A stretch of 64,000 nt of DNA. Origin: a bacterium (GTDB lineage: Bacteria > Bacillota > Clostridia > Lachnospirales > Lachnospiraceae). The DNA lies in contig JAMPGX010000007.1 of the NCBI GenBank assembly GCA_023663725.1, positions 62,001-126,000 of the forward strand. Direction: 5' to 3'. The position numbers were made by a program, and so were the translations under genes. The notes under the pieces are model-generated. The model was not told the origin of the DNA. It worked only from the letters and a program-made list of their open reading frames with translations, and did no database searches. Below are positions 1-64,000 of the stretch, piece by piece. Position 1 is the stretch's first letter; each line of letters opens with the position of its first letter.

Positions 1-196
1 TAAGGACAATGAGGAGGAGCGCGTGCAGTGGGCCGAATACTATGTGAGCAAGGCCAGGGAGTACGGTGTCCCCTGTATCTGGTGGGACAACAATGCCTTT
101 GACGGGGACGGGGAGACCTTTGGTCTGTTTGACCGCCGCAAGCTGACTTTTCCCTATCCGGATTTGTTGAGGGCATTGCTCGAGAGCGCGGAATAG
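1..196 (+). CDS. Glycoside hydrolase family 5 endoglucanase, C-terminal fragment
   Basis: Only the last 64 codons lie in the window; the gene enters from the left edge in frame 2 and stops at TAG 194-196. The fragment contains WAEYYVSKAREYGVPCIWWDN followed by FGLFDRR. This matches the final beta-strand and helix region of GH5 (cellulase family A) enzymes, where the IWWDNG-like motif lies near the end of the barrel. Family members cleave beta-1,4-glucans. The catalytic glutamates would be upstream and cannot be checked. The gene converges on the minus-strand DUF368 gene, whose stop is 32 bp away. Substrate cannot be told from this piece. Confidence 0.8.
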   Translation, partial: KDNEEERVQWAEYYVSKAREYGVPCIWWDNNAFDGDGETFGLFDRRKLTFPYPDLLRALLESAE

Positions 197-227
197 AGGC
201 GCAGTCAGAATAGGCAGGGAACGCTTT

Positions 228-1121
228 TCATCCCGCTCGACGGGACAGGCGGGAGATCAATTGGTATCCAGCAATGGCAGCCAACGGTGCGAAGAGCATG
301 TTCCAGCCTGTGGGTAGGCCGGGGTACAGCTCTCCCAGAGAGCCCAGCACAAATCCCAGAATCAGCAGATATGTGGGCTGAGGGCGGCGTTCCATGGCCT
401 TGCCCAGCAGACGGGTGACTAGCAGTGTGCAGAGCACGGCGCCCAGTCCCAGAGGAATCAGGGCGGTAAAATGCAGACTGCTCACCGCCGTCATAACCGG
501 CTCATACAGTCCCAGCATCAATAGCATCTGGGACACGCTGATGCCGGGAAGGATCAGCGCGACAGCCAGGATGCAGCCTCCCAGAAATTGGAACAGCAGA
601 AAACGCAGGGACATAATAGTTGGAGTGAGAGTCGCTTCGGCAAGACCGGCGGCAAACAGTCCCTCCGGCAGCGCAGCCAGTCCATAGACAATGAATACCC
701 CCAGCAGGGGCCAAAACAGCGCTCGCCAGGTTGTATCTTTTAACTGTGCCTGTCTGCAGATCAGAGGAATCCCTCCGGCAACCGCGCCCAGAAAGAAGTA
801 GCTGACTGCCATGGGGTGACAGTACAGTAGCGATAACACGGCCCTTGCGAGTAATGCCATGCCCGCCAGAGCGCCAGCACAAAACAGCGCCAGAAATCGC
901 AGGGTAGTCCACAGGCGACAGCGCTCCGGAGCGGGAGAGCTATGTCTGCGGCGCAGGTATTTGCCGATCAGCTCGGGCAGGCTTCCCACCGCTTCAACCA
1001 ATTCCTCGTAGATTCCCAGGATCATGGCCATGGTTCCGCCGCTGGCTCCCGGCACTGTCATCGTACCTCCTATTGTCATGGCTTTGACCAGAATATGCCA
1101 CCAGCTCTGTTTGTTATCCAT
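228..1121 (-). CDS. DUF368 polyprenyl-phosphate transporter (PopT-type)
   Basis: A 297-residue, strongly hydrophobic protein with about eight or more membrane segments. The N-terminal PGASGGTMAMILGIYEELVEA and the internal LPGISVSQMLLMLGLYEP form the two inverted-repeat PG(A/I)S(G/V) motifs of DUF368. DUF368 proteins (PopT) are known to return undecaprenyl phosphate across the membrane for cell-wall and polymer synthesis; that role is transferred by family. ATG 1119-1121 is chosen because AGGAGG lies 10 nt before it and the family motif starts close behind; a longer reading from 1187 would run through a regulatory hairpin. It lies downstream of the chemoreceptor gene on the same strand. The ribosome binding site is inside a hairpin (separate entry). 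Confidence 0.88.
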   Translation of the reverse strand: MDNKQSWWHILVKAMTIGGTMTVPGASGGTMAMILGIYEELVEAVGSLPELIGKYLRRRHSSPAPERCRLWTTLRFLALFCAGALAGMALLARAVLSLLYCHPMAVSYFFLGAVAGGIPLICRQAQLKDTTWRALFWPLLGVFIVYGLAALPEGLFAAGLAEATLTPTIMSLRFLLFQFLGGCILAVALILPGISVSQMLLMLGLYEPVMTAVSSLHFTALIPLGLGAVLCTLLVTRLLGKAMERRPQPTYLLILGFVLGSLGELYPGLPTGWNMLFAPLAAIAGYQLISRLSRRAG

Positions 1122-1129
1122 AAAACAAA

Positions 1130-1179
1130 TTCCTCCTCTCCGGTCCGGCTGTTTCAATATATCCGGTGGAGAGGAGGAA
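1130..1179 (-). promoter_or_regulatory. Hairpin that contains the DUF368 ribosome binding site
   Basis: Read on the minus strand, TTCCTCCTCTCC (1179-1168) is perfectly complementary to GGAGAGGAGGAA (1141-1130), and CCGG/CCGG can pair inside. The 3' arm contains the AGGAGG that serves the DUF368 start at 1121. The hairpin is followed by AATTTGTTTT, so it could also work as an intrinsic terminator after the chemoreceptor gene. Either way, folding would reduce DUF368 expression. Confidence 0.65.
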
Positions 1180-1242
1180 CATTCCAAAATATAATAGGAA
1201 ATTCATATCTATGTATGTCTGCTTTTTACGTAGAGAGTGACT

Positions 1243-2595
1243 TTATCCCATTGCAAGCTGTGATATCTTTTCCAGATCTGCGATCAGTCCCGTGGAATAC
1301 TGCGCCGCCTCGTTGCACAGCTGCTCCGCAAGAGCATACTGCTGATTGCTGATGGCTGCAATTACATCGGCGCCATACTGGTGGAAACGTCTGTGCTTTT
1401 CGCCGAGAGCGTTCCAGATCGGCAGCACTTCCGGAATCCGAGGGGTCATGGCATAATAGAAATGCCCAAAGCCACATTTACCAGAGTCGAGCTGCAGCGG
1501 CAGCACAGTACGTTTGCTCACCATATTCTGCAGATTGCCCAGCCAAGTGCGATGTGCGGAGATGGCATTTTTCACATATTGAGCAAACTCCTGATTCTCC
1601 AGATGGTAGAAAGCATCCTCCGCCATATTGCCCATCTGTTTCACCGTGTCGTCCAAGGTTTTCTCTATTTCAACCACCGGCTTGACAGCCTGAATCAAAT
1701 CCTGGCTGACAGTACTCATAAACTCTGTGCTGTCACACAGTTGATTCTCCATCTCAGTCATGGAACTGCTGATCTCCTCGCTGACTGCGGCGATGGAGCG
1801 GATCGTATCGCTGAGACTGGAGATTTCCTCCTGATTCTCACTGTTCAATGTCCAAACATTGCTGATTTTCTCCGTCATATTGCTGAGAATGTCTATGGTG
1901 CTTTGGGTGCTGCTGACACTCTTGTGGGAGGCATCCTTGATGTTGTCCACAAATTCTCCCATATTCTTGGTGAGCTGCTGGGTCTGTCCTGCCAGCTCGC
2001 GAATCTCTGTGGCTACAACGGCAAAGCCTCTTCCGGCTTCCCCTGCTCTGGCCGCCTCGATGGAAGCGTTCAGCGCCAACAGATTGGTCTGCAGGGAGAT
2101 GGTCTCAATTCCCTCGATGACATTGTTCAGATTGCCAATGATCTTTAAGAGGGCATCCATGTCGCTTCGCATGCTATGGGATACCTGGGTGGTCTGCTCC
2201 GAGAGATCTCTGATAGCGGTAAGCTCCTCCTGCGCCGCCTCGATTTTGCGGTATACATTGTCCGCCGCGGAGGATACCTCCACGATGTTGTTTGTCATAT
2301 CCTCATGTACATTATGAGAACGACCACTCTGTCCAGAGCCGAACAGCGTCTCCGTGGCCTTCGAGATCTGGCGGGATATATCCATAATCTTGTTGTTTTG
2401 ATACTGCATAGTCACATCAAGAGAACTGATCTGCATAACGGCCTTGATATTCTTGTCAAAGGCCTCGGCAAACTGCTTTCTGCCCTTTGTCAGTCTGCGA
2501 TAAATCGCGTTTAACTCCGGCTCATGAGAGTAATCGGCATCTTTTAATTCGGAAATAGCCTTCATAAGAACAACCTTGTTGCTTCGAAATCCCAT
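1243..2595 (-). CDS. Soluble methyl-accepting chemotaxis protein with C-terminal CZB zinc-binding domain
   Basis: A 450-residue protein with no membrane segment, so probably a cytoplasmic chemoreceptor. Residues about 60-330 form the MCP signalling coiled coil. The hairpin tip reads [20 protein letters not shown], the CheA/CheW contact region. The C-terminal part (about 340-450) is a chemoreceptor zinc-binding domain: HRTW supplies the HxxW histidine, CGFGHFYY the CxxG(F/W)Y cysteine, and EKHRRFH further histidines. In known CZB proteins the bound zinc senses hypochlorite or zinc. ATG 2593-2595 follows AAAGGAG. Its promoter (2673-2701) overlaps the divergent ATPase promoter. No other chemotaxis or flagellar genes are nearby. 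Confidence 0.92.
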
Positions 2596-2649
2596 GTTGT
2601 ATTCTCCTTTTCTGCGAAACCTGTTGATTTCGTTTTATGTGTCGGGGTG

Positions 2650-2677
2650 TTGACATATATGGATACAATTCTATGAT
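2650..2677 (+). promoter_or_regulatory. Candidate sigma-A promoter of the P-type ATPase gene
   Basis: TTGACA (2650-2655), a 16-bp spacer and TATGAT (2672-2677). It would give a leader of about 230 nt before the ATPase start at 2916. Confidence 0.6.
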
Positions 2678-2701
2678 AAAAGATTTCTGGGAATTTTGCA
2701 A
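2673..2701 (-). promoter_or_regulatory. Candidate promoter of the chemoreceptor gene
   Basis: On the minus strand, TTGCAA (2701-2696) and TATCAT (2678-2673) are separated by 17 bp, a good sigma-A fit. The -10 box overlaps the -10 of the opposite-strand promoter at 2650-2677, so the two polymerases would compete. Confidence 0.5.
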
Positions 2702-2785
2702 CAACTATGTGGAAATTTTAAAATGTTTGTTGAATGGTTTGCTGATTTTCACCGACGTTATTCCGCCTCTTGGGAGGAGGGACAG

Positions 2786-2845
2786 GTCAGACATATTTTG
2801 GACCTCGCCCACATAGGTTGTACCAGTACAGGGCGGATGTCTGAC
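2786..2845 (+). promoter_or_regulatory. Nested-stem structured leader upstream of the ATPase
   Basis: GTCAGACAT (2786-2794) pairs perfectly with ATGTCTGAC (2837-2845). Inside, CGCCC (2806-2810) pairs with GGGCG (2831-2835), and GGT/ACC closes a small hairpin at 2816-2824. A second possible stem, CCCG/CGGG, lies close to the start codon. This is riboswitch-like, but I could not match it to a known class. The 320-bp gap 2596-2915 holds only the two promoters and this leader. Confidence 0.45.
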
Positions 2846-2915
2846 ATCTCAGCCCAAATGCGTATTGATGCGGTGTTATGGGAGATACCCGTGACATGCG
2901 GGAAAGGGGCCAGGA

Positions 2916-5561
2916 ATGTTTGAAGCGATGAGCATACAGGAGACATGCAGGGAACTGCAAACCGATGGGGAAAGGGGGCTGACTCGGCAGGAGGCCGTCA
3001 GGCGTTACAGTGTCCACGGCAAGAATGCTCTGCGTGAAAAGAGGAAAAAAACAGTGGTCGAAGCTTTCTTTTCGCAGCTGAATGATCCTCTGATCTATGT
3101 GCTGCTGGCTGCGGCTGTCATTTCGATCTTTCTGGAGGAGACCAGCGATGCCATCATCATCGGAGTGGTAGTGCTGCTCAATGCCATCGTGGGTATGATA
3201 CAGGAGGGAAAGGCTCAGAGGGCGCTGGATTCTCTCAAAAAAATGGTGAGTCCCAAGGCGTTCGTGATTCGGGAGGGAATTCTGCAGGAGGTGGAGGCCT
3301 GCACGCTGGTGGTCGGAGACCTGGTGAGTCTGGAGGCGGGCTGTCAGGTTCCGGCGGATATGCGGCTGATCGAGAGTACGAACCTGAAGGCGGAGGAGTC
3401 GGCCCTGACCGGAGAATCCCTGCCTGCCGCCAAATCCGCCGCTTTTATCGGACAGGAGGGAATTCCGCTGGGGGACCGCCAGAATATGGTCTATATGTCT
3501 ACCGTCATTACCGGAGGAAGAGGTCTGGGGATCGTGACTGCCACAGGCATGGACACGGAAATCGGCAGGATCGCCTCGCTGATCAACGAGGGTGGGGAGG
3601 AGCAGACGCCGCTTCAGAAGCGGCTGGGAGATCTGGGCAAGGTGCTGAGCGTCTTATCGCTGCTACTGTGCGCAGCCCTGTTTGGTATCGCCCTGCTGCA
3701 GCGCCGTAATCTTTTTGAGATGCTGTTGACTGCCATCTCTCTGGCGGTAGCCGCTGTGCCAGAGGGACTTCCGGCTGTGGTTACCATCTGTCTGGCGTTG
3801 AGCGTTACCCGCATGGTGAAGGTACATACGATTGTCAGAAAGCTTCCCTCCGTGGAGACCCTGGGGGCTGTCAGCATTGTCTGTTCGGATAAGACAGGAA
3901 CTCTGACCAGGAACCGTATGACTGTGGAGCGGTGCTACGCCGGTCAGAGGATGATGGCGGCAAAGGAGCTTGGAGGCTCAGAGCATCAGGCGTTGCTGGA
4001 GGGTATGACCCTGTGCAATGACGCGGTGTTGGAGGAAAGCATTGGAGACCCCACCGAGCTTGCGCTGCTACAGCTGGCGCACAGTTTTGGCGTGGACAGG
4101 GCGGAGCTGGAGAAGAGGATGCCCCGACGTCGGGAGTTGCCTTTTGATTCTGACCGTAAGATGATGTCCACCTTCCATTACAGGGGCAATACGGGCATCA
4201 CCTTCACCAAAGGCGCGCCGGACGTGGTGCTGGAGCGCTGCAGTCACATCATGGTGCGTGGACAGTGTCTCTCCATACAGCCGGGACATGTCCGGCAGAT
4301 TCGCAGGGCTGTGGAGCAGATGGCGGACGAGGCTCTGCGGACCCTGGCCATTGCGATGCGTGTGGGCGGGCAGGCGCCAGAGGAGCAGGGATTGACTTTT
4401 CTGGGAATGGTGGGCATGCGCGATCCGGCCAGGCCAGAGGCGGCGGGAGCGGTAGCCACTTTCCGACAGGCGGGCGTGGAGACGGTGATGATTACCGGAG
4501 ATCATGTGGATACGGCCTACGCTATCGGCAGACAGCTGGGGATCGTCCAGAGCAGACAACAGTGTATGACCGGCCAGGAACTGAGTCAGGTCAGGGAGGA
4601 GGAGCTGGCTCAGCGTCTGGCGCAGGTGCGGGTATTTGCCAGAGTTGCACCGGAGCAGAAGGTGCAGATTGTCACAGGATTTCAGCAGGCAGGGCATATC
4701 GTGGCCATGACCGGAGACGGAGTCAATGATGCCCCTTCGCTGAAAAAAGCGGATATCGGAATTGCGATGGGAGCCTCTGGAACGGATGTGGCAAAGCAGG
4801 CGGCAGATATGATTCTGACGGATGACAATTTTGCCACCATCGAAAAAGCAATCGAGGAGGGACGGGGCGTATATGAAAATATACGAAAGTCCGTTATTTT
4901 CCTGCTCTCCTCTAATCTGGGGGAGATCGCTACGATGTTTCTGGCGGTGATCTGTGGTCTGGCCTCGCCGCTGCGCTCCAGTCATATCCTGTGGATCAAC
5001 CTGATCACCGACTCTCTTCCGGCGCTGGCGTTGGGAGTGGATCCCAACGATGCTGAATCACTGATGCAGCATCCTCCCAGAAGAGCGGGAGAAAGCCTGT
5101 TTGCCAGGGGGGGCCTGGCCTGCACCTGTTTTTACGGACTGTTGATTGCAGCCATCAGTCTGGCCGCCTTTTTCCTGATTCCTCTGCAGGTCATGAAGGT
5201 CCAGCATCTGCCGTTCACTCTGGAAAGTCTGGGGCAAATCCTGACGATGGAAGGGATTCTGCGCAGGTCCCAGACCTATGCCTTCACTGTGCTGGGCATG
5301 AGCCAGCTGTTCCATGCAGTGGGGATGCGGGATATGGGGCGCTCTTTTTTCCGCATGAACCATCTGGAGAACAAGCTGATGCTTCTGGCCTTTGTCCTGG
5401 GCTTTCTGCTGCAGTTTGCCGTGACGGAGATACCCTTTCTCATTACCGCCTTTGGCACAACCCACCTGCAGTGGCGGGAGTGGGGGATTCTGACGCTTCT
5501 GGCCTCCTTTCCGCTGCTGGCCCACGAGGTTATGATTCTGATGGGACGCGCCAGAAGGTAG
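2916..5561 (+). CDS. Calcium-translocating P-type ATPase (P2 type)
   Basis: An 881-residue cation pump of the SERCA/PMCA-like bacterial class. Visible features in order: N-terminal cation-ATPase domain; actuator loop TGES (165-168); M4 with PEGLP (282-286); phosphorylation site DKTGT with Asp325; hinge TGDGVNDAP; and six C-terminal membrane helices. Ion-site residues match calcium pumps: the M4 glutamate (AAVPEGLP), M5 SSNLGE, and M6 NLITDSLPALALG, which carries the Asn-Thr-Asp set. The likely role is ATP-driven export of Ca2+; Mn2+ cannot be excluded. Start ATG 2916 follows CCAGGA, and a second ATG at 2928 is possible. The expressed leader is long and structured. A MITE-like element begins a few bases after the stop. 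Confidence 0.92.
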   Translation: MFEAMSIQETCRELQTDGERGLTRQEAVRRYSVHGKNALREKRKKTVVEAFFSQLNDPLIYVLLAAAVISIFLEETSDAIIIGVVVLLNAIVGMIQEGKAQRALDSLKKMVSPKAFVIREGILQEVEACTLVVGDLVSLEAGCQVPADMRLIESTNLKAEESALTGESLPAAKSAAFIGQEGIPLGDRQNMVYMSTVITGGRGLGIVTATGMDTEIGRIASLINEGGEEQTPLQKRLGDLGKVLSVLSLLLCAALFGIALLQRRNLFEMLLTAISLAVAAVPEGLPAVVTICLALSVTRMVKVHTIVRKLPSVETLGAVSIVCSDKTGTLTRNRMTVERCYAGQRMMAAKELGGSEHQALLEGMTLCNDAVLEESIGDPTELALLQLAHSFGVDRAELEKRMPRRRELPFDSDRKMMSTFHYRGNTGITFTKGAPDVVLERCSHIMVRGQCLSIQPGHVRQIRRAVEQMADEALRTLAIAMRVGGQAPEEQGLTFLGMVGMRDPARPEAAGAVATFRQAGVETVMITGDHVDTAYAIGRQLGIVQSRQQCMTGQELSQVREEELAQRLAQVRVFARVAPEQKVQIVTGFQQAGHIVAMTGDGVNDAPSLKKADIGIAMGASGTDVAKQAADMILTDDNFATIEKAIEEGRGVYENIRKSVIFLLSSNLGEIATMFLAVICGLASPLRSSHILWINLITDSLPALALGVDPNDAESLMQHPPRRAGESLFARGGLACTCFYGLLIAAISLAAFFLIPLQVMKVQHLPFTLESLGQILTMEGILRRSQTYAFTVLGMSQLFHAVGMRDMGRSFFRMNHLENKLMLLAFVLGFLLQFAVTEIPFLITAFGTTHLQWREWGILTLLASFPLLAHEVMILMGRARR

Positions 5562-5567
5562 GGGATG

Positions 5568-5795
5568 ATTTGTGAAAGCTTAGTTGCTGTGCTAGTGTCA
5601 TTGTGCATATTGTATATTCCAACGCAGACACGCTTTCGCTTCGTGAAAAACGTAACAGTGCTAAGTTCGTGCCGAATAAATTCGGTAAACCTCACTAAGC
5701 ACTGACGTTTTTCAGGTGCAACTTTGTTGCACGAAGTCTGCTTATGGAATATACAATATGCACAATTCGGTACTGGCAAAAATGGTTTCACAAAT
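5568..5795 (+). mobile_element. MITE-like palindromic element, subfamily 1, copy A
   Basis: A 228-bp non-coding palindrome with perfect 10-bp ends (ATTTGTGAAA 5568-5577 and TTTCACAAAT 5786-5795). Inside are the family arms TTGTGCATATTGTATATTCC and their complement. The inner stem GAAAAACGT / ACGTTTTTC differs from copies B-E, but pairing is kept. It sits 6 bp after the ATPase stop and could serve as its 3' UTR. No flanking duplication was found for this copy. Confidence 0.8.
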
Positions 5796-5980
5796 GCTTG
5801 ATTGTAGGATAGTGGAAGAGGAGCCAGGTGTGCTTTGCGAGTTTTAGATGGAATTGCGGAGATAGTTGTGATAAAATCTATAAATGAAGCATCATATTTA
5901 GGGTAGAAAGAGCAATCCCGAATGTGATTCTTCTCGATTGTACCAAGATGCAGAGCTATTTCCTGACAATTTACGGTACA

Positions 5981-6166
5981 TAGATATTTGCAAAACTGTT
6001 TTTTTGCCAGTACCGAATTGTGCATATTGTATATTCCATAAGCAGACTCTTTCGAACCGTCGGTACTTAGATGCCGTATTTTGGCATCTTATGTACCGCT
6101 ACGGTGAGAACGAAGCGAAAGCGTGTCTGCTTATGGAATATACAATGTGTACAATGACACTCGCAT
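5981..6166 (-). mobile_element. MITE-like palindromic element, subfamily 1, copy B (one end lost)
   Basis: Inverse orientation to copy A. It starts at TAGATATTTGCAAAAC (5981) and contains the arms, the CCGTCGGTAC / GTACCGCTACGG stem, and an inner hairpin GATGCC...GGCATC. The other end stops at GACACTCGCAT (6166), about 20-25 bp short of the expected terminus, and runs straight into the GGAGG of the next gene. The stretch 5796-5980 between A and B holds nothing I recognise. Confidence 0.75.
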
Positions 6167-6181
6167 GGAGGAAAAGAGAGT

Positions 6182-7612
6182 ATGCTACCAGAGGTTTTTC
6201 AACAGAGAATGCGGTCCCAGCTGGGAGCGGAATATGCGGAATATGTAAGGAGCCTTGAGGGAGAGCGCCACAGGGCGCTGCGGGTCAATCCCCTGAAGGG
6301 GAGCGGGGACCCGACGGAGGCCAGGGAGCGCTTTCTGCGGCTGAGCCCATGGGAGCTGGAGCCTGTGCCCTGGGAGGCGGCCGGCTTTTACTACACCCAG
6401 GAGGGTCCCGGCAGACATCCCTATCACGAGGCGGGTGTATACTATATCCAGGAGCCCAGCGCCATGGCGCCAGTGGCTTTTCTGGAGCCTCAGCCGGGGG
6501 AGCGGGTGCTGGATCTGTGCGCCGCTCCGGGGGGAAAGAGCACGCAGATCGCCGGACGGATGCGGGGAGAAGGGCTGCTGGTGAGCAATGAGATTCATCC
6601 TCAGAGAGCGCGGATCCTGTCGGAGAATGTGGAGCGGCTGGGGATATGCAACTGTCTGGTCCTGAACGAAGCTCCGGAGCGGCTGGCGGAGCTTTTTGCC
6701 GGTTATTTTGACCGTGTTCTGGTGGACGCGCCCTGCTCAGGGGAAGGGATGTTCCGCAAGAACGAGAACGCGGGGGAGGAGTGGAGCCCAGAGAACGTGG
6801 AGCGGTGCGCCGCCCGCCAGGACGGAATACTGGACTGTGCTGTCGCTATGCTGCGGCCCGGCGGCAGGCTGGTGTACTCCACCTGCACCTTCGCGCCTGC
6901 AGAGGATGAGGGGAGCGTGAGCAGGCTGATTGGCAGGCATCCAGAGATGGAGCTTCTGGAGCCGGCGGATTGTCTGGGAGCGGCTGGCGATAGTCTGGCC
7001 ACATGGGGATTTACATCTGGCAGACCGGACTGGATTGAGGCGCCGGTCTGCGGTATCGACAGGACATTACGCCTCTGGCCCCACAGACTGCGGGGGGAAG
7101 GACATTATCTGGCGGCGCTGCAAAAGAGCGGCGCATCGTCCGGTGCAGTACACGCTCTGCACGGGATAGAGCGAGGCATACCGGAGAAGGAGTGCCGCGA
7201 ATATCTGGAGTTTGCGGCGGAGGCGCTGACTGAGAAGCCGGAGGGCATCTATCTGCGTTTTGCAGATCACCTCTATCTGGCGCCGCGGGACATGCCCTCC
7301 CTGAAGGGCCTGCATGTCCTGCGGTCCGGCCTGCATCTGGGCACCGTGAAAAAGCACCGCTTCGAGCCCGCTCACGCGCTGGCGCTGGCTCTATCCCCCG
7401 GTGAGGTGCGCCGCCACTGCCCTGTGAGCGTCGGGGGCTTGCAGGGGGATGCGTCCGCTCGGGCGGACGCCTATTTAAGCGGCCAGACTTTTTCCCATAC
7501 AGGGGAGGGAGGCTGGCATCTGATCACGGTGGACGGCTACAGCCTGGGCTGGGGTAAGCTGGCCGGCGGTGTGATGAAAAACCATTACCCCAAAGGATTG
7601 AGAAAATTGTGA
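6182..7612 (+). CDS. RsmB/NOP-family rRNA cytosine-C5 methyltransferase (RsmF-like)
   Basis: A 476-residue SAM-dependent RNA methyltransferase. The N-terminal domain (RALRVNPLKG) is followed by the Rossmann catalytic domain: DLCAAPGGKSTQ binds SAM, DAPCSGEGMFRK carries one catalytic cysteine, and LVYSTCTFAPAEDE the second (the PCS and TCT cysteines of the NOL1/NOP2/sun family). The C-terminal third, with LRSGLHLGTVKKHRFEPAHA and GWGKL near the end, is the PUA-like extension found in RsmF/YebU-type enzymes. It probably methylates 16S rRNA; the exact base is not predictable. Start ATG 6182 is preceded by GGAGG at 6167-6171, which directly follows truncated element B. Confidence 0.9.
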   Translation: MLPEVFQQRMRSQLGAEYAEYVRSLEGERHRALRVNPLKGSGDPTEARERFLRLSPWELEPVPWEAAGFYYTQEGPGRHPYHEAGVYYIQEPSAMAPVAFLEPQPGERVLDLCAAPGGKSTQIAGRMRGEGLLVSNEIHPQRARILSENVERLGICNCLVLNEAPERLAELFAGYFDRVLVDAPCSGEGMFRKNENAGEEWSPENVERCAARQDGILDCAVAMLRPGGRLVYSTCTFAPAEDEGSVSRLIGRHPEMELLEPADCLGAAGDSLATWGFTSGRPDWIEAPVCGIDRTLRLWPHRLRGEGHYLAALQKSGASSGAVHALHGIERGIPEKECREYLEFAAEALTEKPEGIYLRFADHLYLAPRDMPSLKGLHVLRSGLHLGTVKKHRFEPAHALALALSPGEVRRHCPVSVGGLQGDASARADAYLSGQTFSHTGEGGWHLITVDGYSLGWGKLAGGVMKNHYPKGLRKL

Positions 7613-7700
7613 TTGAGAAAAATATAAAAATTTCTCTTCTCATCTGGCTGAAAAGATGGTAATATAGATAGAAAGTAATTCGGAAAAGAAAGGTTTGAAT

Positions 7701-8786
7701 ATGGACAAGATCATTTTGACAGGGGACAGGCCCACGGGCAGACTGCATGTGGGGCACTATGTGGGTTCCCTGAGAAGAAGGGTGGAGCTGCAGGACAGCG
7801 GCGAGTACAGCAGGATTTTCATCATGATAGCGGACGCTCAGGCGCTCACGGACAATTTTGAGAATCCGGACAAGGTGCGTCAAAATATCGTGGAAGTGGC
7901 GCTGGACTATCTCTCCTGTGGGCTGGACCCGAATAAGTCTACTCTGTTTATCCAGTCCCAGATTCCGGAGTTGACGGAGCTTTCTTTTTACTATATGAAT
8001 CTGGTGACAGTGTCCCGCCTCCAGCGCAACCCCACGGTTAAGAACGAGATTCAGATGCGCAACTTTGAGGCCAGTATCCCGGTGGGATTTTTTGCCTATC
8101 CCATCAGCCAGGCCGCTGATATTACGGCGTTCAAGGCAGATACGGTTCCCGTGGGGGAGGATCAGCTGCCCATGATCGAACAGGCGAGAGAGATCGTGCA
8201 TAAGTTCAACACAGTCTATGCGCCCGTGCTGGTGGAGCCCAAGGCGCTGATCCCTCAGAACGAGGCGTGCCTGCGGCTTCCCGGCGTGGATGGCAAGGCT
8301 AAGATGAGCAAGTCTCTGGGGAACTGTATCTATCTGTCGGACGCTCCGGAGGATGTGAGAAAGCAGGTTATGAGCATGTACACGGACCCGCAGCACCTGA
8401 TGGTATCTGATCCCGGTCATCTGGAGGGCAACACGGTGTTCACCTATTTGGACGCGTTCTGCAGGGATGAGCATTTCGAGAGATATCTGCCGGAATATAC
8501 CTGTCTGCAGGAGCTGAAGGATCACTATACCCGAGGCGGTCTGGGGGATGTGAAGGTGAAAAAGCTGTTGAACAATATTCTGCAGGAGGAGCTGGAACCC
8601 ATCCGGCAGCGGCGCAGAGAGTATGAGAAGGATATTCCTGAGATTTACAACATCCTGCGGCGCGGCAGCGAGGCGGCCAGAGAAGTGGCGGCGCAGACGC
8701 TCTCTGAGGTCAAGGCGGCCATGCGGATCAACTATTTTGACGATATGGATTTGATAGAGGCACAGGTTAAAAAATATGAGGCGTAA
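7701..8786 (+). CDS. trpS: Tryptophanyl-tRNA synthetase
   Basis: A 361-residue class I aminoacyl-tRNA synthetase that charges tRNA-Trp. The signature [15 protein letters not shown] near residue 10 contains the HIGH-type motif, and AKMSKSLGN near residue 200 is the KMSKS loop. The start is ATG 7701 with GAAAGG 7 nt upstream, rather than an in-frame TTG six bases earlier. I looked for a T-box leader and saw none: the 88 bp upstream are AT-rich and lack the conserved T-box sequence. The next gene overlaps its end by 11 bp. Confidence 0.96.
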
Positions 8787-9300
8787 TATAGAAGAGGAGA
8801 GGGCATCGACTCTCGAAGAAGAAAAAATGAATCCGATGCAGGCGATGATCGGCCTGGTAATACTGATAGTGGTCGTGTTTATTTTCTGCTTTGCCGTGTG
8901 GAAGATCACACATGCCAACCGGTCCGGCCCATTGCCTGGGCAGAATGTGGACAGCTCTCAGGACTCCATTGTGAACCGGACTTCCCAGCCCTCCGAGACC
9001 GGAAGCACCGAGAGCTCCGAGGAGACGGGCGGAGAGTCTTCCGAGGAGTCTGAGCCGGAGAATGCGCTGGGCATGACTTTTGACGCGGTGGATGAATATG
9101 TCACGGCCAAGGATGTGACCAATCTGCGCAGTGAGCCCAGTACCGATCAGGGTCAGCTCACAGTGGTGACACAGCTGAGCAATGGACAGAATGCCCGCAG
9201 GACAGGCATCAATCCGAACACCGGTTGGTCGCGCCTGGAGTATAATGGGCAGGTGGTCTACGCGGTGAGCCAATATCTGATCGTCGCGGAGATGGAATAG
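8776..9300 (+). CDS. Membrane-anchored SH3-domain protein
   Basis: A 174-residue protein with one N-terminal membrane helix (about residues 23-45, [17 protein letters not shown]). A Ser/Glu-rich spacer (about 60-95) follows, then a bacterial SH3 (SH3b) domain recognisable by [10 protein letters not shown] and a final [10 protein letters not shown] strand. SH3b domains usually bind peptidoglycan; the domain should face outward. The start overlaps trpS by 11 bp, suggesting coupling. ATG 8827, preceded by GAAGAAG, is an alternative that loses 17 residues but keeps the membrane helix. A strong terminator follows. Confidence 0.75.
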
Positions 9301-9312
9301 CATAAGGCTTCT

Positions 9313-9346
9313 AAAACCGGAACAGCTTGTGGCTGTCCGGTTTTTT
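9313..9346 (+). terminator. Rho-independent terminator after the trpS operon
   Basis: AAACCGG-A-ACAGC / GCTGTCCGGTTT stem with a TTGT loop, followed by six T residues. Confidence 0.85.
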
Positions 9347-9371
9347 GATACATTTTTTTGAACAAAAAGGG

Positions 9372-9378
9372 CATACTA
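9372..9378 (+). promoter_or_regulatory. Candidate sigma-G -10 element of spoVAD
   Basis: CATACTA matches the sigma-G -10 consensus (CATAMTA), which fits a forespore gene. A convincing -35 at 17-18 bp is not visible, so this is tentative. Confidence 0.35.
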
Positions 9379-9433
9379 CTTCGCAAAAGAATCTCTGACA
9401 TCGGGAGTTCTATAGCAGAAAGGGAGTATGGCA

Positions 9434-10468
9434 ATGAATCAGATCAAAGGGAAATCGAGTATTGAATTGGAGAATCAAGTATATATTTTGAGCAGCGCCA
9501 GCATCGTGGGCAAAAAGGAGGGAGAGGGCCCTCTGGGGAACCTGTTTGACATGGTGGGGGAGGATGACCTCTTTGGCTGCAATACCTGGGAGGAGGCGGA
9601 AAGCAACCTTCAAAAAGATGCGGTGTATATGGCCTTGGGTAAGGCCGGCAGGAAACAGGAGGATATTCGCTACCTGTTTGCCGGAGATCTGCTCGGGCAA
9701 TCGATTGCCACCTCCTTTGGGCTCTCCTCCTATCAGATTCCGCTGTTTGGCGTCTATGGCGCCTGTTCCACCTGCGGGGAATCATTGGCGCTGGGAGCGA
9801 TGACCGTCTCCGCGGGCTATGCGGACTATGTGGCCTGCGTGACCTCCAGCCATTTTGCCAGTGCGGAAAAGGAATTCCGTTTTCCTCTGGAATACGGCAA
9901 TCAGAGGCCGCTGTCCGCCAGCTGGACCGTCACGGGAAGCGGCGCTTTTATCCTGGGGGGCAAGCGGGAAAATGACTCTCAGGGGCGGCCTCCGAGAGCC
10001 GTGATCACAGGAATCACAGTGGGTAAGATCGTTGATTACGGACTGAAGGATTCCATGAATATGGGGGCGTGTATGGCGCCTGCGGCAGCGGACACTCTGG
10101 CGCAGCATTTTCAGGACTTTGGCGCGCAGCCGGAGGACTATGACAGAATCATCACCGGAGATCTGGGCAGCGTAGGACAGACCGTGCTGCTGGATCTGCT
10201 GCGGGATAAGGGCTACGACATCGCCAGACAGCATATGGACTGTGGAATTGAGATTTTCGACGCCCAGTCACAGGACACTCACGCGGGGGGAAGCGGCTGC
10301 GGCTGTAGCGCCGTGACTCTGTCCGCATATATTCTCAGGCAGCTCGAACAGCATCACTGGAAAAAAGTATTGTTTATGCCCACGGGAGCGCTCCTCAGCA
10401 AGACCAGCTTTAACGAGGGCAAGAGCGTGCCGGGAATCGCCCATGCTCTGGTGCTGGAGGCTCTGTAG
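9434..10468 (+). CDS. spoVAD: Stage V sporulation protein AD
   Basis: A 344-residue SpoVAD, a thiolase-fold protein of the SpoVA channel that moves dipicolinic acid into and out of spores. Diagnostic stretches are FAGDLLGQ, FGVYGACSTCGESLALGAM, LYHF-equivalent RPLSASWTVTGSGAF and the C-terminal DTHAGGSGCGCSAV. ATG 9434 is preferred over 9428, since AGGGAG (9421-9426) is 7 nt from it and only 1 nt from 9428. No spoVAC is next to it: upstream are the SH3 and trpS genes. A small unknown gene separates it from spoVAE. Confidence 0.94.
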   Translation: MNQIKGKSSIELENQVYILSSASIVGKKEGEGPLGNLFDMVGEDDLFGCNTWEEAESNLQKDAVYMALGKAGRKQEDIRYLFAGDLLGQSIATSFGLSSYQIPLFGVYGACSTCGESLALGAMTVSAGYADYVACVTSSHFASAEKEFRFPLEYGNQRPLSASWTVTGSGAFILGGKRENDSQGRPPRAVITGITVGKIVDYGLKDSMNMGACMAPAAADTLAQHFQDFGAQPEDYDRIITGDLGSVGQTVLLDLLRDKGYDIARQHMDCGIEIFDAQSQDTHAGGSGCGCSAVTLSAYILRQLEQHHWKKVLFMPTGALLSKTSFNEGKSVPGIAHALVLEAL

Positions 10469-10530
10469 GACCGGAAATATTACAAATTGGTTAAAAATAT
10501 CACAAAAATAATTAAGATTTGGAATTCCTC

Positions 10531-10559
10531 TTGCATTGCCTGCCTTTTTTTAGTACAAT
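10531..10559 (+). promoter_or_regulatory. Candidate sigma-A promoter before the 86-aa gene
   Basis: TTGCAT (10531-10536), a 17-bp spacer and TACAAT (10554-10559), ending 33 bp before the start at 10593. Confidence 0.55.
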
Positions 10560-10592
10560 GCTTTTCAAAAGGGTTGGAAGGCGGCGGGGAAC

Positions 10593-10853
10593 ATGCGCAG
10601 GATGGAATTCAAGATGGAGAGGCAGGGGCTTCTGGAGGTGGGCCAGGATGTGATGGTCACAGAGGGGCTCCTGCCCAGTAATTATTATTACACCATTGAT
10701 CCCTGTCTGGCGATGTCGGCCAATATCCCCTTTCGCTATCGCTTGAAGTCCTCTGGGGGCAGAGTTATCGACATACAGGAAAAGCCCCGTGGCTTCTATG
10801 TGATGGTAGAGTTCGATGAGCCGGAAGTAGATATGACAAAATATGCGCCGTGA
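10593..10853 (+). CDS. Unknown 86-aa protein between spoVAD and spoVAE
   Basis: I do not recognise this protein. It is polar and has no membrane segment. The pattern of short hydrophobic runs (GGRVIDIQEK, GFYVMVEFDEPE) suggests a small beta-rich fold. It has a credible promoter at 10531-10559 and a G-rich ribosome binding site (GGCGGGG) 5-6 nt before ATG 10593, so it is likely real. Its place between two spoVA genes hints at a spore-related role, but the sigma-A-like promoter argues for vegetative expression. A second in-frame ATG lies at 10602. Confidence 0.6.
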   Translation: MRRMEFKMERQGLLEVGQDVMVTEGLLPSNYYYTIDPCLAMSANIPFRYRLKSSGGRVIDIQEKPRGFYVMVEFDEPEVDMTKYAP

Positions 10854-10876
10854 TACATAAGGCATTACCGCCCTCA

Positions 10877-10907
10877 GGAATAGATTCATTGGTAATCGCA
10901 GATACTA
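10877..10907 (+). promoter_or_regulatory. Candidate sigma-G-like promoter of spoVAE
   Basis: GGAATA (10877-10882), an 18-bp spacer and GATACTA (10901-10907). Each box is one base from the sigma-G consensus TGAATA / CATACTA. Confidence 0.35.
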
Positions 10908-10958
10908 CCTGATATAAAGCTTTGTCGTTAGTAAGGCAGATGAAAAGGAGTGAAGCGA

Positions 10959-11315
10959 ATGGATTATATCAATGCGTTTTGGGTTGGGGGATTGATCTGT
11001 GCTCTGGTGCAGATTTTGATGGAGAAGACGAAGATGATGCCGGGAAGAATCATGGTGCTGCTGGTAGTGCTAGGAGCATGTATCAGTGTATTTGGCTGGT
11101 ATGAGCCCTTTCAGGAGTTTGCCGGCGCCGGCGCAAGCGTGCCGCTGCTGGGATTTGGCAACGTGCTGATGAAGGGAGTCAAGGAGGCCGTGGACGAACA
11201 GGGGCTTCTGGGACTGTGGGCTGGAGGCCTGAAGGCGGGAGCGGTGGGAACCTCCGCAGCGCTGATTTTCGGTTATCTGGCAAGCCTTGTTTTTAATCCC
11301 AAGGCAAAGAACTGA
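10959..11315 (+). CDS. spoVAE: Stage V sporulation protein AE
   Basis: A 118-residue integral membrane protein with about three helices and the family stretches FWVGGLICALVQILMEKTKM, VLGACISVFGWYEPF and VPLLGFGN. SpoVAE is a subunit of the dipicolinic acid channel in the spore inner membrane. ATG 10959 has AAGGAG 8 nt upstream; an in-frame GTG at 10950 overlaps that site and is rejected. It is followed 46 bp later by the LTA-synthase-like gene. Confidence 0.93.
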   Translation: MDYINAFWVGGLICALVQILMEKTKMMPGRIMVLLVVLGACISVFGWYEPFQEFAGAGASVPLLGFGNVLMKGVKEAVDEQGLLGLWAGGLKAGAVGTSAALIFGYLASLVFNPKAKN

Positions 11316-11361
11316 AAAGAATAATTTATGTATTTGAGAAACAAAGGATGAATGAGAAGCT

Positions 11362-13551
11362 ATGTCCAGTTGGTTTATTTATGCGGGAATTTTAGTTTAT
11401 ATGGAGGCGGTCTTCCATCTGGGATGTTTTGGTCTTGTGGGGATTAATCCTGTATTTTTAATAGGCCTGATTACAATGATCGCTGCAATACAGGCGCTCA
11501 TCAGTGGAAGTTTGCCCAGACGTAACCGATATCGGGCTTTCTGGGTTATGATGATATTGCAGTATTTGATCTTTTTTGTGCAAACGGTCTATTTTTGGAT
11601 CTTTCAGCAGCCGTTGCAGATCAAAGCTATACTGGTGGGTGGACAGGACGCCCTGACCAATTATTGGCGGGAGGCTCTGAAGGGGCTGCTGCATGCGTCT
11701 CCACTGCTGATTCTGTTGGCGCTGCCGCTGATCGCATTAGGGATATGGAAGTATCTCACGACATGGGAGCTTCCCTACCTGTCTTCTATCAAAAGGCTGC
11801 GTATGGGGTTGATAGCGGGCGCCGCTCTGATCTACAGCATAACCGTCATACAGATCGGCAATGTGCTGGACACAATGTATGCCGAGGAATATCAGGAATT
11901 CTATGACCCTGTATTGGTAATGCGAGATATGGGAGTGCTTGCTCTGGTACAGCGGGATAGCTTTTATGAAATGGGAGAGCTGGCTTCTTCTCTGTGGGAT
12001 CGGATGTCCGCTCCGGATGTCGGTTCGCAGGACCCTGACAGTCTGCTTGCCCGAGGGGATGGGGAGAGCGCTTCCACTGAGGAGAGTTTGCCCGATACGG
12101 AGCAGTGGACTGAGCCGGAGAGCAGTCCGGAGCCGACGCAGACGCCGGAGCCTGTTTTGGATACTTCGCCGCACGCATGGGATCTGGATATGGAGAAGCT
12201 GACGCAGCTGTCTCAGGACAACAAAGAGACCAGATGGCTGGTGGAGTATATACAGGGGCAGGAACCTACCAACCGCAACGAGTATACAGGTATGTTTGAG
12301 GGATATAATCTGATCTTTCTCACGGCGGAGGGCTTCTCCACCTATGCGATGCGTGAGGATTTGACGCCCACTCTGTACAAGATGGTCAACTCCGGTTTTG
12401 TGTTCAACAATTATTATGTGCCTGTATGGAGTACCAGCACTATTGACGGTGAGTACGTCAATATGACGGCGCTGATTCCCGATGGACAGTTCAGTCTGCG
12501 CACGAGCGCGGACAAGGGAATGGATTGGGCTTTTTCCCTGCCTCGCTTTTTTGCAAAGGAGGGGGTTTACAACTGGGCCTATCACAACAATACCCTCTCG
12601 TACTATGACCGCTATCGGACTCATCCAAACATAGGCTATGATTTCAAGGCCTCTAAGCTGGGAGATCTGCCAGAGTCCGAATATGGGGATAAATTATTCT
12701 ATATGGAGCATGCAGGTGCATGGCCGGCCTCGGACTATGAGATGATGCTGGGTACGGTGCCGGAGTATGTCAACCTGGATCGCTTTAACGTGTATTACAT
12801 GACGATCTCTGGCCATATGTATTATAGCTTTACCGGCAATCGAATGTCCAGTTGGCACAAGGAGGAGGTGCAAGGGCTGGATATGTCGGAGAACGGTCAG
12901 GCTTATATCGCCTGCAATATGGAGTTGGATAAGGCCATGGCGAATCTGCTGGAGCAGCTTGAAGCGGCGGGGCAGTTGGAGAAGACTGTGATCTGTCTCA
13001 GCGCCGACCATCATCCCTACGCTATGACACAGGAGCAGTATAATGAGCTGGCAGGCAAAGATCTGTCCAAGGATAATGACACCTACCGCAACAGCCTGAT
13101 CCTGTGGAATGCGGCGATGGAGGAGTCGGTGATCGTGGATAAGGTGTGCGGCTCCATGGATCTGCTGCCCACGCTGCTCAATCTGTTTGGATTTGATTAT
13201 GACTCTAGGATGTATGCGGGCAAGGATATTTTTTCTGATCATGAGGGCATGGTGATTTTAAAGGATCGCAGCTTTGTGACAGACACGGTGGCTTACGACC
13301 GTGGTGCCAAGACGACCACATTCCGAAAGGAGATGTCGGAGGAAGAGCAGGAGGCATACATGGATCAGGCCAAGCAGGAGGTGAAGAACCGCTATAATTT
13401 CAGCGCTTATATTCTGCGCAATGACTATTATAGATTGATCCGGCAATGCTTGGATGAGGAAAAGACAGCTTACAATCCAGAGCGGCCAGCGGAGGCCGTG
13501 CTCCCCTGGCCCACGCCGGAGCCTGTCGGTGGGGATGCTGCGGGGCAGTAG
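11362..13551 (+). CDS. LTA synthase family sulfatase-fold membrane enzyme
   Basis: A 729-residue protein. Residues 1-170 hold about five membrane helices; a Pro/Glu/Thr-rich linker lies near 235-275 (SSPEPTQTPEP); the rest is an extracellular alkaline-phosphatase/sulfatase domain. NLIFLTAEGFSTYA matches the first metal-binding strand of LtaS (Glu), STSTIDGEY holds the likely catalytic threonine, and CLSADHHPY carries the Asp-His metal pair. The LtaS family transfers glycerol phosphate or phosphoethanolamine to envelope polymers; the exact donor is unclear. It ends 4 bp before the convergent minus-strand gene. Confidence 0.88.
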   Translation: MSSWFIYAGILVYMEAVFHLGCFGLVGINPVFLIGLITMIAAIQALISGSLPRRNRYRAFWVMMILQYLIFFVQTVYFWIFQQPLQIKAILVGGQDALTNYWREALKGLLHASPLLILLALPLIALGIWKYLTTWELPYLSSIKRLRMGLIAGAALIYSITVIQIGNVLDTMYAEEYQEFYDPVLVMRDMGVLALVQRDSFYEMGELASSLWDRMSAPDVGSQDPDSLLARGDGESASTEESLPDTEQWTEPESSPEPTQTPEPVLDTSPHAWDLDMEKLTQLSQDNKETRWLVEYIQGQEPTNRNEYTGMFEGYNLIFLTAEGFSTYAMREDLTPTLYKMVNSGFVFNNYYVPVWSTSTIDGEYVNMTALIPDGQFSLRTSADKGMDWAFSLPRFFAKEGVYNWAYHNNTLSYYDRYRTHPNIGYDFKASKLGDLPESEYGDKLFYMEHAGAWPASDYEMMLGTVPEYVNLDRFNVYYMTISGHMYYSFTGNRMSSWHKEEVQGLDMSENGQAYIACNMELDKAMANLLEQLEAAGQLEKTVICLSADHHPYAMTQEQYNELAGKDLSKDNDTYRNSLILWNAAMEESVIVDKVCGSMDLLPTLLNLFGFDYDSRMYAGKDIFSDHEGMVILKDRSFVTDTVAYDRGAKTTTFRKEMSEEEQEAYMDQAKQEVKNRYNFSAYILRNDYYRLIRQCLDEEKTAYNPERPAEAVLPWPTPEPVGGDAAGQ

Positions 13552-13555
13552 ATGG

Positions 13556-14059
13556 TCATAGATTTTCGTAGGCAATATTTTTGCGGGACAGATATCCGGT
13601 GAAGGCTTTGTCCCAGATGATATCAGGCTCCTTGTTCATCACGAAGGTATGGTAGGCTGTCCCTGTTGTCAACAGGACATAGGAGCCGTCGTACTTGACA
13701 GTGAGCACGAAAGTCTTGATCTGTTCGGGAGTTAGATCGCAATGGTTGGCGGCAAGCAGCTTGCCCACCAGTTCCGGCTTGAGATGCAGGACAAATTTGA
13801 AATACAGCGGAGTGTGAGTGCCCTTGATCAGCTGGAACAGCAGTCCCTTCATCTCCTGCCAGAGAGCGAAGTCATAGGGGCAGAAGTCGGGGATACTCAG
13901 CTCCTCCGAGGTGTAGAAATCTCTGTTGACATGTCCGTCTATAGTGTAGGTGTGAGCTGTGGAGACGACAGCCTCCGCCAACAGGAATGGGTCGAAGCAA
14001 TCTCCTGTTAGAAGTTGCGCCATGAAATTTTTGGTGTTGGTGATTTGTAGTGCCAGCAT
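13556..14059 (-). CDS. DUF5721 family protein
   Basis: A 167-residue protein of unknown function. The stretch NFMAQLLTGDCFDPFLLAEA, followed by TYTIDGHVNRDFYTSEE, is the pattern I associate with DUF5721, a family seen in Lachnospiraceae. ATG 14059 is chosen because GGAAAGG lies 9 nt upstream and the conserved part begins there. An in-frame ATG at 14152 would add 31 low-complexity residues and overlap the upstream lipoprotein gene by 8 bp (ATGAATGA), so coupled translation from there is possible. It converges with the LTA-synthase-like gene. Confidence 0.75.
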   Translation of the reverse strand: MLALQITNTKNFMAQLLTGDCFDPFLLAEAVVSTAHTYTIDGHVNRDFYTSEELSIPDFCPYDFALWQEMKGLLFQLIKGTHTPLYFKFVLHLKPELVGKLLAANHCDLTPEQIKTFVLTVKYDGSYVLLTTGTAYHTFVMNKEPDIIWDKAFTGYLSRKNIAYENL

Positions 14060-14144
14060 GTCAGTCAGCCTTTCCGGTGTATATATCTTGTCAGGGGGTG
14101 GCGGGGAAACCCGCGCCTTATTTCGGTGTGATTGAGGTTCAATG

Positions 14145-14768
14145 TCATTCATATGAATTGGAGACAGAGCTTTGACTGAAACGGACAGTTAGGGCATATA
14201 CGCCTTCATAGTCCAGCTTTTCAAGCTCCTCCGGATGATCAAAATAATCTGCCGAATAGGAGATAACCCTGTCCTTGGCCGTCACGATCTGTAAGACCAA
14301 GGGGATTTCTTTCTCATAGGTTATTTCTGTCCTTGCGGAAAGGACAGAGGTGGCATAGCCCATGTCTGTAAACGCATCGTCCACTTCTCGCTCATAGGAA
14401 GTAGAACCGCCGTGGCGCTCACTCTGAAGCGCTACTCGAAGGCCCTCTGAAAGTCTGTCAAAATCAAGAGCGATACGGCCATGTTTATCGGAAAAGATTT
14501 GTCCGCCGCCTCCCATCTCCAGTTCCCAGTTGCCGTCTATCAGGCGATAGGAGTTGATCTGGATGCTCTGTACGGTATCATCCAGCGCAAAGTCAAAGAT
14601 ACGCTGTCCAGTATTTGCGCCAAGCAATTCGGCCAGTTGCTGTTCTTCCTCTGTTAGCTGCGCAGGTTCGATGTACAGCTTCGCTCCTCCAGCTCCCGAT
14701 TCTCCAGAGCAGGCGCAAAGGCCCATGAATAATAACAACACTGACAGCGCATATAGTATCTTCCTCAT
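14145..14768 (-). CDS. Putative lipoprotein, unknown function
   Basis: A 207-residue protein with a signal peptide and a clear lipobox (LCAC, cysteine near residue 20), so it should be anchored to the outer face of the membrane. The mature part is mixed alpha/beta with no domain that I recognise. GGGAGG lies 8 nt before ATG 14768. It is followed by, and may be coupled to, the DUF5721 gene. Confidence 0.8.
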   Translation of the reverse strand: MRKILYALSVLLLFMGLCACSGESGAGGAKLYIEPAQLTEEEQQLAELLGANTGQRIFDFALDDTVQSIQINSYRLIDGNWELEMGGGGQIFSDKHGRIALDFDRLSEGLRVALQSERHGGSTSYEREVDDAFTDMGYATSVLSARTEITYEKEIPLVLQIVTAKDRVISYSADYFDHPEELEKLDYEGVYALTVRFSQSSVSNSYE

Positions 14769-14872
14769 ATTTCAATCCTCCCAAGACGTAACATATGTAA
14801 AATTATTGTACCTTAATCCTGAGCGCTCAAGCGCACATTATATTCAGTGGAGTTAAATGCGAAATATTTTAC

Positions 14873-15139
14873 TCATTGTAGCACAAACCAGAGCGCCAGT
14901 GCAAGTTCAATAAAGAAAATCGCGGGCATGCCGCAGACAAAGTACCAGTGTAGGGTCTTGTGGCGGAAGAGCTGCATTCCGGCGATGGAACCCAGGCTGC
15001 CGCCCAGAAGAGCGATTAAAAAGAGGGTTGCTTCAGAAATGCGCCACTCGTGCCGGATGGCTCTTTTCTTGTCCAGTCCCATGCTGGCAAATCCTGCCAG
15101 ATTGATGCAGATCAGATATGCTATTATCAAATATGTCAT
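14873..15139 (-). CDS. DUF1294 small membrane protein
   Basis: An 88-residue protein with about three membrane helices. The motif GFASMGLDKKRA, then RISEATLFLIALLGGSLGSIAGMQLFRHKT, is characteristic of DUF1294. The function is unknown. ATG 15139 has AGGAC upstream; a GTG at 15166 would add nine polar residues. It lies between the lipoprotein gene and argG on the same strand, but a hairpin separates it from argG. Confidence 0.85.
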   Translation of the reverse strand: MTYLIIAYLICINLAGFASMGLDKKRAIRHEWRISEATLFLIALLGGSLGSIAGMQLFRHKTLHWYFVCGMPAIFFIELALALWFVLQ

Positions 15140-15211
15140 ATATTTTGTCCTGTCTTTTCTACTCACGAGCGGTTGGGCTCTACCTATACATTTAGCGTCG
15201 CTGTAGGAGAA

Positions 15212-15247
15212 GAAGAGCCGGAGAAGCTCTGCGGCTTCCGGCTCTTC
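15212..15247 (-). terminator. Hairpin after argG, likely terminator
   Basis: GAAGAGCCGGA and its complement form a long GC-rich stem with a short loop; on the minus strand it is followed by TTCTTCTCC, so the T-tract is imperfect. Confidence 0.6.
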
Positions 15248-15260
15248 GAAGCTTATAGAT

Positions 15261-16478
15261 TTATTGTTTATTCACTTCCTGCATCTTCATGGCCCGAACC
15301 TTCAGAGACAGCCCGAACAGATTGATGAAGCCCTCCGCGTCGTGATGGTCGTACAGATCGCCGGTGGTGAAGGAGGCAATGCTCTCATTGTACAAGGAGT
15401 AGGGTGATGTGGTCCCGGCTTTGATGATATTCCCTTTGTAAAGCTGGAACTTCACTTCGCCGGTCACATATTCCTGAGTTTTCTCAATGAAAGCCTGCTC
15501 CGCTTCCCGCAGAGGGGTAAACCATTTGCCCTCGTATACCAGGCTGGCGAAACGGCTGCCCATCTCCTTCTTCAAGGCGTAAGTGTCGCGATCCAGAATC
15601 AATTCCTCCAGCTGTTGATGCGCCTCCATCAGGATCGTGCCGCCGGGGGTCTCGTAGACGCCGCGGGACTTCATGCCTACTACACGGTTTTCTACAATGT
15701 CGATGATGCCGATGCCGTGTTTGCCGCCCAGCTCGTTCAGCTTGCGGATAATGTCGGAGACTTTCATTTTCTCTCCGTTTATAGAGGCAGGTACACCCTT
15801 CTCGAAAGTTAAGGTCACATACTCTCCCTGCTCTGGAGCCTTCTGCGGGGTAGTGCCCAGTACCAGCAGATGCTCGTAGTTAGGCTCGTTGGCGGGATCC
15901 TCCAGCTCAAGGCCCTCGTGACTGATATGCCAGATGTTGCGGTCTCTACTGTAAGAGGAATCAGCGGAGAAGGGCAGGTCAATGCCATGAGCTTTACAGT
16001 AGGCAATCTCCGATTCGCGGGAATCCATGTTCCACTTGTCGCTTCTCCAGGCGGCAATGATCTTCAGGTCAGGAGCCAGAGCCTTGATGCCCAGCTCAAA
16101 ACGAATCTGGTCGTTGCCCTTGCCGGTGGCTCCGTGGCAGATGGCTACAGCGCCTTCCTTGCGGGCGATCTCCACGAGCTTCTTGGCGATCAGAGGTCTT
16201 GCCATGGAGGTGCCCAGCAGGTATTTGTTTTCATAGACGGCGCCCGCTTGGACGCAGGGCATGATATACTCGTCGCAGAACTCGTCGATCACATCCAGAA
16301 CATACAGCTTTTCCGCACCGCAGAATTTGGCTCTCTCCTCCAGGCCGTCCAGCTCCTCGGCCTGGCCGCAGTCGATACATACGCAGATGACCTCGTAGTC
16401 GAAGTTTTCCTTCAGCCACGGAATGATGGCGGTGGTGTCCAGGCCGCCGGAATACGCTAAAACTACTTTCTCTTTCAT
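15261..16478 (-). CDS. argG: Argininosuccinate synthase
   Basis: A 405-residue enzyme that joins citrulline and aspartate with ATP in the penultimate step of arginine synthesis. The N-terminal AYSGGLDTT is the PP-loop ATP site; ICHGATGKGNDQIRFE and EIAYCKAHGIDLPFS are further family blocks. ATG 16478 has AAAGGAG 6 nt upstream; in-frame sequence up to 16622 is non-coding leader. The usual partner argH is not in the window, and the rest of the pathway lies 2-10 kb away on the other strand. Confidence 0.97.
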   Translation of the reverse strand: MKEKVVLAYSGGLDTTAIIPWLKENFDYEVICVCIDCGQAEELDGLEERAKFCGAEKLYVLDVIDEFCDEYIMPCVQAGAVYENKYLLGTSMARPLIAKKLVEIARKEGAVAICHGATGKGNDQIRFELGIKALAPDLKIIAAWRSDKWNMDSRESEIAYCKAHGIDLPFSADSSYSRDRNIWHISHEGLELEDPANEPNYEHLLVLGTTPQKAPEQGEYVTLTFEKGVPASINGEKMKVSDIIRKLNELGGKHGIGIIDIVENRVVGMKSRGVYETPGGTILMEAHQQLEELILDRDTYALKKEMGSRFASLVYEGKWFTPLREAEQAFIEKTQEYVTGEVKFQLYKGNIIKAGTTSPYSLYNESIASFTTGDLYDHHDAEGFINLFGLSLKVRAMKMQEVNKQ

Positions 16479-16592
16479 ATTTTCTCCTTTCTCGCGTAAC
16501 GCGAGCAGTTCCACGGCTCTATAATTTATAACCTGATTGGGCCAGATTCCTGCCGTGTCTGTGTGATTATGGTTGATTATATGTACTAGGGA

Positions 16593-16621
16593 TACTATAT
16601 ACTTTTCGGAGTGAGATTGCA
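16593..16621 (-). promoter_or_regulatory. Candidate promoter of argG
   Basis: On the minus strand: TTGCAA (16621-16616), a 17-bp spacer and TATAGT (16598-16593). The leader to argG would be about 108 nt. Confidence 0.6.
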
Positions 16622-16628
16622 AGCCTTA

Positions 16629-16690
16629 ATATTGAATAAAATAAACCCGTATTTTAGTATAAATCCTATAAAATATTCACATAAATGTAT
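16629..16690 (-). promoter_or_regulatory. AT-rich ArgR/AhrC-box-like stretch upstream of argG
   Basis: TTGAATAAAATAAA and AATATTCACATAAATG resemble half-sites of the Firmicute arginine repressor box and lie just upstream of the argG -35. AT-rich DNA gives such matches easily, so this is weak. Confidence 0.25.
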
Positions 16691-16763
16691 AAAACAGGGG
16701 CACATAAGTATAAATATGCATATTTGTGTGATGTTTCGGTTGAAAGTATTGGGAATTTTCCGC

Positions 16764-16792
16764 TTGCGTTAATTGCTCATACCTGTTATAGT
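16764..16792 (+). promoter_or_regulatory. Candidate promoter of the Rpn gene
   Basis: TTGCGT (16764-16769), a 17-bp spacer and TATAGT (16787-16792). It lies in the 479-bp argG-rpn divergent gap, which holds no gene. Confidence 0.5.
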
Positions 16793-16957
16793 ATCCATAT
16801 ATCAAATGAATCGAGATAGTCACTTTTCATTTTCTGGCGTATTGCCCTTTTCCCTGTACGGATTAATGTATTTTAAGTGTATTTTTGCGCTCTTTTTTCG
16901 TGGTTCGTAGGTGAACAGGCGATTTGCTGGAGCAATTACACACAAGGAGATATGCCT

Positions 16958-17854
16958 ATGAATCAATCAATTTCTGAGTCGCAGCACAAAGAGCCACTGT
17001 ATATACGGGCCACGGGGAAACTGCCCTACACCCTGACCAACGACTATATGTTTAAGGCTTTGCTGCAAAAAAACGAAACTGTGTTAAAGCATCTGATTTG
17101 TTCGCTGCTGCGCCTGCGGTTGGAGGAGATACGGAGCGTGGAAGTCAAGAATCCTATTTTGCTGGGCACGGCCCTGACGGAGGATTTTGACAGCAAGACA
17201 TTTATATTGGATATCAATGTACTGTTGAACAACCATACCTTGATCAATTTGGAGATGCAGGTGGCAGACTATAAGAACTGGCCGGAAAGGTCCATGACGT
17301 ATCTGTGCCGCAACTTTGACCAGCTGCAGAGCGGGCATGATTATGTGGAGGTGAAACCGACCATACATATCGGCTTTCTAGATTTTACTTTGTTTCCAGA
17401 GCATCCGGAATTTTATGCGACTTATAAGATGATGAACGTGAAAACTCATCATATTTTTACTGACAAGATCGCTCTGAGTGTGGTAAACTTAAAATATATA
17501 GATATGGCTACACAGGAGGACAGGGAGTGGGAGACTGACCACTGGGCATCCCTCTTTAAGGCCACCACATGGGAGGAACTTAAGATGTTAGCAGAACGGA
17601 ATCAGGTAATGGGAGAAGCGGTCAATACCATATATGAGCTTACAGCTGACGAAGCTATTCGCGAGCAGTGTAAGGCGAGGGAAAAACATATTAAGGAGAT
17701 GAATACGATATTGAAAGAGCGTGAGATGGCAGAGCGGGCGAGAGATGCGGTTTCCAAACAACTGGAGCAGGCAGAGCAGCAATTGGAACAGAAAGATCAG
17801 CAGATTGCGAGGCTTTTGCGGGAAATCCAACTACTGAAGGGGACGCAGGATTAA
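16958..17854 (+). CDS. Rpn family PD-(D/E)XK nuclease / putative transposase
   Basis: A 298-residue protein of the Rpn (PDDEXK_2) family. Early block: LTNDYMFKALLQKNE. The nuclease core is visible as TFILDINVLLNNHTLINLEMQ, supplying the Asp and the Glu-x-Gln active-site pair. Residues after about 235 form a charged coiled coil (REMAERARDAVSKQLEQAEQ). Family members promote RecA-independent recombination, and some act in phage defence. ATG 16958 is 8 nt after AAGGAG; earlier in-frame starts lack a site. It stands alone with its own promoter and terminator. In-frame internal starts near 17699 and 17726 could make a coiled-coil-only product. Confidence 0.85.
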   Translation: MNQSISESQHKEPLYIRATGKLPYTLTNDYMFKALLQKNETVLKHLICSLLRLRLEEIRSVEVKNPILLGTALTEDFDSKTFILDINVLLNNHTLINLEMQVADYKNWPERSMTYLCRNFDQLQSGHDYVEVKPTIHIGFLDFTLFPEHPEFYATYKMMNVKTHHIFTDKIALSVVNLKYIDMATQEDREWETDHWASLFKATTWEELKMLAERNQVMGEAVNTIYELTADEAIREQCKAREKHIKEMNTILKEREMAERARDAVSKQLEQAEQQLEQKDQQIARLLREIQLLKGTQD

Positions 17855-17885
17855 GGGCGGCCGTCGCGGATAAAGAATATTAGCT

Positions 17886-17921
17886 AAGGCCACCGGATAC
17901 GGAGAGGGTATCGGTGGTCTT
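17886..17921 (+). terminator. Terminator after the Rpn gene
   Basis: AAGGCCACCGGATAC pairs with GGTATCGGTGGTCTT across a GGAGAG loop, with one bulge, followed by TTTAC. Confidence 0.75.
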
Positions 17922-18059
17922 TACTAATTAAATTAAAACGAGTGGGGATGGCATTTCTCCAGACAGAATTAAGTTGTATAGGCCAATGTCAAAATATACA
18001 TAAATACTTAAAAATATACAATGGTTCTGATGAAAATAGAATAAATATGCAAAATCTTC

Positions 18060-18088
18060 TTGACTTTATACATGCTTTGTGCAATTAT
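18060..18088 (+). promoter_or_regulatory. Candidate promoter of the argC operon
   Basis: TTGACT (18060-18065), a 17-bp spacer and AATTAT (18083-18088). The -10 is weak. Transcripts from here would include MITE-like copy C in the leader. Confidence 0.4.
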
Positions 18089-18161
18089 GAATAAAGCTGG
18101 CAGGAAGGAAACAGTTGTTTTTTACATAAAAATAGAGTATGATGGCAAGAGAGAACTTACC

Positions 18162-18389
18162 TAGCCGATTGCGAAAGCCAGTTACTATGCAAGTGTCATT
18201 GTGCACATTGTACATTCCAACGCAAGCACGCTCTCGCTCCGTTCTCACCGTAGCGGTACATAAGATGCTAAAATACAGCATCGAGGGTTGCTAGCAACCC
18301 TAGGTACCGACGGCTCGAAAGGGCATTGCTTATGGAATATACAATATACACAATTCGGTACTGTCGAAAAAGGGTTTCGCAATTGTCTA
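18162..18389 (+). mobile_element. MITE-like palindromic element, subfamily 1, copy C, with 11-bp target duplication
   Basis: A 228-bp element with ends TAGCCGATTGCGAAA and the inverse TTTCGCAATTGTCTA. It is flanked exactly by GAGAACTTACC on the left (18151-18161) and right (18390-18400), a perfect 11-bp duplication flush with TAG...CTA. Removing the element and one repeat restores a normal argC leader. Inside are the TTGTGCACATTGTACATTCC arms and the CCGTAGCGGTAC / GTACCGACGG stem. The 565-bp gap 17855-18419 otherwise holds only a terminator and a promoter. Confidence 0.9.
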
Positions 18390-18419
18390 GAGAACTTACC
18401 TAATGAAAGGAAGAACGGT

Positions 18420-19478
18420 ATGATTAGAGCGGGAATCATAGGGGCCACCGGGTATGCGGGAGGCGAATTGGTGCGCATATTGACAAGGCACAGGGATGTG
18501 GAGATCAGGTGGTATGGCTCCAGAAGCTATATCGATCAGAAATATTATCAGGTCTATCAGAACATGTTTCAAATAGTGGAGGATGTGTGTAAGGATGACA
18601 ATCTGGCGCAGCTGGCCGAAGAGGTGGATGTGATTTTTACGGCTACGCCCCAGGGCTTTCTGGCTGGCATTCTGACAGAGGAGCTTTTGAGGAAGGTTAA
18701 GATCGTGGATTTGTCCGCGGACTACCGCATCAAGGATGTGGAGGTGTACGAGCAGTGGTATCAGATTGAGCATAAATCGCCTCAGTTTATCACCGAGGCC
18801 GTTTATGGTCTCTGCGAGATCAACCGGAATCAGATAGACAGTAGCACCAGACTGGTAGCGAACCCCGGCTGTTACACCACCTGCTCTATTCTGACGGCAT
18901 ATCCGCTGGTCAAGGAGGGGCTGATCGACGTGGACACGTTGATTGTGGACGCCAAGTCCGGCACTTCAGGGGCGGGGCGGGGTGCAAAGGTACCCAACCT
19001 GTACTGTGAGGTGAACGAGAACATCAAGGCTTACGGTGTGGCCAGCCACAGGCATACCCCGGAGATCGAGGAACAGCTGGGCTATGCGGCGGGGCGTCAG
19101 CTGACAATCAATTTTACGCCTCATTTAGTGCCCATGAACAGGGGCATCCTGGTGACAGAGTATGCAAAGCTGGTTCCTGGGGCGGGCGGTAGCCTGCCCA
19201 CCTATGAGGAGATCAAAGCGGTATATGATAAGTATTATGCAGGAGAGCGTTTTGTCCGCGTCCTGGAGAAAGGCGTCTGTCCTGAGACGAAGTGGGTAGA
19301 GGGCAGCAATTATGTGGATGTGAACTTTGTCATAGATGAGCGCACGGGCCGGATTATCATGATGGGCGCTCTGGACAATCTGGTGAAGGGCGCGGCTGGA
19401 CAGGCCGTGCAGAATATGAACCTGCTGTTTGGACTGCCCGAGAGCGAGGGCTTGGAGTTGGTGCCCTGTTTCCCGTAG
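18420..19478 (+). CDS. argC: N-acetyl-gamma-glutamyl-phosphate reductase
   Basis: A 352-residue NADPH enzyme for the third step of arginine synthesis. N-terminal GIIGATGYAGGELVR is the nucleotide-binding loop; NPGCYTT holds the catalytic Cys151; HRHTPEIEEQL near residue 200 is the second conserved block. ATG 18420 follows AAAGGAA; an in-frame reading from 18288 is only translation through mobile element C. It heads the argC-GNAT-methyltransferase-GNAT-argJ-fprA-argB-argD run, all in one direction. Confidence 0.96.
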   Translation: MIRAGIIGATGYAGGELVRILTRHRDVEIRWYGSRSYIDQKYYQVYQNMFQIVEDVCKDDNLAQLAEEVDVIFTATPQGFLAGILTEELLRKVKIVDLSADYRIKDVEVYEQWYQIEHKSPQFITEAVYGLCEINRNQIDSSTRLVANPGCYTTCSILTAYPLVKEGLIDVDTLIVDAKSGTSGAGRGAKVPNLYCEVNENIKAYGVASHRHTPEIEEQLGYAAGRQLTINFTPHLVPMNRGILVTEYAKLVPGAGGSLPTYEEIKAVYDKYYAGERFVRVLEKGVCPETKWVEGSNYVDVNFVIDERTGRIIMMGALDNLVKGAAGQAVQNMNLLFGLPESEGLELVPCFP

Positions 19479-19557
19479 AAGTGGCCGGATGATCTGTAAG
19501 GCGACCAACAACGCAACAGTATTTGCAGAGTGAGGATAGGAAGAGTGGAGCGCGGTG

Positions 19558-20106
19558 ATGAATATTCTGATCAAACCGATGGAGTCTGATGATGAAATCA
19601 AGGGAAAAGCCTATGTACACTGGAAAGCCTGGCTGGAGGCGTATACGGGTCTTATGGATACCGACTATCTGGATAGAGAGCACACGCTGGAAAAATGTAC
19701 GGATATAGCGTTTCGCTGGCGGGACAATCTCCTGGTGGCTAAGGATGGACAGCGAGTGGTGGGCTTTGTGGGATACGGCCCTGCCAGTGACGGGGCGTCG
19801 CCGGAGGCCGGTGAGGTATATGCTCTGTATATTTTGCGGGAATACTATGGCCGGAAAGTCGGCTATGCGTTGATGAACGCCGCTCTGGAGAAGCTTTCCG
19901 GGTACAAAAGTATTGTGGTGTGGGTGCTGAAGGGCAATCAGCGAGCCATTCGTTTTTATGAAAAGTGTGGCTTTCGGCCTGACGGGACGCAAAAGGAGAT
20001 CGTGCTGGGCACTGTCAATATGGAGTTGCGGATGATATATGAGAACACACATACGGCGGAGGCATTGAAGCCGCATACAGAAAGGTCAGAGTGTGATGGG
20101 AAATGA
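19558..20106 (+). CDS. GNAT family N-acetyltransferase
   Basis: A 182-residue GNAT. Motif A/B: YALYILREYYGRKVGYALMN, with the acetyl-CoA loop somewhat diverged (R-x-x-Y-G-R-K-V-G), and AIRFYEKCGF near the end, a typical GNAT C-terminal block. The substrate is unknown. ATG 19558 has GGAG 7 nt upstream. Its end overlaps the next gene by 11 bp, implying coupled translation. It is inserted between argC and argJ with the methyltransferase; membership of the arginine pathway is not proven. Confidence 0.85.
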   Translation: MNILIKPMESDDEIKGKAYVHWKAWLEAYTGLMDTDYLDREHTLEKCTDIAFRWRDNLLVAKDGQRVVGFVGYGPASDGASPEAGEVYALYILREYYGRKVGYALMNAALEKLSGYKSIVVWVLKGNQRAIRFYEKCGFRPDGTQKEIVLGTVNMELRMIYENTHTAEALKPHTERSECDGK

Positions 20107-20842
20107 TAGCGCAACGAAAAACATATTTGAACAGGTGGAAAAAAATATAGACGATCTCGTGGTAAGTCGTGTAGATTGGTCTGCGTGTGCCTCTCAGGGG
20201 CAGCTTCGGGACGCAAGGGAGGGGAGACTGAGGTTACGTTTTTTCGACAGAGATGTTCCCCAAGAGTGGCTGAGGAATATTCAGGGGAAAAAAGTGCTCT
20301 GTCTGGCGGGCGCCGGCGGGTTACAGGCGCCGCTGCTCGCGTGCGCGGGGGCCGAAGTTACAGTGATTGATATCTCCAATAAAATGCTGGATAAGGACAG
20401 AGAAATCGCAGAGAATGAAAACCTGCGGATTGAATTGGTAAAAGGGAACATGTGCGATCTGTCAATGTTTGGCAATGGTAGTTTTGATTATGTTATCAAT
20501 CCACCTTCATTAATGTACGTTCCCGATCTGAAGGTTGTGTTTGGGGAGTGTTATCGCGTCTTAAAAGAGAGCGGCGTCTTTATCATGATGGCTCCCAATC
20601 CGATCAATTATGTCTGCGACTATATTGACGATGAAAAAGGCGGATATTACAAGGCTGTACATAGGATGCCGTTTTGTTCCAGGGATTATGACGATTCGGA
20701 CTGGATCGAGTACGGACACACGATGGAAGAGTATCTGGGTGGACTGATCAGCGTAGGTTTTTGCATCAACGGATATGTGGAATGTCAGATGGAGGATATA
20801 ACGGAGTTACATTTTATGACGAGGGCAATAAAAGCTCTCTGA
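20096..20842 (+). CDS. Class I SAM-dependent methyltransferase
   Basis: A 248-residue protein with motif I VLCLAGAGGLQAPLLACAGA, an acidic end of strand 2 (VTVIDIS), motif IV FDYVINPPSLMYV, and a following FGECYRVLKESGVFIM, which together mark the Methyltransf_11/25 type. The substrate is unknown. It starts inside the GNAT gene (overlap 11 bp) with AAAGG upstream of ATG 20096. The pair GNAT plus methyltransferase looks like a two-gene insertion within the arginine gene set. Confidence 0.88.
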   Translation: MGNDSATKNIFEQVEKNIDDLVVSRVDWSACASQGQLRDAREGRLRLRFFDRDVPQEWLRNIQGKKVLCLAGAGGLQAPLLACAGAEVTVIDISNKMLDKDREIAENENLRIELVKGNMCDLSMFGNGSFDYVINPPSLMYVPDLKVVFGECYRVLKESGVFIMMAPNPINYVCDYIDDEKGGYYKAVHRMPFCSRDYDDSDWIEYGHTMEEYLGGLISVGFCINGYVECQMEDITELHFMTRAIKAL

Positions 20843-20897
20843 TCTTATCTGGAAGCGTTTGTGAGAACCGTTTTTTATACAGGAAGGGAAAAGATAA

Positions 20898-21362
20898 ATG
20901 CAGGAGAAACCATATACAATACGAACAATGACGGCGGAGGATTATGTGGGCTTGTATGCCCTGTGGATGACGATCAAGGGGTTTGGAATCCGCAGCCTGG
21001 ACGATTCTCAGGAGGGTGTACAGCGTTTTTTGAGGAGGAATCCGGACAGCAGTGTGGTGGCTGTGGCGGCGGATGGGGCCATCGTGGGCGGTATTCTCTG
21101 CGGGCATGACGGCAGGAGGGGATGTCTGTACCATGTGTGCGTGCGGGAGGATTATCGGCGGCTGGGCATCGGCAAGGCGATGGTGGTACACTGCATGAAA
21201 GCCTTGAAGGAGGAGGGAATCAACAAGGTAAGTCTGATCGCCTTCACCCGCAATGATGTGGGCAACGCTTTCTGGAACACGATTGGCTGGACAAAACGGC
21301 AGGATTTGAACTACTATGATTTTACGCTGAATGAGGCTAATATCACAGCATTTAACCAGTGA
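20898..21362 (+). CDS. GNAT family N-acetyltransferase, possible N-acetylglutamate synthase
   Basis: A 154-residue single-domain GNAT with a canonical acetyl-CoA loop in VCVREDYRRLGIGKAMV and a C-terminal AFWNTIGW block. GGAAGGG lies 8 nt before ATG 20898. It ends 36 bp before argJ. Short single-domain GNATs next to argJ can supply N-acetylglutamate to start the pathway, and no classic argA or fused synthase is visible here, so it is a candidate N-acetylglutamate synthase. This is inferred from position only. Confidence 0.85.
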   Translation: MQEKPYTIRTMTAEDYVGLYALWMTIKGFGIRSLDDSQEGVQRFLRRNPDSSVVAVAADGAIVGGILCGHDGRRGCLYHVCVREDYRRLGIGKAMVVHCMKALKEEGINKVSLIAFTRNDVGNAFWNTIGWTKRQDLNYYDFTLNEANITAFNQ

Positions 21363-21398
21363 GTCAATATGCGGAACTTGAATAAAAGGAGAACAGAT

Positions 21399-22622
21399 AT
21401 GAGACAGATCGAGGGCGGCGTGACCGCAGCGAAAGGCTTTGAGGCCGCGGGAGTGGAAGCGGCGGTGAAGTATCAGAACAGAAAGGATATGGCGCTGATC
21501 TACAGCACTTCTCCCTGTCGGGTGGCGGGGACTTTTACCAGCAATGTGGTGAAGGCGGCGCCTGTCAGATGGGATCAGGATGTGGTGGAGAAGTCCCCCT
21601 TTGCCCAGGCGGTGGTGGTAAACTCCGGCATTGCTAACGCCTGCACGGGTCAGGCGGGCATGGACTGCTGCAGAGCGGAGGCTGAGTGTGCAGGGAAGCT
21701 GCTGGGAATCCCTGCGGAGGCGGTGCTGGTGGCCTCCACCGGCGTGATCGGCATGGCTATGCCGGTGGATCGGCTCTGCGCTGGGATCGACAAGCTGGCG
21801 GCGGCTAAGGCACACACACGGGAGGCAGCTCTGGCGGCGGCTCAGGCCATCATGACCACCGACACCATATCCAAGGAGATCGCTGTCGAGGTACAGATCG
21901 GCGGCAAGACTGTGACCGTTGGCGGCATGTGCAAGGGCTCCGGCATGATTCATCCTAACATGTGTACGATGCTGGCCTTTTTGACCACGGACGTGAGTAT
22001 CTCCAGAGAGATGCTGCGGCGGGCGGTCAGCGCCACCGTCGTGGACTCCTTTAATATGATCTCGGTGGACGGCGACACTTCTACTAATGACACATTGCTG
22101 GTATTGGCCAACGCTCAGGCGGGCAATGAGCAGATTGTTGGCGAGGGTGCGGACTATGACGCGTTCTGTCAGGCCCTGGACTTTATCACTGTCTATCTGG
22201 CCCGAAAGATGGCAGGGGACGGCGAGGGGGCAACCTGTCTGTTTGAGGCGAAGGTGATTGGCGTGGATACCAAAGAGCATGCTCGCACACTGGCCAAGTC
22301 CGTGATCTGCTCCTCCCTGAGCAAAGCCGCCATCTACGGCCATGACTGCAACTTTGGCCGCTTCCTTTGCGCTCTGGGATACAGCGGCGTCAGCTTTGAC
22401 CCGAACAGGGTGGATCTGTGGTTTGAGAGCGAGGCGGGCAAGGCTGTGGTATTCAGCCAGGGAAGCCCAGTGTCCTACAGCGAGGAGGAGGCCACGGAGA
22501 TTCTCTCCGCCCCCGAGGTCACGGTGGTGGCGGATATGCATATGGGCGATGCGGAAGCCACGGCCTGGGGGTGTGACCTGAGCTATGACTATGTGAAGAT
22601 TAACGCGGATTACCGCTCATAA
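21399..22622 (+). CDS. argJ: Ornithine acetyltransferase (ArgJ)
   Basis: A 407-residue Ntn-type enzyme that transfers the acetyl group from N-acetylornithine to glutamate. Self-cleavage motif KGSGMIHPNMCTMLAF: the nucleophile is Thr190. The residue before it is Cys where Ala is usual. Other blocks are FTSNVVKAAPV, NSGIANACTG, STGVIG and NFGRFLCALGYSG. ATG 21399 follows AAAGGAG; the in-frame ATG at 21369 has no site. Whether it is mono- or bifunctional (also making N-acetylglutamate) cannot be told. Confidence 0.96.
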   Translation: MRQIEGGVTAAKGFEAAGVEAAVKYQNRKDMALIYSTSPCRVAGTFTSNVVKAAPVRWDQDVVEKSPFAQAVVVNSGIANACTGQAGMDCCRAEAECAGKLLGIPAEAVLVASTGVIGMAMPVDRLCAGIDKLAAAKAHTREAALAAAQAIMTTDTISKEIAVEVQIGGKTVTVGGMCKGSGMIHPNMCTMLAFLTTDVSISREMLRRAVSATVVDSFNMISVDGDTSTNDTLLVLANAQAGNEQIVGEGADYDAFCQALDFITVYLARKMAGDGEGATCLFEAKVIGVDTKEHARTLAKSVICSSLSKAAIYGHDCNFGRFLCALGYSGVSFDPNRVDLWFESEAGKAVVFSQGSPVSYSEEEATEILSAPEVTVVADMHMGDAEATAWGCDLSYDYVKINADYRS

Positions 22623-22674
22623 GAGTGTGACGAGCTGGCCGCAGACAACAGATTATAATACAAGGAGGGTATCT

Positions 22675-23844
22675 ATGAGCAAAGTAAATATTTCAGACGC
22701 AGTGCGCTATATCGGCTGTGACGACCATGAAATCGATCTATTTGAGAGCCAGTATCAGGTTCCCAATGGGATGTCCTACAACTCTTATCTTATTCTGGAT
22801 GACAAGATCGCCATTATGGACACGGTGGACGCCAGAGCGGGAAAGGAGTGGATGGATCATTTGGAACATGAGTTAGGCGGGCGGGTTCCTGACTATCTGA
22901 TCGTGTCCCACCTGGAGCCGGATCATGCAGCCAACCTTCAGAACGTGTGTGAGAAATACCCGCAGCTGCGCATTGTGAGCAATGCCAAGGCATTGGGGAT
23001 GTTGCCTCAGTTTTTTGACATGGATTTCGCTGACCGCAGGATAGAAGTCAAGGAGGGAGATACCCTGTCTCTGGGCAGTCACAGCCTGAGCTTCTATATG
23101 GCTCCCATGGTGCATTGGCCGGAGGTCATGGTTACTTATGAAAGCACAGAGGGGATACTGTTCTCCGCGGACGGCTTCGGCAAATTCGGTACACTGGATA
23201 CCCAGGAGGACTGGGACTGTGAGGCCCGTCGGTATTACATGAACATTGTGGGCAAATACGGCGCTCCCGTACAGGCGTTGCTGAGAAAAGCGTCCGCTCT
23301 GAATATTCGGACGATATGCCCGCTGCATGGTCCAATCTTAAAGGAAAATCTGGCACATTATCTGGAAAAATATGATATTTGGTCAAGCTACCGGCCGGAG
23401 AACGAGGGGGTTACCATCGCCTGTGCTTCAATCCACGGCAACACGGCGGCGGCGGTCAGGGAGCTGGCGGCTATGCTTGAGGAGAAGGGACAGAAGGTTT
23501 CCGTTTTCGACCTGGCCAGGGACGATATGGCGGAGGCGATAGAGGACGCCTTTCGATATGACAGGCTGGTATTGGCGGCGGCCACCTATGATGGCGGTCT
23601 GTTCCCGTGTATGGAGGATTTTCTCTATCATCTGAAGCTGAAGAACTATCAGAAGAGGACAATTGGTATGATTGAGAATGGCTCCTGGGCGCCCATGGCT
23701 GGCAAGCTGATGCGGGAGTATGTGGAGGGTTTTAAGGACTGTGTGGTGTTAGAGCCGGTGGTTACAATCAAGTCTCTCCTGAATGACGTCAGCAGGGCGC
23801 AGCTTGGGGCATTGGCTCAGGCGCTGGCGCTGGAAGAGCGATAG
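22675..23844 (+). CDS. FprA family A-type flavodiiron protein
   Basis: A 389-residue protein. The N-terminal metallo-beta-lactamase-fold domain carries diiron ligands in SHLEPDHAAN, PMVHWPEVM, LFSADGFGKFG and CPLHGPI; the C-terminal flavodoxin domain begins at about residue 255 with CASIHGNTAAAV for FMN. Such proteins reduce O2 to water or NO to N2O and protect strict anaerobes. ATG 22675 follows AAGGAGG. It lies between argJ and argB with gaps of 52 and 128 bp, an odd partner for amino-acid genes, so co-transcription may reflect position rather than shared function. Confidence 0.93.
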   Translation: MSKVNISDAVRYIGCDDHEIDLFESQYQVPNGMSYNSYLILDDKIAIMDTVDARAGKEWMDHLEHELGGRVPDYLIVSHLEPDHAANLQNVCEKYPQLRIVSNAKALGMLPQFFDMDFADRRIEVKEGDTLSLGSHSLSFYMAPMVHWPEVMVTYESTEGILFSADGFGKFGTLDTQEDWDCEARRYYMNIVGKYGAPVQALLRKASALNIRTICPLHGPILKENLAHYLEKYDIWSSYRPENEGVTIACASIHGNTAAAVRELAAMLEEKGQKVSVFDLARDDMAEAIEDAFRYDRLVLAAATYDGGLFPCMEDFLYHLKLKNYQKRTIGMIENGSWAPMAGKLMREYVEGFKDCVVLEPVVTIKSLLNDVSRAQLGALAQALALEER

Positions 23845-23972
23845 GATAGAGGAGATATTGACATGCCTCCTCAAATGTAGTAAACCAGTAGGGGGAAGAT
23901 TTTCCGATTTGCCGGACAGCAATTGTGGAGGGCATGTAAGGCATGTGGATTAAGAAAGGAAATTGGACACAG

Positions 23973-24869
23973 ATGGAAAAGGATATGGAGCTGGTGATGC
24001 ATAAGGCGGAGACGCTGATCGAGGCATTGCCATATATTCAGAAATTCAATCGCAAGATCATTGTGGTCAAATATGGCGGCAGCGCCATGAGCAACGAGGA
24101 GCTGCAGAAAAATGTCATCAAGGACGTTACCCTGTTGAAGCTGGTGGGCTTTAAGCCCATCATCGTCCACGGCGGCGGCAAGGAGATCAGCCGCTGGGTG
24201 GGCAAGGTGGGCAAGGAGGCCCAGTTTATTAATGGTCTGAGAGTCACAGACGCAGAGACCATGGAGATAGCGGAGATGGTGCTGGGCAAGGTCAGCAAGG
24301 ATCTGGTGACCATGGTTCAGGAGTTGGGCGTCAAGGCCGTGGGAATCAGCGGCAAGGACGGCGGCCTGCTCACCGTGGAAAAAAAGTATGCGGACGGTCA
24401 GGATATCGGATTCGTGGGCAATATCACTGAGGTGAATCCCAAGGTGCTCTACGATTTGCTGGAGAAGGACTTTCTGCCCATCGTGGCGCCCATTGGTCTG
24501 GATGAGCATTTTCAGACTTACAATATCAATGCGGACGACGCCGCATGTGCTATTGCGAAGGCGGTGGGAGCGGACAAGCTGGTATTTCTCACCGATATCG
24601 AAGGGTTGTATAAGGACCTGAATGACAAGTCCAGCTTTATCTCGCGCCTGTCGGCTTCGGAGGCGGACGAGCTGATAAACGGCGGCTTCATCGGCGGCGG
24701 CATGCTGCCCAAGCTGTCCAATTGTACCTCCGCAATCAAGAGCGGCGTAAATCGGGTGCATATCCTGGATGGCAGGGTTCCCCACAGCCTGCTGCTGGAG
24801 ATTTTCACTCACAGCGGTGTGGGAACGGCGATTATCAATGATGAGGAAATCGGAGGAATGCCCCAATGA
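23973..24869 (+). CDS. argB: Acetylglutamate kinase
   Basis: A 298-residue amino-acid kinase for the second arginine step. Blocks: [41 protein letters not shown] and [11 protein letters not shown]. The internal family motif [14 protein letters not shown] near residue 255 is present. Arginine-inhibited ArgB proteins have an N-terminal helix similar to residues 3-25 here, so feedback control by arginine is plausible. The ATG at 23973 is preferred, as family length fits; 23943 is possible. It overlaps argD by 4 bp. Confidence 0.95.
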
Positions 24870-26053
24870 TGAAGGAGTATATCGAGGAGGCGGAGAGAGC
24901 GCTGCTTCACACTTACAATCGCTATCAGGTAGTGCTGGACAGAGGCGATGGCGTGTATCTCTATGATATGGAGGGCAAGCGATATCTGGATTTCGTGTCG
25001 GGAATCGCGGTGTTTGCCCTGGGGTATAATAACAAGGCGTACAATGACGCGCTGAAGGCACAGATTGATAAGCTGATACACACCTCCAACTACTATTATA
25101 ACATGCCTGCGATCAAAGCGGCCAGGATGCTTAAGGAAGTGTCCGGTATGGACAGGGTATTTTTTACTAATTCCGGAGCGGAGGCCGTTGAGGGGGCGAT
25201 TAAAGCGGCCAGAAAGTATGCGTATTTAAAGGACGGATGCACGGATCACGAGATTATTGCCATGGAGCACTCATTCCATGGCAGAACCATGGGCGCGCTC
25301 TCTGTGACGGGAAATCCCAAATACAGGGAGGCCTTTGAGCCCATGATCGGCAATATCCGCTTCGCGAAGCTGAACGACTATGACAGCGTACTTGCCCAGG
25401 TGACGGACAAAACCTGCGCAGTCATATTGGAGACTGTTCAGGGGGAGGGCGGTATATATCCCGCAGGGGAGGATTTTCTGCAAAGCTTGCGGAAGCTCTG
25501 CGATGAGAGAGATATTCTGTTGATTCTGGATGAGATTCAATGTGGTATGGGGCGCACTGGATATATGTATGCCTGGCAGCGCTATGGTGTGAAGCCGGAT
25601 ATCATGACTACGGCCAAGGCGCTGGGCTGCGGCGTGCCTGTGGGAGCTTTTCTGATGACGGAGAAGGTTGCGCAGCACTCTCTGGCGGCTGGCGACCATG
25701 GCACTACTTATGGTGGCAATCCTCTGGCAGCTGCGGCGATTTGCAAGGTACTTGAACTGTATGAGGAGCAGAAGGTGCTGGAAAACGTGCGGGAGACAGG
25801 GCGCTATCTGGCTGAAAGGCTGGAGGAGCTGGTTCGCTGGCACGACTGCATCGAGACGCGCCGAGGCGTGGGACTGATGCAGGGGCTGGTGTTTCACAAG
25901 CCTGTGGGTGAGATCATTAAACGGGCGCTGGATAAGGGTTTGATTCTGATCAATGCAGGCCCCAATATTATCCGTTTTGTCCCCGCGCTTGTAATTGGCA
26001 GGGGAGATGTGGATGCAATGATTGAAATATTGGATACCTGTATTGAGGATTAG
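24866..26053 (+). CDS. argD: Acetylornithine aminotransferase
   Basis: A 395-residue class III PLP aminotransferase making N-acetylornithine. The PLP site is [13 protein letters not shown] with Lys251; [12 protein letters not shown] supplies the Asp that holds the pyridine nitrogen; [14 protein letters not shown] is the cofactor phosphate region. The start ATG overlaps the argB stop (ATGA), a sign of translational coupling. It is the last arginine gene in this run; a solute-binding protein gene follows 18 bp later. Confidence 0.96.
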
Positions 26054-26071
26054 CATTCCATAGGGGGTATT

Positions 26072-27505
26072 ATGCATTTTTCAAAAAAATTTGTTTCTGT
26101 CATTATCTTATGTATGCTGACAGCGGTGTTTTTTGCCTACAGCCTGATCGATTGGAACAGCGAGGACATCGAGGAAAGTTCGTTGGCTTTGCTGAACCAT
26201 AAGGAGACGATCCGTTTCTGGTATGGAGACGAGACGTTGTCGGATTATGTCAGCAGTGCTGCGGTAGCCTTCGGTGAGGCTAACAATGTCAGAGTGCTTC
26301 CTTATTATGTGGCGGAGAGCGACTATCTGGAGGCCATAAACAGAGCGACCCTGAGTGAAGGCACAGATACCGTGACTGGTCCGGACGTGTATCTGATCAG
26401 TCATGATCTGCTGGAAAAGGCTTATCTGGCAGGTCTGGCAGTTCCCATTGAGGACAGGGCGGGAGTGGTGAACGAAGCGCATTTTCCCCAAGCGGCGTTG
26501 TCGGCGGTAACCTACCAGGGTAAGCTGGTGGCTTACCCCCTGTATTATGAGACAAGCGCGCTGCTGTACAATGAGACTTATCTGTATGAATGGGCTCGGC
26601 AACAGGCTGGGAAAGCGGATGGCGAGGGCAATTATGAGGGAGAAGAGGGAGAGTTTGAAGAGCTGGAGGAGCTCCCCGATGATGAGAATTCCCCTGTTAT
26701 CTATGACGAGGAGACTCTGGCCATACGGACCGAGCAGTTTTTTGCCGAGGCGGTGCCCGCTACTGTGAGCGATATTCTTCAGATGGCGGATACCTTTGAT
26801 CCGCCGGAGTCGGTGAGTATTTTTTCCTGGGATGTATCGGATATCTTCTACAACTATTATTTCGTGGGAAATTATATGAATGTGGGTGGAGAAGCAGGGG
26901 ATGACAGGAACCAGATTAGTGTGAACAATCAGGAGGCGATAGACAGTCTGCGGATATATCAGGGGTTGAATCAGTTCTTCTCCATTGACTCATCCACTGT
27001 GTCCTACACATCTGTGTTGCAGGATTTTCTGGAGGGGAAGCTGGTATTCACGATCGCGACCACGGATGCGGCTGCGGCGCTGGCCAAGGCCAAGGAGGAA
27101 GGGAGCTTTGCCTATGATTACGGTGTGGCCCTGATTCCAGACCCCAGCGATACGCTGGAGGGAAGATCCATGTCTGTGACCAGTGCGGTGGCGGTCAACG
27201 GCTATTCCAGACATCGGGAGCTTGCCAATGCGTTTGCGGCGTTTTTGGTGAATGATTATGCCGATAATCTGTATGAGCATACAGGGAAAGCCTCAGCTAA
27301 CAGGAATGTCAATCAGGACAATGGGGCGCTGCAGATATTTCTGGAGGAGTATGAGAGCAGCATGCCGTTGCCCAAGCTGATGGAGGCCAGCAACTACTGG
27401 ATTCAGTTGGAGGTGTTGTTTGCCAAGGTGTGGAATGGCGACGATATCAGTAGTCTGGTGCAGCAGCTCGATCAGCAGATGCGCACACAGATCGGGGAAC
27501 ATTGA
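26072..27505 (+). CDS. Extracellular solute-binding protein (family 1, sugar-type)
   Basis: A 477-residue protein with an N-terminal membrane segment (residues 6-24) but no lipobox, so it is either secreted or held by the uncleaved helix. The rest has the layout of type I periplasmic sugar-binding proteins: TIRFWYGDET, a first lobe with YPLYYETSALLYNETYLYEW, and SMSVTSAVAVNGYSRHRELANAFAAFL near the end. An acidic insert lies near 183-203. No ABC permease genes accompany it, which is unusual. It is only 18 bp after argD, and the start context GGGGGTATT is acceptable. Confidence 0.78.
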   Translation: MHFSKKFVSVIILCMLTAVFFAYSLIDWNSEDIEESSLALLNHKETIRFWYGDETLSDYVSSAAVAFGEANNVRVLPYYVAESDYLEAINRATLSEGTDTVTGPDVYLISHDLLEKAYLAGLAVPIEDRAGVVNEAHFPQAALSAVTYQGKLVAYPLYYETSALLYNETYLYEWARQQAGKADGEGNYEGEEGEFEELEELPDDENSPVIYDEETLAIRTEQFFAEAVPATVSDILQMADTFDPPESVSIFSWDVSDIFYNYYFVGNYMNVGGEAGDDRNQISVNNQEAIDSLRIYQGLNQFFSIDSSTVSYTSVLQDFLEGKLVFTIATTDAAAALAKAKEEGSFAYDYGVALIPDPSDTLEGRSMSVTSAVAVNGYSRHRELANAFAAFLVNDYADNLYEHTGKASANRNVNQDNGALQIFLEEYESSMPLPKLMEASNYWIQLEVLFAKVWNGDDISSLVQQLDQQMRTQIGEH

Positions 27506-27582
27506 GAACAGCATTCTGTATACGGAACCAATCATCTGGATATCCTACTACCATGCGATAAAGCAGGAAAGGATAGATAAGG

Positions 27583-28014
27583 ATGATTGGTTTTTTTATT
27601 GCTTTGATTTCCGGTGCATTGATGAGCATTCAGGGAGTGTTTAACACCCAGGTTACCAAGAGCTCCAGTATATGGGTTGCCAGCGCTTTTGTTCAGTTCA
27701 CGGCATTGCTGGTATGTCTGGGTGCGTGGCTGTTTACAGACAGAAGCAGTCTGCTGGCCCCGCTTAAGGTGGAGCCAAAATATATGTTGCTTGGCGGGGC
27801 AATTGGCGCGTTCATCACCTACACGGTAATTAAGAGCATGGATGCGCTGGGACCTGCCCGAGCGGTTATGCTGATTGTGGTAGCTCAGCTTCTGGTAGCC
27901 TATATTATTGAGCTGCTTGGCTGGTTTGGCGTAGAGCGGCAACCGTGGGAGTGGCGCAAGGCCATAGGCATGGCCATCGCGGTCACAGGTATCATCGTCT
28001 TTAAATGGAAATAG
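27583..28014 (+). CDS. DMT family transporter, YdcZ/DUF606 type
   Basis: A 143-residue protein with four to five membrane helices. Blocks GFFIALISGALMSIQGVFNTQV and FITYTVIKSMDALGPARAVMLIVVAQLLVAYIIE are typical of the half-size DUF606 members of the drug/metabolite transporter superfamily, which usually work as dimers. The substrate is unknown. AAGGAT lies just upstream of ATG 27583. Confidence 0.85.
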   Translation: MIGFFIALISGALMSIQGVFNTQVTKSSSIWVASAFVQFTALLVCLGAWLFTDRSSLLAPLKVEPKYMLLGGAIGAFITYTVIKSMDALGPARAVMLIVVAQLLVAYIIELLGWFGVERQPWEWRKAIGMAIAVTGIIVFKWK

Positions 28015-28056
28015 TGAGCTGCTTAGAAAATTAAGTAATTTTTAAGGTTTTTCTAC

Positions 28057-28085
28057 TTGTCAAGGGAAAATACTTCCTATACAAT
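28057..28085 (+). promoter_or_regulatory. Sigma-A promoter of the comEA cluster
   Basis: TTGTCA (28057-28062), a 17-bp spacer and TACAAT (28080-28085), about 50 bp before the comEA start. Confidence 0.7.
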
Positions 28086-28139
28086 AAAAATGTCAGTGTA
28101 GAGAGGCATTCCGAGTACCGCAGGGAAGGGAAAGGAACA

Positions 28140-28733
28140 ATGACAAATAGAAAGAGTAATACGTTAATTCTTGTTGGATTTATGTTGCTGCCTCTCCTGA
28201 GCGGATGTGGGAGAGACAGGGAGATACTGTACTTTGGCGGGGAAGCGTCTGTCGGATCAGGTGTACAGGTCACGGAGGAGCCGGAGTCTGTGAGGGACAG
28301 CGGAGAGGCATCTCAGGCGGTGTCCGGTCAGATTTATGTGCATGTCTGCGGGCAGGTACGCCAGCCGGGGGTAGTGAAGTTGCCCGACGGCAGCCGCGCA
28401 TGGGAAGCGGTGGAGGCAGCCGGCGGATTGACCGAAGAAGCACAAGAGGCGGCAGTGAATCTGGCGGCTGCGCTGCGAGACGGGGAGAAGCTGTATATAC
28501 CGTGCGTGGGCGAGTATGTGGAAGAGGCGGCGAACAGTGGATTGATTAACCTGAACACGGCGGATGTGGACAGGTTACAGACATTGTCGGGAATCGGTGA
28601 GAGCCGCGCCGCGGATATAGTGTCATACAGGGAGCGGCATGGAGCCTTTCGAACGATAGAGGAAATCATGCAGGTGCCAGGCATCAAGGAGAGTATTTAT
28701 GAGAAGATCAGAGACCAGATAACAGTAGACTGA
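28140..28733 (+). CDS. comEA: ComEA-type helix-hairpin-helix DNA-binding lipoprotein
   Basis: A 197-residue protein. The signal peptide ends in a lipobox (LLSGCG, cysteine at 22); then an SLBB domain (YVHVCGQVRQPGVVKLPDG) at about 62-122; then two HhH motifs (INLNTADVDRLQTLSGIGES and GAFRTIEEIMQVPGIK). ComEA binds transforming DNA at the cell surface and hands it to ComEC, which is encoded 3.3 kb downstream. The lipid anchor replaces the usual membrane helix. A good promoter lies upstream, and GGGAAAGGA precedes the ATG. Confidence 0.92.
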   Translation: MTNRKSNTLILVGFMLLPLLSGCGRDREILYFGGEASVGSGVQVTEEPESVRDSGEASQAVSGQIYVHVCGQVRQPGVVKLPDGSRAWEAVEAAGGLTEEAQEAAVNLAAALRDGEKLYIPCVGEYVEEAANSGLINLNTADVDRLQTLSGIGESRAADIVSYRERHGAFRTIEEIMQVPGIKESIYEKIRDQITVD

Positions 28734-28757
28734 TATGGGGGAAGGACGGTTGACAGA

Positions 28758-29453
28758 ATGGCTGTAAAAAGAGCTTTGGTAGTGGATGACGAGAAACTGA
28801 TTGTGAAGGGAATCAGGTTTAGTTTAGAGCAGGATGAGATGCAGGTGGACTGTGCCTACGACGGAGAGGAAGCGCTGGAGCTGGCCAAGGCGAACCGCTA
28901 TGATATCATATTGCTGGACGTCATGTTGCCAAAGCTTACTGGCTTCGAAGTATGCCAGCAGATCAGGGAGTTTTCCAATGTTCCGATTATCATGCTAACA
29001 GCCAAGGGTGATGATATGGATAAGATTCTGGGCCTGGAATACGGCGCAGATGACTATATTACCAAGCCGTTCAATATCCTGGAGGTAAAAGCGCGCATCA
29101 AGGCTATCATGCGCCGCATAGAACCTAAAAAGGGGCAGCAGGAGCCACAGAAGAGTCTGGTCAGCGGCGAGATGCGTCTGGATTGTGAGGGAAGAAGGGC
29201 TTATGTGGCTGGTCGGGAGATCGGCCTGACAGCCAAGGAGTTCGAGGTGTTGGAGCTATTGATGACCAATCCCAACAAGGTCTACAGCAGGGAGGCTCTG
29301 CTGCGGCTTGTGTGGGGCTCTGATTATCCGGGGGATGTGCGCACTGTGGATGTACATATCAGAAGACTGCGGGAGAAGATTGAAAGCAATCCCAGCGAGC
29401 CTCAGTATGTTCATACTAAATGGGGAGTGGGATACTACTTTTATAATGTATAA
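28758..29453 (+). CDS. OmpR/PhoB family response regulator
   Basis: A 231-residue regulator. The receiver domain has the acidic pocket VVDDE (10-11), phospho-acceptor Asp54 (LLDVMLP), Thr in MLTAKG and Lys in ITKPF. The C-terminal winged helix includes EIGLTAKEFEVLELL and TVDVHIRRLREKIE. It lies 24 bp after comEA and 3 bp before its kinase, so the two form one transcription unit. Confidence 0.95.
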   Translation: MAVKRALVVDDEKLIVKGIRFSLEQDEMQVDCAYDGEEALELAKANRYDIILLDVMLPKLTGFEVCQQIREFSNVPIIMLTAKGDDMDKILGLEYGADDYITKPFNILEVKARIKAIMRRIEPKKGQQEPQKSLVSGEMRLDCEGRRAYVAGREIGLTAKEFEVLELLMTNPNKVYSREALLRLVWGSDYPGDVRTVDVHIRRLREKIESNPSEPQYVHTKWGVGYYFYNV

Positions 29454-29456
29454 GCC

Positions 29457-30977
29457 ATGATAAAAAATTATTTGGAAAAAATAAAAGAGTTTTGTCGCCT
29501 CTACCTAAGCCTCCGCAGTCTTAGAGTGCGGCTCTTCCTGATTGTGTTGGTGGTCGGGATCATTCCCAGCGTTGCCATGCGCTATGGAATCATGAGGAAT
29601 TATGAACAGCGCGCGGTGGAGTTGCGCACGGTGACAGTTCAGAATCAGTTGAAGATTCTGGCAGACCATCTGATTAACGAGGACTATCTGAACACCAGAA
29701 GCTCTCCGGTAATCAACGCGGAGCTGGAGATGTTGTCCAATCTGTATGATGGTCGAGCACAGGTAATCGGTGGAAACCTGAAGGTGATCAAGGATACATA
29801 TGGTATCAGCGAGGGAAAGACGATTATCTCAGAGGAAGTGATCAGATGCTTTATGGGAGAGAACATTTCCAATTATGATGACCGCAACGGATATATCGAA
29901 GTGGCAATTCCCATCATTGACAACCGCAACAGCAGTGACGGTGAGAGCGCGCCAGCTGGCGCTGTCGTGACAGGCGGCGTAAAGCAGCCGGACCCTCGTG
30001 TCAAGGGAGTGATGTTGACGAGCATTTCCACGGAGTATATCTGGGATACCATGGCCATTCTGAGCCGTAAGGCCATGATTCTGGAAATGTTGATGATTAT
30101 GACGATTGTTGTCATTGCCCTGTTGTTGTCTATTGTTCTGACTAGGCCTTTTGAGCGGGTTACCAAGGCCATCAATGAGGTGAAGGCGGGTTATAGCAAT
30201 GAGAGCATCTCTGTTCCCGACCTGGCGGAGACCGATCACATTGTCGAGGCGTTTAATCAGCTGTTGCAGCGCATGAAAGTGCTGGATGATTCCCGTCAGG
30301 AGTTTGTCTCCAATGTGTCCCATGAATTGAAGACCCCACTGACCTCCATGAAGGTGTTAGCTGATTCTCTGCTGGTTCAGGAGGATGTTCCGGCAGAGCT
30401 CTATCAGGAGTTTATGGAGGATATCGTATCGGAGATTGACCGTGAGAATCAGATTATTACGGATCTGCTGACTCTGGTTAAAATGGATAAAAAGGTGTCA
30501 GACCTCAATATCGCCACCATCAATATCAATGATCTGACAGAGTTGATACTCAAGCGGCTGCGGCCCATCGCCCGCAAAAAGGATGTGGAAGTGATCTTTG
30601 AGAGCGTGCGACCGGTTGTAGCCGAGGTCGACGAAGTTAAGATGACGCTGGTCATGTCCAATCTGGTAGAAAATGCTATTAAATATAATAAGGAGCACGG
30701 CTGGGTCAAGGTGGTGTTGGATGCGGATCACCAGTATTTTACCTTTGAGGTCAGCGACTCCGGCATAGGAATTCCTGAGGAATCTCTGGCGCAGATATAT
30801 GAGCGCTTTTATCGGGTGGAGAAATCGCACTCGCGGGAGATCGGCGGCACGGGACTGGGGCTGGCCATCACTAAGAGCGCGGTGTTGATGCATCGGGGAG
30901 CCATCACAGTAACCAGCACGGAGGGGGAGGGATCTACTTTTCTGGTTAAGATTCCCCTGAGCTATATTGCGCAATAG
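29457..30977 (+). CDS. Sensor histidine kinase
   Basis: A 506-residue membrane kinase. TM1 at about 25-45, an extracellular sensor of about 160 residues, TM2 at about 207-229, HAMP to about 280, HisKA with SNVSHELKTPLTS (phospho-acceptor His289), and HATPase with N box (NLVENAIKYN), G1 (DSGIGI) and G2 (GTGLGLAI). No cytoplasmic PAS domain is seen. The signal is unknown. It is the partner of the preceding regulator; the overall style resembles PhoR/ResE-type kinases. Confidence 0.95.
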   Translation: MIKNYLEKIKEFCRLYLSLRSLRVRLFLIVLVVGIIPSVAMRYGIMRNYEQRAVELRTVTVQNQLKILADHLINEDYLNTRSSPVINAELEMLSNLYDGRAQVIGGNLKVIKDTYGISEGKTIISEEVIRCFMGENISNYDDRNGYIEVAIPIIDNRNSSDGESAPAGAVVTGGVKQPDPRVKGVMLTSISTEYIWDTMAILSRKAMILEMLMIMTIVVIALLLSIVLTRPFERVTKAINEVKAGYSNESISVPDLAETDHIVEAFNQLLQRMKVLDDSRQEFVSNVSHELKTPLTSMKVLADSLLVQEDVPAELYQEFMEDIVSEIDRENQIITDLLTLVKMDKKVSDLNIATININDLTELILKRLRPIARKKDVEVIFESVRPVVAEVDEVKMTLVMSNLVENAIKYNKEHGWVKVVLDADHQYFTFEVSDSGIGIPEESLAQIYERFYRVEKSHSREIGGTGLGLAITKSAVLMHRGAITVTSTEGEGSTFLVKIPLSYIAQ

Positions 30978-31071
30978 CGATATTGACGCAGTGTGAGGCG
31001 TGCAGATAGATGCAGGCTTTGTAAGTTAAAGATAAAGATGGCCAACTAAAGTTATACATGGAGAGGTAAAA

Positions 31072-31992
31072 ATGAAGCGGATCATGGCGATGCTTTTCGG
31101 ATTGGCCTGTCTGATGTTATTGACTGCCTGCGGTGAAGAGCAGATAGACCAGACCAAAGTATACTCAGTGTATTATGTGAGTAATTCGGAAACTAAGATA
31201 GAGATGCATGAGTATTATATGATGGCGGAGGAACTGGAGGACCAGGTGGCGGAGCTCTTGGCGGCGCTCGCCGCCACTCCGTCCAAGCTGGAATATAAGG
31301 CTCCTCTTGCCATGGGGTTCCAGGTGCAGAGTGCGGAAGTGAATATGGGAAAAGTGCATCTGGATGTGTCGGAGGAATATAATGATCTGTCCGTGACCAC
31401 AGAGGTGTTGGTGAGAGCGGCCATTGTCAGGACCTTGACGCAGATCAATCAGATTAATTTTGTGTATATCACGGTCAATGGCAATCCGCTGCTGGACTCT
31501 CTGGGAAACATCGTGTCCACGATGAACCGCGACCAGTTTGTGGAGAATGACGGCAATGCCATCAACACCTATGAGGAAGTGAAAATAAAGCTCTATTTTG
31601 CCAATGAAGCAGGTGATCAGTTGATTGCCGCCAACCGCACCCGAGAATACAGCACGAACATCTCTCTGGAGAAGCTGATTGTGGAGGAGTTAATCAAGGG
31701 TCCAAGCGCGAGCGGACTGTATCCGACGATCAATCCCTCCACCAAGGTTGCCAGCGTGACGGTCAGAGATGGCGTGTGTTATGTGAATCTGGATGATACA
31801 TTTCTGACGCAGCCGTATAATGTGTCAGCGGATGTGACGATCTACTCCATCACCAATTCCCTGGCTGAACTGAGCAATGTGAACCGCGTCCAAATATTCA
31901 TCAATGGAGACAATACTGTGACCTACCGCGAAAAATACAGTTTTACGACATATTTTGAACGCAATCTGGATATTGTCACCACACTGGAGTAG
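31072..31992 (+). CDS. GerMN-domain lipoprotein
   Basis: A 306-residue protein with lipobox LTAC (cysteine near 20) and two tandem GerMN (sporulation/spore germination) domains at about 45-165 and 185-300; the second has LIKGPSASGLYPTINPSTKV and CYVNLDDTFL. GerMN modules are thought to bind peptidoglycan. In many Clostridia a two-GerMN lipoprotein follows a two-component pair, as here, suggesting an envelope stress or wall function. GGAGAGG lies before ATG 31072. Confidence 0.88.
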   Translation: MKRIMAMLFGLACLMLLTACGEEQIDQTKVYSVYYVSNSETKIEMHEYYMMAEELEDQVAELLAALAATPSKLEYKAPLAMGFQVQSAEVNMGKVHLDVSEEYNDLSVTTEVLVRAAIVRTLTQINQINFVYITVNGNPLLDSLGNIVSTMNRDQFVENDGNAINTYEEVKIKLYFANEAGDQLIAANRTREYSTNISLEKLIVEELIKGPSASGLYPTINPSTKVASVTVRDGVCYVNLDDTFLTQPYNVSADVTIYSITNSLAELSNVNRVQIFINGDNTVTYREKYSFTTYFERNLDIVTTLE

Positions 31993-32045
31993 GGAATCGA
32001 AATGGAAAGAATTGAGATGGAGAGAGCGCCCGCTGTGGCGGGCAG

Positions 32046-34607
32046 ATGGGAGTTGGAGTGAGAAAAATAAAGCGTCCGCTCTTATGCGGATGCCTGATTG
32101 TGATCGCGGTCATAGTGCTTTGCCAGAGCATGGTTGACCCGCCGCCCTGGGAATCGCGTTTATCTGAGCAATTACAGTCAGCTCAGGGCTTGGCGGGAGC
32201 GCCAGTGACCGTGATCGGTCAGGTGTATGAGAAGGAAGTCCGTACACTGTATGGACAGGAAGTTCTGTTTCTTTATCTGAAGTCTGTCACCGTATCGCCT
32301 GATACGGAATCAAGGGACGGAGAATCGTATCCGGATATTTCCGAACAAATCATAGAGGAGAAACTGATATGCCAGTTGGAGGTGAACCAGCCGGCTTCTT
32401 TTGGCGTGTCCGCAGGAAGTCAGAGCGGGCGGGAGGACATGGCGTCCGCTCTGGAGAGGCAGATATGCCTGGGAAGCAGGGTCGCAGTGCAGGGAAAGCT
32501 GGAATTGTTTGTACATGCCACCAATCCGGGAGAGTGGGACAGCGCGGATTATTATCTCATCAGCGGTGTCGCGGGTCAGCTGAAGCAGGCGCGACTGCAG
32601 GGCAGCGACGGGGGGAGGTGGCTCATCAGGGAATGGCTGCACAGATGCCGTTTGTGGCTCAAGGAGCGACTCTATCGGGCGCTTCCGGAGAAGGAAGCCT
32701 CCATCCTGTCCAGGATGCTGTTGGGAGAAAAGCATGGGCTGGATCGGGAGGTGAAGGAGTTGTATCAAAACAACGGCATTGCTCATGTGCTGGCGATCTC
32801 AGGGCTGCACATCACCCTGCTGGGCATGGGGTTCTACCGGCTTCTGCGGCGGTGCGGCTGTCCTATTGTGCCTGCGGCGATAGCCGGCGGTTGTATGATC
32901 CTGCTCTATGGGTGTATGGTGGGCTGGGGGATATCGGCTGTTCGGGCCATCGGGATGTATCTGCTGCGCATGCTGGGAGAGATATGGGGCAAACACTATG
33001 ATATGCTGACGGCCATGGGTGTGCTGGCGGCGGGCATGGTGTGTCGTAACCCCAGGCTGGCGTATCACTGCGGCTTTCTTCTGTCCTTTGGGGCGGTGGC
33101 GGGAATGGGACTGATCTATCCGGCGCTGGAGAAGATGCCGGTCTGTGAGAGGCTGGAGACGGTGATTCGCAGGAGAAGGATGGGCGGAAAAGATGGTAGT
33201 GCGACAGGAGGGCTGCTATTCCTGCGGGGACTGCTGCGGAGTCTGACAGCCAGTCTGTCCATCACACTGGCCACCTTGCCCATACAGCTATATTTTTTCT
33301 ATCAGATTCCTGTCTATAGTACGCTGCTGAATCTGGTGGTATTGCCGTTGATGGGACTGCTGTTGACGGGCGGGCTGGCGCTGATGGCTCTGCCAGTCGC
33401 ATCGCCGCTGCGCTGGGGTGTCGGAGGGATACTGGCTCTGTATGAGGGGGTATGCCACATGGCGGAGTGTTTGCCGGGACATCTGTGGATCGCGGGACGT
33501 CCTGACTGGTGGCAGATTGCAGTGTACTATGGGCTTCTGACCGCGGCGGTCATTCTCCTTGGACGCTGTGCCAGAGTGAGAGCTCAGAACCAGGTAGGCA
33601 GTGGAAGAGCGTGTGAGAGGACTCGGTCTGATTGTGACGAGGCAGAGAAACAATCCGGTCCTGGAAGCATGGAGGTAGGATGGATATTCAGCTTGCTTAG
33701 CTGCTGGGGCAGTAGAGTGAGTCTGCTCATATTGACTGTGGCGGTCATTATCTTGACAAGGCGCTGGGACGGCGGCATGAGGATGACAATGCTGGATGTG
33801 GGACAGGGAGACTGCATCTGCGTGCGCACTTCCCAGGGACAGGTCTATCTCTTTGACGGGGGTAGCAGCAGCCGCAGCAGGGTGGGGAAATATGTGTTGA
33901 TTCCCTACCTCAAATATCAGGGTATCCGCTCGGTGGACGGTATCTTTATCTCCCACGCGGATCAGGATCATGTGAATGCGATTCGGGAGCTGCTGACAGA
34001 CAGCGAGGGCATCCGTCTGAAGGTACTGTATCTGCCCAGGCTGGGACAGGCGGCGACAGAGCAACTGGAGGAGCTGACCTCGCTGGCTCACGAGGCGGGA
34101 TGCCGTGTGGAATATCTCGCTCAGGGCATGGGGTGGCAGCAGGGAGAGCTCCGACTGACCTGCCTGTGGCCAAGAGCGGGCTACGCGGGTGAGAGCAACG
34201 CGGCCTCTGCCTGCTATCTGCTGGAGGATGGGGAGTTCACGGCACTGTTGACCGGAGATGTGGAGGGCGAGGGGGAACGGGGATTGACCGCCTGTCTGGA
34301 GTCTTTATCCGTGTGCGATCTGGATGTGCTCAAGGTGGCGCATCACGGCTCTCGATACTCCACCACGGACGCTTTTCTGCAAAGCGTAGCTCCGAGGCTG
34401 GCCCTGATTTCCGCAGGGCGGGACAACTCCTACGGTCATCCGCACAGAGAGCTCCTGCAACGGCTGGAGGAAAACGGCTGCACGGTAGTGCAGACTCCGC
34501 AGAGCGGCGCTGTTACCATACAGGTGGGCGGAAAGGCGGGGGCAAACAGATGGCGAATATGGACTTATTTGAAATCGGGATACCTAAAATTCTCTTTTGG
34601 TGTATAA
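32046..34607 (+). CDS. comEC: ComEC/Rec2 DNA uptake channel
   Basis: An 853-residue protein: N-terminal segment with an OB-like DUF4131 region, the Competence domain with about ten membrane helices (core block NGIAHVLAISGLHITLLGMG), and a C-terminal metallo-beta-lactamase domain starting MTMLDVGQGDC with HADQDH metal ligands and DVLKVAHHGSRYS. It forms the channel for single-stranded transforming DNA, and the C-terminal domain may degrade the other strand. The start is uncertain: ATG 32046 lacks a strong site and GTG 32058 follows GGGAG. With comEA it suggests natural competence genes, but no pilus genes are in view. Confidence 0.93.
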   Translation: MGVGVRKIKRPLLCGCLIVIAVIVLCQSMVDPPPWESRLSEQLQSAQGLAGAPVTVIGQVYEKEVRTLYGQEVLFLYLKSVTVSPDTESRDGESYPDISEQIIEEKLICQLEVNQPASFGVSAGSQSGREDMASALERQICLGSRVAVQGKLELFVHATNPGEWDSADYYLISGVAGQLKQARLQGSDGGRWLIREWLHRCRLWLKERLYRALPEKEASILSRMLLGEKHGLDREVKELYQNNGIAHVLAISGLHITLLGMGFYRLLRRCGCPIVPAAIAGGCMILLYGCMVGWGISAVRAIGMYLLRMLGEIWGKHYDMLTAMGVLAAGMVCRNPRLAYHCGFLLSFGAVAGMGLIYPALEKMPVCERLETVIRRRRMGGKDGSATGGLLFLRGLLRSLTASLSITLATLPIQLYFFYQIPVYSTLLNLVVLPLMGLLLTGGLALMALPVASPLRWGVGGILALYEGVCHMAECLPGHLWIAGRPDWWQIAVYYGLLTAAVILLGRCARVRAQNQVGSGRACERTRSDCDEAEKQSGPGSMEVGWIFSLLSCWGSRVSLLILTVAVIILTRRWDGGMRMTMLDVGQGDCICVRTSQGQVYLFDGGSSSRSRVGKYVLIPYLKYQGIRSVDGIFISHADQDHVNAIRELLTDSEGIRLKVLYLPRLGQAATEQLEELTSLAHEAGCRVEYLAQGMGWQQGELRLTCLWPRAGYAGESNAASACYLLEDGEFTALLTGDVEGEGERGLTACLESLSVCDLDVLKVAHHGSRYSTTDAFLQSVAPRLALISAGRDNSYGHPHRELLQRLEENGCTVVQTPQSGAVTIQVGGKAGANRWRIWTYLKSGYLKFSFGV

Positions 34608-34646
34608 TGGAGGTATCAGAGCAGATCATAGAATGGAGAGAGCAAC

Positions 34647-35369
34647 ATGAGTAAGACAGTACAGAGGGGGTATTCTCCCAATGATCAGACAGAATTTTAT
34701 GGCAAGGCGTTCCCGAAGCTCCTTGCGGCGGGGCAGGATCTACACTATCTGCTGGACAGGGGTTACCCTATCAAGGGGGCTTCCACCTTTGTGGGCAATC
34801 ATTTTCTGCTGTCCGAGAGACAGAGACTGGCGCTGGCGAGGGGCATATCCTCCACCAAGAGCATTGAGAACCGCAGGTACAAGGAACGACATACGCTTCC
34901 CTCGGGCAGCACAGTAAGCATCGACGGCTTTAATACGATCATCACGCTGGAGGTCGCCCTGTCCGGTTCTCTGCTGCTCAAGTGTATGGATGGCACAGTG
35001 CGGGATCTGGCGGCGCTCAGAGGCACTTACCGTCTGATTGACAAGACGGAGCAGGCCATCTCGATGATCGGCGGGATGCTGGAGCAGCTTGAGATTGGCG
35101 GGGCGGCATTCTATCTGGACGCCCCTGTCTCCAATTCGGGGCGGTTGGCGGAGCAGATACATACGGTACTTCGGCAGGCCCCCTATGAGGTGCGGGTCGA
35201 AGTGATTCACGATGTGGACGTTACGCTGGAAAAGCTCGATAACGTGATCACCAGTGACGCTATCATTCTGGACAAATGCATCAGCTGGATCAATCTAAAC
35301 AGCAGAATGATCGAGGAGAATATAGGAGCGTACCCCTATGTGGACTTCTCTGTTCTGAACAGTTTCTAA
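34647..35369 (+). CDS. DUF434 family protein
   Basis: A 240-residue protein of unknown function. The family pattern is clear: LLDRGYPIKGASTFVGNHF, ERQRLALARGISS, VSIDGFNTIITLEVALSG, then FYLDAPVSNSGRLAEQI and TSDAIILDKC. DUF434 proteins show acidic residues on strand ends (IDGFN, LDAPVSNSG), reminiscent of Toprim or nuclease-like folds, but that is only an impression. GGAGAG precedes ATG 34647. It is followed by a radical SAM gene after 142 bp. Confidence 0.88.
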   Translation: MSKTVQRGYSPNDQTEFYGKAFPKLLAAGQDLHYLLDRGYPIKGASTFVGNHFLLSERQRLALARGISSTKSIENRRYKERHTLPSGSTVSIDGFNTIITLEVALSGSLLLKCMDGTVRDLAALRGTYRLIDKTEQAISMIGGMLEQLEIGGAAFYLDAPVSNSGRLAEQIHTVLRQAPYEVRVEVIHDVDVTLEKLDNVITSDAIILDKCISWINLNSRMIEENIGAYPYVDFSVLNSF

Positions 35370-35511
35370 AGCAGTATTCTAAGCTTACAGGATTTCTGCC
35401 CAAAGAATTGCCTATAACGCTGTTACAGGCGGGATTGATGACTGGTGCAGGACTGTGTAACGAACGCGCGACAGCGCGGGGAAAACGTATGATATAGAGG
35501 AGGCAATAGTT

Positions 35512-36540
35512 ATGAGCATAAAGAGATCAGACAGGCATCTGATATTGATGGTGGATCTGTTTGGCTGTCCCAACCGCTGCCGGCACTGCTGGCTGGGGCA
35601 TATGCCCAACAGACGGATGGAGGAGGGGGCGGATGAATGGATATTCCACTTTTTTGAACCCTATTTTGAGAACATTACTTTCTACAGCTGGATGAGGGAG
35701 CCGGATTACTGTGAGGATTACCGGGAGCGTTGGAGGCGGGATATTCGTCTTTCCAGAGGGATCATGCCCCAGCGATTTGAGCTGGGCAGCTTTTGGCGGA
35801 TTGTGCGGGACGAACAGTATGTGAAGTTCCTGAAGGAATTGGGAGTACAGAAGGTGCAGCTCACCTTTTTTGGCCTGGAGGAGCTCACAGACAAATATGT
35901 GGGCAGAAAAGGCGCTTTCAAGGAGCTCCTGCAGACTACGCAGATCCTGATCGAGAACGGAATAACACCCCGCTGGCAGGCGTTTATCAACGAGGAAAAT
36001 AAGGACGATGTGGCGCAGCTGCTGCCTCTGATTGAGGAGCTGAAGCTGGATGAGAAATGCGCCGCCCTGGACGCTCCGTTCACGTTTTTTATACATGAGG
36101 GGTCCTGTGACGGGGAGAACCGCAAGCTGTATGATATTCGGATTAGAAAGCAGGATGTCCCGCAGGAGTTGATTCCCTATTTTCAGAATTGGGAGAACAT
36201 AAAAGCGGAGAGGGAATGGTGCGAACTGCTCGGAGCGGATGAAAACAGCGTGGTCTACCACAATGAGGAGGAGATCGATCTGTTTATCTCCAACCAATAT
36301 GACGTATTCTATAATTTTACCCATATGTCGCCGAACTGGAGGATCGGCAATCTCAAAACGGACGACCGGGACGAGCTGGTTCGCAGGATCGTGGAGGAGG
36401 ATACTCAGGCGCTGAATCTCGCGAGAAACATCAGCCTGCGGGAGCTGGTGGAAAGATACGGCGACCCTGCGTCGGACAGACTGTTTGGGCGGGGGGATTA
36501 TACGGAATATCTGCTGAATTGCTATGTGGACGGACAATAA
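35512..36540 (+). CDS. Radical SAM protein, substrate unknown
   Basis: A 342-residue protein with the CxxxCxxC cluster motif in GCPNRCRHCW (Cys19, 23 and 26), which binds the 4Fe-4S cluster that splits SAM. A partial TIM-barrel pattern follows (VQKVQLTFFGLEELTDKYVG; GITPRWQAFINEEN). No second cysteine cluster typical of SPASM or twitch domains is apparent: only single cysteines occur in the C-terminal half. The role is unknown. The ribosome binding site is GAGGAGG, 8 nt before ATG 35512. Confidence 0.85.
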   Translation: MSIKRSDRHLILMVDLFGCPNRCRHCWLGHMPNRRMEEGADEWIFHFFEPYFENITFYSWMREPDYCEDYRERWRRDIRLSRGIMPQRFELGSFWRIVRDEQYVKFLKELGVQKVQLTFFGLEELTDKYVGRKGAFKELLQTTQILIENGITPRWQAFINEENKDDVAQLLPLIEELKLDEKCAALDAPFTFFIHEGSCDGENRKLYDIRIRKQDVPQELIPYFQNWENIKAEREWCELLGADENSVVYHNEEEIDLFISNQYDVFYNFTHMSPNWRIGNLKTDDRDELVRRIVEEDTQALNLARNISLRELVERYGDPASDRLFGRGDYTEYLLNCYVDGQ

Positions 36541-36594
36541 GGAAGAGCTATTTCTGAACGGTTCCTAAATATTGCGGAGGGAGGATTTGGGACT

Positions 36595-37335
36595 ATGGAG
36601 AACAAACCCTGTCACAGAATCGCTGTTCTGGCGGACACCCATGATCTGTTGCGGCCCGAGGTGACGCAAATACTGAAAACCTGCGAAATCATCCTGCACG
36701 GAGGCGATCTGAGCAGTCCGAGGATACTGGAGGAGCTGGAGCGGATTGCTCCGGTCTACGCGGTGCGGGGCAACAACGATAAAGAGTGGGCGGAGGGCAT
36801 GGCCCAGGAGTTGGAGATCATGCTGTTTGGCCTGCGCATCTATATGGTACACAATCAGAAACACAGAAAAGAGGCGCTGGAGGGAATCGATCTGTTTATC
36901 TATGGTCACTCCCACCGATATGTGCAGGAGACCGTGGACGGCGTATGCTTTCTGAATCCCGGCAGCTGCGGGCCCAGGCGGTTCCGCCAGCCGGTGACCA
37001 TGGCGGTCTTACAGGTGCCGGAGGGCGGCGGAGCATGGAGTGTGGAGAGAGTTGACCTGACAGACGGGGCGGACTCGGGTACGCCGCCCAGAGGTCTGAC
37101 TCAGGACAATCTGGAACAGACGGTGCAGTCCATTCTGCGAGATATGAAAGCGGGGAAAAGGGTGGAGAAGATCGCCAGTCGGCTGGGGCTTGAACGCGAA
37201 TTTGTGGAGCAGGTCTGCCGGATCTATGTGACTCATCCCGGCGTGGACGCCCAGGGAATCGTGAGCAAGATGGAGGTCAACGCACTGTTTAAGCGCCGGC
37301 CGCCCTCCGGACAAGCGGACAGTCGCAGAGAGTGA
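36595..37335 (+). CDS. YfcE/MJ0936-type metallophosphoesterase with C-terminal extension
   Basis: A 246-residue protein. Calcineurin-like metal motifs are complete: LADTHD, HGGDL, RGNND, YGHSHR and a following NPGSCG. These enzymes hydrolyse phosphodiesters in vitro. Family members are usually about 155-185 residues; here about 75 extra residues (from LTQDNLEQ) form a helical domain with EKIASRLGLEREFVEQVCRIY, which looks like a helix-turn-helix. ATG 36595 follows GGAGGGAGG-type sequence. Confidence 0.88.
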   Translation: MENKPCHRIAVLADTHDLLRPEVTQILKTCEIILHGGDLSSPRILEELERIAPVYAVRGNNDKEWAEGMAQELEIMLFGLRIYMVHNQKHRKEALEGIDLFIYGHSHRYVQETVDGVCFLNPGSCGPRRFRQPVTMAVLQVPEGGGAWSVERVDLTDGADSGTPPRGLTQDNLEQTVQSILRDMKAGKRVEKIASRLGLEREFVEQVCRIYVTHPGVDAQGIVSKMEVNALFKRRPPSGQADSRRE

Positions 37336-37356
37336 AAATTGGGTTCTTTTTGACTC

Positions 37357-37602
37357 AACTGACAGTTTGGACGGCTGATTCTACCGGATTTGTAGCATAT
37401 CAACTGTCGGTTCATGTTAAAAACATAAAAAATTCTGTACAGTTGATAGTGAATTGCGAAACTCTCTCCGCAAGTGACGGGACTGGTCAATATATACAAA
37501 AACGGGCTCCGATGCAGTGGCAAGTCGCCCTTATTTTGTATATATTGCCCATTCCCTGTTCCAGAAAAGAGTCGTTTCGCAATCAACTATGTACAGTTGA
37601 TA
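37357..37602 (+). promoter_or_regulatory. Possible operator repeats upstream of the XRE gene
   Basis: AACTG-A-CAGTT (37357-37367), TATCAACTGT (37398-37407), and its complement ACAGTTGATA at 37439-37448 and again at 37593-37602. The last two are partly the target duplication of the inserted element. The inverted copies may be sites for autoregulation by the XRE protein. Confidence 0.35.
37447..37589 (+). mobile_element. MITE-like palindromic element, subfamily 2, copy 1, with 11-bp target duplication
   Basis: A 143-bp element with ends TAGTGAATTGCGAAAC and GTTTCGCAATCAACTA. It is flanked by TGTACAGTTGA at 37436-37446 and 37590-37600, a perfect 11-bp duplication flush with TAG...CTA. The inner arms are CAATATATACAAAA and TTTTGTATATATTG, with GGGC/GCCC next. 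It differs inside from subfamily 1 but has the same terminal motif. It lies 16 bp upstream of the XRE ribosome binding site. Confidence 0.9.
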
Positions 37603-37622
37603 ATAAAAGGAGGGTTCCCGAA

Positions 37623-38030
37623 ATGAATCAGCAAAAAGTAGGAAAGTTTATAGCACAATGTCGGAGAGAAAACGGATATACTCAGGCATCACTCGCTGAG
37701 AGGCTTGGCATTACGGACCGCGCAATCTCGAAATGGGAAAATGGTAAGAGCATGCCGGATGTTTCGATTATGCTGGAACTTTGCGAACTGTTAAAGATCA
37801 ATGTGAACGAGCTCCTGACAGGGGAACATATTATTATGGACAATTATAAAGAAGCTGCGGAAAAAAATCTTGTAGAAATGAGAACACAGGAAGAAAAAGC
37901 GAATGAGAAAGCTCACAAAAAAATGATTGTGATTGGTATTATTTTTGTGATTATGCTTGTGCTTACCTATTTTGCAGGTAAAAACATTGGCGAGGATTTA
38001 GGGACATTTATCTATAATATTTTACATTAA
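37623..38030 (+). CDS. XRE-family helix-turn-helix regulator with C-terminal membrane helix
   Basis: A 135-residue protein. The HTH domain (about 6-62) reads FIAQCRRENGYTQASLAERL then ITDRAISKWENGKSMPDVS, a classic XRE recognition helix. A charged helix leads to one membrane segment (about 100-120, MIVIGIIFVIMLVLTYFAG), so it may work at the membrane. ATG 37623 is preceded by AAAGGAGGG; in-frame sequence back to 37332 only reads through the mobile element. The gene is AT-richer than its neighbours, suggesting it was acquired. Confidence 0.9.
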   Translation: MNQQKVGKFIAQCRRENGYTQASLAERLGITDRAISKWENGKSMPDVSIMLELCELLKINVNELLTGEHIIMDNYKEAAEKNLVEMRTQEEKANEKAHKKMIVIGIIFVIMLVLTYFAGKNIGEDLGTFIYNILH

Positions 38031-38096
38031 TTTTGCCTTACAGTGGGAACTTTTTTCTTAAAAGAGTGAATACTGATCAGGGGAGGAATCACGGCT

Positions 38097-38816
38097 ATGG
38101 AACTACAAAACAACCGCAGCGTTTATCAGCTATCCGGCAAACGGGTCACTGTATACCCATCCGCTGCCCCAGCCAGGCCAGCGATATATCTGAACAGCTC
38201 TGAGGAAGAGGAGGAGCAGATATGCCAGGCGCTGGAGGAGTCAGGCTGTCCGGATATTACCCTTGTGACGGTAAGCGGGCTGGATTGGAACCGTGAGATG
38301 GCGCCCTGGGATATGCCGCCGGCCTTTAAGGGCGCTCCGCCCTGCACGGGAGGGGCGGACGGGTATCTGCGGCTTTTGACGCGGGAGATCGTGCCGACAG
38401 TGGAGAATGCGCTCCCGGAAGCTCCGGTGTGGAGAGGGCTGGCGGGATATTCCCTGGCGGGGCTGTTCGCCCTGTATGCCCTCTACCGTACCCCTGTTTT
38501 TTCCAGAGCTGCCAGTATATCCGGCTCTCTATGGTTTGCGGATTTTCGGGAATATGTGTTGACTCATGAGATGACGGCACGCCCGGAATGCCTGTATCTG
38601 TCGCTGGGAGACAGGGAGTGCAGAACGGGCAATCCGTACCTGAAGACAGTGCAGGAGCGGACGGAGGAGATTGCCGCCCACTATGCGGCACAGGGCATCG
38701 ACACAAGGTTTCAATTGAATCCGGGGAATCATTTTAAAAACGCGGTGAGACGCACTGCGGCAGGTATTTCCTGGATCGCGTGTTACAGACCGTCTCGGAT
38801 TGCCACCGACCTGTAA
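38097..38816 (+). CDS. Alpha/beta-hydrolase esterase (Fes/IroE-like, PF00756 type)
   Basis: A 239-residue hydrolase. The nucleophile elbow is GYSLAGLFALYAL; an acidic residue appears in LYLSLGDRECR; the catalytic histidine is likely in LNPGNHFKNA. This is the layout of the putative esterase family that includes enterochelin esterases. No siderophore genes are nearby, so the substrate is unknown. Start ATG 38097 follows GGGGAGG. Confidence 0.85.
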   Translation: MELQNNRSVYQLSGKRVTVYPSAAPARPAIYLNSSEEEEEQICQALEESGCPDITLVTVSGLDWNREMAPWDMPPAFKGAPPCTGGADGYLRLLTREIVPTVENALPEAPVWRGLAGYSLAGLFALYALYRTPVFSRAASISGSLWFADFREYVLTHEMTARPECLYLSLGDRECRTGNPYLKTVQERTEEIAAHYAAQGIDTRFQLNPGNHFKNAVRRTAAGISWIACYRPSRIATDL

Positions 38817-38842
38817 CAGATAGAATCGGCAGATGTCAGGCG

Positions 38843-38882
38843 ATCCCCACTGCGCAGAGTGATCTGCATAATGGGGATTTTG
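38843..38882 (+). terminator. Terminator after the esterase gene
   Basis: ATCCCCA pairs with TGGGGAT around an inner GCAG/CTGC stem, then TTTTG. Confidence 0.6.
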
Positions 38883-38890
38883 AATTTGGA

Positions 38891-38919
38891 TTGCATATCT
38901 CCCTGTTTGGTAGTATGAT
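38891..38919 (+). promoter_or_regulatory. Promoter of the vanZ-holA operon
   Basis: TTGCAT (38891-38896), a 17-bp spacer and TATGAT (38914-38919). Confidence 0.6.
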
Positions 38920-38974
38920 AGGAGCATGAGAATTTTCGTTGCTTCAGATACGGTCGGTACGGAGACAGGATACC

Positions 38975-39523
38975 ATGTGGAGTTATATCATAAGATTTCT
39001 GGTGATTATGCTGATGCTATTGCCCTTCTATCTGCTGATACGCAGGCCATGGCGGGAAAAGTCGGTCAGAGCCTGGGCGGAGACAGCTTTTGTGGTCTAC
39101 ATGGGGGGATTGCTGACGTTGACATTCCAGGGGCGCTATCAGAGTCCGAGAGCTATGGTGGAAGACGCTGCCTGGCGGATCAATAGCGGAGAGGGGATCA
39201 ACCTGGTTCCGTTTCGCACGGTTGCCAGCTTTTTCCAGCACTGTTCCGCGGATATCTTTCTGGTAAATATCGTCGGAAATATTGTGATGTTCATCCCCTG
39301 GGGCTTGGGACTGCCCCTGTTGTGGAAAAAGCAGCAAAAGGCGGTTCGTGTGGCGCGAAACGCTTTGCTGCTGCCGCTTTTTATCGAGTCATGCCAGCTT
39401 TTCATCGGGCGCAGCGTGGATGTGGACGATCTGATCCTGAATTTTGTGGGAGGCTGTATCGGAGCGGCGCTATATTTTGTGCTCAGGAAAGCAGTTCCAT
39501 GTGTGGACAGGCTGGCCAGGTGA
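38975..39523 (+). CDS. VanZ family membrane protein
   Basis: A 182-residue protein with four to five membrane helices. Blocks GINLVPFRTV, VNIVGNIVMFIPWGLGLPLL and ESCQLFIGRSVDVDDLILNFVGG define VanZ. VanZ raises teicoplanin resistance in enterococci; here, alone and with no van genes, it is simply an envelope protein of unknown role. ATG 38975 with AGGA upstream is preferred. It ends 16 bp before holA. Confidence 0.88.
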   Translation: MWSYIIRFLVIMLMLLPFYLLIRRPWREKSVRAWAETAFVVYMGGLLTLTFQGRYQSPRAMVEDAAWRINSGEGINLVPFRTVASFFQHCSADIFLVNIVGNIVMFIPWGLGLPLLWKKQQKAVRVARNALLLPLFIESCQLFIGRSVDVDDLILNFVGGCIGAALYFVLRKAVPCVDRLAR

Positions 39524-39539
39524 CGTGAGAGGAGAAGTC

Positions 39540-40547
39540 ATGCAGCGGATTCAAAATGATATCAAGTCAGGGCAGTACCGGCAGGTGTATCTCCTCTATG
39601 GCGAGGAGCGATACTTGAAGCGCCAGTATCGGGACAAGCTCAGGACGGCGCTCTGCGCACCGGACGACAATATGAACAACCATTTCTATGAGGGCAAGAA
39701 TATCTCTGTCGGAGAGATCATTGATCTCGCGGAGACCATGCCCTTTTTGGCGCAGCGTCGGGTGATCTTTATGGACAACAGCGGCCTGTTCAAGTCTGGC
39801 GGAGAGCAGATGGCCGGGTATCTCGGCGCGCAGAATGAGTCCACCGTGCTGATCTTCACAGAGACTGAGGTGGACAAGCGTAGCAAGCTGTACAAGGCGG
39901 TGCAGGCCCAGGGCTGCGCGGTTGAGTTTGCCGCTCAGGATGAGCGCGCGCTGAAGCGCTGGGTGGCGGGCATGTTGGGCAAAGAGGGCAAGAGGATCAC
40001 CGAGAGCACGGTGCTGCTGCTTTTGGACAAGACTGGCACGGACATGGATAATATCTGTATGGAGCTGGAGAAGCTGATCTGCTACTGCATGGATAGAGAG
40101 GTGGTGGAGCCCCAGGACGTGGAAGCGGTATGCGTTAACCGGGTGACCAATCATATCTTCGACATGGTCGCCGCCATAGCGGAGAAGCGGCAGAGGGATG
40201 CGCTCAGGCTGTACTATGACCTGCTGACGCTGAAGGAGCCGCCCATGCGCATCCTGTTTCTGATCGCCAGGCAGTGCAATCTGCTGCTTCAGGCCAAGGC
40301 ATTGAAGAGCAAGGGGCTGGCGAACAAGGAGATTGCCTCCAGCCTGGGTGTGCCCCCTTTTACAGTGGGTAAGTATCTAAGCCAGGCATCCCGATTTCAG
40401 ACCTCCGTGCTGCGCAGCGCGCTGACAAAGTGCGTGGAGGCGGAGGAGGCGGTCAAGACGGGTCGGATGAATGATGTGATGAGCGTGGAGATATTGATTG
40501 TGTCGGTGTTTGAGCAGGCGGGGGAGCGAGATGAGAGCGGACAGTAA
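39540..40547 (+). CDS. holA: DNA polymerase III subunit delta
   Basis: A 335-residue clamp-loader subunit. The N-terminal YLLYGEERYLKRQYRDKL is the HolA start pattern; then TMPFLAQRRVIFMDNSGLFKSG; the C-terminal collar contains PPMRILFLIARQCNLLLQAK and LGVPPFTVGKYLSQA. It opens the beta clamp during replication. ATG 39540 follows AGAGGAG; in-frame sequence before it belongs to vanZ in another frame. The next gene overlaps it by 17 bp. Confidence 0.95.
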   Translation: MQRIQNDIKSGQYRQVYLLYGEERYLKRQYRDKLRTALCAPDDNMNNHFYEGKNISVGEIIDLAETMPFLAQRRVIFMDNSGLFKSGGEQMAGYLGAQNESTVLIFTETEVDKRSKLYKAVQAQGCAVEFAAQDERALKRWVAGMLGKEGKRITESTVLLLLDKTGTDMDNICMELEKLICYCMDREVVEPQDVEAVCVNRVTNHIFDMVAAIAEKRQRDALRLYYDLLTLKEPPMRILFLIARQCNLLLQAKALKSKGLANKEIASSLGVPPFTVGKYLSQASRFQTSVLRSALTKCVEAEEAVKTGRMNDVMSVEILIVSVFEQAGERDESGQ

Positions 40548-41010
40548 TGGAAGCAGGAAAAATCTGACGGTATTGTGCGGCATTGTGATGGCGGTGGCTC
40601 TGTTTTTGATTTCCCTGCTGGCGGAGAATGCTGGCGGCGATTCAGTGGCCGTGAATGAGGGTGCGAGTGATCAGTCTGACACAGTGCAGGCCATTCTGGA
40701 GGATGCACAGTCTGTTCAGTGGGCGGAAACTCCTCAGGAACAGCTGTATTCCTTTCGCAATGAGCGCCTGCTTGATCAGCACTATGAGAAACACGGGATA
40801 GAGATGGGATTTGCCACGATAGAGGAATATGTGGCGGCAGCCAACGCGGTGATCAATCATCCGGATGCTCTGCACAAACAGGAGGCGGAGGACAATGACG
40901 ATGTCTATTTCCTGGAGGCCACCAATGAGTTTGTAGTGGTGTCTACGGACGGATATATTCGCACATACTTTATCGCCAGCGGAGGAATCGATTACTATAA
41001 CCGGCAGTGA
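40531..41010 (+). CDS. Membrane-anchored protein with BECR-type (toxin-like RNase) C-terminal domain
   Basis: A 159-residue protein with one membrane helix (about 13-31, VLCGIVMAVALFLISLLA) and an outward C-terminal domain. That domain reads LDQHYEKHGIEMGFATIEEY, then ATNEFVVVSTDGYIRTYF, and ends GIDYYNRQ. This is the pattern of the RNase domain at the C-terminus of many polymorphic and contact-dependent toxins (Barnase-EndoU-ColicinE5/D-RelE group), including the KHG histidine, the IRTYF strand and the closing DYxxxQ. It starts inside holA, with GGGGGAG just upstream. No clear immunity gene is seen. The family call is from memory of the pattern. Confidence 0.7.
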   Translation: MRADSNGSRKNLTVLCGIVMAVALFLISLLAENAGGDSVAVNEGASDQSDTVQAILEDAQSVQWAETPQEQLYSFRNERLLDQHYEKHGIEMGFATIEEYVAAANAVINHPDALHKQEAEDNDDVYFLEATNEFVVVSTDGYIRTYFIASGGIDYYNRQ

Positions 41011-41106
41011 CGTGCGTGGCTTGACGTTAGTCAGTATATAATAAGAGAGTTTTATTGGACACAATTTCCGGTATACTTGCCTCATCAACACAGATGGAGG
41101 CAGGTT

Positions 41107-41487
41107 ATGAGGCGAACATGGACAGATGGTATGATATGGGGACTGGCGGCAATCATTTTGGCTATGGCGGCCGCGATGGGTATTGCAGGCTCTATCAAGA
41201 GCCATGCGGCGGATACGCGGGAGGCGCAGGAGGCATACTATGAGCAGTTAGAGCGCGAGTATATCGATCAGGTGAAGCAGTTTTTGGCACAGCAGGGATA
41301 TCGCTACAGCGGCGTTACTCTGAGCAGGATCGTGGATGGGGAGGGGCTGCGCAGCTATCGAATATCGGTGCATCACAGCGGCTTGGACAGGCTGGAGGAT
41401 GAGGCTCTGAGCGAGATGCTGGGGCAGATGGAAGAGATGGGCTTTCAACTGCCAGGCTGCAGCTTTGAGGCAGGATTGCTGCAGTAG
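41107..41487 (+). CDS. Secreted or anchored small protein, unknown
   Basis: A 126-residue protein with an N-terminal hydrophobic segment (about 8-26) that ends in SHAAD, a plausible signal-peptidase site. The mature part starts with a charged helix and then alternates strands and a helix (SGVTLSRIVDGEGLRSYRISVHH). I do not recognise the family. ATG 41107 follows GGAGGCAGG. It could be a partner of the preceding toxin-like protein, since both are predicted outside the membrane, but nothing in the sequence proves this. Confidence 0.7.
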   Translation: MRRTWTDGMIWGLAAIILAMAAAMGIAGSIKSHAADTREAQEAYYEQLEREYIDQVKQFLAQQGYRYSGVTLSRIVDGEGLRSYRISVHHSGLDRLEDEALSEMLGQMEEMGFQLPGCSFEAGLLQ

Positions 41488-41570
41488 CTGTTCGACAGAC
41501 TGACACAGGCGCGGCGGGCCTTGGAATGATGATGGCGGTGATGAGGCAATACTTTAATGGAGGCAGGGAA

Positions 41571-42191
41571 ATGACAGAACAATTTATACCCAGGGCGCAG
41601 GAGGTATACAGGCATTTCAAGGGCAATTTGTACCAGGTACTGGCTGTGGCAGAACACACGGAGAGCGGGGAAATGCTGGTGATATATCAGGCGTTGTACG
41701 GGGAGTACAAGATATATGCCAGACCGTTGGAAATGTTTACCAGCCTGGTGGATCGGACGAAATATCCCGACGCGGAGCAGGAGTTTCGCTTTCAGTTGCA
41801 GGAGTCGGCGATGAGAGCGTCATCTGACAGTGGCTATCAGAAGGAGGAGTCGGCGATGAGAGCGCCGTCTGACAGTAGCCGTCAGGAGGAAGCGGCGGTG
41901 ACGGCTCCGGCGGTAGAGGGGGAGGACAGAGCGGTGTCTGCGGTCATGGAGACAGAGCCGGAGGAGCCAGCACTTGACCCGCTGGTGTTGGAATTTCTGG
42001 ATGCCCGCACCTACGAGGAGCGCCTGAATGTGCTGACGGCTCTGCACCATCGGATCACCGACGATATGATCACGATGATGGCTATGTGCTGCGATATCGA
42101 GGTGGCGAGCGGCGATGTGGAGCAGCGCTACGAGGACCTGAAGCAATGTCTGATTACAAAGGACCGTTTTGAGATCAAGCGACTGGGGTGA
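41571..42191 (+). CDS. DUF1653 domain protein
   Basis: A 206-residue protein. Residues 1-75 are a DUF1653 domain (YRHFKGNLYQVLAVAEHTESG, EYKIYARPLEMF, KYP). The middle is a variable, acidic linker with two copies of ESAMRAxSDS, encoded by a tandem duplication of about 54 bp at 41808-41888. The C-terminal 60 residues are helical (EFLDARTYEERLNVLTALHH). The function is unknown. ATG 41571 follows GGAGGCAGGG. Confidence 0.82.
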   Translation: MTEQFIPRAQEVYRHFKGNLYQVLAVAEHTESGEMLVIYQALYGEYKIYARPLEMFTSLVDRTKYPDAEQEFRFQLQESAMRASSDSGYQKEESAMRAPSDSSRQEEAAVTAPAVEGEDRAVSAVMETEPEEPALDPLVLEFLDARTYEERLNVLTALHHRITDDMITMMAMCCDIEVASGDVEQRYEDLKQCLITKDRFEIKRLG

Positions 42192-42213
42192 GTGGAGTCC
42201 CAATCGCTTGATT
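42174..42213 (+). terminator. Long hairpin overlapping the end of the DUF1653 gene
   Basis: ATCAAGCGACTGGG pairs with CCCAATCGCTTGAT (one mismatch) around GTGAGTGGAGT. It lacks a clear T-tract, so it may be a weak terminator or processing site before mutY. Confidence 0.5.
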
Positions 42214-42255
42214 TCGCTCATGTGGATATAGCAGGTGAGGGATATATGCGTCTTT

Positions 42256-43401
42256 ATGGAAAAATTTAACGGTATTTCAGAAAAAATTAAGGAAAAGATA
42301 AGGAAAAGAGAACTTTCAGCGATTGCGGAGCCACTCCTGACATGGTATGATACTCACAGGAGAATTCTTCCATGGCGGGAGGAGCCTACCCCCTACCATG
42401 TATGGGTGTCGGAGATCATGCTGCAGCAGACCAGAGTGGAGGCGGTGAAGCCATACTACCGGCGCTTTATGGAGGAATTGCCGGATATTGCCAGTTTGTC
42501 CACAGTATCTTCAGATCGGCTTCTCAAGCTCTGGGAGGGATTGGGATATTATTCCAGGGCACGCAATCTCCAGGTTGCCGCCCGGCAGATCATGGAGGAA
42601 TATGGCGGGCAGATGCCGGATACCCGTGAGGAACTGTTGAAGCTGAAGGGCATCGGCAGCTATACCGCGGGAGCTATCGCTTCCATCGCTTACGGCAAGA
42701 GGGAGCCTGCGGTGGATGGCAATGTGCTGCGCGTCATGTCGCGGCTGCGCATGGACGAGGAGGAGATCACAAATCCCAAAGTGAAACAGCGGGTGGAGCA
42801 GGAGCTTCGCGCGGTCATGAGCCCGTCCCGCCCCGGTGATTTCAACCAGGCCATGATGGAGCTGGGTGCTATGGTCTGTATCCCGAACGGTCGGCCAAAT
42901 TGTGGAGAGTGTCCGCTGGAGGCGCTCTGCATGGCTCACGGCTGTCAGTGTGAGGAGGAGTATCCCAGGAAGGCGGCGAAGAGGCGGCGCACTGTCGAAG
43001 AGAGAACGGTGCTGATCGTTCAAGACGGCGCCAGGGCCGCATTGCGCAGGCGTCCTGCCAGGGGGTTGCTTGCGGGCATGTATGAGTTGCCCAACATGGA
43101 GGGACACAGGTCGGCTGAGGAGATCACGCGCCATCTGGCGGACAATGGCCTGAGCATCCTGCGGATACAGAGGCTGGCGGACAGTCGGCATATTTTCACC
43201 CACAGGGAATGGGATATGTGGGGCTATATGGTGCGGGTGGACGAGCTGGAACCCCGGGGAGGTGGGGAGGCGGCGGACTGGCTCTATGTGGAGCCGGAGG
43301 AGACGAGGGAGAGATATCCGATTCCATCCGCCTTTGCCGCGTATGTGCCCTATCTCAATATTCATTTGGGAATCAACGAGAGAGACAGAGAACAGGAGTA
43401 A
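42256..43401 (+). CDS. mutY: A/G-specific adenine glycosylase
   Basis: A 381-residue DNA repair enzyme that removes adenine opposite 8-oxoguanine. Catalytic Glu is in VSEIMLQQTRVEAV, the HhH is LKGIGSYTAGAIASIAYG, and the catalytic Asp is in AVDGNVLRVMSR. The 4Fe-4S cluster motif is C-x6-C-x2-C-x5-C (CIPNGRPNCGECPLEALC). A C-terminal NUDIX-like MutT domain (ARGLLAGMYELPNMEG) recognises 8-oxoG. ATG 42256 is chosen; GTG 42235 would add seven residues. It ends 6 bp before the glycosyltransferase start. Confidence 0.95.
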   Translation: MEKFNGISEKIKEKIRKRELSAIAEPLLTWYDTHRRILPWREEPTPYHVWVSEIMLQQTRVEAVKPYYRRFMEELPDIASLSTVSSDRLLKLWEGLGYYSRARNLQVAARQIMEEYGGQMPDTREELLKLKGIGSYTAGAIASIAYGKREPAVDGNVLRVMSRLRMDEEEITNPKVKQRVEQELRAVMSPSRPGDFNQAMMELGAMVCIPNGRPNCGECPLEALCMAHGCQCEEEYPRKAAKRRRTVEERTVLIVQDGARAALRRRPARGLLAGMYELPNMEGHRSAEEITRHLADNGLSILRIQRLADSRHIFTHREWDMWGYMVRVDELEPRGGGEAADWLYVEPEETRERYPIPSAFAAYVPYLNIHLGINERDREQE

Positions 43402-43407
43402 GACGAC

Positions 43408-44436
43408 ATGAAGCTTTTATCCATAGCAATACCCTGCTACAATTCGGAGAACTATATGCGCAAGTGCATTGAATCCCTGCTGCCCGGCGGGGAGGATGTG
43501 GAGATCATCATCGTGGACGACGGCTCCGACCGAGATCGTACTGCGGAGATCGCGGATGAATATGTGGCCAGATATCCCAGCATAGTCAAGGCGGTACATC
43601 AGTATAACGGCGGCCACGGCGCCGCGGTCAACGCGGGGGTGGCTAATGCCTCCGGTCTGTACTTCAAGGTGGTGGACAGCGACGACTGGGTGAAAGAGGA
43701 GGCTTACATGCAGGTGCTTAAGACCCTGCGGGAGCAGACGGGCATTGACAGGGTGCTGGATATGCTGATCTGCAACTTCGTCTATGAAAAAGAGGGCGAG
43801 AAGCGCAAGAAGGTCATGAATTATCGCCATATTCTTCCAGAGGGTGAGCTTTTTACATGGGAGGACTGCCACCATTTTACCAAGGGGCATTATATCCTCA
43901 TGCACTCGGTGATCTTCCGCACCAAGCTGCTGCGGGAATGCGGACTGGAGTTGCCCCGCCACACTTTCTATGTGGATAATCTCTATGTGTTTGAGCCCTT
44001 GCCCTATGTGAAAAATATGTACTATCTGGATGTGAACTTCTACCGCTACTATATCGGGCGCGAAGATCAGTCTGTCAATGAGAGCGTCATGATCTCCCGC
44101 ATTGATCAGCAGCTCTATGTCAACAAGCTGATGATCGACTATTTTACGGACAATGCTGAGGAGATCGGAGCTAATAGGAGACTGTACCAATACATGTACA
44201 ACTATCTGGAGATCATCACCACGGTGTCCAGCGTGTTATTGCTTCGGTCCGGCACGGCGGAGCATCTGGCCATGAAGAAGGAGCTGTGGAGCTATCTTAA
44301 GAGCAAAGACAAGAAGCTGTTTGGCTCCATGCGTCGGGGTATTATGGGGGCCGCCATGAATCTGCCCGGCAAAGGAGGCCGCAGAGTCGCGGTGGACGCC
44401 TACCATGTATGCCAGAAGATATTTAAGTTTAACTGA
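43408..44436 (+). CDS. Family 2 glycosyltransferase
   Basis: A 342-residue GT2 enzyme: LLSIAIPCYNSENYMRKCIESLL, EIIIVDDGSDRDRT and FKVVDSDDWV (the DxD-like metal site) in the N-terminal GT-A fold. The C-terminal part (FRTKLLRECGLELPRHTFYVDN, LDVNFYRYYIGREDQSV) is the pattern seen in Firmicute wall or capsule glycosyltransferases. There is no membrane helix. The acceptor is unknown. AACAGGAG lies upstream of ATG 43408. Confidence 0.88.
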   Translation: MKLLSIAIPCYNSENYMRKCIESLLPGGEDVEIIIVDDGSDRDRTAEIADEYVARYPSIVKAVHQYNGGHGAAVNAGVANASGLYFKVVDSDDWVKEEAYMQVLKTLREQTGIDRVLDMLICNFVYEKEGEKRKKVMNYRHILPEGELFTWEDCHHFTKGHYILMHSVIFRTKLLRECGLELPRHTFYVDNLYVFEPLPYVKNMYYLDVNFYRYYIGREDQSVNESVMISRIDQQLYVNKLMIDYFTDNAEEIGANRRLYQYMYNYLEIITTVSSVLLLRSGTAEHLAMKKELWSYLKSKDKKLFGSMRRGIMGAAMNLPGKGGRRVAVDAYHVCQKIFKFN

Positions 44437-44504
44437 CGCTGAGAAGATGTCCGTTCTGAGGAAGCAGTGATTATGAGAAGTGAAATTGTTTTAGATTCTT
44501 TTGC

Positions 44505-44940
44505 GTGAGTCGAAAAGGCAATTTGAGGTATGTCTGTCAAAAAGTGTATGCCATTGCACTATCAGGTACGGTTATATTGGCTTTTGCTGAGATGCTTTTT
44601 GAAATGATTACCGGCCTGCTAACGCAGCATGATTCTTGTACACTATTTTTGTTTCCTGATATATGCCATAGGCGTAACATCATTTATTAAAAACAGGATA
44701 GCTGTCATGATTGTTCTCTTTATTATCGTAGGGGCGTTGGATATGATATTGCCAAAAGTAACACGGCCCTATGTTGTGATGCAGCCATATTGTGGGACTT
44801 TCTGCATTGGCGGGTACGTTGTCCTGACTAGCCAGATTGACTGATTATGCTGAAAAGCCATATCTCCGGTGATATTCAGGAGCTGTCGAATCATATTTTT
44901 GAGTTTACAGAGGGGAGGATTGTTCCTGTGAATCGGTAGA
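44505..44940 (+). pseudogene. Decayed membrane-protein (possibly ABC transporter) remnants
   Basis: In 44505-44640 one frame encodes a hydrophobic stretch (VYAIALSGTVILAFAEMLFEM); from about 44629 the hydrophobic coding continues one frame over (FLIYAIGVTSFI, IAVMIVLFIIVGALDMIL) to 44844. A later fragment at 44848-44940 reads SGDIQELSNHIFEFTEGRI, somewhat like the end of an ABC ATPase. Together they look like a frameshifted and truncated transporter relic. The 527-bp gap 44437-44963 holds nothing else I can name. Confidence 0.35.
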
Positions 44941-44963
44941 TTGCAGAATAAGGAGGAAATGAT

Positions 44964-45449
44964 ATGCAGCATTTTGTCAATGAGTATGAATACACGTCCG
45001 ATGTCGTCAAAGAAAGCGTGGGGGCATGGTGGGATTGCAAGCTCAAGGCCGGATACCGCTCTATGTTGGCGGTATTCATTCTGATTGCAGCGCTGTCAAT
45101 CGCTATGAGGCAGCCTGTCGTCTTGGTGGCTGAACTCGCTCCGCTTTTTGTCATAGTGTTATTCCAGCTCAAGAAAAAGAAAGCGGTTCAAATAGAACAG
45201 GAACGAGTCGACATCTTGTTTCGCGATTCGGAATTATCTTATCATGTGGAGGTCGGCGAGGATATCTCAGTCACTTCTTCAAAGGGCAATAACCGTATTT
45301 CCTTTTCAGATGTCGATGATTATCTTGAAACCAGGAATCTGATTATTCTCTTCCTAAAAGGAAGTATGACGCTGGCTCTTGATAAAAAAGGATTCAGGGA
45401 GGGCACAAAGGAGGAATTTATGTCTTTGTTGGCAGATACGATTTCGTAA
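44964..45449 (+). CDS. YcxB-like membrane protein
   Basis: A 161-residue protein with two membrane segments in residues 28-70 and a C-terminal YcxB-type domain: SYHVEVGEDISVTSSKGNNR, ISFSDVDDYLETRNLIILFL, then KKGFREGTKEEFMSLL. The function is unknown. AAGGAGG lies 7 nt before ATG 44964. It follows the decayed transporter stretch. Confidence 0.8.
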   Translation: MQHFVNEYEYTSDVVKESVGAWWDCKLKAGYRSMLAVFILIAALSIAMRQPVVLVAELAPLFVIVLFQLKKKKAVQIEQERVDILFRDSELSYHVEVGEDISVTSSKGNNRISFSDVDDYLETRNLIILFLKGSMTLALDKKGFREGTKEEFMSLLADTIS

Positions 45450-45544
45450 ATCGTCCACTTCCAGTTTGAAGAATTGTAAGGTGCGATAAAGCATTGGATG
45501 AGCGGCGCGGCGGTATGGGAGGATTGTGCATTAGTATAAAATAT

Positions 45545-45573
45545 TTGTGGAAATCATACGATAAATATATAAT
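45545..45573 (+). promoter_or_regulatory. Upstream promoter of the FecR-cyclase set
   Basis: TTGTGG (45545-45550), a 17-bp spacer and TATAAT (45568-45573). Confidence 0.5.
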
Positions 45574-45589
45574 GAGGGGTAGTACTGTG

Positions 45590-45619
45590 TTGACAAGAAA
45601 ATTCCATATGAGGTAATAT
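45590..45619 (+). promoter_or_regulatory. Downstream promoter of the FecR-cyclase set
   Basis: TTGACA (45590-45595), an 18-bp spacer and TAATAT (45614-45619). Two promoters in tandem suggest regulated expression. Confidence 0.6.
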
Positions 45620-45702
45620 ATAGAATATATACATAGGCAAGACATTGGTTATTTACACATTTTTCACCGACAATTTTTAAGAAAAACCCACGGAGGTTGA
45701 CA

Positions 45703-47289
45703 ATGAAAAATCTAACGAAGAATCAAAGGATTGGCATAATAGCGGCCGCAGCGCTGATCGTGGCGGCAGTTGTCATTGTGGCGGCGCTATTGGTGGGAAG
45801 GACAGGAAAGACATATCGCTCTATCAAGGTGGTGGAGACAGGCGGTGAGGTAACCGTAGGCAGGGAGGGCATCGGTGATCTGGCGGCTACAGTCAATATG
45901 AATCTGGTTTCAGGAGATTCTGTACATACGGGCATGGACGCGTATATTGTGTTGATGCTGGATACGGACAAATATGTGATGCTGGGTGAGTCCGGCTCTA
46001 TGCAGGTTATTGCGGAGGGAGACGGCAATACCGGCAGGACATCCATTGTTCTGGAACAGGGAAGCGTGCTGAGCGAGATCCAGAACCCCTTGAGTCAGGG
46101 TTCCTCCTATGAGGTGGTGACGCCCAATGCCACGATGTCCGTGCGTGGCACTGTGTTCGAGATTGACAGAGGTGCGGATGGGCAGGTGTCCCTGCTGGTC
46201 TACGACGGCACCGTGGCGCTGGGAATGGACGGTCAGGAGCCGATGTTGTACAATGCCGGTGAATGTATGCGGTTTAAGGAAGGGAATCCGCCGCAGATTA
46301 TGATCGACAAGGCGCCTGTCAGTGAGGAAATGATAAATGTGCAGCTGCGCGAGCGGTTGAAAGAGATCAGTGAGTCGGGAAGACAGCTGGAGCTGGGAGA
46401 GGTGCGGCCTGCCGAGGCTGAGGCCATATCGAAGCCGGAGGCTACGGAGGCGCCTAAGCCTACAGAGGCGCCTGCGCCCACAGCGGAGCCCACTCCCGCG
46501 CCTACACCCATTCCTGAACCGACGCCTACACCGAAACCAACTCCGAAGCCTACCCCCGTGCCGGAGCCCACTGCTGTGCCGACACCTGAGCCTGCTCCCG
46601 CGCCTACAGCGGAACCCGCACCGGCACCTACGCCGGAGCCCACTCCCGCGCCCACAGCGGAGCCGGAGCCTACTCCTGTGCCGACGCCGGAACCCACTCC
46701 CGCGCCCACAGCCAAACCGGAGCCTACTCCTATGCCGACGCCGGAGCCTACTCCCGCGCCAGAAGGTGTTTATACAGTGACATTTGTGAATCCTTATATA
46801 TGTACGGGTGAATACTTTACGGAACTGTCTGACCTGATAGGGAAGGGTGGTGAGGCCATTCAGACACAGGTAAAGGCAGGCAAGACCGTGACAGCGCCCG
46901 ACGAGTCAGAGTTTCTCCCCAATGCCAACGACAGCAGCGTCAAGCTCAGGCTGGTGGGCTGGTATCTGGACGACGGCAGACAGTGGGGGCTGGACACATG
47001 GAGAGTCGAAAGTGATATAACTCTCTATCCTGTGTGGGAAGAGGTCTTGGATGACGTTCCCAGCGGCAGCGGTGGAAAGCGATTTTATTCCGTGATTTTC
47101 AAGGGAGTACAGGGAGAGATATGGGACGGCGGAGATATATACGCGTGTCTTCCCCAGGGTAGTCAGCAGATGCCCCATGACGATATCACAGAGGGTACTA
47201 CCAACTGGAGAAAATGGGATAATGCTTTTTGGAACGAATCAGATTGGTTAAGTGGCGTAACTTTCCTGAGAGCCGTGGTGAGCGAATAA
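45703..47289 (+). CDS. FecR-domain surface protein with Pro-rich stalk and InlB-type repeat
   Basis: A 528-residue protein. A membrane helix lies at about 10-30; the FecR domain at about 38-200 ([33 protein letters not shown]); then a Pro/Thr/Glu/Ala stalk of about 110 residues built from PTPEP- and PAPT-like units; then a Listeria-Bacteroides repeat-like part ([18 protein letters not shown]). The extracellular FecR fold usually relays a signal. GGAGG lies 6 nt before ATG 45703; the TTG at 45697 overlaps the spacing. The cyclase gene follows after 28 bp. Confidence 0.85.
46437..46763 (+). repeat. Degenerate tandem repeat encoding the Pro-rich stalk
   Basis: Runs of CCTACTCCCGCGCC- and CCGGAGCC-like units repeat at 6-bp multiples in frame. 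Length is likely to vary between strains by slippage. The opposite-strand open frame here is a by-product of the repeat. Confidence 0.8.
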
Positions 47290-47317
47290 TTAATGACTAC
47301 ATAATAGGGCTGACAAA

Positions 47318-49138
47318 ATGAGTGAAAAAAGGATCGAGATCAGAAACAGGGCTCTCTTGGTGATCATCGCAGCCCTTCTTGCGGGGTGTCTGACTCTTTG
47401 GACACCCTTTGACAAAGTGGAATATTGGTTCTGTGATCTACTCTATGTAATGGAGAAACCGGTGGATAACCGGATTAAGATCATCGGGATCGACGAAAAG
47501 TCTCTGGAGGAGATGGGGCCTTTCTCCGGCTGGACAAGGCAGCAGGCCGCCGACCTGTTAGACGCTTTTGACAGAGAGCATGCCCCGTCGGTCATCGCAT
47601 TCGATATTAATTTTGTGGGACAGAGGGATGTGGCGGGTGATCGGGCGCTGGCGGAGGCGGCGTCTGTTTTTCCGCATGTGGTGCTGGCCTCCTATATTAA
47701 CTATGGCACAAGGGTGCTGCAGTCGGAGGCGGGGGGATACCAGATTGATACGATGTATGTGGAAGATCTGGAGTTGCCCTATGAAGCTCTGCTTGGCGTG
47801 ACGGCTCATGGCTTTACTAACGCGGTGCAGGACGTGGACAATTATGTCCGGCGTTCTGTGCTGGCAGAAACTATGGATGGCGTCAGGGAGTGGAATTTTG
47901 CCTGGAAAATCTATGACGAATATCAAAGGGCCAATGGGGTGGAAAGCCGTGAACCCCGACAGATAAATGGTATTTACGGTTTTGATTATACTGCCGAGCC
48001 AGGGATGTATGAGGTCTATTCCTATGTGGATGTGGTGGAGGGCAGATGCGATCCGAGGGTGTTTCAGGGCAGTGTCGTTCTGGTGGGGGCGTATGCTCAG
48101 GGGATGATGGACCAATATATGGTTCCTATAGCCAGAGGTACGGTCATGAACGGAGTTGAGGTTCAGGCCAATCATGTGGATGCTCTTCTAAACGGCCGTA
48201 CTTTTGTAATGGCTGACAGATGGCTCCAAGTTCTGGCAGCGTCCTTGATTGTGGGCTTCTATGTATGGCTGGTCAGCCGCCATAGCTTTCTGGTCAACAT
48301 TGTAGGTGGTGTTGCACTGGAGGCGGGGCTGATCATTGCCGCCAAGTGCCTGTACAAAGCGGGAATCTATTGGGGCTGTTTTGTACCCTTCGCGCTGGTG
48401 CTGATCACTTTCTTGACGCGTGTGGCCACGGGGTATCTGACGGAACGCGTCCGCAAGCACAAGATTCTGAGTGTGTTTCGCACATACATGGCGCCTCAGG
48501 TGGTGGACGAACTGGGCAAGAGCGGTAACTACAGGATAGAGCTTGGAGGGCGCGACCGTGTGATCGCCGTGCTGTTTGTGGATATCAGAGGCTTTACTGC
48601 CATGTCCGAGGGACTTTCTCCCGAGAAAGTCGTAGGGATACTGAATCGATATCTGGGAATGGTGACAGAGGCGGTATTTAAAAATGACGGAACCTTGGAC
48701 AAATTTATTGGCGATGCGGTCATGGCCGTCTACAATGCGCCTCTGGACGTGGAGGACTATGCCTGCAAAGCTGTGCAGACCGGCCTGGATATCGTGGCGG
48801 CGGTTGACGGCATCAATGTGGAGCTGAAGAGGGAGTACGGCATAGAGATTGCCTGTGGCGTAGGAGTCCACAGTGGCAGGGCGGTAGTGGGAAATATCGG
48901 CTGTAGCTATCGGATGGATTACACAGCCATAGGAGATACCGTCAACGTGGCGGAAAGGCTGGAGAGCATAGCCAAGGGCGGACAGGTGTTGATCAGCAGG
49001 GAGCTGTACGAACAGGTAAAAGACCGGTATAATGCCGTGTTTGCCGGCAGTCAGAGCTTGAAGGGCAGACAGGAAGGCATGGATGTATTTTTGGTGGAGG
49101 GAGCAAATGGAACAGAAACAGGCGGAGAAAATACTTGA
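47318..49138 (+). CDS. CHASE2-domain class III adenylate/guanylate cyclase
   Basis: A 606-residue protein. TM1 at about 11-28; an extracellular CHASE2 sensor at about 30-295 (IKIIGIDEKSL, VIAFDINFVGQRD); three membrane helices at 303-370; then a catalytic class III cyclase domain from about 410. Metal ligands Asp422 (LFVDIRGFTAM) and Asp466 (DKFIGDAVMAVY), Lys462, Asn543 and Arg547 (TVNVAERLE) are all present, so it should be active. The Lys and the DYTAIGD context favour ATP as substrate. It sits between a FecR protein and a GAF-HD-GYP protein; the latter starts 32 bp inside its end. Confidence 0.92.
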   Translation: MSEKRIEIRNRALLVIIAALLAGCLTLWTPFDKVEYWFCDLLYVMEKPVDNRIKIIGIDEKSLEEMGPFSGWTRQQAADLLDAFDREHAPSVIAFDINFVGQRDVAGDRALAEAASVFPHVVLASYINYGTRVLQSEAGGYQIDTMYVEDLELPYEALLGVTAHGFTNAVQDVDNYVRRSVLAETMDGVREWNFAWKIYDEYQRANGVESREPRQINGIYGFDYTAEPGMYEVYSYVDVVEGRCDPRVFQGSVVLVGAYAQGMMDQYMVPIARGTVMNGVEVQANHVDALLNGRTFVMADRWLQVLAASLIVGFYVWLVSRHSFLVNIVGGVALEAGLIIAAKCLYKAGIYWGCFVPFALVLITFLTRVATGYLTERVRKHKILSVFRTYMAPQVVDELGKSGNYRIELGGRDRVIAVLFVDIRGFTAMSEGLSPEKVVGILNRYLGMVTEAVFKNDGTLDKFIGDAVMAVYNAPLDVEDYACKAVQTGLDIVAAVDGINVELKREYGIEIACGVGVHSGRAVVGNIGCSYRMDYTAIGDTVNVAERLESIAKGGQVLISRELYEQVKDRYNAVFAGSQSLKGRQEGMDVFLVEGANGTETGGENT

Positions 49139-50594
49139 GATAGGGATTCAGTTGACGGTGGAGAGAGATTATGATGAGCTCCTCTCCAAGATCATCGACT
49201 GCGCCATGGAGCTGACAAACTGCGACGGAGGCACGCTCTACCTCTTCGAGAAAGACTGTCTCCAGTTCTGCATCATGAAGAACCGATCTCTGGGAATTGA
49301 TCAGAAGGGGACAAAGGACAAAAAATATCCCCCTGTTGCCATGGATGAGAAGAATATCTGCGCCTACACTGCGATTCACAGGGAGTTCCTCAACATTGAG
49401 GATGCCTACAGCAGCAGTCAGTTCGACTTCAGCGGTCCCAGAGAGTATGACAAGCTCACAGGATACAGGACCAAATCCATGCTGGTATTTCCGCTGATCA
49501 GCCATGAGGAGAAGCTGATCGGTGTGGTGCAGCTGATCAACGCACAGAACGATGCAAATGAGATTATCCCCTTCAGCGCAGACTGTGAGAAGGTGCTGCA
49601 GTCTCTGGGCTCTCAGGCTGCGGTGGCGGTGGCCAACATGCGTTTTGTGCAGGAGATCGAGGATTTGATGATCTCCATCACACAGGTATTCACAGACGCT
49701 ATTGACACGCGTATTCCCTATAACTACTATCATTCGAGAAATGTATACCTGTACGTCAAGATACTTGTTGACTATATCAACGAGCAGCATGAGGCAGGGA
49801 AGACAGAGCATTACTATACCCCAGCCAAGAGGGATGAGCTGTTGATGGCGGCTCTGATGCACGATATCGGTAAGCTGGTGATTCCCAATGATATCATCGA
49901 CAAGACCACCCGACTGGGAGATAAGCTGGATCTGGTGCTGGAGAGGTTTGAGCGTCTCTCTCTGCTATATAATATCGACTATCTGCGGGGCAGGCTGGAC
50001 AAGGATAAGTGGATCGAGAAGAAGAATTATTTTCTGGACGCCAGGGAGCGGGTGGAGGAGATCAACAGGAAGCCCCGCCTCTCGGAGGAAGATACCGCCT
50101 ATATTCAAGCTATGGCGAGGATGAAATATACCGATTCCAACGGCCAGAAGATCAGCTACCTATCTCTTGACGAGGAGGAATGCCTGACTGTAGTCACAGG
50201 CAATCTGACGAGGGCGGAGAGGGAGGTCATCTGCTCCCATGTGGAGTATACCGAGAAATATCTGCGGAAGATGAATTTTGGCGTGCGCTATCCTCACATT
50301 ATCGAGTGGGCCGGAGCCCATCACGAGTTTCTGGATGGCAGCGGCTATCCCAGAGGGCTCAAGGGGGAGGAGATACCTTTTGAGGCCAGGATCCTGGTGG
50401 TGGTGGATGTGTTTGAGGCGCTGACCAGCGCCGACAGGCCCTACAAGAAATCCATGGAAGAGAAAAAGGCTTTCGCTGTTCTGGACGATATGGCAGCTCA
50501 GGGCAAGATCGACGCAGAGGTGCTGGGCATGTTCAAGGAGGCGGTTGCCAACTTGCGAGGGGATATAAAACTGTTTTTTCATCATGAGGATTGA
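49107..50594 (+). CDS. GAF and HD-GYP-type phosphohydrolase
   Basis: A 495-residue soluble protein. The GAF domain (about 8-185) has DYDELLSKIIDCAMELTNCD and LIGVVQLINAQND. The HD domain follows: MHDIGKLVIPNDIIDK, a large insert (about 275-365), then the GYP part HHEFLDGSGYPRGLKGEEIP and VVVDVFEALTSADRPYK. HD-GYP enzymes hydrolyse c-di-GMP and sometimes other cyclic nucleotides. The start ATG 49107, with GGAGGGAG upstream, overlaps the cyclase by 32 bp. Tight coupling to a cyclase makes a cyclic-nucleotide phosphodiesterase role attractive, but unproven. Confidence 0.9.
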   Translation: MEQKQAEKILEIGIQLTVERDYDELLSKIIDCAMELTNCDGGTLYLFEKDCLQFCIMKNRSLGIDQKGTKDKKYPPVAMDEKNICAYTAIHREFLNIEDAYSSSQFDFSGPREYDKLTGYRTKSMLVFPLISHEEKLIGVVQLINAQNDANEIIPFSADCEKVLQSLGSQAAVAVANMRFVQEIEDLMISITQVFTDAIDTRIPYNYYHSRNVYLYVKILVDYINEQHEAGKTEHYYTPAKRDELLMAALMHDIGKLVIPNDIIDKTTRLGDKLDLVLERFERLSLLYNIDYLRGRLDKDKWIEKKNYFLDARERVEEINRKPRLSEEDTAYIQAMARMKYTDSNGQKISYLSLDEEECLTVVTGNLTRAEREVICSHVEYTEKYLRKMNFGVRYPHIIEWAGAHHEFLDGSGYPRGLKGEEIPFEARILVVVDVFEALTSADRPYKKSMEEKKAFAVLDDMAAQGKIDAEVLGMFKEAVANLRGDIKLFFHHED

Positions 50595-50633
50595 TGCAGT
50601 ATCGCAGGCAGACTTGCGATATATGGGGGAATA
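50595..50633 (+). repeat. 39-bp hairpin repeat, copy 1
   Basis: TGCAGTATCGCAGGCAGACT and onward, with TATCGCA pairing to TGCGATA, followed by GGGGGAATA. A second copy is at 54027-54065. Here the G-run is the ribosome binding site of the next gene. Confidence 0.65.
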
Positions 50634-50636
50634 GCC

Positions 50637-51413
50637 ATGATAGAGATCATTCCTGAAATAGACAGAATCGAAGAATACGTGAAATTGGCGGAGCAGTATT
50701 CTCTCGGTTTTGAATATAATGATTTTTTTGCTCCAGAGTTGCTGGATGACAGGGAGGCCATCAGGGAGAGAATCAGCCGATACAGGCGGCTGGGGCGTCC
50801 GGAAAAGACGGATACCATGCACGGTGCATTTTTTGATATTGTTCCTTTTAGCTGGGATAGCGGAATCAGCAGGCACAGCCTGTACCGAATGCAGCAGTCG
50901 GCGGAGATAGCGGCCGAGCTTGGCTGTCGGGCGGTGATCTTTCACGCGGGCCTCAGGCCACAATTCGCGGGCAATGAACGCTATTATCGCAACTGGCTGG
51001 AGACTATGTCCCGTGCGGCGGAGGAGTTGACCGCCCAGTGGGAGGTAGAGATCTACTATGAGAACGTGGAGGAGCATTCTCCCGCGGAGCTGCGAGAGCT
51101 GGCGGACAGGCTTTGTGAGGAGAGTCGTTTTGGTATCTGCCTTGATGTCGCCCATATGCTGTTGACAGGAGGAGAGCCGGAGGAATGGTTCCGTGTCCTG
51201 GCTCCGTATATCAGGCATTTTCATCTCAACGACCATCATTTGAAGGAGGATGAGCATCTGGCCCTGGGATGCGGAAGCATTGACTGGAAAGACATCCTTG
51301 GCAGGATCAGCCGCCATGAGCTACAGGATAGAAGCATACTGTTAGAGGTGAATGGACTGGAAAAGATAACTTTGAGTCTGGAATATCTGCACAAGATATG
51401 TACTTTTGCCTGA
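50637..51413 (+). CDS. Sugar phosphate isomerase/epimerase-like TIM-barrel protein
   Basis: A 258-residue protein of the xylose isomerase-like (AP endonuclease 2) superfamily. Typical strands: GFEYNDFF, TMHGAFFD, AVIFHAGL, IYYENVEEHS, ICLDVAHML, IRHFHLNDHH and ILLEVNGL; the Glu, Asp, His and His residues could hold a divalent metal. The substrate is unknown. It follows the HD-GYP gene by 42 bp, with copy 1 of the 39-bp hairpin between. Confidence 0.85.
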   Translation: MIEIIPEIDRIEEYVKLAEQYSLGFEYNDFFAPELLDDREAIRERISRYRRLGRPEKTDTMHGAFFDIVPFSWDSGISRHSLYRMQQSAEIAAELGCRAVIFHAGLRPQFAGNERYYRNWLETMSRAAEELTAQWEVEIYYENVEEHSPAELRELADRLCEESRFGICLDVAHMLLTGGEPEEWFRVLAPYIRHFHLNDHHLKEDEHLALGCGSIDWKDILGRISRHELQDRSILLEVNGLEKITLSLEYLHKICTFA

Positions 51414-51423
51414 GAGATAAAAG

Positions 51424-51454
51424 AGCCCGCGGGAGTCACCCCGCAGGCTTTTTT
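51424..51454 (+). terminator. Terminator after the FecR-cyclase-HD set
   Basis: AGCCCGCGGG pairs with CCCGCAGGCT, followed by TTTTTT. Confidence 0.85.
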
Positions 51455-51484
51455 CATGTATAATGAGTGAAACGGCGCGGGCTG

Positions 51485-52171
51485 TCAGCTCTGGGCCTGG
51501 GGCCTGGAGTTGCCTCTGTCGCGCAGCGCTCCTCTGAGGTTGGCGATCACATCCTGACGGTATACCAGCACATACATGGCTGAGGCCATGATCAGACCAG
51601 TCAGCACATCAAACATGGAGTGCTGCTTGAGGAACACAGTGGATAAGATGATGGATATACACAGCGCCAGCGAGGAATTGCGCAGCCAGCGCTTTTTCCC
51701 CAGCGAGCAGCGGCATAGCGCCGTATGCGCGCCGATGGAATTGTACACATGAATGCTGGGCCAGAGGTTGGTGGGCGTATCCATACGCCACAGTCGGGCT
51801 ACCATTTGTGTGAATACATTTTCTCGGGGCAGTACATAGGGCCGCAGATGATGTCCGTTGGGCCACAGGGTTGACACCAGCAGAAAGACGGTCATTCCCG
51901 TGAACAGGAATATACAGGCCCGCTTGTATTCCGGCTTGTTGCGCAGGAAGAGATACACGACCACGGAACTCACATAGAGAAACCACAGCAAGTAGGGAAT
52001 GATAAATACCTCGCAGAAGGGAATGTGGTCATCTATCGCCATGTGAATTACATGGTAGTGTCTGGTAACCGTCCGTTCCAGATAGCAGAACCAAGTCATA
52101 TAGAATATGCCATACAGTATTAGCGGAATACCGTGTTTATACTTTTGATAAAATATCTTTATTTTTTCCAT
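51485..52171 (-). CDS. PAP2 family membrane phosphatase
   Basis: A 228-residue protein with about five to six membrane helices. The PAP2 motifs appear as LRPYVLPRE (Lys/Arg region, diverged), LWPSIHVYNS (PSxH) and KQHSMFDVLTG (HxxxD). Family members remove phosphate from lipid phosphates such as phosphatidic acid or undecaprenyl pyrophosphate. It is on the same strand as, and downstream of, a lipid kinase, which may be meaningful. AAGGAAATGGGG precedes the start, though at a long distance. Confidence 0.82.
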   Translation of the reverse strand: MEKIKIFYQKYKHGIPLILYGIFYMTWFCYLERTVTRHYHVIHMAIDDHIPFCEVFIIPYLLWFLYVSSVVVYLFLRNKPEYKRACIFLFTGMTVFLLVSTLWPNGHHLRPYVLPRENVFTQMVARLWRMDTPTNLWPSIHVYNSIGAHTALCRCSLGKKRWLRNSSLALCISIILSTVFLKQHSMFDVLTGLIMASAMYVLVYRQDVIANLRGALRDRGNSRPQAQS

Positions 52172-52318
52172 ATTTTAAACTTATCCCCATTTCCTTGTGA
52201 ATATGCATTGGATGTCCTTGCAAACTGTTTTAACGATCTTTAATATATCACAAAATTGTCTTTTTACAAGGGGAAAAATGTAAAATTAAGAAAAAACTCA
52301 GGATTATTAAGATTTCCT

Positions 52319-53257
52319 TTAGAGATACATCTGCAGCGCCTGTCGCTGACAGGTGACGACCAGACTGTCACTGCGGCGGGCCACTTCGCCGTCCGTGTGT
52401 ACCCACAGGGGGGCGGAGGTCTGGATTTCCACTTTGCTGGCCCGGTAGGGCGTGATGCCGCGGAACATATAGTGTTTGCCGAAGAAGGCGGTGGGCAGCG
52501 CCATCAGGATCAGAGCCTTGGACAGATCCCCTACGACGCACAGATCCAGCAGGCCGTCCCGATAGTCTGCACTGGGCGCAAATTTAAAGCCGCCGCCCTC
52601 GTACATATGGTTCATGAAGGCCACGAACAGGATCTTCCGTATGGAGATGGGTTCGCCGTCGTCCAGACGAATGCTGCAGGAGATGGCTTTGCTGGCAAAG
52701 AGCTGTTTGAGCGCTATGCCCAGATAGGTCAGCTTGCCCAGACCGAGCTTATTGAGGAAGCCCTTCATCTGAGAGCGGTTGGTCTCCTCGCAGACCGCGG
52801 CGTCGAAGCCGATACCGCTGCTGACGATAAAGCGGTGACTGCTGCCATCCCCGTAGGTGGTGGTGCCGATATCCACAGCGGTGGCTTTGTCCGCCTCCAG
52901 GATCAGGCGAAGCGCTTTCAGCGGATCGCGTGGGATGGGCATATCGCGAGTAAGGTCATTGCCGGAGCCGATGGGAATATAGCCCAAAATCACTTTAGAG
53001 AGGTCGCAGATACCCTGCAGTGCCTCGTCTATGGTGCCGTCACCGCCCAGGATCACGATGCGGTGCGGCTCCGCGCAGGCTGCGGATGATATCTCGCGCA
53101 CCAGAGCTGTGATATCTCCCGCGTTTCTGGAAAAATGTGCCTCGTAGGGCGTCTGCGCCGCCTGCAGATAGGGCTCGATGACAGTGTCCCACAGCTTTTG
53201 CCCCTTGCCGGAGCGGGATACCGGATTCAATATGAAGTGATATAGAGCCTTATCCAT
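52319..53257 (-). CDS. Diacylglycerol/lipid kinase (DgkB/YegS family)
   Basis: A 312-residue kinase. NPVSRSGKGQ near the N-terminus, ILGGDGTIDEALQG (GGDGT at 71-75) for ATP, and GSGNDLTRDMPIP for the substrate lip are all standard. The C-terminal beta domain holds HTDGE (His-x-Asp-Gly-Glu), the usual end motif. It phosphorylates diacylglycerol or a related lipid. ATG 53257 is preceded by AAGGAG. The 147 bp between it and the PAP2 gene hold no recognised signal. Confidence 0.93.
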   Translation of the reverse strand: MDKALYHFILNPVSRSGKGQKLWDTVIEPYLQAAQTPYEAHFSRNAGDITALVREISSAACAEPHRIVILGGDGTIDEALQGICDLSKVILGYIPIGSGNDLTRDMPIPRDPLKALRLILEADKATAVDIGTTTYGDGSSHRFIVSSGIGFDAAVCEETNRSQMKGFLNKLGLGKLTYLGIALKQLFASKAISCSIRLDDGEPISIRKILFVAFMNHMYEGGGFKFAPSADYRDGLLDLCVVGDLSKALILMALPTAFFGKHYMFRGITPYRASKVEIQTSAPLWVHTDGEVARRSDSLVVTCQRQALQMYL

Positions 53258-53289
53258 CGTTTTTTCTCCTTGTAGTCATGTGCGATATT

Positions 53290-53498
53290 TAGGTGATTGT
53301 GAAAGCTGGTTATTTTGCGAGTGTCATTGTGCATATGGTATACTCCAACGCAGACACGCTCTCGCTTCGTTCTCACCGTAGCGGTACATAAGATGCCAAA
53401 AAACGGCATCTAAGTACCGACGGTTCGAAAGAGTCTGCTTATGGAATATACCATATGCACAATTCGGTACTGGCAAAAAACGGTTTTACAATTATCTA
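53290..53498 (+). mobile_element. MITE-like palindromic element, subfamily 1, copy D
   Basis: A 209-bp element from TAGGTGATTGTGAAA to the inverse end TTTTACAATTATCTA. Arms TTGTGCATATGGTATACTCC and complement; stem CCGTAGCGGTAC / GTACCGACGG; inner hairpin GATGCC...GGCATC. The 11 bp on each side do not match, so the target duplication has decayed or been rearranged. It is the first of three elements in a row in the 939-bp gap 53258-54196. Confidence 0.8.
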
Positions 53499-53509
53499 AC
53501 TGAGTACTA

Positions 53510-53674
53510 TAAATGATTGCGAATCGTTGCTTGTTAGTGACATGGCTGCCCAATAAATACAAAAACAGGTTCGGAAGTAATCTGCTTTGCTAATTTACTT
53601 CAATGCGGTGGCAAGTTGCCGTTATTATATATATTCTCTCACTGTTTCTCCAAAAGGTGTTTTGCGATTGTCTA
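53510..53674 (+). mobile_element. MITE-like palindromic element, subfamily 2, copy 2
   Basis: A 165-bp relative of 37447-37589: ends TAAATGATTGCGAA and TTTGCGATTGTCTA, shared ATACAAAAAC, GCGGTGGCAAGT and TTCTCCA-type segments. It carries an extra internal palindrome GAAGTAA...TTACTTC that copy 1 lacks. There is no matching flanking repeat. Confidence 0.7.
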
Positions 53675-53686
53675 TGCTAACACATA

Positions 53687-53907
53687 TAGGAGCTCGTAAA
53701 ACTCCTTTTTAGCAGTATCGAATGGTGTATATTGTATATTCCATAAGCAGTGCTCTTTCGAACCGTCGGTACTTAGCGAGGTCTGCCGAATTCATTCGGC
53801 ACGAGCTTAGTACCGTTACGGTGAGAACGAAGCGAAAGCGTGCCTGCGTTGGAATATGCAATGTGCACCATGACACTGGCAAAGTAACTGAGCTTTGCAA
53901 TCCCCTT
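53687..53907 (-). mobile_element. MITE-like palindromic element, subfamily 1, copy E
   Basis: A 221-bp element in inverse orientation, from TAGGAGCTCGTAAAAC to GAGCTTTGCAATCCCCTT. Its inner module (TGCCGAATTCATTCGGCA region) is the same type as in copy A, while its middle stem is the type of B-D, so modules have been mixed. Confidence 0.75.
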
Positions 53908-53996
53908 AAATGCGTTATATTGTTGTAGCCGGCCTGTGGCCGCTGTGCCTGACATCGCTTTGATTCTACCATATAGTTTCTCCCTGTGCAACAAGT

Positions 53997-54014
53997 TTGA
54001 AAGTAAACTTTCAA
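53997..54014 (+). promoter_or_regulatory. Perfect short inverted repeat upstream of glyA
   Basis: TTGAAAGT-AA-ACTTTCAA. It is the size of a repressor site; the protein is unknown. Confidence 0.35.
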
Positions 54015-54026
54015 CCTCTTTATTGG

Positions 54027-54065
54027 TGCAGTATCGCAAGCAGGCCTGCGATATGCAGGGGAATA
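54027..54065 (+). repeat. 39-bp hairpin repeat, copy 2
   Basis: TGCAGTATCGCAAGCAGGCC and onward, then GGGGAATA. It matches copy 1 at 50595-50633 with few differences, including paired changes in the stem. An ATG follows closely (a 33-codon open frame at 54069-54170), but that frame contains the glyA promoter and is probably not a gene. Confidence 0.65.
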
Positions 54066-54114
54066 AAAATGACACAAACAGTGGGGCAGAAACAGAAATT
54101 TCTGCTGAAATTTC

Positions 54115-54142
54115 TTGCAAACTGGCAAAGTTATGATATACT
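54115..54142 (+). promoter_or_regulatory. Promoter of glyA
   Basis: TTGCAA (54115-54120), a 16-bp spacer and TATACT (54137-54142), 54 bp before the start. Confidence 0.6.
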
Positions 54143-54196
54143 TCTATGTGTATGTGTTTTTTTAGGATAAAACAGCAAAAGGCAGGAGGAGAGCAT

Positions 54197-55435
54197 ATGT
54201 ATTCATTAGATGAAGTGAGAAACGTCGATCCGGAGATCGCACAGGCCATCGTGGACGAGCAGGCTCGGCAGAACAGCCATATCGAGCTGATCGCGTCTGA
54301 GAACTGGGTGAGTAAGGCAGTGATGGCAGCCATGGGCAGCCCTTTGACCAACAAATATGCGGAAGGATATCCGGGCAAGCGCTATTACGGCGGATGTGAC
54401 TGCGTGGATGTGGTGGAGAATCTGGCCATCGAGAGGGCCAAGGAGCTGTTTGGCTGCGACTATGCCAATGTGCAGCCCCACTCTGGCGCTCAGGCGAACA
54501 TGGCGGTACAGTTTGCCGTGTGTAAACCTGGGGATACCATCATGGGCATGAATCTGGATCACGGCGGACATTTGACCCACGGCAGTCCGGTGAATATGTC
54601 CGGCAAATATTTCCATATTGTGCCCTATGGTGTTAACGACGAGGGATTTATCGACTATGACCGGCTGCGGGAGATCGCACTGGAGGCAAAGCCCAAGATG
54701 ATTATCGCCGGTGCCTCCGCCTATGCCAGAACTATAGATTTCAAGCGCTTCAGAGAGGTCGCCGACGAGGTGGGCGCTGTGCTGATGGTGGATATGGCGC
54801 ATATCGCCGGACTGGTGGCGGCCAATCTTCATCCCAGCCCTATCCCTTATGCGGATGTTGTGACCACCACCACCCACAAGACCCTGAGGGGTCCCAGAGG
54901 CGGTCTGATCCTGTGCAATCAGGCGGCAGCGGATAAGTACAACTTCAACAAGGCGATTTTCCCTGGCATTCAGGGCGGTCCGCTGATGCATGTGATCGCT
55001 GCCAAGGCCGTGTGCTTTAAGGAGGCGCTCAGCGACGAGTTCAAGACATACCAGCAGGGAATCATCGACAATGCCCAGGCGCTGTGTAAGGGTCTTATAA
55101 GCCGCGGCATCAAGATCGTTTCCGGCGGTACAGACAATCATCTGATGTTGGTGGATCTGACCAACTTTGGCTTGACCGGCAAGGCGGTGGAAAAGCTGCT
55201 GGATGCAGCGCACATCACCTGCAATAAGAACACGATCCCCAACGATCCTCAGTCGCCCTTCGTGACCAGCGGCGTGCGTCTGGGAACTCCCGCCGTGACC
55301 TCACGCGGCATGAACACGGAGGACATGGACAGGATCGCTGAAGCGATTGCGCTGGTGATCAAGGGCGGCGAGGAGAAGATTCCTGAGGCGAGGACTATCG
55401 TGCAGGGATTGACAGACAAATATCCGCTCGACTGA
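54197..55435 (+). CDS. glyA: Serine hydroxymethyltransferase
   Basis: A 412-residue PLP enzyme interconverting serine and glycine with tetrahydrofolate. Blocks: [46 protein letters not shown] and the PLP site [16 protein letters not shown] with Lys228. ATG 54197 follows AGGAGGA; in-frame sequence back to 54146 is leader. It has its own promoter, and the next gene starts 33 bp later, likely in the same transcript. Confidence 0.97.
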
Positions 55436-55468
55436 GCGATTCGCAGGAAATAAATCTGGAAAAGAGGG

Positions 55469-56560
55469 ATGAAGTTGAAGGCAATCAGGGTAAAATATTT
55501 GGCTCTGGCTTGCGCTGTGTCGCTGGGATTGATTGGCTGTGGTCAGGAGGCCCAGGTGGGCGGCGCGGTGGACAGAGGCCTCGACATGGAGGATTATACC
55601 AGAGAGGAAAGCTCTGACAGTGGAGAAATGAGCGATGCGGGGGGAGCAGAGGGAGTCTCTGCGGAGAGCGCCGGCGAGCTCAATGAGTACGGTCTGGACG
55701 CGGAGACGATGGATCTCCTCAAATACAATATCTATGTGGAACTGAACAATACGATTGTGGAGATCATGGATGACATCAACAATTATTTTCTGGTGGTGGA
55801 CACGGCGGATGAGTTCCGATTTCGAGATGACGCCGAGTACAGCTACGGATACCGGATCAAGGGCTTTAATCTGGATGCGGTGGAGGACGCGGAGCTGGTG
55901 TATGGGATGGAGCCGTTCTATGAGAATCTTGACGGTCTCGTGAAGGATATGCTGCCCTCCGTGCGCGAGATCATAGACGTCTTTAACGCCATTGACGATT
56001 CCGAGTACACCTATGAGGAAAATCAATACCAGCAGCCCAAGGAGAACCATATTCGTCTGATGGCCTGTCTGGATGAGTTCACTCATTATGCCGAGGCATA
56101 TCTGGAACAGGTTGATATCATGGCGAATGAACGAAGCGCGGCCTACGAGGAGAAAATGCTGGAGGAGGGGCGGCTGATCACCTATTATTACAGCCATATG
56201 CTGACGGTCTCCTCTCAGATTTTGGATGAGATTGATGATCAGGGCATTGATGATTACAACCTGACAGAGCTGGATCTGACGCCGATCTATCCACTGTTTG
56301 AGGAGCTGCAGGCTACTGCCGCCGCTTGTGATGAAGCCGTCACCGACAACAATCAGCTAATGAAGGAATCTCTGTCGAACCGCCAGGTATATGCGGGAAA
56401 ATGGAGCAGTCTGGTGCAGGCGTTTGAATGGATGATCAAGCAGGTCGAGAGCGGAGTGCCCTACGAAGACCCTTCCAGGGAGTACTTGGGTGGCCTACAG
56501 CACATTTATGTGGTGCTGTCTGACCGCGTGGATGAGTATAACGGTATTTTTACCGAGTAA
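55469..56560 (+). CDS. YiiG-like (DUF3829) lipoprotein
   Basis: A 363-residue protein with lipobox LIGC (cysteine near 24), an acidic Ser/Gly/Glu-rich spacer, and a long all-helical domain (from about 78) with LNNTIVEIMDDINNYF and TYYYSHMLTVSSQILDEI. This resembles DUF3829/YiiG lipoproteins, whose function is unknown. AGAGGG is directly before ATG 55469, so the TTG at 55475 is an alternative start. Confidence 0.75.
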   Translation: MKLKAIRVKYLALACAVSLGLIGCGQEAQVGGAVDRGLDMEDYTREESSDSGEMSDAGGAEGVSAESAGELNEYGLDAETMDLLKYNIYVELNNTIVEIMDDINNYFLVVDTADEFRFRDDAEYSYGYRIKGFNLDAVEDAELVYGMEPFYENLDGLVKDMLPSVREIIDVFNAIDDSEYTYEENQYQQPKENHIRLMACLDEFTHYAEAYLEQVDIMANERSAAYEEKMLEEGRLITYYYSHMLTVSSQILDEIDDQGIDDYNLTELDLTPIYPLFEELQATAAACDEAVTDNNQLMKESLSNRQVYAGKWSSLVQAFEWMIKQVESGVPYEDPSREYLGGLQHIYVVLSDRVDEYNGIFTE

Positions 56561-56589
56561 ACATATGGAGTAAAATTGGCAAAAAGTTC

Positions 56590-56618
56590 TTGCGTTTGCA
56601 GGGGATTCGTGCTAGAAT
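56590..56618 (+). promoter_or_regulatory. Promoter of the ACT-hom-aspartokinase run
   Basis: TTGCGT (56590-56595), a 17-bp spacer and TAGAAT (56613-56618). Confidence 0.6.
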
Positions 56619-56659
56619 ATCTTTCGGCGGCGCACAAATGTGCGCGGGAGAAACACAAC

Positions 56660-57103
56660 ATGAAGGATAATATCAAATATTACATGGTGCGTCAGAAGGC
56701 GATTCCAGAGGTGCTCCTGAAGGTGGTTGAGGCTAAGGGGCTCCTGGAATCGGAGAAGGTGGATACCATACAGGAAGCGGTGGATGCGGTCGGTATCAGC
56801 AGAAGCTCCTTCTATAAGTATAAGGATGATATCTTTGAGATTCATGACAATGCGCGAGGGACGACGATTACAATGGGCTTTCAGATGGATGATGAGCCGG
56901 GACTGTTATCTGACGTGTTGAGGATTATCGCGGGATTTCGGGGAAACATTCTGACAATTCATCAGAGTATCCCCATCAATGGCATTGCCTCGCTGAGCGT
57001 CAGCATTCAAGTGCTGCAAACCACGGGGGATGTCTCCAGGATGATTCAGGAGCTGGAGCGTCACAGGGGAGTGCATCATGTGATGATTATGGCCAAGGAG
57101 TAA
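56660..57103 (+). CDS. ACT-domain protein (PheB/UPF0735 type)
   Basis: A 147-residue protein. The N-terminal part has an HTH-like stretch (EAVDAVGISRSSFYKYKDDIF); the C-terminal part is an ACT domain (TMGFQMDDEPGLLSDVLRIIAGF, SIPINGIASLSVSIQV). ACT domains bind amino acids, and this family often lies before hom, so it may sense an aspartate-family amino acid. ATG 56660 follows GGGAG. The gene ends 60 bp before hom. Confidence 0.9.
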   Translation: MKDNIKYYMVRQKAIPEVLLKVVEAKGLLESEKVDTIQEAVDAVGISRSSFYKYKDDIFEIHDNARGTTITMGFQMDDEPGLLSDVLRIIAGFRGNILTIHQSIPINGIASLSVSIQVLQTTGDVSRMIQELERHRGVHHVMIMAKE

Positions 57104-57163
57104 TGGAACAGGGCCGAAGTGAGCAAACGGAAGGGCTGCCAGGCAGCAGAATGTGAGGAAGAT

Positions 57164-58375
57164 ATGATATATGTAGCAGTATGGGGATATGGCACTGTGG
57201 GAAGCGGTGTGGTGGAGGTCATCGAGAAAAATAAGGAGATGGTCAACAAAAAGTCCGCCGCGGAGCTGGAGATCAAGTATATTCTGGATCTGCGGGAGTT
57301 TCCGGGAGACCCTTATGAGCACAAGGTGGTTCACGATGTGAATATCATCCTTGAGGATCCCGATGTGACGATCATCTGCGAGACGATGGGGGGCGTGAAG
57401 CCTGCGTATGAGTTTACCAGAGCGGCGCTGCTCAAGGGCAAGAGTGTGTGTACCTCCAACAAGGAGCTGGTGGCCAGCCATGGACCCGAGCTGCTGCAGA
57501 TCGCCCGCGAGCACAGCTGCAACTATCTCTTTGAGGCCAGTGTGGGTGGCGGTATTCCTATCATCCGTCCTCTAAATTATTCGCTGACTGCCGAGAAGCT
57601 GGAGGCGATCACAGGCATTTTGAACGGTACGACCAACTACATTCTGACCAAGATGGAACGGGAGGGAGCCGATTTTGCCGCTACCTTGAAAAAGGCTCAG
57701 GAGAAGGGATATGCGGAGCGCAAACCGGAGGCGGACATAGAGGGCTATGACGCCTGCCGTAAGATTGCGATTCTCTCATCGCTGATGACAGGGCGAAACG
57801 TGTCGTATGAAAAGATTTATACGGAGGGCATCAGCCAGATCACGGCGGAGGACTTTGTCTACGCTCGGGCGGCGGGCAGATCGATCAAGCTTCTGGCCAT
57901 GAGCAAGGACACTCCGGAGGGAACGCTGGCGATGGTGGCTCCCTGTATGATCACTGCCGACAACCCGCTCTTTATGGTCAGCGGCGTGTTCAACGCGGTG
58001 TGTGTGCGCGGCAATATGCTGGGTGACTCCATGTATTACGGAAGGGGCGCGGGCAAGCTGCCCACCGCCAGCGCGGTAGTGTCTGATGTCGTGGACTGCG
58101 CCAGACATCAGGGCAAGACGATCATGTGCTTCTGGAGCCAGGAGGAGGAAAAGCTGGTTGACATCAGCGAGGTGGAGAGAGGCTTCTTTGTGCGGGCTAG
58201 GGCCGACGCCGCGTTGGATGTGGAGAAGGCTTTTCCCGGCGCTGAGCGCATCGAGACTGGGGAAGAGCGTGAGGATTGCGGCTATTTTATTCCCCCTATA
58301 AAGGAGAAGGAATTTGCCGTCAGATATGAGGCTCTGGGCGACAGGGTGCTGAGCAGGATTCGTTTAGAGGCATAG
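57164..58375 (+). CDS. hom: Homoserine dehydrogenase
   Basis: A 403-residue enzyme that reduces aspartate semialdehyde to homoserine for threonine and methionine. VAVWGYGTVGSGVVEVI is the NAD(P) loop; TSNKELVASHGPEL, FEASVGGGIPIIRPLN and GILNGTTNYILTKM are the family blocks; Lys and Asp near DIEGYDACRKIAIL are catalytic. There is no long C-terminal ACT domain, but the last about 85 residues may be a diverged regulatory part. ATG 57164 follows GAGGAAG. Confidence 0.95.
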   Translation: MIYVAVWGYGTVGSGVVEVIEKNKEMVNKKSAAELEIKYILDLREFPGDPYEHKVVHDVNIILEDPDVTIICETMGGVKPAYEFTRAALLKGKSVCTSNKELVASHGPELLQIAREHSCNYLFEASVGGGIPIIRPLNYSLTAEKLEAITGILNGTTNYILTKMEREGADFAATLKKAQEKGYAERKPEADIEGYDACRKIAILSSLMTGRNVSYEKIYTEGISQITAEDFVYARAAGRSIKLLAMSKDTPEGTLAMVAPCMITADNPLFMVSGVFNAVCVRGNMLGDSMYYGRGAGKLPTASAVVSDVVDCARHQGKTIMCFWSQEEEKLVDISEVERGFFVRARADAALDVEKAFPGAERIETGEEREDCGYFIPPIKEKEFAVRYEALGDRVLSRIRLEA

Positions 58376-58460
58376 CGCAATAGGGATTTGGCGCGACGGA
58401 GCATTGGGATTGGATAGGGCAGGATACAAATCTATATAGGAAAGAGGGATCACAGCTGAC

Positions 58461-59780
58461 ATGAGGAAGGTAGTGAAATTTGGCGGCAGTTCTCTGGCAA
58501 GTGCCGAGCAATTCAAAAAGGTAGGCCGCATTATTCGAGCGGATGGGGAGCGGAGGTTCGTTGTGCCCTCCGCTCCCGGCAAGCGCTACAGCAATGACAA
58601 TAAGGTCACAGATATGTTATATGGCTGTTATGCGCTGGCGGATGCAGAGCAGGATTTCAGCGCGGAGCTACAGGCCATCAAGGAGCGTTATCAGGAGATT
58701 ATCGCAGGGCTTGAATTGTCTCTGTCTCTGGAGGAGGAGTTTGCGGTCATAGAGAGGATGTTCAGAGAGAAGGCTGGCAGCAATTACGCTGCTTCCCGTG
58801 GAGAATATCTGAACGGTATTATTATGGCAGCTTATTTGCAATATGAGTTTGTGGATGCCGCAGATGTCATCTATTTTGATGAAGATGGCGAGTTTGACGC
58901 GGACAGAACCAACGATGTGCTCTCCGCCAGGCTCGCTGATTGTGAGAGCGCGGTGATTCCCGGCTTTTACGGTTCTATGCCCGACGGCAGAATAAAGACC
59001 TTCTCCAGAGGCGGCTCGGATATCACCGGTTCCATTGTCGCCAAGGCTGTCAAGGCGGATGTGTATGAGAACTGGACGGATGTGTCGGGGGTTTTGGTTA
59101 CCGACCCACATATCATAGACAATCCTGAGCCCATCGATGTGGTCACATACAGGGAACTGAGAGAACTTGCATACATGGGATTTCCGGTACTGCATGAGGA
59201 TGCGATCTTTCCGGTGCGCCAGCAGGGAATCCCCATCAATATCCGCAACACCAATGCTCCGGAGGACAGTGGTACATGGATCGTGGGAAGTACCTGCCAG
59301 AAGTCCAGATTCGTGATTACCGGTATCGCTGGCAAGAAAGGGTTCTGCGCGGTGAATATCGAGAAAGATAAGATGAATTCCGAGATCGGTTTTGGCCGTA
59401 AGGTGCTGCAGGCCTTTGAGGACAACGGCATTTCCTTTGAGCATGTGCCCTCTGGAATAGACACGTTGACTGTGTTTGTCCATCAGGATGAGTTTATGCA
59501 CAAGGAGCAGCAGGTGGTGGCGGCAATTCATCGCATGGCGGAGCCGGAGTCCATTGAGATCGAGTCTGATCTGGCGCTGATCGCCGTGGTCGGACGGGGG
59601 ATGAAATCCACCCGTGGGACGGCGGGCCGCATATTCTCCGCGCTGGCTCACAACAATATCAATGTAAAAATGATTGATCAGGGCTCTTCTGAGCTTAATA
59701 TTATTATTGGCGTGGCCAATGACGATTTTGAAAATGCGATCAGAGCGATATATGAGATCTTTGTGATCGCGCAGCTGTAA
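58461..59780 (+). CDS. Aspartate kinase
   Basis: A 439-residue aspartokinase, first step of the aspartate pathway. VVKFGGSSLASAEQF, FSRGGSDITGSIVA and NWTDVSGVLVTDP form the kinase domain; two ACT domains follow (from about 295: FVITGIAGKKGFCAVNIEKDK; then LALIAVVGRGMKSTRGTAGR). The double ACT suggests feedback control by lysine and/or threonine. GGAAAGAGGG lies upstream. It ends the aspartate group with a strong terminator. Confidence 0.95.
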   Translation: MRKVVKFGGSSLASAEQFKKVGRIIRADGERRFVVPSAPGKRYSNDNKVTDMLYGCYALADAEQDFSAELQAIKERYQEIIAGLELSLSLEEEFAVIERMFREKAGSNYAASRGEYLNGIIMAAYLQYEFVDAADVIYFDEDGEFDADRTNDVLSARLADCESAVIPGFYGSMPDGRIKTFSRGGSDITGSIVAKAVKADVYENWTDVSGVLVTDPHIIDNPEPIDVVTYRELRELAYMGFPVLHEDAIFPVRQQGIPINIRNTNAPEDSGTWIVGSTCQKSRFVITGIAGKKGFCAVNIEKDKMNSEIGFGRKVLQAFEDNGISFEHVPSGIDTLTVFVHQDEFMHKEQQVVAAIHRMAEPESIEIESDLALIAVVGRGMKSTRGTAGRIFSALAHNNINVKMIDQGSSELNIIIGVANDDFENAIRAIYEIFVIAQL

Positions 59781-59789
59781 TTACACATG

Positions 59790-59834
59790 AGAACCTGTCT
59801 GGAACCGACAACTGTTCTGACAGGTTCTTTTTTT
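59790..59834 (+). terminator. Terminator after aspartokinase
   Basis: AGAACCTGTC...GAAC pairs with GTTC...GACAGGTTCT, then a run of T. Confidence 0.9.
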
Positions 59835-59947
59835 CCTGTTAACAGGAATTAAAATACTGATAATATGAAGCGAAATGTCGAAAATTGCCTAAATTTGGAA
59901 ACACAAAAAGAATATTGAAAAAAATAAAAGAAATTTATAAAAATGTG

Positions 59948-59975
59948 TTGACAAATAGAAAATACGTGCTATAAT
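59948..59975 (+). promoter_or_regulatory. Near-consensus sigma-A promoter of a non-coding transcript
   Basis: TTGACA (59948-59953), a 16-bp spacer and TATAAT (59970-59975). It is the best promoter in the window, but no gene starts within 370 bp. Confidence 0.75.
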
Positions 59976-59981
59976 AAAATC

Positions 59982-60238
59982 ATACAAAAGAGATTGATTA
60001 ACCGATTCCAAAATAAACACAGGAGGAAGGGCCAATGTACTAAAGATAATGGAATCCAAAATACAATAAGGAGGTATAGGCCGTTGGACAGCATAGTTTG
60101 AAGAGAGCACATCAAGAAGCGTTTGATGTGCTCTCTTCCGTTGTGAGAAATTTCGCGCTTACGCGCTTCCTGCGTTTGCTTGCGTATACACATTTTGCTC
60201 ATATGGGAGTGGAGCGCAACCACACAGATGAGCAAAAT
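59982..60238 (+). ncRNA. Putative small RNA or leader with two mini-ORFs and two hairpins
   Basis: The transcript would carry two direct repeats (GATTCCAAAATAAACACAGG.. at 60004-60033 and GAATCCAAAATACAATAAGG.. at 60052-60082), each ending in a strong ribosome binding site. The first is followed by ATG TAC TAA (60035-60043), the second by TTG GAC AGC ATA GTT TGA (60084-60101). A perfect 16-bp hairpin (60100-60138) and a second one (60192-60238) followed by an AT-rich TTAATTTTAT come next. It may be an independent RNA or the leader of the GH3 gene at 60356. Confidence 0.5.
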
Positions 60239-60355
60239 TCTTAATTTTATAAAAAAAAGTATTTTTGTGTAGAAAAAAGCCGGATGATAAGGTATACTTT
60301 TGCTGTATGCAGGCTGAAACAAGACTGGTAGAAAGCATTGAGGTTTGAAACACAG

Positions 60356-61711
60356 ATGGACAATCAACAGGAGAAGATACAACAGCAGAGAGAAATCCGG
60401 CGCAGGCGCAGACAGCGGAATCAGATATTAGCCTATACCGTGGTATTGATCTTGATTGCGCTGATGGCTGTCGGCATTGTCAGCGGCGTTAAGTATATAA
60501 AAGAGTTCAGGGAGCAGAGTCGGCAGGAGGAGTTGGATTGGCAGGAGCAGCAACAGACGAGATTGGAGGAGCAATTGGCGTCGGAGGAGGGAGCGCTTCC
60601 TACCCCTTCTGAGGAGCCGGATGCGACTTCTGAGCCCTTACCGGAATTGACTCCTGAACAGAAGTTGGATGAGGTTATCGTTGCAATGATTGAATCCATG
60701 CCGCTGGAGGATAAGGTGGCAGGATTGTTCTTTGTGACGCCGGAGTCTATTACGGATGTGAATGTGGCAGTAAAAGCCGGTGACGGCACCAAGGACGCAT
60801 TGACCAGATATGCCGTGGGAGGCATTTTATATGACAGGAAAAATATCAAGGATGCGGAGCAGTTTAAGGAGATGCTCAGCAATACGGATCTGTATAGCAA
60901 GTACCCGATCTTCCTCGGTGTAGAGGAGGAAGGAGGCGCTGTCAGCCCGTTGGCGGATGCAGGATTGATCGACAAGCAGAGTTCTGCGGTGGACATAGGC
61001 GTCGGAGGGGATGCGGCGATGGCATATCAGGCGGGAAGCGGTCTGGGCCTTGGTCTGGCCTCCTATGGTATCAACGTGAACCTGGCGCCAGTAGCTGATC
61101 TGGCCAATGTTGAGAGCAGCGTGATGACAGCCAGGGCTTACGGAAGTGATGCGACAGAGGTTTCTGCCTGTGTGGTGAACATGATAAACGGACTGCAGGA
61201 ACAGGGAGTGACTGCATGTGTCAAGCATTTTCCCTGCGGAGGGGGTACTGCATCGGATACACATGACGGGCCAGCAGTTTCGAATCGGAGTGAGGAAGAG
61301 CTGCGCAGTCAGGAGCTGGCAGTTTATCGGAGCAGCATTGATTCAGGAGTACAGATGATCATGGTGGGACATGTGGCAGTTCCTGCCCTGACGGGTGACA
61401 ATACGCCGGCGTCTCTTTCTCCTCTGGTAGTGACAGAGCTGTTGCGCAATGAGATGGGGTATGGCGGTGTGATCATTACAGACGCTATGGATATGAAAGC
61501 GATCTCCGAGTATTATGACTCCGCTCAGGCGTCTGTGCTGGCCTTGAAAGCGGGCTGCGATATGATTTTGAGGCCGGAGAATTTTAAGGACGCCTATGAA
61601 GCAGTGTTGGCGGCGGTGCAGGATGGAACGATTGCGGAGGAGCGAATCAATGACGCCCTGCGCAGAATATATCGGATTAAGTGCGCAGACCGTCTGGAGA
61701 CAGGCGACTGA
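60356..61711 (+). CDS. Membrane-anchored GH3-type (NagZ-like) protein with altered motif
   Basis: A 451-residue protein with a basic N-terminus, one membrane helix (about 24-45), a charged/Pro-rich spacer, and a glycoside hydrolase family 3 N-terminal domain. The NagZ motif KHFPGxG-x3-DxH reads KHFPCGGGTASDTH (His303 and Asp301 kept, Gly changed to Cys), and the usual EEGGRV reads EEEGGAV, losing the Arg. The probable nucleophile Asp376 (ITDAMDM) is present. Such enzymes remove N-acetylglucosamine; the two changes leave activity open. ATG 60356 has only a weak site; TTG 60338 is possible. Confidence 0.85.
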   Translation: MDNQQEKIQQQREIRRRRRQRNQILAYTVVLILIALMAVGIVSGVKYIKEFREQSRQEELDWQEQQQTRLEEQLASEEGALPTPSEEPDATSEPLPELTPEQKLDEVIVAMIESMPLEDKVAGLFFVTPESITDVNVAVKAGDGTKDALTRYAVGGILYDRKNIKDAEQFKEMLSNTDLYSKYPIFLGVEEEGGAVSPLADAGLIDKQSSAVDIGVGGDAAMAYQAGSGLGLGLASYGINVNLAPVADLANVESSVMTARAYGSDATEVSACVVNMINGLQEQGVTACVKHFPCGGGTASDTHDGPAVSNRSEEELRSQELAVYRSSIDSGVQMIMVGHVAVPALTGDNTPASLSPLVVTELLRNEMGYGGVIITDAMDMKAISEYYDSAQASVLALKAGCDMILRPENFKDAYEAVLAAVQDGTIAEERINDALRRIYRIKCADRLETGD

Positions 61712-61767
61712 TAATGTGCGGTTTTTTGAACAATTTTATACAGGATATGTAATCCGGGAAAAAATGG

Positions 61768-61796
61768 TTGACAAAAGTGCGTTGCTGTTGTATAGT
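61768..61796 (+). promoter_or_regulatory. Promoter of tRNA-Gly
   Basis: TTGACA (61768-61773), a 17-bp spacer and TATAGT (61791-61796), 28 bp before the tRNA. Confidence 0.8.
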
Positions 61797-61824
61797 ATAT
61801 TTTGTTCAGAACAATCTGACATGT

Positions 61825-61900
<76 letters not shown>

Positions 61901-61910
61901 TTAAATGTGT

Positions 61911-61937
61911 GGGAACGTTGATTTTATCAGCGTTCCC
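61911..61937. terminator. Hairpin between tRNA-Gly and the integrase
   Basis: GGGAACG-TTGAT / ATCAG-CGTTCCC, with T-rich sequence on the plus-strand side; it may end transcripts from both directions. Confidence 0.6.
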
Positions 61938-61960
61938 GCTCTTTGTGTGTGTCTGAAAAA

Positions 61961-61992
61961 CTGTAGACAACTGTAGACAGTACTTTAGTACT
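61961..61992 (+). repeat. Direct and inverted repeats at the integrase end
   Basis: CTGTAGACA occurs twice at 10-bp spacing (61961-61969 and 61971-61979), followed by AGTACT-TT-AGTACT (61979-61992), which overlaps the integrase stop. These could be arm-type sites for the integrase. Confidence 0.4.
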
Positions 61993-63196
61993 ATTGCAGC
62001 GCTTTTGCCATGAGGTCATAGGTCTGGTCTTCTGTGAGCGGATTGTAGATATATCCCAAAGTAGTGGACAGATTGCTGTGTCCCAGCATCTCCCGGATAT
62101 AGTCTATCGGCACACCGTTGGCATTCAGCATACTGGCGTATGTTTTGCGCATCTTGTGGGTGCTTTTGGTGGGTGTACCCTGATGCTCCGCAAATTTTTC
62201 CAGAACATAGGCAATCTGTCTGGCTGTGATGCGTTCCCCATTTTTCATAAAGATGTAATCGCCCTCTCTGGGGATTTTATTTAGGATGGCGACAGCGTTG
62301 GGAACCAATATCACAAAACGGTCACGGTTTGTCTTGGTATGCTCCACAACCTCATAGCGGTTGGTTGTCTGGTCTCTGATTTCCTCACGAACGATATGCA
62401 GATGGTTCTGGTCGCACTGGTCGCTCCATCTTAAGGCAACCAGTTCCCCAACACGCAGGCCGAGCAGAAAATTGATCTTGACGGCAAGGAAAGCGGTATC
62501 CTCTGTAGCGGCATACATTTCATCAAGGTAATGGTTTAATGTCTGTAGCTCTTCTGTGTTGTATGTCTCCGTTCTGCCTGTCTTTCTGACGATCTGGCGG
62601 TATCTGACATGTATCTCGATCTTGTCCAAAGGATTTTCGCTCAGATAGTTTCTGCGCAGGGCATAGGTGTACATTCCGCTTAAGATGGTTTTTACATTGC
62701 ACCACTCCTTGCGGGAGAGATTGAATTCCCTTACAATCCGGTTGCATTCTTTTTCCAGAGTAAGCTCATCAATCTTTTTTATTTTCATCCCATGCAGGAC
62801 GGAGGGCTCAAAGTATTTGCGGTAGTGCTGCGCATGTCTCTTGATGGTGTTGGGGCTGTTGGTGACGGTGGCCTTGTAATCCAGCCATTCCTCATACAGT
62901 CCGTGAAATGTTAAATTGTCAAGGTGCGAATTCTTGAAATAAATGGGAACAAGTTTATCCAATAGTTCCTCTCTTGTGGGTGCCTTGATATTCTTTCTTT
63001 TTCCAGCGGCATCCTTATAGCATGTCTGCCAGCGCCCGTTTTCCCCGGACGGGGGAGTAATTGCATAAGGATGTATTTTTGCGATTTGTTCTTTTCTGGT
63101 GGCCATAAGCGTATCAAGCACACTGTCTACATCTATTATACCAAGAGCTGCCAGTTGCTGCAAGAGATCATTGTTATGGATATCTGTTTTTTTCAA
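61991..63196 (-). CDS. Tyrosine-type site-specific integrase
   Basis: A 401-residue phage-type integrase. The N-terminal part (HPYAITPPSGENGRWQTCY) is the arm-binding domain common in Clostridia; a SAM-like core-binding domain follows (FHGLYEEWLDYKATVTNSPN); the catalytic domain holds Arg (LLGLRVGELVALRWSD), His-x-x-Arg (HKMRKTYAS), a second His (MLGHSNLSTTLGYIY) and the final Tyr. The start appears to be TTG 63196, since an in-frame TAA lies 12 bp further up and the sequence resembles relatives from there; ATG 63106 is the alternative. It lies beside tRNA-Gly. Confidence 0.93.
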   Translation of the reverse strand: MKKTDIHNNDLLQQLAALGIIDVDSVLDTLMATRKEQIAKIHPYAITPPSGENGRWQTCYKDAAGKRKNIKAPTREELLDKLVPIYFKNSHLDNLTFHGLYEEWLDYKATVTNSPNTIKRHAQHYRKYFEPSVLHGMKIKKIDELTLEKECNRIVREFNLSRKEWCNVKTILSGMYTYALRRNYLSENPLDKIEIHVRYRQIVRKTGRTETYNTEELQTLNHYLDEMYAATEDTAFLAVKINFLLGLRVGELVALRWSDQCDQNHLHIVREEIRDQTTNRYEVVEHTKTNRDRFVILVPNAVAILNKIPREGDYIFMKNGERITARQIAYVLEKFAEHQGTPTKSTHKMRKTYASMLNANGVPIDYIREMLGHSNLSTTLGYIYNPLTEDQTYDLMAKALQ

Positions 63197-63232
63197 TTCT
63201 GAATATTACAGACGGGGCATAGGATTTTCGGG

Positions 63233-63260
63233 TTTAGGATTTAGGATTCAGGATTCAGGG
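63233..63260 (+). repeat. Four tandem heptamers between integrase and rep genes
   Basis: TTTAGGA, TTTAGGA, TTCAGGA, TTCAGGG without gaps, with further half-matches on both sides (TTTAGGG at 63268). They lie in the short gap upstream of both the integrase start and the rep end, and may be protein-binding repeats. Confidence 0.5.
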
Positions 63261-63307
63261 ATTGTGTTTTAGGGTTCATACTGCCACGAAGTGTTTCTCC
63301 TTTCCTG

Positions 63308-64000
63308 TCAGTTTTCTGTTATATTGTCCTGTGGGCTGACGCCCTGTAAAAGCAGGTTGAAATCAAGTTCCTTGATGGTGGATTCTGCGGCCTTTTGTGG
63401 ACTTGCGGATGGTCTGGTTTCTTCCTGCACGTCCGGCTCTGACAGGTCAGGCGGCAGAAAGGGCAGTATCTCCGCCACATGGGAGCGTACATCTTCCGCA
63501 GTGACCGTTTTGGCAGGGATGTACTCATCCAGAACGGTGTTTTTATAAGTCGCAGGCCGTGAGTAGCGCATTGCCTTTTTATCCCACAGGGACACGGAGA
63601 TATATTGACGGTTCATCTCTATGTAGGTGCTGCACCGCCTTTTTAGTTGGGTTATCGGTTCATCCTGATCGTAAAAAACATTTTGATAGAAAGTGTCTAT
63701 ATTCAGTACGGTGGTCAGGATCACAAGCTCACAGTTCAGGTATTTATTCTTGTAGCGGCTTTTGACGGAACATGCGGTGTGTGGGTCGAGCATTTTCAGG
63801 AGGTCACTCAGTCCCAACACGCTGGGGCGTATATCGTCTACTATGAGGCAGGGCTCCTGGCCATATCCGTCCATGATATCATTGGAGCCGGAACTGATAA
63901 AATACGCAAGCCCATGGGACTCTGCGATCTTACGGGCAAGAGTGGTCTTGCCGCTGCCGGAGGAGCCTGTGATATAGATGCATTCCATATGGCGGTCTTT
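63308..64000 (-). CDS. Rep-like superfamily 3 helicase, partial
   Basis: The frame is open to the right edge (codons for Lys-Asp-Arg-His precede ATG 63988), so at least 231 residues are visible and the N-terminus is missing. Walker A is GSSGSGKTTLARKI, Walker B CLIVDDIRP, then NCELVILTTVLN as a sensor strand. This order, with FISSGSNDIMDGYGQE between, is the helicase domain of replication initiators of small rolling-circle replicons and of integrated relatives. The N-terminal HUH nuclease is expected outside. With the integrase it marks an integrative element. Confidence 0.75.
   Translation of the reverse strand, partial: KDRHMECIYITGSSGSGKTTLARKIAESHGLAYFISSGSNDIMDGYGQEPCLIVDDIRPSVLGLSDLLKMLDPHTACSVKSRYKNKYLNCELVILTTVLNIDTFYQNVFYDQDEPITQLKRRCSTYIEMNRQYISVSLWDKKAMRYSRPATYKNTVLDEYIPAKTVTAEDVRSHVAEILPFLPPDLSEPDVQEETRPSASPQKAAESTIKELDFNLLLQGVSPQDNITEN

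Follow-up and report, generated by a model that had tools for sequence, protein, structure and literature searches.

Short palindromic elements of a Lachnospiraceae genome, probable partners of an IS1182-like insertion sequence, lie in phase with Shine-Dalgarno sequences

The 64,000-nucleotide stretch of Lachnospiraceae DNA analyzed here, referred to as the window, carries seven short palindromic elements, which raises the question of what these repeats are, what moves them, and how they come to lie where they do. An earlier note on the same DNA described seven elements with shared ends of the form TAG-N3-ATTGYGAAA, near-complete self-folding, and two different interiors. We found elements at all seven places and recognized them as part of a much larger MITE family. 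In the 3.63-Mb genome, the exact end motif TAGNNNATTGYGAAA occurs 64 times (38 + 26), compared to a single occurrence of the reversed control (0 + 1 for the pattern read backwards). When one mismatch was allowed, TAGNYRWTTGYGAAA yielded 94 and 80 ends versus 9 and 7 for the control, and this excess of ∼158 ends suggests that the genome holds ∼80 copies rather than seven. Ends were paired mechanically, giving 52 pairings and, after two overlapping ones were dropped, 50 copies of mostly 143 to 247 bp, a few of which may join ends of adjacent elements. The family is thus short, multicopy, and bounded by terminal inverted repeats, as is characteristic of MITEs. Clustering the interiors of 54 elements (the 50 paired copies and four window intervals) placed 39 in one cluster and eight, each exactly 143 bp long, in a second, with seven in neither.

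The window copies fit this description to different degrees. Both ends are exact in two of the seven, the 228-bp subfamily 1 element at 18162..18389, which falls in the 39-element cluster, and the 143-bp subfamily 2 element at 37447..37589, which falls in the 143-bp cluster. In the subfamily 1 copy at 53290..53498, one end is exact and the other carries a single mismatch, whereas mismatches number two at each end of 53510..53674 and four at each end of the subfamily 1 copy at 53687..53907. Two further subfamily 1 copies are more worn: that at 5981..6166 has two mismatches at its left end and no recognizable right end, and the old copy at 5568..5795 has degenerate ends, with no end found at ≤2 mismatches. 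Genome-wide, the two interiors stand, but 53510..53674 was not joined to the 143-bp cluster by our clustering; it has blocks in common with that cluster by eye only. Self-folding likewise holds for six of the seven copies, with energies well below those of dinucleotide shuffles (z −4.8 to −11.7), but not for 53510..53674 (z +0.4).

Strong folding and 5′-leader positions at many genes are also what one would see if the repeats were structured leader RNAs, that is, cis-regulators repeated by chance and placed upstream of Shine-Dalgarno sequences for regulatory function rather than by insertion. An Rfam scan of the window at the gathering threshold returned one tRNA only and no RNA family at the repeat positions, and an old copy no longer folds. 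The flanks also argue against this explanation, as target-site duplications (TSDs) of 10 to 15 bp surround 32 of the 50 paired copies, compared to 14 of 2450 mismatched flank pairs; the other 18 copies are without a TSD of score ≥5. For instance, the element at 18162..18389 is enclosed by two 11-bp copies of GAGAACTTACC (18151..18161 and 18390..18400) and that at 37447..37589 by two 11-bp copies of TGTACAGTTGA (37436..37446 and 37590..37600). Moreover, the syntenic relative G021 lacks six of the seven window copies, including those at 5568..5795 and 5981..6166, in its matching intergenic regions. Divergence of this intergenic DNA prevented alignment of the exact empty sites, and at the locus of copy 37447 the comparison is uninformative because ∼750 bp including the neighboring gene are also missing. 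G021 has its own subfamily 2 copy, with its own TSD, at a different site. The earlier note would have taken the repeats for structured RNAs had they proved confined to conserved intergenic positions with no empty sites, and the absences in G021 speak against this. Given also that copies occur in stacks and that a transposase-bearing insertion sequence (IS) has the same ends at the same spot, both described below, we give the structured-RNA explanation next to no credence.

The candidate mover is an IS of ∼1.75 kb that is widespread in Lachnospiraceae, with a 485-aa DUF772/DDE transposase made as a single protein (485 to 496 residues). In the genome of the window itself (G000:C44), we observed the left end at 1664 together with an intact, open 485-aa transposase frame; the IS then runs off the contig, which places its right end and TSD outside the assembly, and copies in relatives show both ends. 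The left end is of the type TAGGCGTTTGCGAAAC and the right end of the type TAGGTAATTGCGAAAC. Among 53 IS loci, picked from 79 for sufficient flank or match, the left end is exact in 48, the right end in 48, and both in 44, and perfect TSDs of 9 to 13 bp flank 30. IS and MITEs therefore match in end types and in TSDs, but the MITE interiors have essentially only the terminal 13 to 25 bases in common with the IS. The idea that one transposase serves both interiors in trans gains support from the shared ends and the TSD range, although movement in trans is itself our inference. As judged from sequence, this IS is the likely mover of the MITEs. Two other candidates were rejected. An ISAs1-type transposase, the genome's only PF01609 match above the cut-off, lies on a contig (C43) without such ends at ≤2 mismatches. 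In the first autonomous candidate, G005:C2:57807-59619, the transposase is broken into two frames and a clear TSD is missing, so the intact copies from G000 and G016 were used for alignments. Searches gave no match among phages or solved structures; five plasmid records matched, two of them across most of the query.

The NCBIfam IS1182 model matched 26 of 26 transposases at E ≤ 0.001, and DUF772, DDE_Tnp_1, and DDE_Tnp_1_6 were the only domains found in these proteins at that threshold. The DUF772 domain and a similar IS length further liken the IS to the IS1182 family, which includes IS1272. However, three intact proteins scored singly reached 78, 82.3, and 81.4 bits against a cut-off of 270, short of what family membership calls for. 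IS1272 reportedly replaces inverted-repeat targets without TSDs (PMC5678879), whereas the present elements duplicate 10 to 13 bp next to a Shine-Dalgarno octamer.

That octamer, GAAAGGAG, emerged from a comparison of flanks (TSD score ≥5 for the MITE list, ≥7 for the IS list), and both IS and MITEs are inserted in phase with it. The TSD logo had prompted the idea of an AT-rich or promoter-like target; we rejected this, as the conserved signal outside the TSD is GAAAGGAG. The earlier note had missed the phased target. With left ends found by pattern across all 79 IS loci, the octamer was present at ≥7/8, 13 to 17 bp off, in 51 of 62 left-end flanks versus 1 of 59 right-end flanks (Fisher p 9e-22), leaving 11 left flanks without a 7/8 match. 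Fifty-three of 66 reconstructed sites reach 7/8, and in 50 of these 53 the gap from TSD to octamer is exactly 4 bp; the variance of this gap is 0.06, versus 1.16 for TSD length. An octamer of ≥7/8 accompanies 34 of 50 MITE sites, compared to 172 of 20000 random positions (0.86%), and six of the seven MITE copies below 6/8 are stack members. Asymmetric MITEs that have a motif and combine an L-type with an R-type end show the same polarity: the L-type end adjoins the motif in 16 of 20 and the R-type end in 4 of 20. While the motif was derived from the same set as most of these counts, newly collected flanks had it at ≥7/8 in 8 of 13, all 14 to 16 bp from the end and including all four copies of the complete genome G379, with only 5–6/8 in the other five; this list is limited to flanks not met before and leaves out L249, which is not an L-end hit, as well as L263, which is the same insertion as L231. 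In two-ended copies from relatives, the octamer reaches 7/8 in 8 of 14 and 6/8 in 11 of 14 (row L229, which gives BLAST limits rather than element ends, was set aside).

The window copies illustrate this arrangement. Four bp past the TSD of 18162..18389, at a distance of 15 bp from the end of the element, lies the octamer GAAAGGAA (7/8; 18405..18412, + strand), with argC for N-acetyl-gamma-glutamyl-phosphate reductase behind it (18420..19478, + strand; NCBIfam TIGR01850 above cut-off). At 37447..37589, AAAAGGAG (7/8; 37605..37612, + strand) again lies 4 bp past the TSD and precedes a helix-turn-helix regulator gene (37623..38030, + strand; Pfam HTH_19 and HTH_3 above cut-off). The copy at 5981..6166 immediately precedes the ribosome-binding site of an RsmF-type methyltransferase gene (6182-7612, + strand).

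Such placement might instead reflect unselective insertion followed by selection, with the surviving copies confined to the least damaging spots, immediately in front of ribosome-binding sites. An open reading frame follows the motif at 34 of 43 MITE sites (≥50 aa) and 40 of 60 IS sites (≥40 aa), compared, under a stricter limit (≥80 aa), to 19 of the 51 places where the window matches the motif, and this over-representation makes some selection likely on top of targeted insertion. Selection by itself cannot yield the exact 4-bp gap or a motif restricted to the left end, and at 8 of 60 IS sites no start codon stands 2 to 17 nt behind the octamer, so we hold it extremely unlikely as the full explanation. 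The latter sites also bear on the idea that translation or the ribosome supplies the address, which would then be read, for instance, on an initiating mRNA and not in the DNA. The identity of the octamer as Shine-Dalgarno consensus and the reading frames behind it would suit this idea, but octamers with no start codon in reach do not, and a cut precision of ∼1 bp would better fit protein-DNA contact; we consider it very unlikely. Targeted insertion at a DNA octamer is thus the reading that we prefer.

A Shine-Dalgarno-phased target also explains the tandem triple at 53290..53907. Here, an octamer (6/8; 53266..53273, − strand) in front of a YegS-type lipid kinase gene (52319..53257, − strand; NCBIfam TIGR00147 above cut-off) lies 16 bp from the first element, the gene-proximal and best preserved copy at 53290..53498. 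An 11-bp spacer of one TSD length (53499..53509), the degraded middle member at 53510..53674, a 12-bp spacer (53675..53686), and the gene-distal, oldest-looking copy at 53687..53907 follow. The spacers no longer match each other. Genome-wide, each of the 13 right-to-left junctions that span no more than 40 bp shows a gap of 8 to 13 bp. In five of eight stacks, the copy nearest the gene is the better preserved, with ties in two and the reverse in one; the order of events within stacks is our inference. A scan of the window stack gave seven promoter-like and four terminator-like sites versus shuffle means of 1.8 and 0.8, to which we attach no functional claim.

A gene-expression signal serves as the address of few known bacterial transposons, and those met in our search are promoter- and dif-addressed. 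According to PMC3942029, TnGBS and the related ISLre2 and ISKra4 are Mutator-like DDE elements whose insertions share one orientation, lie 15 to 17 bp from such a signal, and spare genes. Oriented insertion at a fixed distance is common to both systems, but there the signal is the −35 box in sigma-A promoters, whereas here it is a Shine-Dalgarno octamer (we judged the 15 to 17 bp rule inapplicable because the fixed motif is GAAAGGAG, 4 bp off the TSD). Their transposases are Mutator-like, a type not found among our 26 proteins at E ≤ 0.001, which carry DUF772 and, weakly, DDE_Tnp_1. The IS1202 family (ISAjo2 group) differs, in the source text available, in targeting the XerC site of dif, in its 5-bp TSD, and in its TnsB-like transposase. 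Pneumococcal RUP and BOX, as well as Correia elements, are short palindromic interspersed repeats, often clustered, and RUP has been proposed to be mobilized in trans by a resident IS; they have other ends and other IS families, and the available text describes no Shine-Dalgarno-phased target for them (PMC3049150). ISSau2 was rejected as a precedent, as its AAAGGAG belongs to a primer (PMC5771124). We found no report of a Shine-Dalgarno octamer as a transposon target in the literature searched.

Taken together, the shared ends, TSDs, phasing, polarity, stacks, and absence in a relative lead us to put at roughly 90% the probability that these MITEs are non-autonomous partners of an IS1182-like DDE IS of Lachnospiraceae, moved in trans and inserted at an address given by GAAAGGAG. 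The IS transposase would act on the two slightly different ends and would itself recognize the octamer, normally a gene's Shine-Dalgarno sequence, in DNA. One strand would be cut 4 bp upstream of the octamer and the other 9 to 15 bp further upstream (mode 11), with the interval between the cuts becoming duplicated and the left end of the IS facing the octamer. The element would end up in the 5′ leader, with ribosome-binding site and coding sequence intact. With the octamer, the 4-bp spacer, and one copy of the TSD left in place, the site could be reused, and further elements would pile up in stacks spaced by one TSD length. We consider it probable, with less assurance, that the octamer itself serves a DDE transposase of this IS group as its address in DNA, with the cut made 4 bp upstream, giving harmless 5′-leader insertions, re-enterable and time-ordered stacks, and mobile hairpin leaders by which expression may be rewired. 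Among transposon systems, this would be the first one known to have ribosome-binding sites as its address. If true, such an address would explain how the elements multiply at low host cost, and would provide a natural insertion point immediately before genes, with the ribosome-binding site spared. Many genes of gut Lachnospiraceae would then carry inserted hairpin leaders.

Elements are present at all seven places in the window where the earlier note had proposed a seven-copy family of palindromes (5568-5795, 5981-6166, 18162-18389, 53290-53498 and 53687-53907 in subfamily 1; 37447-37589 and 53510-53674 in subfamily 2), but genome-wide the family is much larger. In the 3.63 Mb of the organism's own genome we found 64 end motifs against one for the reversed pattern, and 174 matches to a refined motif, TAGNYRWTTGYGAAA, against 16 for the control when one mismatch was allowed. 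The shared ends of the TAG-N3-ATTGYGAAA type are exact in two window copies, and the other five retain them in part or have lost them; the near-complete self-folding holds for six of the seven, which fold far better than shuffled sequences, and fails for one. From stretches around exact end matches (247 kb in 59 segments, the window among them) we paired 50 non-overlapping copies, and together with four more window intervals these were compared by interior: 39 of the 54 elements fell into a first cluster, eight (143 bp) into a second and seven into neither. Elsewhere in the genus, other genomes too have interiors akin to both subfamilies. Several contigs begin or stop about 40-55 bp within an element end, for example at C5:99836, C8:85134, C10:40, C19:39, C25:40 and C28:22505. 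The assembly has therefore probably missed some multi-copy IS and MITE sequence, which makes the copy counts lower bounds.

The reading of these sequences as mobile elements was upheld by target-site duplications (TSDs), by absence from a relative and by an IS with the same ends, from which we infer movement in trans. A TSD score of at least 5 was reached by 32 of the 50 MITE copies (10-15 bp, mode 11) and a perfect TSD of at least 9 bp by 19, versus 14 and 4 of 2450 swapped flank pairs, respectively. In G021, a genome of the same genus that is syntenic with the window region, the copies at 5568, 5981 and 18162 and the three-copy stack are missing while the flanking genes align; these are corresponding loci rather than aligned exact empty sites, as the intergenic DNA has diverged. 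The locus of copy 37447 does not count toward this absence, since neighboring sequence is gone there as well; nearby, past the next gene, G021 carries a subfamily-2 copy and a TSD of its own.

The IS that the earlier note had thought worth seeking was found in two relatives, G005 and G016, and, by its left end, in the own genome. The G005 element is 1813 bp long and has these ends; its transposase is split into two overlapping frames (L062:1450-2936), which reflects either decay or a programmed frameshift, and the other transposase copies aligned are single frames. With the G005 protein as query, we obtained open transposase frames in G016 and a 485-aa open frame on contig C44 of the own genome, where the left end lies at 1664 and the contig stops inside the element. 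DUF772 was detected in 26 of 26 transposases and DDE_Tnp_1 in 13; the NCBIfam IS1182 model matches all 26, and three proteins scored singly gave 78-82 bits, where its cut-off is 270. D147, D288 and E427 are invariant among the 26, and our guess is that they form the catalytic triad. The GTDB collection yielded 114 stretches with relatives of the IS, of which 79 loci were kept, labeled mostly as Lachnospiraceae genera or unclassified Clostridia, with one Bacteroidales; matches, many of them fragments, occur in 31 of 348 genomes of the family, own genome counted. Among 53 loci examined, the left end is exact in 48, the right in 48 and both in 44, and 30 carry a perfect 9-13 bp TSD. Transposase copies also lie on plasmids (L265, Butyrivibrio proteoclasticus pCY360; L264, a Roseburia sp. 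831b plasmid), and both are absent as genes from the PLSDB tables, which are incomplete. Since BLAST likeness between MITEs and IS is essentially confined to the terminal 13-25 bases, the MITE interiors are not evident IS deletions.

Alignment of 66 reconstructed sites (32 MITE, 34 IS) revealed a Shine-Dalgarno octamer at a constant offset, with CTCCTTTC on the left side of IS left ends and GAAAGGAG next to MITEs. Among the 62 left-end flanks of the IS, 51 match it at 7/8 or better at a distance of 13-17 bp; among the 59 right-end flanks, one does so in the range 10-20 bp (Fisher p 9e-22). Loosening the core raises these counts to 59/62 and 3/59. TSD and octamer lie exactly 4 bp apart at 50 of the 53 sites (out of 66) reaching 7/8; this spacing has a variance of 0.06 and TSD length one of 1.16, so the position of one cut is fixed and that of the other floats. 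As the motif had been found on this same set, new flanks were checked: 8 of 13 have the octamer (at least 7/8), all 14-16 bp away, and the remaining five a weaker Shine-Dalgarno-like sequence (5-6/8). Among the eight are all four copies in the complete genome G379. For own-genome MITEs, at least 7/8 within 12-19 bp was seen in 34 of 50 versus 172 of 20000 random positions (0.86%), and at least 6/8 in 43 of 50 versus 8.3%; six of the seven below 6/8 are stack members. Of 20 MITEs having both end types plus the motif, 16 have the motif next to their L-type end, and in relatives it reaches 7/8 at 5 of 9 single L-type ends versus 1 of 8 single R-type ends. Four tiny elements of 55-91 bp in the own genome hold little beyond two ends (C20:2358-2428, C19:12629-12683, C9:36877-36967, C47:54271-54359); since three have the octamer (at least 7/8) on one side, the smallest mobile unit may be tiny.

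In all 13 right-to-left junctions detected at spacings of 0-40 bp, the gap measures 8-13 bp, equal to one TSD length, as would be expected if each insertion left octamer, spacer and TSD fit for reuse. The stack at C33:142387-142760 contains three occurrences of one 11-bp sequence, one of them with a mismatch. Entry of new copies at the gene side would leave gene-proximal members best preserved; this order was seen in five of eight stacks with a visible octamer, with two ties and one opposite. The window stack (53290-53907) agrees, with end mismatches of 0/1, 2/2 and 4/4 outward from the gene, although its spacers have ceased to match one another. We regard preservation order as a weak sign of gene-side entry.

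From the IS left end to the transposase start, the leader comprises, in this order, a hairpin, a T-run and an anti-Shine-Dalgarno arm at L079:1525-1664 (-), L080:4108-4241 (-) and in L119, L124, L132, L144, L145, L151, L158, L164 and L170. The arm (CAACTCCT or TATCTCCT) pairs with the transposase's own ribosome-binding site; the pairing has compensatory changes and spans a TGGTATAAT-like -10 box. IS10 and IS50 have read-through protection, and this leader looks like it. In L237, two left ends 87 bp apart (1270 and 1357, minus orientation) precede a single transposase, and outside each of the two ends lies a Shine-Dalgarno-like sequence (6/8); possibly one left end was inserted or duplicated beside another.

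The notable point is the target: insertion is oriented, at a 4-bp-exact offset from a Shine-Dalgarno octamer. Among the matches listed in open-licence PubMed Central, we found no IS or MITE reported to be addressed to Shine-Dalgarno sequences. The nearest analogues there are promoter-addressed TnGBS-type elements (PMC3942029) and dif-addressed IS1202-family elements (PMC10132070), and IS1272, of the IS1182 family, behaves unlike the IS studied here (PMC5678879).

What lies behind the octamers bears on whether ribosome-binding sites or bare octamers are addressed. Of the 43 MITE sites that match at 6/8 or better, 34 are followed by a start codon with an ORF of 50 aa or more. Among the 60 of 78 distinct IS flanks that match at 7/8 or better, 40 are followed by an ORF of 40 aa or more, and 8 lack a start codon in the interval 2-17 nt past the octamer. 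The window contains 51 octamer matches, and behind 19 of these lies an ORF of 80 aa or more. The simplest reading of these sequences is that the octamer, here often a Shine-Dalgarno sequence, would be recognized as DNA, and that selection would then purge harmful insertions.
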